Positions 1-15,393 of a stretch of DNA of 15,393 nucleotides are shown one piece after another. The DNA is taken from NCBI GenBank assembly GCA_016292295.1, contig JADNEJ010000431.1, positions 1-15,393 of the forward strand. Direction: 5' to 3'. The position numbers were made by a program, and so were the translations under genes. The notes below the pieces were generated by a model. That model was not told where the DNA came from. It worked only from the letters and a program-made list of their open reading frames with translations, and ran no database searches. The DNA comes from Candidatus Thiodictyon intracellulare (GTDB lineage Bacteria > Pseudomonadota > Gammaproteobacteria > Chromatiales > Chromatiaceae). Position 1 is the first letter of the stretch. Each line of letters opens with the position of its first letter.

Positions 1-55
1 GGCGCCATTTGTTGTGCGCCCGCTGGGGAACATCGAAGTATCGATCAAGAACGGC
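1..55. repeat. 55-bp terminal direct repeat (copy 1), assembly overlap of a circular molecule
   Basis: Bases 1-55 are identical to 15339-15393. The repeat lies inside a coding sequence that reads through the join without a stop. A 55-bp exact overlap inside a gene is what a de Bruijn assembler with k=55 leaves on a circular contig, so I read it as circularity (about 15,338 bp) rather than a biological terminal repeat. Confidence 0.9.
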
Positions 56-163
56 CCCACGACGCCGATCACCTATATTTTAGAGTTCACTTTCGGCGGC
101 GTTCTGGTCGAGCTGCCGGATAGCATTTTGCGGCAAGGCAGCATTCTAAACATGGGGCAATAA
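1..163 (+). CDS. Capsid-like protein, C-terminal part (continues from 14521-15393 across the circular join)
   Basis: Codons run in frame from base 2 to the TAA at 161-163. The first 55 bases duplicate the last 55 bases of the window, and the frame matches exactly, so this is the end of the protein that starts at 14521. After the 55-base overlap the sequence adds 35 residues, giving 326 aa in total. The segment around the join, including PFVVRPLGNIEVSIKN and ILEFTFGGVLVEL, reads as alternating beta-strands. That fits the closing strands of a jelly-roll-like capsid domain (inference; fold not computed). The next gene starts 6 bp after the stop. Confidence 0.85.
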   Translation, partial: APFVVRPLGNIEVSIKNGPTTPITYILEFTFGGVLVELPDSILRQGSILNMGQ

Positions 164-168
164 AGGCC

Positions 169-855
169 ATGGCAGATATTCAAGGGTTCAGCACTCAAAA
201 CGATACGGGCAAGACCAACCGCGAAAGCATGGTCATAGTCCCGGCTGACCTGACCAAAGACGACATAGAGAGGATTTTATTTCGGCAAGAGCCTTTCCCG
301 AAAAGAATCTCGGCCGATATTTTAAAATCTCAATGCGTCTCGGCCTTCAAATATCCGCGCACAAGCCCTGGCGCCAACCGGGCGATCGCCGCGGAGTATT
401 TGCCGGCCTTCATTGATTCAGTCTTTAGACAAGTCGAAGATGAGGCGCCGATCACCGGATCCACGGTGACACCTTTTGCCCCGCGCGGTCAAATCGGCGT
501 GCCAACGATCGCGGCGGCGCCGGCAACCGTGCTTTCCTTCATCGTTCCGAATGGCTATCAGCTTTGGATCGCGGCCTACGCCTTTGATCTCTTCCCAGAT
601 ACGACCAATGAGCTGAATTATGCCTGGCGGCTCTTTGTGAATGGGCAGGATATTCTGAACAAAGGGCAGCAGGGCCTGGTTTTCGGCCGGCCGGTGAAAA
701 ATAATCGGCAGGTGATGCTGGGGACAGACAAATCAACCCAGATCCTGGCGGTGCCAGGGGATGAGATCGCGATCGTTGTCAGCGCGGCCGCCGGCATCCC
801 TGCCAGTGACTTCATATCCGCGACCCTTTTCGGCAATCTGGAGCCTGCATCGTGA
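169..855 (+). CDS. Probable virion protein, beta-rich, 228 aa
   Basis: I do not recognise this protein by name. About the first 95 residues are charged and look helical (DLTKDDIERILFRQEP). From about residue 100 on it is rich in short hydrophobic strands separated by polar turns: VPNGYQLWIAAYAFDLFP, YAWRLFVNGQDI, GDEIAIVVSAAA, and a last strand DFISATLFGNL. The order 'pro-asn-gly-aromatic strand, arg-val-asn-gly strand, gly-asp-glu strand, closing strand' resembles single jelly-roll domains of phage vertex or accessory capsid proteins (inference). It sits directly after the 326-aa capsid-like gene. Its stop TGA overlaps the GTG start of the next gene (GTGA), which suggests translational coupling. 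No catalytic motif, signal peptide or membrane segment is visible. The ATG start is 6 bp after the upstream stop, with AAAGG just before it. Confidence 0.72.
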   Translation: MADIQGFSTQNDTGKTNRESMVIVPADLTKDDIERILFRQEPFPKRISADILKSQCVSAFKYPRTSPGANRAIAAEYLPAFIDSVFRQVEDEAPITGSTVTPFAPRGQIGVPTIAAAPATVLSFIVPNGYQLWIAAYAFDLFPDTTNELNYAWRLFVNGQDILNKGQQGLVFGRPVKNNRQVMLGTDKSTQILAVPGDEIAIVVSAAAGIPASDFISATLFGNLEPAS

Positions 856-1607
856 GCATTCCAGTCTCGATAACTAAAGTTGTATCTACAACTTCAGATC
901 GCGGCCTCAAAGAATTAAGCGTCCCCGGTGATCCAACTGGCTTCACTGGCACCGCTGGGATCCATTATGCGCGCACATTTGTTGGGACTATGTACCTGGC
1001 GGGCATTCCCCAGGCCACGGCCGCGGCGTTGAAAGGTGCTGACTATCTGTCACTGATCCACGGTGGATTAGGCAGCGATCCTTCCAATCAATTTGCCAAC
1101 GTTGGCGGCGTCCTTGATGTGCCTGCCTTTCCCAATCCAGAAGTGACCGGCTATTATAACAGCGGCCCCAATGCGGCCGATCAGCAGGCAAACGGCTTCA
1201 AGAATACCGAAAAAAGCCGGCGAACCAACGACGCAGCTGTCGCCGGCGACGCAACGACTTGGTCGATTGTGGACGGCCGCCGGCGCCTCACCTTTTCGCT
1301 TTTTCTGCGCTCTGGCACTAATCCAGGCTCTGATTTTTTTATGATCGAGGTCTACCGCGACCTGAACAATAGCGATAAAGGCGCTGGCACCTGGGGCGGC
1401 CTTACTACTGACGTGACCAACGCGCAATTGGTCTACCAGTACGGGCCATTTTTGAGCAAGCCCAACACGACCAATCGGCATGCCAACGCTCAAATAATGG
1501 CGCCCGTTGACCTGCCGGCGGGCTGCAACCTTTACATCATTGCCCGGAATATCACAACGCCGGCATCGACCAACTTTATCGCCGGATCCATCCGGCTGGT
1601 CACATAG
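852..1607 (+). CDS. Probable virion protein, beta-rich, 251 aa
   Basis: GTG start at 852, inside the stop of the preceding gene (GTGA overlap). No ATG start is available near it in this frame. The protein is mostly beta-strand and glycine/asparagine-rich loops, with no membrane segment and no enzyme motif that I can see. The stretch from about residue 140 to the end contains clear strands (RRRLTFSLFLRSG, DFFMIEVYRDL, AQLVYQYGPFL, CNLYIIARNI, NFIAGSIRLVT). Position among the capsid-like genes and the strand-rich C-terminus ending in a hydrophobic strand suggest a capsid, spike or vertex protein. Function is inferred from context only. Confidence 0.7.
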   Translation: MSIPVSITKVVSTTSDRGLKELSVPGDPTGFTGTAGIHYARTFVGTMYLAGIPQATAAALKGADYLSLIHGGLGSDPSNQFANVGGVLDVPAFPNPEVTGYYNSGPNAADQQANGFKNTEKSRRTNDAAVAGDATTWSIVDGRRRLTFSLFLRSGTNPGSDFFMIEVYRDLNNSDKGAGTWGGLTTDVTNAQLVYQYGPFLSKPNTTNRHANAQIMAPVDLPAGCNLYIIARNITTPASTNFIAGSIRLVT

Positions 1608-1617
1608 AGGCGCGCGC

Positions 1618-2124
1618 GTGACTTGGCCAAAGCAAAATCCCAACGGCGGCCGCGCCTACGAACAGACCAATTATACGGCCGTCAGTAATGTCAATCTTCC
1701 GCTGGCGATCGCTGCAGGGGCGCAGCTGGATGTATTGATTCCCTGGGGCGTGGATGGCTATACCCGCGGGCTGATGGCTATGACCTTTACCCCGATCCTG
1801 GGGGGCGGCAGCTTTCAAATCCAGGCCCAGCCCTATGGATCTGATGGTCAGCCACTTCCAGGGTCACTTTTTCAGCCCGTCACGCCACTGCTGGGGATGG
1901 GCGGAGCTGGAACGGAAACTTGCCACGTCTCTTGGTTCGATAACACAGAGCCGGGCAACTGGATGCTTGAGCAGGGCGGGGCGCCGCCCGTGATCAATAG
2001 CGGCGGCAATGCTATGAATCCGACTTTTGCCACGAATTCAGCCTATATAAAGTTCAGAATCGACAACCAAACGAGCGCGATTATGACGCTGACTGCCTGG
2101 CAATTTCTTTTGAGCGGTGACTAG
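1618..2124 (+). CDS. Probable virion protein, 168 aa
   Basis: I choose the GTG at 1618, 10 bp after the previous stop (TAG at 1605-1607), with AGAGG 7-8 bases upstream. A further-upstream ATG at 1507 would overlap the preceding gene by 100 bp and add a basic, unstructured stretch. The protein starts with polar residues (TWPKQNPNGGRAYEQTNY) and then consists of beta-strands: NVNLPLAIAAGAQLDVLIPW, RGLMAMTFTPIL, GSFQIQAQPYG, AYIKFRIDN, and a final strand IMTLTAWQFLLSGD. No catalytic or membrane motifs. Its stop is immediately followed by the ATG of the next gene. Context and strand pattern suggest a small jelly-roll-like capsid or spike protein (inference). Confidence 0.68.
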   Translation: MTWPKQNPNGGRAYEQTNYTAVSNVNLPLAIAAGAQLDVLIPWGVDGYTRGLMAMTFTPILGGGSFQIQAQPYGSDGQPLPGSLFQPVTPLLGMGGAGTETCHVSWFDNTEPGNWMLEQGGAPPVINSGGNAMNPTFATNSAYIKFRIDNQTSAIMTLTAWQFLLSGD

Positions 2125-2538
2125 ATGGCAATTGCGCCGCAATATCATGGCAAGGCGGTCACGCCACTAGACGCCAACGGAAATCCGAACAGTCCAACGA
2201 CTCCGACCTATGTTGTTGTGGATTTTCCGTCTGTCTTTGCGTCGGCCCAGGGCGCTCTTATTGCTGGTGACAATTTGATCCTTGCCCCTGTGGCCGGCTT
2301 CAAGTTTAAAATCGTCAGCGTCGTGGTTGATCTCGATGGATCGGTTGTGGATCTGTTCTTCAAGAGCGATACGCCCGGCGCCAGGATCAGCGCTACCACC
2401 TATAATTCCACCAGGCGGCAGCAAGACAATCCCGCCGGCCTATTCATAACGGTGGTTGGGGAAGGGCTTTATCTGAATCTTTCCCTTGCGGCCGCGGTGG
2501 CCTCCTGGCAGATCACCTATTTCCTGATTCCTCAATGA
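2125..2538 (+). CDS. Probable virion protein, beta-rich, 137 aa
   Basis: The ATG directly follows the TAG of the upstream gene (zero spacing), so translation is probably coupled. Visible strands are TYVVVDFPSVFAS, DNLILAPVAGFKFKIVSVVVDLDGSVVDLFFKS, GLFITVVGEGLYLNLSLAAAVASWQITYFLI. 'Gly-phe-lys-phe-lys-ile-val-ser-val' followed by a long strand and an 'NPAGLFITVVGEGLYLNL' segment is like the C-terminal half of small jelly-roll domains in tailless phage spikes and in carbohydrate-binding modules (family-level resemblance, not a match I can prove). No cysteine, no signal peptide, no membrane segment. Exact role unknown. Confidence 0.68.
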   Translation: MAIAPQYHGKAVTPLDANGNPNSPTTPTYVVVDFPSVFASAQGALIAGDNLILAPVAGFKFKIVSVVVDLDGSVVDLFFKSDTPGARISATTYNSTRRQQDNPAGLFITVVGEGLYLNLSLAAAVASWQITYFLIPQ

Positions 2539-2561
2539 TCGTTCAGAGAGGATTTTAAGTC

Positions 2562-3050
2562 ATGGCAGTTGCAGTCACCCAGAGCGTGGGAAATCGTAAA
2601 ATTACGCTGTCGGCCGCTGACCTTGGCCTAGTTCTGCCGCTCGCATATGGAGCGGCCGCGGCTGTTCTTTTCACTACGCCGGCCCTGGCCAGCTTTTTCC
2701 CGGCAAACTTTCAACCAAAGTTTTGCGAAATGGTGGTCCAGTTCACGCCGGCTGGCATCGATACCTATTCAATTCGCTATAAAAAAGTTCTGGCCGGAAT
2801 TACTAGCGGTGACAAAGCCACCACAGGTGGCTTTGTCAGTGCTGCAGCAACGCCGTCAGAAATATGGCTTGCATTCTCGCCAACTAGCAGCGCCACTGGA
2901 TCTGGGGCGGCAATTGGTGGGACGGCAGCAACGCCAGCGGGTTTCGGCTCACTTTTCTTTCCTATAAGTGATGCTGTTTTTTTGTTCCAAAAAACTACCG
3001 GCGTCGCTGGCGGCACCGTCGATGCCGTAGCCATCTCTTTTTCAGAATGA
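2562..3050 (+). CDS. Probable virion protein, 162 aa
   Basis: A good ribosome binding site (AGAGAGGA at about 2544-2551) precedes the ATG. The protein is small, Ala/Gly/Thr-rich and weakly hydrophobic, with alternating strands (KFCEMVVQFTPAG, YSIRYKKVLAGI, SEIWLAFSPTS, DAVFLFQKTTG, VDAVAISFSE). The middle of the protein is low in charge (SATGSGAAIGGTAATPAGFG). It is the last of five consecutive beta-rich genes downstream of the capsid-like gene, so a minor capsid or receptor-binding role is plausible. No domain is recognised with confidence. Codon and base use match the neighbours. Confidence 0.65.
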   Translation: MAVAVTQSVGNRKITLSAADLGLVLPLAYGAAAAVLFTTPALASFFPANFQPKFCEMVVQFTPAGIDTYSIRYKKVLAGITSGDKATTGGFVSAAATPSEIWLAFSPTSSATGSGAAIGGTAATPAGFGSLFFPISDAVFLFQKTTGVAGGTVDAVAISFSE

Positions 3051-3069
3051 AAGCTGGGGAGGATAGAAC

Positions 3070-3255
3070 ATGCTGAATGACGCAAATATGCCGAATCGCT
3101 CTAATCGGGCTTTAGGGGAGACAAAGCCCGGTTTGCCGGCTACGGCGCTTTCCTTGGGAAACGATGCCCTTAAAAGCGCGCAGGAGCCCAAAAAGGTCTA
3201 TTACGTCCAAGTTCAGCATGACGAAATTGTTGATCTGATCGCTGTGAGGGATTAG
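3070..3255 (+). CDS. Small hypothetical protein, 61 aa
   Basis: A strong ribosome binding site GGGGAGGA (about 3056-3062) stands 7 bases before the ATG. The first 40 residues are polar and probably disordered (MLNDANMPNRSNRALGE...). The C-terminal part, KKVYYVQVQHDEIVDLIAVRD, looks like a strand followed by a helix. No family recognised. It lies between the virion-protein genes and the lipoprotein gene; the following ATG starts 2 bp after its stop. Confidence 0.6.
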   Translation: MLNDANMPNRSNRALGETKPGLPATALSLGNDALKSAQEPKKVYYVQVQHDEIVDLIAVRD

Positions 3256-3257
3256 GC

Positions 3258-3434
3258 ATGAAACGGGCCATTTTTATCTGCCTTTTGATGACCTTTTTAC
3301 CCGGTTGCCTGTGGATCAACCTGGTAGACCAGGCTAAGGACGCGGCCGCGCGGGCCCAGGCGGCCGCTGACCGGGCGGAGCGCGCGGCCGATCGAGCTGG
3401 CCAGACCAGGCCGGCGCCCGCGGGAAAGCCTTGA
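3258..3434 (+). CDS. Small lipoprotein, 58 aa (spanin-like candidate)
   Basis: MKRAIFICLLMTFLPGC begins with two basic residues, then a hydrophobic stretch, and ends in a lipobox-like LPGC with Cys17 as the predicted lipidation site. The mature part is an alanine/arginine-rich amphipathic helix (DAAARAQAAADRAERAADRA) followed by a short Pro-rich tail (TRPAPAGKP). Known biology: outer-membrane spanins (Rz1 type) are very short lipoproteins with Pro-rich tails, encoded in lysis regions. Here no inner-membrane partner with a coiled coil overlaps it, so a spanin role is only a suggestion; it could also be a membrane-bound virion or exclusion protein. A GTGAGGG-like sequence at the end of the previous gene serves as ribosome binding site. 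Confidence 0.7.
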   Translation: MKRAIFICLLMTFLPGCLWINLVDQAKDAAARAQAAADRAERAADRAGQTRPAPAGKP

Positions 3435-3491
3435 CGCCGGCGGCCGGCAGCTAGCATAATTGCCTATCTGGCGAATTGCTGGGCCTGGTAT

Positions 3492-3521
3492 TTAGCCAGG
3501 CTGGCATTAGCCAGGCGGGCA
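3492..3521. repeat. Two tandem 15-bp repeats upstream of the XRE-family gene (operator candidate)
   Basis: TTAGCCAGGCTGGCA (3492-3506) is followed immediately by TTAGCCAGGCGGGCA (3507-3521), differing at one base. A third GCCAGGC core follows at 3523-3529. They lie 50-80 bp before the start of the repressor-like gene at 3574, a usual place for operators. The gap 3435-3573 holds no gene I can support. Operator role is inference. Confidence 0.5.
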
Positions 3522-3573
3522 GGCCAGGCAGCTGGCCGGCGCGCCTTATAGGCAAAGCTGCTACGGAGTCAGT

Positions 3574-3894
3574 ATGACTACGAAAAAAAAGGGGCTGGCA
3601 ATCAAGGCACTGCCGGCCGTGTCCGTCATCGTGGGGCTGAATGACCACAAAGCGCTTGGCCGGGTGATCGCGCGCCGGCGGGCGCAGCTGGCCCACACTA
3701 CGCCGGACGGCTTGGACAAGTTCGGATCCGTGGGCTTGGCAGGTCGCCTCCGCCTGTCACCATCCACGATCTATAGAGTAGAAGCAGGCGACCGCTGGCC
3801 CTCTTTCCAGGTGCTGGCGCCCATCCTCAAAGCTTTAGGCCTCGAATTGGCCATCGCTGCGACGGACAAGGGCGCCGACCTGGGAAATTTGTAG
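3574..3894 (+). CDS. XRE-family helix-turn-helix protein, 106 aa (repressor-like)
   Basis: After a basic N-terminus (MTTKKKG), residues about 28-92 form an XRE/Cro-type HTH: LGRVIARRRAQLA (helix 1), VGLAGRLRLSPSTIYRVEAGD (helices 2-3, with the family's 'S..TIYR.E.G.R.PSF..L..I..ALGLEL' pattern), then VLAPILKALGLELAI. An extra loop (HTTPDGLDKFGS, residues 41-52) separates helix 1 from the HTH core, longer than in most family members. There is no C-terminal peptidase or dimerisation domain. The ribosome binding site is GGAG at 3565-3568. Tandem 15-bp repeats upstream suggest autoregulation. A transcriptional regulator of phage genes or an antitoxin-like regulator are the alternatives; no toxin gene is recognisable next to it. 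Confidence 0.85.
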   Translation: MTTKKKGLAIKALPAVSVIVGLNDHKALGRVIARRRAQLAHTTPDGLDKFGSVGLAGRLRLSPSTIYRVEAGDRWPSFQVLAPILKALGLELAIAATDKGADLGNL

Positions 3895-3906
3895 GAGGCG
3901 GCCGCC

Positions 3907-4053
3907 ATGTCCAGACATGAAAAGCTAACTATTGGGCAGGACGTTTACCTCAGCGGCCGGCGCGCCCGGCATGCCACGCTGGCAAGTGCCTTGCAGTCAG
4001 CCCTGGGCGACCTGGTTGGGGACAGTTTGGCAGGGGGACTATATGCCCAATAG
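3907..4053 (+). CDS. Very small hypothetical protein, 48 aa
   Basis: An AGGAGG at 3893-3898, starting one base after the first base of the TAG that ends the preceding gene, is followed at good spacing by ATG at 3907. The reading frame gives MSRHEKLTIGQDVYLSGRRARHATLASALQSALGDLVGDSLAGGLYAQ. It is polar at the start, with a helical, alanine/leucine-rich second half and no clear membrane segment. The next gene starts inside its last codons (ATGCCCAATAG, 11-nt overlap). The strong ribosome binding site and the coupled downstream gene are the main support. Function unknown. Confidence 0.62.
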   Translation: MSRHEKLTIGQDVYLSGRRARHATLASALQSALGDLVGDSLAGGLYAQ

Positions 4054-4279
4054 TCCTTTTGAAGGCGTAGACATCACCGCGGGGCCTTTCGTTGATCCCG
4101 GCACCGCGGCCGGCTATGGCCTAGCGCATGGCCTGGCAGCCCGTGACCAGGTCCCGCGTTCAAACTTTATCGATTGGGTTTGTTTCGCTTCATACTTGCA
4201 AGGTTATGGGTTAGGCCTGATAGCCAGGCAGAAAAAACTGGTCGTTCTTAAGGCCTATCAACACGAACACCGCAACTAA
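4043..4279 (+). CDS. Small hypothetical protein, 78 aa
   Basis: I choose ATG 4043 because AGGGGGA lies 6-12 bases upstream and the start overlaps the previous stop (ATGCCCAATAG). A longer version from 4.0 kb upstream (ATG 3932) would lie fully over the previous gene and has no binding site. The protein is MPNSPFEGVDITAGPFV..., with a Gly/Ala-rich middle (GTAAGYGLAHGLAARDQ) and a C-terminal moderately hydrophobic stretch (NFIDWVCFASYLQGYGLGLIA) ending in basic residues. The stretch could associate with a membrane but is interrupted by polar residues. No family recognised. Confidence 0.6.
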   Translation: MPNSPFEGVDITAGPFVDPGTAAGYGLAHGLAARDQVPRSNFIDWVCFASYLQGYGLGLIARQKKLVVLKAYQHEHRN

Positions 4280-4319
4280 ACCAATCTTGGCCGTTGACGG
4301 CCATCATCAAGGGGGCACC

Positions 4320-4769
4320 ATGGCAAAGCGTCAGAAATTGAACAAGCAAGAGATCGAGCAATGGACGGAGAACCAGGCTATGCAGTTCGGCCGCGATCAT
4401 GCCAACGGCGAGACGGATTTCGAGAAAACCGAAATGCTGGAAGCCTCCGACTTTTTCGGCTCTCACATGCTCTTCTACGCCTACCAGGCTGGCTTTCAGA
4501 ACCCTGACAGTTCGGCAGGCGCTGCAGCTGGATCCGCTGACAATGTGGCAATGGCCAAAGCCGTCACTGCCAGCCTGAAAAAGATCGGTGACGCTGTCGA
4601 TGTCATGTCAACGGTTGCCGGCGCCGGCGCCGAAGCGGCCAAGGGCGCTGCTAAATCCGCTGATCGCGCGGCCACGTCAGCCCAGGCCGCGGCCGACGCT
4701 GCCACGGCTGCTACCCAAGCGCTGCAGGCTGTCCAGAGCCTGGTTGCATCCATGAAGAAGCCGGCTTAG
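4320..4769 (+). CDS. Alanine-rich coiled-coil protein, 149 aa
   Basis: ATG 4320 is preceded by AAGGGGGC, which decides the start; the ATG at 4287 has no binding site. The N-terminal 60 residues are charged and helical (KRQKLNKQEIEQWTENQAMQFGRDHANGE...). The C-terminal half (about residue 75 onward) is a long Ala/Thr/Ser-rich helix with heptad-like spacing (AVTASLKKIGDAVDVM... SADRAATSAQAAADAATAAT...). Its composition resembles the helical part of the lipoprotein encoded at 3258. Such helices commonly form trimeric or dimeric coiled coils in fibre and spike proteins, but a scaffold or regulatory role is as possible. No enzyme motif. Confidence 0.68.
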   Translation: MAKRQKLNKQEIEQWTENQAMQFGRDHANGETDFEKTEMLEASDFFGSHMLFYAYQAGFQNPDSSAGAAAGSADNVAMAKAVTASLKKIGDAVDVMSTVAGAGAEAAKGAAKSADRAATSAQAAADAATAATQALQAVQSLVASMKKPA

Positions 4770-4773
4770 GCCG

Positions 4774-5019
4774 ATGCCGGAAGTTCGGATCATCATAACG
4801 GACACTGGCAACGATAACATCGATGCCAAATGTTCCGATGACACGGTCAACGCAGCTCTATTCGGCAAGGCCAGCCCATTGGTCGAGCTGACAGGAGCCC
4901 AGCAGCTGGCCCTGGTCATGTGCAAGGCAGCTTACGAATACCTAAAAGAAACAACCCTGCTTAGGAGCAAGCGGCGGATCGTAATTCCGCGCCGCATGCG
5001 CCGAGGACAGCTGCACTAA
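4774..5019 (+). CDS. Small hypothetical protein, 81 aa
   Basis: It starts 4 bp after the previous stop. The N-terminus is a strand followed by acidic turns (MPEVRIIITDTGNDNIDAKCSDD), then a long helix (GAQQLALVMCKAAYEYLKETTLLRSK) and a very basic tail (RRIVIPRRMRRGQLH). The tail may bind nucleic acid or be disordered. The gene ends one base before the stem of a strong terminator, so it is the last gene of its transcription unit. No family recognised. Confidence 0.62.
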   Translation: MPEVRIIITDTGNDNIDAKCSDDTVNAALFGKASPLVELTGAQQLALVMCKAAYEYLKETTLLRSKRRIVIPRRMRRGQLH

Positions 5020-5057
5020 AAAAAGGCGGGCCCCTCTTTCGAGGAGCCCGCCTTTTT
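5020..5057. terminator. Strong rho-independent terminator (probably bidirectional)
   Basis: AAAAAGGCGGGC (5020-5031) pairs perfectly with GCCCGCCTTTTT (5046-5057). Inside, CCTC (5033-5036) pairs with GAGG (5041-5044) around a TTTC loop, with a single C/A mismatch between the two stems. The T-run on the right arm and the A-run on the left give terminator features on both strands. It starts right at the stop codon of the 81-aa gene and is the only classic intrinsic terminator I found in the window. Confidence 0.93.
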
Positions 5058-5150
5058 GTGCCAGAGGGGCCGCCACAGCCACACCTGACGCCGTACGATG
5101 ACAACGGCTGAAGTATACCCCCCTGGCGTGAGTTTTTCAACCACTTACGC

Positions 5151-5174
5151 GCGCCCGCGGCCTTCCGCGGGCGC
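5151..5174. promoter_or_regulatory. Perfect 10-bp GC hairpin in the leader of the initiator gene
   Basis: GCGCCCGCGG (5151-5160) and CCGCGGGCGC (5165-5174) are perfect inverted copies separated by CCTT. The hairpin is 94 bp after the terminator and ends 6 bp before the AGGGG ribosome binding site of the preferred start at 5194. Placement suggests control of initiator synthesis (attenuation or translation) or a protein-binding dyad. If translation began at 5098 instead, it would be inside coding sequence. Confidence 0.55.
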
Positions 5175-5193
5175 CCTTCTAGGGGTATGCCTG

Positions 5194-6720
5194 ATGTTGT
5201 TGAATGCAGGTATTTCGTTCAATTTTGGCGTCCTTCCCGTCCCGGTCTTAGACCGCACCAAACTTTCCCCTAACGCCCGCCTTTGCCTGGCCGTCCTTGA
5301 TGGTTTTGGCAAAAATGTCATCTATCCGCACCTGCCCACGATAGCCAGGCGCATGGGCTTTGCCGAAGCCAGCACCAAGACCGTGATCGCTGCCCTGGTC
5401 GAGCTGGTCCAAGCTGGCTTTCTCGATGTGCGCGGCGGCCGCGGCGCGCATGCCCCCAACTACTACTTTTTGAAGATCCCCCTTTATTGCCGCGTTGAAG
5501 ATCCCCTTTTAGCCGCTCAAATCCAACTGGTCCCTTTCCCCGTCAACCTGATGAGCTGGAAGCCCGCGATTCCTGGCGCCGGCGTGATCCCGGCCGGGCA
5601 TTGCCAGCTTTCCAACGGTCAGGTTGTGCCTCTGGATGACGTGCCAAAGCTGGCGCCGGCCGCGGCCGCGGCCGCCGGCACGCCTGATGGCCAGGATCCT
5701 GGCGCCGTTCCGGCCCAAGTGGGCGCCATGCTAGAGGCTGCGATTTCTTCCGCGATCGCGGCCGTGGGATGCACACCGGAGGCCCTCGCCCTGGGCCAGC
5801 GCCTGGCGGCCCTGGTCGCTGGCACCTGCAGGATGCACGAGCCAGGGGGCCCCATGGGCAATATCCGGCAAGGGGGGGCGCCAATGCCGGCGCCGGCGGC
5901 CGCCCTGGGCGCGCCATCGGTTCAATTTGCCGGCAAACTAGACCCGGTGGACCCTATTTCGGATCAATCGGCCGCGCCTGGCGCTGTTGTTGTTTTTGAA
6001 AAAAATGTTTTTTTTGGGCCTAAAGTAGGAGAAACAAACACTAGATTGTCCCAAAATGACACTAGCATAGTGACATTTGAACCGTCAAGGCCAGCTGCTA
6101 GAGATCCAAAAAAAGTGTTGACTAGCCAGGCCTGGCCAGCCGACACGGTAAATAGGGCTGGCCAGCCCCTCGTATATAGTCAAACAGAGAACTTAAGCAA
6201 CGAAAGAGAGATAAGGCCCCTTCCCTCTTCAGCTGACGCTATAAAAAATTTAGAAGCCTGGCAGCTATGGCCGGCAGTGTGGGAGAAGTCAAACCCAGGG
6301 CGCACCTGGGCATGGACCATCGTAAATTTACAGCTTGCAGCAACCATCACCGCGGCCGTCGGAGTCGATCTGTTGGCTGGCACCCTTCAAAATTTTAGCT
6401 GTCATAGTTTTTGGTCGAAGAACCGCCTTCCGCTGCAGGCCTTGGCAAAAAATTGGAACGAATATCTGCCCGCCATCACCCGGCCGGCGGCAACGATCGC
6501 AGCCACTGGTCCAAAACCTTGCGATCATAGCGCCGCTGACCAGGTCGAGACCTTCACCGCGGCCGCGGTAGTGATTCAAATTCGCTGCGCTTGCGGTCAC
6601 TCGGAAGAAACCATGGTCCCCAGGGCGGATCTGTTGGCGACCGCGGCCGCGCTTCCCAATGGTGGAGCGGCCGCATGGCTGGCCAAGATCGACCAGGTCG
6701 CTGGATCCTGCCTTGCCTAG
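5194..6720 (+). CDS. Winged-helix replication-initiator-like protein, 508 aa
   Basis: The frame is open from ATG 5098, but that start has no binding site. ATG 5194 has AGGGG at 5181-5185 and removes only a low-complexity stretch that spans a perfect hairpin, so I prefer 5194. Residues about 24-95 form a winged helix of the type found in plasmid and phage initiators and DnaD/replisome organisers (LSPNARLCLAVLDGF..., HLPTIARRMGFAEASTKTVIAALVELVQAGFLDVRGG, YYFLKIP). A long Ala/Pro/Gly-rich segment follows, then an AT-rich, polar linker (DNA about 5985-6260), then a second folded part (LEAWQLWPAVWEKSNPGRTWAWTIVNLQLA...). Near the end, RCACGH (Cys465, Cys467, His469) and CDH (443-445) could bind zinc. 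It is upstream of and overlaps the helicase gene, which supports a replication role. Specific initiator family is not assigned. Confidence 0.68.
   Translation: MLLNAGISFNFGVLPVPVLDRTKLSPNARLCLAVLDGFGKNVIYPHLPTIARRMGFAEASTKTVIAALVELVQAGFLDVRGGRGAHAPNYYFLKIPLYCRVEDPLLAAQIQLVPFPVNLMSWKPAIPGAGVIPAGHCQLSNGQVVPLDDVPKLAPAAAAAAGTPDGQDPGAVPAQVGAMLEAAISSAIAAVGCTPEALALGQRLAALVAGTCRMHEPGGPMGNIRQGGAPMPAPAAALGAPSVQFAGKLDPVDPISDQSAAPGAVVVFEKNVFFGPKVGETNTRLSQNDTSIVTFEPSRPAARDPKKVLTSQAWPADTVNRAGQPLVYSQTENLSNEREIRPLPSSADAIKNLEAWQLWPAVWEKSNPGRTWAWTIVNLQLAATITAAVGVDLLAGTLQNFSCHSFWSKNRLPLQALAKNWNEYLPAITRPAATIAATGPKPCDHSAADQVETFTAAAVVIQIRCACGHSEETMVPRADLLATAAALPNGGAAAWLAKIDQVAGSCLA
6055..6077. promoter_or_regulatory. 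10-bp-arm dyad inside the AT-rich linker of the initiator gene
   Basis: AATGACACTA (6055-6064) and TAGTGACATT (6068-6077) are inverted copies with one mismatch, around GCA. A second CACTAG stands at 6039-6044, 21 bp (two helical turns) before the one in the dyad (6060-6065). The surrounding 250 bp are much richer in A/T than the rest of the gene. Origins located inside initiator genes (as in lambda O) have this layout, so it is a secondary origin or operator candidate. Confidence 0.35.
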
Positions 6721-7978
6721 CCCCCACTGGTATCAGAGCGCTGATGCCCGGCGCATGTCCCGCGCCCGCGGCACACTTTTAGCTTATGAGGCTGGCGGTG
6801 GAAAGACGGCCGCCATGATCTTGGCTGCCCAGCTGGCAGCACCCGATGGCCCCTGGTGGTTCACCACCAGGCGGGACGCCCTCGACAACTGGCGCAAAGA
6901 ATTGGCCATTTGGGCACCGGGCTTCACTAATTTTACCCTCTGCCACCACGAGGCAGCCGGCAATTACATGCGCGCCGGCGTGGCCGCCCGGTTTATCGGC
7001 ATTGATGAAAGCGACGAAGCCCGCAACGTCGAAACGGATCTATTCCAAATTCTCTATTCAATTTGTACGGTCCCTTCCCCGCACGGCCCCAAGAGAGTCG
7101 TTCCGGCGACGGCGACGCCGGTTCACAACGGGCCGGTGGATCTGCTGTCGCCGTTGTTGCTGATGGGTGTTTACACCTGGGACCAATACCAAGAGCTGCT
7201 TTTCTACTATACGGATCCTTCCCTCGACGGCTTCAACGGGCTGGATGTTCGCGGATCTTCGAATTTGCACGAGCTGGCGGCCGTCCTGCAACAGGTGATG
7301 ATTCGCCGGACGTACGCCGATTTTGGTTTCAGGATGCCCCAGCCGGTATTTTTCAACCAACCGGCCGACCGCGCGGCCGGCATCCAGGGTCAGGGCTATC
7401 GGCTAGCCGCCCAAGATTTTTCCGCTTGGTATCGTCGGACCCAGGGCCGGACGGCGCCGCCTTTGGCCAAGTTCGTCACTCTGCGCCGGCTGCTAGAGCT
7501 GGCCAAGTTGCCGGCGGCCATCGAATGCGTCTCCGGCGACCTGGCGGCCGGCGCTAAAAGCCTGACCTTCTGCGAATTTCGAGAGACGGCTTTAGCCCTT
7601 CACAAACAGTTCAAGGGCTCTGGCCTGGTCATCGGTGGGGATACGGCCGCCAACCGGGCCGAGACGATCGAAAGCTTGGACGCGGCCGACGGCTGCCCGA
7701 TCTTCGCGACGTCCGGCGCCCTGCGTAGCGCTCTAAACATGCAGATGGTTGATCGGGTCAACTACGTTTCTATGGGTTGGGATCCGACGGTTTTCACCCA
7801 GACGGGCGGCCGCGCCTGGCGCCAGGGCCGTCGGGATCCGGTGCTGCTGCGCCGGCTTTTTTTCCCCAATGACGATTTAGAAGACTACCTGCTTTTGGTG
7901 AACGAGAAAAAAGAAAATGTTTTGGAAACCCTCGGTTTATTGCCCACTTTGAACGTCAGAGCGCTTGTAAATAATTAA
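6659..7978 (+). CDS. SNF2-type superfamily 2 helicase/ATPase, up to 439 aa
   Basis: The motifs appear in SNF2 order: a Q-like segment PHWYQSADARR (22-32), motif I LLAYEAGGGKT (Lys49), motif Ia-like FTTRRDALDNWRKEL, motif II IDESDEARN (Asp116/Glu117), motif III ATATPVHNGPVDLLSPL (150-166), motif IV region LTFCEFRETALALHKQF, motif V-like FATSGALRSALNMQMVDRVNYV, and motif VI QTGGRAWRQGRR (381-392). It is short compared with cellular SNF2 proteins and lacks extra domains. The start is uncertain: ATG 6659 has no good binding site and overlaps the initiator gene by 62 bp; TTG 6713 keeps the Q-like segment; ATG 6755 would lose it. A replicative or recombination helicase working with the upstream initiator is the likely role. 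It is the only Walker-type ATPase I see in the genome, so a packaging role cannot be excluded. Confidence 0.9.
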   Translation: MVERPHGWPRSTRSLDPALPSPHWYQSADARRMSRARGTLLAYEAGGGKTAAMILAAQLAAPDGPWWFTTRRDALDNWRKELAIWAPGFTNFTLCHHEAAGNYMRAGVAARFIGIDESDEARNVETDLFQILYSICTVPSPHGPKRVVPATATPVHNGPVDLLSPLLLMGVYTWDQYQELLFYYTDPSLDGFNGLDVRGSSNLHELAAVLQQVMIRRTYADFGFRMPQPVFFNQPADRAAGIQGQGYRLAAQDFSAWYRRTQGRTAPPLAKFVTLRRLLELAKLPAAIECVSGDLAAGAKSLTFCEFRETALALHKQFKGSGLVIGGDTAANRAETIESLDAADGCPIFATSGALRSALNMQMVDRVNYVSMGWDPTVFTQTGGRAWRQGRRDPVLLRRLFFPNDDLEDYLLLVNEKKENVLETLGLLPTLNVRALVNN

Positions 7979-8020
7979 GGGGTATGTTTTTGGCGAGAAT
8001 CTTTTTAAAATCTTCAAGAG

Positions 8021-8056
8021 CCTAGGACGTGGGGCCCCCTGGGGGCTACGTCTAGG
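8021..8056. promoter_or_regulatory. Imperfect hairpin between the helicase and the next gene
   Basis: CCTAGGACGT (8021-8030) pairs with ACGTCTAGG (8048-8056) with one bulged G, and the inside is GC-rich with further pairing of CCCC and GGGG runs. No T-run follows on the + strand (it is followed by AAAAACC), so it is not a standard terminator. It could be an RNA-processing or attenuation structure or a DNA-binding site. The gap 7979-8076 also contains an A/T-rich stretch (TTTTTAAAAT near 8002-8011) that could hold a promoter. Confidence 0.4.
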
Positions 8057-8076
8057 AAAAACCTGGGGGCAGTATC

Positions 8077-8520
8077 ATGGGCAAAAAATCTCACAGCAAC
8101 TGGCCGCTGATTATCGGCGGTGCCGCGGTCGCCGGCCTGGCTCTTGTCGGCTTGAGCCAGCACGCCAAAGCCGCGGCAGCGCCCTTTGAGCCTTACGAAG
8201 ATCCCAGCCTGACCAAGCTGCAGGCAGCCAAGGCGATGACGGACAAATTGCACGCCCTTTTGACGGCCAAGGGCTTTGCCGTTTCGCCGGCATACGTCAC
8301 CGACGTCAGCGCGACGGAGTCGATTATTCCCAACAGCACCCTGACCCAGGGCCGCAACTTGGCCGCGGAAAATCAGACCGGCTATGAGACGTTTTACCAT
8401 TTTATGTGGGACTCAAACGGAATTCTAAAGTTCAACAACTACGATGTGAACGATGCCAGCAAGTGGGCAACCTTCACGAGCGATTACAATCAGGCGCTGG
8501 CCTATATTAATGCCCTCTAG
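8077..8520 (+). CDS. N-terminally membrane-anchored protein, 147 aa
   Basis: GGGGGC lies 6-11 bases before the ATG. After MGKKSHSNW comes a hydrophobic segment PLIIGGAAVAGLALVGLS (about 10-27), read as a transmembrane anchor or uncleaved signal; AKAAAAP just after it could alternatively be a cleavage site. The remainder is polar and mixed helix (LTKLQAAKAMTDKLHALLTAKGFA) and strand/turn (TGYETFYHFMWDSNGILKFNNYDV). A ~120-residue soluble part behind one membrane segment fits a phage membrane-associated or secreted protein. No catalytic motif recognised. Its last codons contain the ATG of the next gene. Confidence 0.68.
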   Translation: MGKKSHSNWPLIIGGAAVAGLALVGLSQHAKAAAAPFEPYEDPSLTKLQAAKAMTDKLHALLTAKGFAVSPAYVTDVSATESIIPNSTLTQGRNLAAENQTGYETFYHFMWDSNGILKFNNYDVNDASKWATFTSDYNQALAYINAL

Positions 8521-8788
8521 GGCGCCCCAGCCCGGCCAGGTCCAACGCTGGGCACAGTGCCAAAAATACCTGCGCCGGGCCGGTTCCCTGCCCGGCGCAC
8601 GGTCGTTGGCGGCCGCCGATGGCTTTTCCTGTAATACGTCGGTTTGGATCACTGCCTTGGGGAAGGTTTTGAAGCCAGAGACAGTCAAGGAATGCGAGAT
8701 TTGCGACGCGACCGGCCCGGCAGCCCAGGTCAGAGACACTGTTCGCGGCTGTTTCTGTATCCGTTGTGACGCCGATTTAAATAGATAG
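8510..8788 (+). CDS. Small zinc-finger-like protein, 92 aa
   Basis: The ATG at 8510 overlaps the upstream stop within ATGCCCTCTAG, the same 11-nt overlap arrangement as at 4043; there is no separate good binding site, so translation is probably coupled. The N-terminal half is basic (VQRWAQCQKYLRRAG). The C-terminal part contains CEIC (Cys62, Cys65) and CFCIRC (Cys81, Cys83, Cys86), which could form a four-cysteine zinc site of the CxxC...CxxC type. A small nucleic-acid-binding regulator is a reasonable guess but the family is not recognised. It is the last gene before the non-coding region. Confidence 0.6.
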   Translation: MPSRAPQPGQVQRWAQCQKYLRRAGSLPGARSLAAADGFSCNTSVWITALGKVLKPETVKECEICDATGPAAQVRDTVRGCFCIRCDADLNR

Positions 8789-8984
8789 CTAGATTTTTCG
8801 CCTGCCGGCACAACAACGCTTGACTCATAGTCCTAACCCGTCAGCTGCTTTACTGCCAAACTGGCGGCGGCCTTATTGTCAAAAAGATTGTAACAACGCT
8901 GACTTTTAGGCCACGGCCCCACCGTCAAAACCTTAAATAAATATACTGACTATGCGGCGAAAGTTTTTTAGCCCTTTACGTTTC

Positions 8985-9087
8985 GTTTTGGCGGCCGCGT
9001 GACTTCGATCGCTTGGCCGGCGGCTTTGCTCTGCTGCGCGCCGCAAAACCACCAGCCAAGCGATCGAAGCCCCCCGCCCGCCAAAAC
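8985..9087. repeat. Long near-palindrome (36-bp arms, 31-nt loop region)
   Basis: The left arm 8985-9020 and the right arm 9052-9087 are inverted copies. Two perfect blocks stand out: CTTCGATCGCTTGGC (9003-9017) with GCCAAGCGATCGAAG (9055-9069), and GTTTTGGCGG (8985-8994) with CCGCCAAAAC (9078-9087). The 8 bases between the two blocks are only partly matched. The core itself contains the self-complementary CGATCG. It could form a cruciform or a long RNA/ssDNA hairpin; origin or packaging signal are the main options. Confidence 0.85.
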
Positions 9088-9131
9088 TTTTTAAAATATT
9101 TTTGAAGGTAGAGCAAACCCGCATAATTACG

Positions 9132-9144
9132 CCCCCCCCCCCCC
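9132..9144. repeat. Homopolymer run of 13 C
   Basis: Thirteen consecutive C bases between the AT-rich flank of the palindrome and TATAGA. Its length may be imprecise because such runs are error-prone in sequencing. TATAGA (9145-9150) right after it could be part of a promoter for the gene at 9212. Confidence 0.8.
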
Positions 9145-9176
9145 TATAGACGCAGCGCCTGTGAAAGCGTAAAATT

Positions 9177-9204
9177 CCCTTGGTCGAATGTAGCGACCAA
9201 AGGG
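9177..9204 (+). promoter_or_regulatory. Hairpin covering the ribosome binding site of the 479-aa gene
   Basis: TTGGTCG (9180-9186) pairs with CGACCAA (9194-9200) around AATGTAG, and CCC/GGG can extend the stem past a one-base bulge (9177-9204). The right arm runs into AGGGGG, the binding site for ATG 9212. The structure could hide the site in mRNA or be a protein-binding dyad. Confidence 0.5.
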
Positions 9205-9211
9205 GGCACGG

Positions 9212-10651
9212 ATGGGCGGCGCCGGAAGTGGTCGAATGACAGGGAGAGAAGAGCGCGCAACAGCGGCAGCTGCTGCGAAGCTTAAGCGCACCCTGGAAAC
9301 CAACGCATTCTTAGCCCAAGAGGCAGCGCAACGCGGCGATCGTCTTTTCAAGGTCGTGCGCGTCTATGCATCCGGACAAAAGGCAACCTTGGGAACGATC
9401 CATAGCACCCAAGATGCTATCTTGGGCGCGCGATTCGGCGGCGGCGTTTATGAGCTGCACGAATTAGAGCGCGCAACCGAGACCGAAACCGGAAAGATCG
9501 TGCGCGCGATCCTTCATCCCAGCGCCTACCCCGTCAAAAAACAATTTGCCAAAGATCCGCACGAGCTTGAATTAGAGGATGCAACGCTAGACCGCGCAGC
9601 CGGCGGCCCATCGGTTTCTGCGACAGGCTTGGGCAATTTGTCACGAGAAGAAATTTTTCAAAAGGCCAAAGCAGAGGCCCGCACAGAATTCCAGCGAGAA
9701 GAAACCCAAAAGCAAATTGAGCGCCGTTTGGCAGAACTTGATCTGCGCTTTGAACGGATGATGAACGGCGACGGCGGAGGCATGGCCGGCAAGAAGAGCG
9801 CGACGGCCGAGATCCTAGAAATGTTCGATGCCTTTAAAAAATTGATGCCGGCGCCGGCGCCCAACTTCGCAGGCGCCAACTTAAGCCCGGCGCAGCAGAT
9901 GCAAGAAAGCTTGGAACTTTTTAAAACGATGAAAGCAACGCTGTCCGGCCTACAGGCAGAAACCAGCGACGGCAAGATCACCCCCATGGGCGAGAAACTG
10001 ATTTCAAGCCTGACTGATCTTGCAACGCGGGGCTTTAACGCTTGGGAACGCACAAGCCAAGCCACGGCCAGCCGGCCAGCTGCCGCGGGCGCCGTTGATC
10101 GACCTTTCGTCATCGATCAAAGCAATGCCGGCTATGCTCAAACTAAGAAGCCCGCGCCTTCTGCGCCGCCCCAACCTCCCCCAGCAGCCCAAGAGAATAG
10201 CGGATGGGCCCACACTAAGCGTCAGGCACCGCGGCCGGCAGTGACCGCGACGGCCGTTGCTGTCCGATCCAGCAGCTGGCCCGAACCTTTGACGGCGTAT
10301 CAGCCGACGCGCGCAGACTATGGAACCGAAGAAGAGTGGCTACAATTTCAGGATGACATCATGTCCTTTGAACTGATCGAATTTGTTAAAAAAGAAATGG
10401 AGGGCTTGATCGCCGGCGCGCCTGGATCCTCGGTCTTTAAGACTGCCGAAGAGATCCGCGCCCGTTGGATGGATCCGCAAGCGTCGCCGGCATGGCTTAA
10501 ATTGCGCGATGGGCTGCGTTCCTATCCAACCGAAACACTGGTCAGCCATTTTATCGGGATGCAGCCCGCCCTATGCCCTAGCCAACGTCATCGCGATTGC
10601 CTGGCCACTTTGATCGACGTTATCAAGGAAAGGGAAGGGGTCCAAACGTGA
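9212..10651 (+). CDS. 479-aa protein of unknown function with central coiled coil
   Basis: AAGGGGG stands just before the ATG. The N-terminus is Gly-rich and basic (MGGAGSGRMTGREER), then an Ala/Lys helix. Residues about 45-115 form a small folded unit (RLFKVVRVYASGQKATLGTI, AILGARFGGGVYELHELERAT, GKIVRAILHPSAYPV), with a 'RFGGGxYELxEL' element. About 150-190 is a strongly charged helix with coiled-coil character (REEIFQKAKAEARTEFQREE...). A further helical part (FKKLMPA..., LSPAQQMQESLELFKTMKAT) and a long Pro/Ala-rich, probably disordered stretch lead to a C-terminal helical domain (EEEWLQFQDDIMSFELIEFV..., WMDPQASPAWLKLRDGL). No Walker motif, nuclease or membrane segment. First gene after the control region and coupled to the next gene by a GTGA overlap. 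Packaging, scaffold or DNA-associated virion protein are possible. Confidence 0.75.
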   Translation: MGGAGSGRMTGREERATAAAAAKLKRTLETNAFLAQEAAQRGDRLFKVVRVYASGQKATLGTIHSTQDAILGARFGGGVYELHELERATETETGKIVRAILHPSAYPVKKQFAKDPHELELEDATLDRAAGGPSVSATGLGNLSREEIFQKAKAEARTEFQREETQKQIERRLAELDLRFERMMNGDGGGMAGKKSATAEILEMFDAFKKLMPAPAPNFAGANLSPAQQMQESLELFKTMKATLSGLQAETSDGKITPMGEKLISSLTDLATRGFNAWERTSQATASRPAAAGAVDRPFVIDQSNAGYAQTKKPAPSAPPQPPPAAQENSGWAHTKRQAPRPAVTATAVAVRSSSWPEPLTAYQPTRADYGTEEEWLQFQDDIMSFELIEFVKKEMEGLIAGAPGSSVFKTAEEIRARWMDPQASPAWLKLRDGLRSYPTETLVSHFIGMQPALCPSQRHRDCLATLIDVIKEREGVQT

Positions 10652-11211
10652 CGGAGCCGGCTGCGGTCACAGCTACGCCCACCGTCTGGCGGGATTTCCC
10701 GGCCACGGCCAAGCGCATGGTCGAGATCATCCAAGAGGCTAGCCGAGATCCAGAGCTGCGCGCCAAAGCAATTGAGATCATCAAGCCAGCTGCGTCAGGC
10801 TTTTACATGAATGAAGCGCGGTTGCTCTTCAACTATTTCCGCGACGCCATCAAATACGTTGGCGATCCAATGAACGAAGATGTATTCCAATGGCCGTTGC
10901 TGACTCTCCGCAATCAGGCAGCCGATTGCAACAATCGCGTTGTCGCCTTGGCTGCCCTGGCGCGTTCGATCGGTTTTCCGGTCCAGCTGGTCTTTGCTTG
11001 GGAAGATCCCAATGCAAATCCAGAAAAAGATTATCCCGGTCATGTCTGGCTTAGACTCGACGCGACCAAGCAGGAAGAGCAGGAGCCGATCTGGATTCCG
11101 CTAGAAACTACGCCGACGCGCGATGTTGTCGCTATGGCAACCAACATTTATTTACAGTTCGGAAATGAATTCCCCATCCATGGGCACCGCGAAACGATCG
11201 ACGTTGCCTAG
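10648..11211 (+). CDS. Transglutaminase-like (papain-fold) cysteine protein, 187 aa
   Basis: GTG 10648 overlaps the previous stop (GTGA) and has AAGGGG 7 bases upstream; the ATG at 10597 would add a basic tail over the neighbouring gene, so I prefer GTG. The core motif of transglutaminase-like proteins is visible: NQAADCNNRVVALAALARSIGFPVQLVF with Cys94, then YPGHVWLRLDA with His132, then PIWIPLETTP with Glu153 at the place where Asp is usual. Such domains act as cysteine proteases or cross-linking enzymes, and several occur in phages. Upstream helices (AKRMVEIIQEASRDPELRAKAIEIIKPA) precede the core. Between a large unknown protein and a membrane-anchored peptidase, a role in processing or cross-linking virion proteins is plausible (inference). 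Confidence 0.83.
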   Translation: MTEPAAVTATPTVWRDFPATAKRMVEIIQEASRDPELRAKAIEIIKPAASGFYMNEARLLFNYFRDAIKYVGDPMNEDVFQWPLLTLRNQAADCNNRVVALAALARSIGFPVQLVFAWEDPNANPEKDYPGHVWLRLDATKQEEQEPIWIPLETTPTRDVVAMATNIYLQFGNEFPIHGHRETIDVA

Positions 11212-11220
11212 GCGGCATCC

Positions 11221-11880
11221 ATGGAAAACCTTGTACGGGTCGAAGCGTATTACCGAAACGCGCAGGGTCAGACAGTTCCAGCAAATCCGCTCAATGCTCT
11301 GATGGCCCAAGATGCCGCGCAAGAATGGGCGGCCTGGCGCGCAGAGGCTGTCGGCCGCGGCTGGGAACTCTTGATCTCCCCACCGGCTGCAGGCCAGGGC
11401 GACTATACGCGGGCGATGTTTAGAAGCCCAGCTGACGCGCAGTGGATCGCGCAGAACGCAACAGCCACGTCGGCCGCGGTAGACTCTTCAACGCACCAGG
11501 CCGGCCGCGCTGTTGATCTTGATCTCGATGCAATGGCTGCGACCTGGTCAGACTACGATTACAACGACCTGGTCGCCATGGCCCGCCGGCATGGCTTCAC
11601 TAATCGGGTCTACACGGCCAACGGTACGGAGCCCTGGCACTTTGACGATGATCCGGTCAAACAAGGCCTCTTTCCATCGATGACGGCGGCCGTCGAAGCG
11701 ATCGGGAATACCACGGCGCAAGTGACGGCGGCCGTTGCGGCCGGCCTGGATACGCCCCAGCTGGCGGCGATCAAAGCAGCTGCAGGATCCCCGTTGGGAA
11801 TCGCCGTTGGCCTGGCGGCCGTCGGACTAGGGATCTGGGCTTTTCGCCGGCGACGGAGGAAAAATGCGGGTAAAGGTTAA
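11221..11880 (+). CDS. VanY-like M15 peptidase with C-terminal membrane anchor, 219 aa
   Basis: Residues 91-101 (THQAGRAVDLD) and 136-141 (TEPWHFD region) are the M15B metallopeptidase motifs: zinc ligands His92, Asp99 and His140, with Glu137 as catalytic base. The family cuts D-Ala-D-Ala or L-Ala-D-Glu-type bonds in peptidoglycan. After the catalytic domain, an Ala/Val/Thr linker leads to a transmembrane segment (PLGIAVGLAAVGLGIWAF, about 191-208) followed by RRRRRKN, so the enzyme is membrane-anchored with the arginines most likely on the inner side. There is no signal peptide. That layout fits a hydrolase sitting in a virion membrane and used at entry, or one used at release. It starts 9 bp after the upstream gene and its end overlaps the next small gene. 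Confidence 0.92.
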   Translation: MENLVRVEAYYRNAQGQTVPANPLNALMAQDAAQEWAAWRAEAVGRGWELLISPPAAGQGDYTRAMFRSPADAQWIAQNATATSAAVDSSTHQAGRAVDLDLDAMAATWSDYDYNDLVAMARRHGFTNRVYTANGTEPWHFDDDPVKQGLFPSMTAAVEAIGNTTAQVTAAVAAGLDTPQLAAIKAAAGSPLGIAVGLAAVGLGIWAFRRRRRKNAGKG

Positions 11881-12043
11881 AATAAAAGAGGCCATTAAAA
11901 ACGGCCGCCCAGTTTACGGCTACGAAGTTCGCAACGAAAAAGGCTATTTGCACGCTGCTAGTCATGGCTATTTTATGAAAAAAAATGCCGTGGCTGATGG
12001 GAAGCGCGTAGCCGAGAACATCAAAAGAACGTATTACCCGTGA
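11864..12043 (+). CDS. Small basic protein, 59 aa
   Basis: CGGAGGAAAA directly before the ATG is one of the best ribosome binding sites in the window. The start lies inside the end of the peptidase gene (17-bp overlap). The protein MRVKVKIKEAIKNGRPVYGYEVRNEKGYLHAASHG... carries many Lys/Arg residues and looks like a small alpha/beta fold with no hydrophobic segment. Its stop overlaps the GTG start of the next gene (GTGA). The basic charge would suit DNA or RNA binding; no family recognised. Confidence 0.7.
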   Translation: MRVKVKIKEAIKNGRPVYGYEVRNEKGYLHAASHGYFMKKNAVADGKRVAENIKRTYYP

Positions 12044-12237
12044 CGCCTGATGAGCAACAGCAGGCGATCGCGGCATTGTTGCAAGCGGGAGTTTCGCAGC
12101 CCGCGGCACGCGCAGCAGCTGAACAGGTAGCAATACAAGTTTTCATGGAAGATTACGGCCCGGCCGTGATCTTTAGTAGTGCGCTGATACTAGGATCGGT
12201 TTTTGCGATCGGCGTTGCAGTGGGAGAAACAAAATGA
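12040..12237 (+). CDS. Small membrane protein, 65 aa
   Basis: GTG start overlapping the previous stop. An N-terminal helix (DEQQQAIAALLQAGVSQPAARAAAEQVAIQVF) is followed by one transmembrane segment (GPAVIFSSALILGSVFAIGVAVG, about 40-62) and a two-residue polar tail. A helical head of this size with one C-terminal membrane segment is common in membrane-containing phage virions and in small holin-like proteins; both stay open. Its stop overlaps the next ATG (ATGA). Confidence 0.7.
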   Translation: MTPDEQQQAIAALLQAGVSQPAARAAAEQVAIQVFMEDYGPAVIFSSALILGSVFAIGVAVGETK

Positions 12238-12644
12238 GATCGACAATGCGACAATCATCGTTGCGCGGCGGCGGCATGGGATCCTGGTTCACGGATATTG
12301 CCAGTAGTGTCGGGATCAACTTGAATCCTACCTATTCGCCGGTATGGCAAACAGCGGTTGCGCCGGCGATCGATGTGGCCAGCACCATCATAACCGGCGT
12401 TCCCGCTGGATCGATCATCAATGCCGCGGCGAACATCTTGGATCCGCACGCGGCATCACCTCCGCCGGTAGCTGGCGCCCCTCAAATGATCTACCCAACG
12501 CCGGTAACACCCGCGGCACAGCCAGCAACGGCTGCCGCTGCACCTGCCAGCAAAACCGGCACCTATATCTTGTACGGCCTGGGCGGCCTGGTCGTGGCCG
12601 GCGCCGGGTATGGCCTCTATCAAGCGTCAAAGAAGAAAAAATAA
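12234..12644 (+). CDS. C-terminally anchored small protein with RQSSLRGG motif, 136 aa
   Basis: GGGAG precedes the ATGA overlap. A second in-frame ATG at 12246 begins the segment shared with the next gene. The N-terminus contains SLRGGGMG (residues 9-16). The middle is hydrophobic and helical (AIDVASTIITGVPAGSIINAAANIL), then a Pro/Ala-rich linker, then one transmembrane segment (YILYGLGGLVVAGAGYGLY, about 111-129) and a lysine tail (KKKK). The topology suggests a tail-anchored virion membrane protein. The LRGG-G/M sequence matches double-glycine processing sites in general form (for example the (M/I/L)xGG-x rule of adenovirus protease), which is only an analogy. Confidence 0.7.
   Translation: MRSTMRQSSLRGGGMGSWFTDIASSVGINLNPTYSPVWQTAVAPAIDVASTIITGVPAGSIINAAANILDPHAASPPPVAGAPQMIYPTPVTPAAQPATAAAAPASKTGTYILYGLGGLVVAGAGYGLYQASKKKK
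12246..12280 (+). repeat. Duplicated 5' module, copy 1 (encodes MRQSSLRGG)
   Basis: Bases 12252-12272 are identical to 12660-12680 (21 nt), and the match extends left to the ATG with one A/G change and right, after a GGC insertion, to ATGGG. Identity extends to synonymous positions. Confidence 0.9.
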
Positions 12645-13016
12645 ATGCAGCGGATGCGGCAATCATCGTTGCGCGGCGGCATGGGGGTCTGGTCGCTCAA
12701 TCCCAATTTATGGGGCCTGACACAAGATCAGGCTACAGCATACGAACAGGCCCAGGCGCAGGCTGCCTTGACAGCGCAACAGGTTGCAGCTCAGGCGGCA
12801 GTTTTAAAGGCGCAGACAGACGCGGCTGTTAATCAAGCTAATCCTGGCATTTTATCGACCTTTTCACAGACCATGCAGGGCACAGTTAAGGCAGCTGGGG
12901 GCGCTTCTAGTCTCTTGCTCTGGGGGGCCGTCATCGGCCTAGGAGTGTGGGCCTACGTTGAAGTTCAAGATTCAAGAAAAACGCGGAAAGCCGCGGCACA
13001 ATTTTTCTCGAAGTAA
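12645..13016 (+). CDS. C-terminally anchored small protein with RQSSLRGG motif, 123 aa
   Basis: It starts immediately after the previous stop, with AAGAAGAAAAAATAA upstream. An in-frame ATG at 12654 begins the sequence shared with the preceding gene. SLRGGMG lies at residues 8-14. Residues about 27-66 form an Ala/Gln-rich amphipathic helix (YEQAQAQAALTAQQVAAQ...). One transmembrane segment follows (SLLLWGAVIGLGVWAYVEV, about 89-107), then a basic tail (DSRKTRKAAAQFFSK). Same overall plan as its upstream neighbour, so the pair look like duplicates that diverged outside the N-terminus, or unrelated proteins sharing a processing or sorting signal. Confidence 0.7.
   Translation: MQRMRQSSLRGGMGVWSLNPNLWGLTQDQATAYEQAQAQAALTAQQVAAQAAVLKAQTDAAVNQANPGILSTFSQTMQGTVKAAGGASSLLLWGAVIGLGVWAYVEVQDSRKTRKAAAQFFSK
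12654..12685 (+). repeat. Duplicated 5' module, copy 2 (encodes MRQSSLRGG)
   Basis: Second copy of the nucleotide module at 12246-12280, 408 bp downstream; one base differs in the codon after ATGCG and one GGC codon is missing. Confidence 0.9.
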
Positions 13017-13025
13017 GGGGGCATC

Positions 13026-13568
13026 ATGAGCAAGGATCGGAAAAAAGGATACATGCACAAATTTGGAGAGATCGCCAAAGGCGGCGCCGCAACGGCCGTT
13101 GTCCTTTATCCGGCGACCAAGCTAGTCTGGGCTCTGGATAGCGCTGCCAAGAATGTCGCGCCCGTTGGCCTGCCCAACTATGCCCGCACGCCCATGGTGA
13201 CGCTGGCCCTGGCCGGCGTTGCTGCGTTGCTGCCGGCCAACTATTGGACTGAAAAGATCGGTGAAATGGTGCTGGCGGCCGGCCTGATCCAGACAACGCA
13301 GCAATATGGCCAGACCGTGCCAGGCCAGCCGGGCACGATCGATGCCTTTGTCAATAAGGGCTTTCAGCCGATCGCAAATCTCGGCATAAAAGGCTACACG
13401 ACCCGCCTACAGGGCTATATCGAACAGCGGCAGATGGCCGGCTATACGATGGGCGCCGCGGCCGATGCTGGCCCCAAGGGCGCTTGGAAGGTCGGCCCCA
13501 TGCACCCTAACGACCAGGTTCGTCGATCAGGACTACGCGGCTACCAAGCAGAACACGTCGGCCGCTAG
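13026..13568 (+). CDS. Membrane-associated protein, 180 aa
   Basis: GGGGGC precedes the ATG. A basic N-terminus (MSKDRKKGYMHK) leads into a weakly hydrophobic segment (GGAATAVVLYPATKLVWAL, about 19-37) and a clearer one (MVTLALAGVAALLPANYW, about 57-74), and a third moderately hydrophobic helix (IGEMVLAAGLIQT). The C-terminal half is polar, and near the end it has VRRSGLRGYQ (residues 165-174), resembling the RQSSLRGG of the two upstream genes. Probably an integral membrane protein of the virion or of the assembly site. No family recognised. It is the last gene before the capsid-like pair. Confidence 0.7.
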   Translation: MSKDRKKGYMHKFGEIAKGGAATAVVLYPATKLVWALDSAAKNVAPVGLPNYARTPMVTLALAGVAALLPANYWTEKIGEMVLAAGLIQTTQQYGQTVPGQPGTIDAFVNKGFQPIANLGIKGYTTRLQGYIEQRQMAGYTMGAAADAGPKGAWKVGPMHPNDQVRRSGLRGYQAEHVGR

Positions 13569-13620
13569 AACGGCCTAAAATCCGGCCTACTATTGGCCAC
13601 AACCGCACGGAGTGTGACTG

Positions 13621-14346
13621 ATGAACGAAACATTGCTTGCCTTTTTACAGAACGCCATCGGGCCCGGCACGCTCAAGATCAAGCGCGTCCAGCTCTGGGA
13701 TCTCTATTCCCGCGTTCCGGTCTATCTGGATGCTGATTTGGCGTCCAAGCCCTGGACCTTGTTCAACTATGCGGCCAAAGGCCCGGCCGTCAACGCCGTC
13801 AATGGCGTGGCCACGTCGCCGCCTTACAAGCCGACGCCGGCCGATACCAATATCGACAGCCCGAACAACAATCCTTACGATATGTTCGTCCACGGCCTGG
13901 CCATGGACTGGCAGAACGTGCAAGGGACGCCCGGCACCGTCGGCGCCGCCAACGACATGGCGCAATGGCCGACGTTGAAACAGGCCCTGCTGTTGGACAC
14001 CTTTGCCCAGCTGACCTTGAACGACACGGACGTTGACAAGCTGACCATGATCGACGCGCCAGCTGCTGGCGGCGTCGTCGGCTTTGGCGCATTCGGCACG
14101 AGCGCGGCGCTAACCACCGGCGCGTCCATGCAATCAGCCAGCAACGGCGCGCCTGATGCCGGCAACTTCCGGAATTATTTCAACGAAGGCCCCTTCTACA
14201 TCGAAAAAAACAGCACCATCACCATGACCGGCGTTTTCGGGAATTCACTGCTGACAGCCAATTTCAGCTACAAGCCGGCTGCTACGTTGGCGCCGACGGT
14301 GTTCTTACGCGCCGATCTTAAAGGCATGCGGATCTGGGGAATCTAA
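13621..14346 (+). CDS. Candidate capsid protein, 241 aa
   Basis: GGAGTG stands before the ATG. The sequence is strand-rich with long polar loops and no membrane segment. Features typical of small capsid jelly-rolls are the early strand LKIKRVQLWDLYSRVPVYL, the DTFAQLTLNDTDVDKLTMI strand pair, a 'NYFNEGPFYIEKNSTITMTGVF' strand pair, and a closing strand FLRADLKGMRIWGI. It is followed by a spacer full of stem-loops and then by a second strand-rich protein, an arrangement like the paired small/large major capsid proteins of P23-77-like viruses (known to be two single jelly-rolls). I cannot confirm the fold. Alternative: a vertex or spike protein. Confidence 0.68.
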   Translation: MNETLLAFLQNAIGPGTLKIKRVQLWDLYSRVPVYLDADLASKPWTLFNYAAKGPAVNAVNGVATSPPYKPTPADTNIDSPNNNPYDMFVHGLAMDWQNVQGTPGTVGAANDMAQWPTLKQALLLDTFAQLTLNDTDVDKLTMIDAPAAGGVVGFGAFGTSAALTTGASMQSASNGAPDAGNFRNYFNEGPFYIEKNSTITMTGVFGNSLLTANFSYKPAATLAPTVFLRADLKGMRIWGI

Positions 14347-14348
14347 GG

Positions 14349-14403
14349 CACTTTGCCAGAGTGTCCCACGGCCGTAGCTGCCGGCGGGACGCTCTGGCAA
14401 GTG
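14349..14403. promoter_or_regulatory. Long stem-loop after the 241-aa gene
   Basis: TTGCCAGAGTGTCCC (14353-14367) pairs with GGGACGCTCTGGCAA (14386-14400) over 15 bp with one G-T pair, and CAC/GTG extends it beyond a bulge (14349-14403). The loop contains the self-complementary ACGGCCGT. No T-run follows. It begins 3 bp after the stop codon, so partial termination, mRNA protection or RNA processing between the two capsid-like genes is likely. Confidence 0.72.
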
Positions 14404-14411
14404 ACCCTGGG

Positions 14412-14491
14412 GCGCGCCTGGCGCGCCGGATCCGTGACTCACAGGCATTTTAGTTTCAAGGGCCGCCCGCCAGGGAAACCTTGTCGGCGGC
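14412..14491. promoter_or_regulatory. Further hairpins in the spacer before the 326-aa gene
   Basis: Two GGCGCGCC palindromes stand side by side (14412-14428) and can pair with one another. Then GCCGCC (14462-14467) and GGCGGC (14486-14491) enclose AGG-GAAA-CCT, giving a second stem-loop. The 174-bp spacer 14347-14520 contains no gene I can support. Confidence 0.45.
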
Positions 14492-14520
14492 ACTAGGCAC
14501 TAAACACTTGGGGGCGAAAC

Positions 14521-15393
14521 GTGGCGCAAAAAGAAGATATTTTTTATGGAGAGGGGAGGCTTTTTGCTTTCCCCCTGCAGGATCTGAACGGAGCGCTTCC
14601 TAATACCCTGGTCCTGACCAGCCAGGCCCAGGCGCCCCTGCAATTCCCCAAAGGCGGCGATTGGGGCATCTATGGCTATTCAGCTTTGGCCGGCGTTGCG
14701 GCCGCCGGTGGCCTGGCCACTAACACGCCGGTCAATATCCAGATCCAAGATCAGAACACGGCCGAAAACCAGTTTCGCCAGAGCAATCAGTCCACGATCA
14801 TCGGCGCGCCCATCGAACATATTTGCGGTAAAGCCGGCAATCCGGCTTATATCTCTTGGCCGCGCACCGTTGAATCAGGCGCGCGCCTCTACCCCTATTT
14901 AGGTTGGGTGGGCGCTGGCGCCGCTCCAACGGGCCGATCGCCCTGGTATGTAACGGCCCATTGCCAGTTGCTGCGCCCTGGCATGGCGGCCGCTGTCCCC
15001 ATCGGTTCGCGTGATTTCCAGCTGCGCCAGTATGGCGGCTACTACGCGACCTATACCGGCCGTTTCACCTATACGGCCGGCAGCCCCTTGGCCGTCAACG
15101 CCGGCGACAGCATTCAGATCCCCATCACTGGAAAAAAGTTCTTTTTTGTCGATTCGCTCTATTGCCGGATGCTGAACGAAACGCTTGGTCCGATCAGCGA
15201 TCTGAACCCGTTGACCCAAGAGGACGAGATCCTAGTCTCGGTCAGAGACACGATCGCCCTAAGCAATTGGAATCAGCCCAGCTACGTCCCTGTGTGGAGC
15301 ATGTTCGGAAGCCGTGGGGCCCGGCCATACTGCCCGCCGGCGCCATTTGTTGTGCGCCCGCTGGGGAACATCGAAGTATCGATCAAGAACGGC
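14521..15393 (+). CDS. Candidate major capsid-like protein, 326 aa in total, N-terminal 291 aa here (continues at 1-163)
   Basis: GTG start with GGGGGC 6-11 bases upstream; the only nearby ATG (14547) is out of frame. The frame is open to the window end and continues from base 56 of the window start, giving 326 aa. The protein is strand-rich with aromatic-rich loops: WGIYGYSALAGVAA, PVNIQIQDQNTAENQF, ARLYPYLGWVG, YVTAHCQLLRPG, DFQLRQYGGYYATYTGRFTY, then DSIQIPITGKKFFFVDSLYCRML, WSMFGSRGARPY and the strands across the join. The second half follows a plan frequent in tailless-phage capsid proteins ('strand-aromatic, FGsrgarPy, P-strand, N-strand, closing F-strand'). At this size it could be a single jelly-roll with extensions or a compact double one. 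Fold and role are inferred, not proven. Confidence 0.72.
   Translation, partial: MAQKEDIFYGEGRLFAFPLQDLNGALPNTLVLTSQAQAPLQFPKGGDWGIYGYSALAGVAAAGGLATNTPVNIQIQDQNTAENQFRQSNQSTIIGAPIEHICGKAGNPAYISWPRTVESGARLYPYLGWVGAGAAPTGRSPWYVTAHCQLLRPGMAAAVPIGSRDFQLRQYGGYYATYTGRFTYTAGSPLAVNAGDSIQIPITGKKFFFVDSLYCRMLNETLGPISDLNPLTQEDEILVSVRDTIALSNWNQPSYVPVWSMFGSRGARPYCPPAPFVVRPLGNIEVSIKNG
15339..15393. repeat. 55-bp terminal direct repeat (copy 2)
   Basis: Identical to bases 1-55; see the first copy. Removing one copy gives a circle of about 15,338 bp. Confidence 0.9.

What the first reader, a model, noticed from the sequence alone, without database searches (positions are those of the whole stretch)
1..15393. 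Complete circular genome of a probable tailless, membrane-containing phage of unassigned type
The ends overlap by 55 bp inside an open gene, all genes are on one strand, and there are two capsid-like and five other strand-rich proteins, at least five small membrane proteins, a membrane-anchored peptidoglycan hydrolase and no tail, portal or terminase gene. That set is known from internal-membrane phages (P23-77-like, PM2-like, FLiP-like), but no protein here is one I can match to those groups by sequence.
Basis: partly seen in the sequence, partly recalled or inferred. Interest (0 to 1): 0.8.

Follow-up and report, generated by a model that had tools for sequence, protein, structure and literature searches.

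The report
Tailless jelly-roll phage without packaging motor
This 15.3 kb circle is very probably the complete genome of a tailless virus of bacteria from a little-known family, whose shell proteins look like those of membrane-lined viruses but in which no DNA-packaging motor could be found.

Summary
The contig ends share exactly 55 bp, and the gene split there is continuous in 15 homologues, so the 15,338-bp circle is real. All 26 ORFs I called lie on one strand. No tail, portal, terminase or packaging-ATPase gene was found. Two adjacent genes (13621, 241 aa; 14521-163, 326 aa) have 26 and 15 metagenomic relatives, eight pairs apparently on shared contigs. Their models (pLDDT 73 and 71) are jelly-roll-like. 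[quoted passage not shown] Against this: sequence similarity to SSIP-1, P23-77, SH1, PM2 and FLiP capsids is at noise, and an enzyme (PHM) ranks above capsids in PDB comparisons. The source assembly fits the ciliate endosymbiont 'Ca. Thiodictyon intracellulare', but the window's composition is foreign to it, so the host is unknown. Best reading: a family-level group, undescribed as far as searched, of tailless, probably membrane-containing jelly-roll phages without a packaging ATPase. Whether the larger protein is a single or double jelly roll is unresolved.

The parts
14521..15393 (+). First 291 codons of the larger capsid gene (326 aa in all, continuing at window 1-163): putative major capsid protein with two beta-sandwich halves
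   Evidence: 15 homologues; model of homologue P0018 pLDDT 71.1, pTM 0.73; fold searches
1..163 (+). End of the larger capsid gene after the circular join (bases 1-55 repeat 15339-15393)
13621..14346 (+). Smaller capsid gene (241 aa): putative single jelly-roll capsid protein with N-terminal helix
   Evidence: 26 relatives over; model pLDDT 73.4, pTM 0.72; fold searches
169..855 (+). 228 aa, no family; possible capsid or spike-associated protein by position only
   Evidence: not folded
852..1607 (+). 251 aa, no family; possible spike or vertex protein by position only
   Evidence: not folded
1618..2124 (+). 168 aa, no family; structural module by position
2125..2538 (+). 137 aa, no family; structural module by position
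2562..3050 (+). 162 aa, no family; structural module by position
3070..3255 (+). 61 aa ORF of unknown function
   Evidence: not scanned against Pfam or PHROGs
3258..3434 (+). 58 aa lipoprotein-like peptide (LPGC); possible lysis/spanin-type or virion membrane protein
   Evidence: hydrophobic segment reached by 1 of 1000 shuffles; no PHROG; lipobox read from sequence
3574..3894 (+). 106 aa helix-turn-helix regulator
   Evidence: HTH_31 E 2.7e-7, HTH_3 E 4.7e-7
3907..4053 (+). 48 aa ORF of unknown function
   Evidence: not scanned against PHROGs
3989..4279 (+). 96 aa ORF of unknown function
4317..4769 (+). 150 aa, unknown
4774..5019 (+). 81 aa, unknown
5098..6720 (+). 540 aa putative replication initiator with winged-helix N-terminus
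   Evidence: phrog_270 E 2.1e-4; HTH_36 E 0.011, below cut-off
6659..7978 (+). 439 aa SNF2-type helicase (start codon uncertain); the only P-loop candidate found
   Evidence: phrog_62 E 2.2e-35; Helicase_C E 1.4e-5; GGGKT
8077..8520 (+). 147 aa with N-terminal hydrophobic segment
8453..8788 (+). ORF with CxxC pairs; its start overlaps the preceding gene and is uncertain
8985..9087 (.). Long hairpin (45-nt arms, 84% complementary) in the 423-nt intergenic stretch 8789-9211; candidate origin or regulatory site
9212..10651 (+). 479 aa, unknown
   Evidence: no family, no phage match
10597..11211 (+). 204 aa transglutaminase-fold protein, possible virion or entry peptidase (start uncertain)
   Evidence: PF01841 E 8.6e-8, above cut-off; SSIP-1 gp34 E 1.9e-4
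11221..11880 (+). 219 aa VanY/M15-type peptidoglycan peptidase with C-terminal membrane anchor
11864..12043 (+). 59 aa basic peptide, unknown
12040..12237 (+). 65 aa membrane peptide
   Evidence: 19 of 1000 shuffles
12234..12644 (+). 136 aa, N-terminal RQSSLRGG, possible C-terminal membrane segment
   Evidence: segment not above shuffles
12645..13016 (+). 123 aa, N-terminal RQSSLRGG, probable membrane segment
   Evidence: 64 of 1000
13026..13568 (+). 180 aa, RRSGLRGY near the C-terminus; hydrophobic stretches not above shuffles

Best explanation
The window is the complete circular genome (15,338 bp) of a tailless icosahedral virus of bacteria, from a family-level group without a described member that I could find. 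Shown: the circle, the one-strand gene order, the conserved adjacent pair 13621 and 14521-163, and the lack of recognisable tail, terminase and packaging-ATPase genes. Supported but not proven: both paired proteins are jelly-roll capsid proteins, the small one a single jelly roll, the large one with two beta-sandwich halves. Inferred: the two proteins build a shell around a membrane carrying the small membrane proteins of 11864-13568; the M15-type peptidase and the transglutaminase-fold protein help entry or exit through the cell wall; the 540-aa initiator and the SNF2 helicase start and assist replication by host polymerase, perhaps at the 8985-9087 hairpin; and the genome is enclosed as the shell forms, without an ATP-driven motor, as proposed for the FLiP and Odin groups.
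Confidence: 0.72

Rival explanations
1. [quoted passage not shown]
For: The model has two halves, each with about eight short or long strands, residues 12-153 and 176-311. Whole-length alignments to GC1, STIV and pithovirus double-jelly-roll capsid proteins in BFVD. FLiP and Odin lack the ATPase; in Odin a conserved gene precedes the capsid gene (passages).
Against: Only the C-terminal half aligned to capsid barrels; no row covered both halves. The conserved Odin gene encodes a small protein without known structure, not a 241-aa jelly roll. No sequence match to FLiP or PM2.
Confidence: 0.38
2. Two-protein version: the two genes are the small and large major capsid proteins of a vertical single-jelly-roll shell, as in P23-77, SH1 and SSIP-1, and the virus is a small, ATPase-less relative of SSIP-1.
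For: Both models point to neighbouring accessions I1ZBH9 and I1ZBI0 with the lengths of SSIP-1 gp46 and gp47. Same small-then-large order as P23-77. SSIP-1 gp34, annotated as structural, has a transglutaminase core like 10597.
Against: That the accessions are SSIP-1 gp46 and gp47 is inferred from length and adjacency, not looked up. That these are SSIP-1's major capsid proteins was not checked (paper not held). Sequence profiles are at noise. P23-77, SH1 and SSIP-1 have the ATPase. Transglutaminase cores are widespread.
Confidence: 0.37
3. Not a virus of its own: a plasmid-like or satellite element that carries beta-sandwich surface proteins.
For: No sequence match to any known capsid; PHM-type enzyme folds rank above capsids; replication genes are plasmid-like.
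Against: No relaxase, partition or resistance family was seen in the scans; P0018 has no match in 72,556 plasmid records; a conserved gene pair with a cell-wall peptidase and membrane peptides fits a virion module.
Confidence: 0.1
4. Host is the purple endosymbiont 'Ca. Thiodictyon intracellulare' rather than another bacterium in or on the ciliate.
For: The contig was binned with this assembly.
Against: GC 57.8% against 63-66% for five sampled contigs and tetranucleotide correlation 0.74-0.78 against 0.96-0.99 among them (a sixth read N). No capsid homologue in 92 other genomes of the wider group or 209 others of the order. No strong short match suggestive of a CRISPR spacer in 8 Thiodictyon genomes (lists capped, no positive control). 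Whole-genome amplification of whole ciliates picks up any circular DNA present.
Confidence: 0.15

Closest known systems
[quoted passage not shown]
   Same: Circular genome, tailless, membrane-containing (review passage); adjacent virion genes gp46/gp47 whose lengths fit the structure-library hits of the two capsid models; a transglutaminase-core protein annotated as structural (gp34).
   Different: 43,788 bp against 15,338 bp; has an ATPase (gp40), integrase, primase and sigma factor; capsid sequences not detectably similar.
Thermus phage P23-77 (Matsushitaviridae) and Haloarcula virus SH1 (Sphaerolipoviridae), kingdom Helvetiavirae
   Same: Adjacent pair of capsid genes, small before large; P23-77 is circular, 17,036 bp; capsid chains of this group are among the fold rows.
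   Different: Both encode a packaging ATPase; no sequence similarity.
Flavobacterium phage FLiP (Finnlakeviridae) and the Odin group
   Same: Tailless jelly-roll viruses without a packaging ATPase (passages); FLiP genome circular with all 16 genes on one strand.
   Different: Smaller (9.2 kb; 7-11 kb); FLiP is ssDNA; no sequence similarity to FLiP; Odin sequences could not be compared.
Sulfolobus polyhedral virus 1 (Portogloboviridae)
   Different: Infects hyperthermophilic archaea; different gene content as described there; no genome comparison was made here.
PM2 and Jorvik (Vinavirales)
   Same: Circular tailless membrane phages of Gram-negative bacteria; Jorvik also has an M15-type peptidase (passage).
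   Different: Both have a P9-type packaging ATPase; no sequence similarity to PM2; Jorvik was not compared by itself, though no phage record matched.

Membership tests
Helvetiavirae (P23-77, SH1; SSIP-1 as unclassified neighbour) | Two adjacent single-jelly-roll major capsid proteins | tested here: inconclusive
   Small protein fits; large protein could be single or double
Helvetiavirae (P23-77, SH1; SSIP-1 as unclassified neighbour) | FtsK/HerA-type packaging ATPase | tested here: not met
   No ATPase family (on part of the ORFs) and no P-loop outside the SNF2 helicase in the 26 ORFs or in six-frame segments of 100 aa or more
Helvetiavirae (P23-77, SH1; SSIP-1 as unclassified neighbour) | Detectable sequence similarity of capsid proteins | tested here: not met
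   Profiles A1, A2, A3 against 740 ORFs of six phage records plus their reversals: best real capsid hit gp47 of SSIP-1, E 0.9
[quoted passage not shown]
   no sequence similarity to FLiP
Finnlakeviridae / FLiP | Circular ssDNA genome | not testable with these tools
   Sequence alone does not tell; no HUH-type motif in the 26 ORFs by one pattern and only two loose HxH sites, a weak sign against rolling-circle replication
Odin group | Capsid gene preceded by a conserved gene, no packaging ATPase | tested here: met
   13621 precedes 14521 and is conserved; ATPase not found
Odin group | Capsid sequence in the Odin cluster | not tested
   Odin sequences are not in the collections at hand
Vinavirales (PM2, Jorvik) | P9-type packaging ATPase next to a P2-type capsid protein | tested here: not met
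Portogloboviridae | Homologous VP4/VP10 capsid proteins | tested here: inconclusive
Caudoviricetes | HK97-type capsid, portal, terminase, tail genes | tested here: not met
   None in Pfam for 20 of 26 ORFs or PHROGs for 24 of 26

The most novel reading that the evidence does not exclude
A bacterial virus lineage that keeps the paired jelly-roll capsid genes of the Helvetiavirae but never had, or has lost, the packaging ATPase: a bacterial counterpart of the ATPase-less states (SPV1 and FLiP) that Krupovic and colleagues (PMC8812541, passages) place at the base of the two capsid lineages. It would let the order of events, capsid-gene duplication before or after acquisition of the packaging motor, be tested. 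In the boldest form it circulates among bacteria living in or on a ciliate.
Probability: 0.3. Interest if true: 0.8.

Novelty: new variant of a known kind. Interest (0 to 1): 0.62.

Why it matters
Tailless jelly-roll phages are under-recorded because they share almost no sequence: none of the seven viral-contig scans found a relative, although 26 relatives of one capsid protein are in the protein database. A genome of this type without a packaging ATPase bears on an open question: how such viruses enclose a 15-kb genome without a motor, and whether the paired capsid genes or the motor came first. The two capsid profiles give a handle for finding more members.

Tried and rejected
Tailed phage: rejected for lack of any tail, portal or terminase family in the ORFs scanned (20 of 26 Pfam, 24 of 26 PHROGs). 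Integrated prophage or chromosomal locus: the window's DNA has no second copy in its assembly, and capsid profiles found only the window in 93, 369 and 210 genomes; in 398 genomes of the phylum two further partial matches at E 8.2e-4 and 9.6e-4 (20.2 and 18.9 bits) were taken as chance and not examined.

Relatives with context: seven viral-contig scans and two genome-contig scans gave pattern matches but no confirmed relative; single-protein scans see close relatives only. tblastn in 50,697 phage records: 13621, P0018, 10597, 9212, 5098 and 11221 without match; the helicase matched four records at 24-27% identity. PDB by sequence: A1 and A2 gave one irrelevant weak hit each (E 0.84, 0.36); 169 none, 852 two weak (E 0.36, 0.41), 10597 none. 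A1 against A2 by hhalign: no support (probability 0.1%), so common descent of the two capsid proteins is not shown. SSIP-1 by profile: in its own 57 proteins gp46 ranked first for A1 (E 0.37) and gp47 first for A2 (E 0.035), but hhalign ranked others first and in a larger set with reversed controls A1 was led by a reversed sequence; I count this as noise. The window helicase does not match SSIP-1 gp43 (E 0.69). Rfam and tRNA: none. 16S in the assembly: none found. Promoter and terminator patterns are about as many as in shuffles (8 against 6.5; 27 against 20.9).
Full report
What was checked. The window is contig C11 of an assembly of 2,961,283 bases in 673 contigs. Its two ends share exactly 55 identical bases. 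The gene cut by the ends is read through in 15 homologues; a profile of them matches the window's last 873 bases at positions 1-290 and its first bases at 273-320, and identity to the closest homologue stays high on both sides of the join. The circle of 15,338 bp is thus real as a sequence; reads were not available. A 55-base overlap is what SPAdes leaves on a circle when its largest word is 55 (recalled).

Where it comes from. A genome of the same genus, G007, has contigs of 6,837,296 and 484,824 bases, exactly the chromosome and plasmid pTs485 of 'Thiodictyon syntrophicum' Cad16 (PMC5944118, passages). An assembly of 2.96 Mb in that genus fits 'Ca. Thiodictyon intracellulare', the purple endosymbiont of the ciliate Pseudoblepharisma tenue: 2.9 Mbp, single ciliates, REPLI-g whole-genome amplification, SPAdes --sc (PMC8195481, passages). 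This identification is inferred. The window has 57.8% GC against 63.4-65.6% in five other contigs of the assembly, and its tetranucleotide correlation with these and with two stretches of G007 is 0.74-0.78, while those correlate at 0.96-0.99 with the largest contig; one further contig read N and was dropped. So the circle is compositionally foreign and may be mis-binned. BLAST of the window against eight genomes of the genus showed only short GC-rich matches besides itself (lists capped, no positive control). Neither of the two ciliate papers mentions phage in the passages searched (0 occurrences; passages and term counts only).

Gene content. I called 26 ORFs, all on one strand, covering 14,244 of 15,338 bases; some starts (6659, 8453, 10597) are uncertain. 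Recognised are a putative replication initiator (5098; phrog_270, E 2.1e-4), a SNF2 helicase (6659; phrog_62, E 2.2e-35), a transglutaminase-core protein (10597; E 8.6e-8), a VanY/M15-type peptidase with a C-terminal anchor (11221; below cut-off) and a helix-turn-helix regulator (3574). A search for GK[ST] found only the helicase's GGGKT and a site in 169 that lacks the rest of a P-loop; a stricter first pattern had missed even the helicase, which is why it was repeated. So a packaging ATPase is very probably absent.

The capsid pair. The 241-aa protein has 26 relatives over two searches (17 proteins and 26, the window's own included in both), the 326-aa protein 15. Eight of the 15 have a longest contig of the same length as a relative of the small protein, so the pair travels together, on contigs up to 17,238 bp. 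Sources are metagenomic; none carries a Pfam domain, and the only names are 'hypothetical protein'. Models: small, pLDDT 73.4, pTM 0.72; large, folded as homologue P0018 because the joined window protein is not in the window letter for letter, pLDDT 71.1, pTM 0.73. The small model is a single beta-sandwich with an N-terminal helix; the large one has two halves of strands, 12-153 and 176-311.

What it works like. Known relatives of this kind are tailless icosahedral viruses with an internal membrane. Here the membrane rests on a cluster of short ORFs before the capsid genes, of which 12040, 12645 and the anchor of 11221 have segments above most shuffles. The cell-wall peptidase and the transglutaminase-fold protein, which SSIP-1 also carries in a protein annotated as structural, suggest entry through a cell wall. 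Without a motor the genome may be enclosed as the shell forms, the mechanism proposed for the FLiP and Odin groups by Yutin and colleagues (PMC5894146, passages). Krupovic and colleagues (PMC8812541, passages) note that SPV1 and FLiP, both ATPase-less, sit at the base of the two capsid lineages and propose that the motor was added later; a bacterial virus with paired jelly-roll genes and no motor would be of direct use there.

Membership. It cannot be filed under Helvetiavirae or Vinavirales, because the ATPase and sequence similarity were tested and not met; nor under Finnlakeviridae, where genome type is untestable and similarity to FLiP is absent. It shares the tested negative and positional features of the Odin group, but its sequences could not be compared. 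I call it a new variant of a known kind. Novelty in print: literature searches listed no paper on this group; most subscription journals and all but a few preprints are not in that library.

Noticed in passing
12246-12272, 12654-12680 and C-terminus of 13026-13568: RQSSLRGG occurs near the N-terminus of 12234 and of 12645, with DNA 96% alike over 27 bases, and RRSGLRGY near the C-terminus of 13026; perhaps a processing or targeting signal of virion membrane proteins.
   Followed up: partly
8985-9087: Hairpin with 45-nt arms in the largest intergenic stretch; folding energy z -5.2, reached by 0 of 200 shuffles; a run of C follows at about 9131. Candidate origin.
   Followed up: partly
13621-14346 and 14521-163: Both capsid models resemble peptidylglycine alpha-hydroxylating monooxygenase more than any capsid in the PDB comparisons.
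   Followed up: no
L024 (SSIP-1) 21296-22210: SSIP-1 gp34, annotated only as a structural protein, has a transglutaminase core (PF01841 E 8.9e-7).
   Followed up: partly
G000 (window's assembly): The assembly fits the ciliate endosymbiont Ca. Thiodictyon intracellulare, and this contig looks foreign to it by composition.
   Followed up: partly
3258-3434: Short lipoprotein-like ORF (LPGC) that could be a lysis protein.
   Followed up: no
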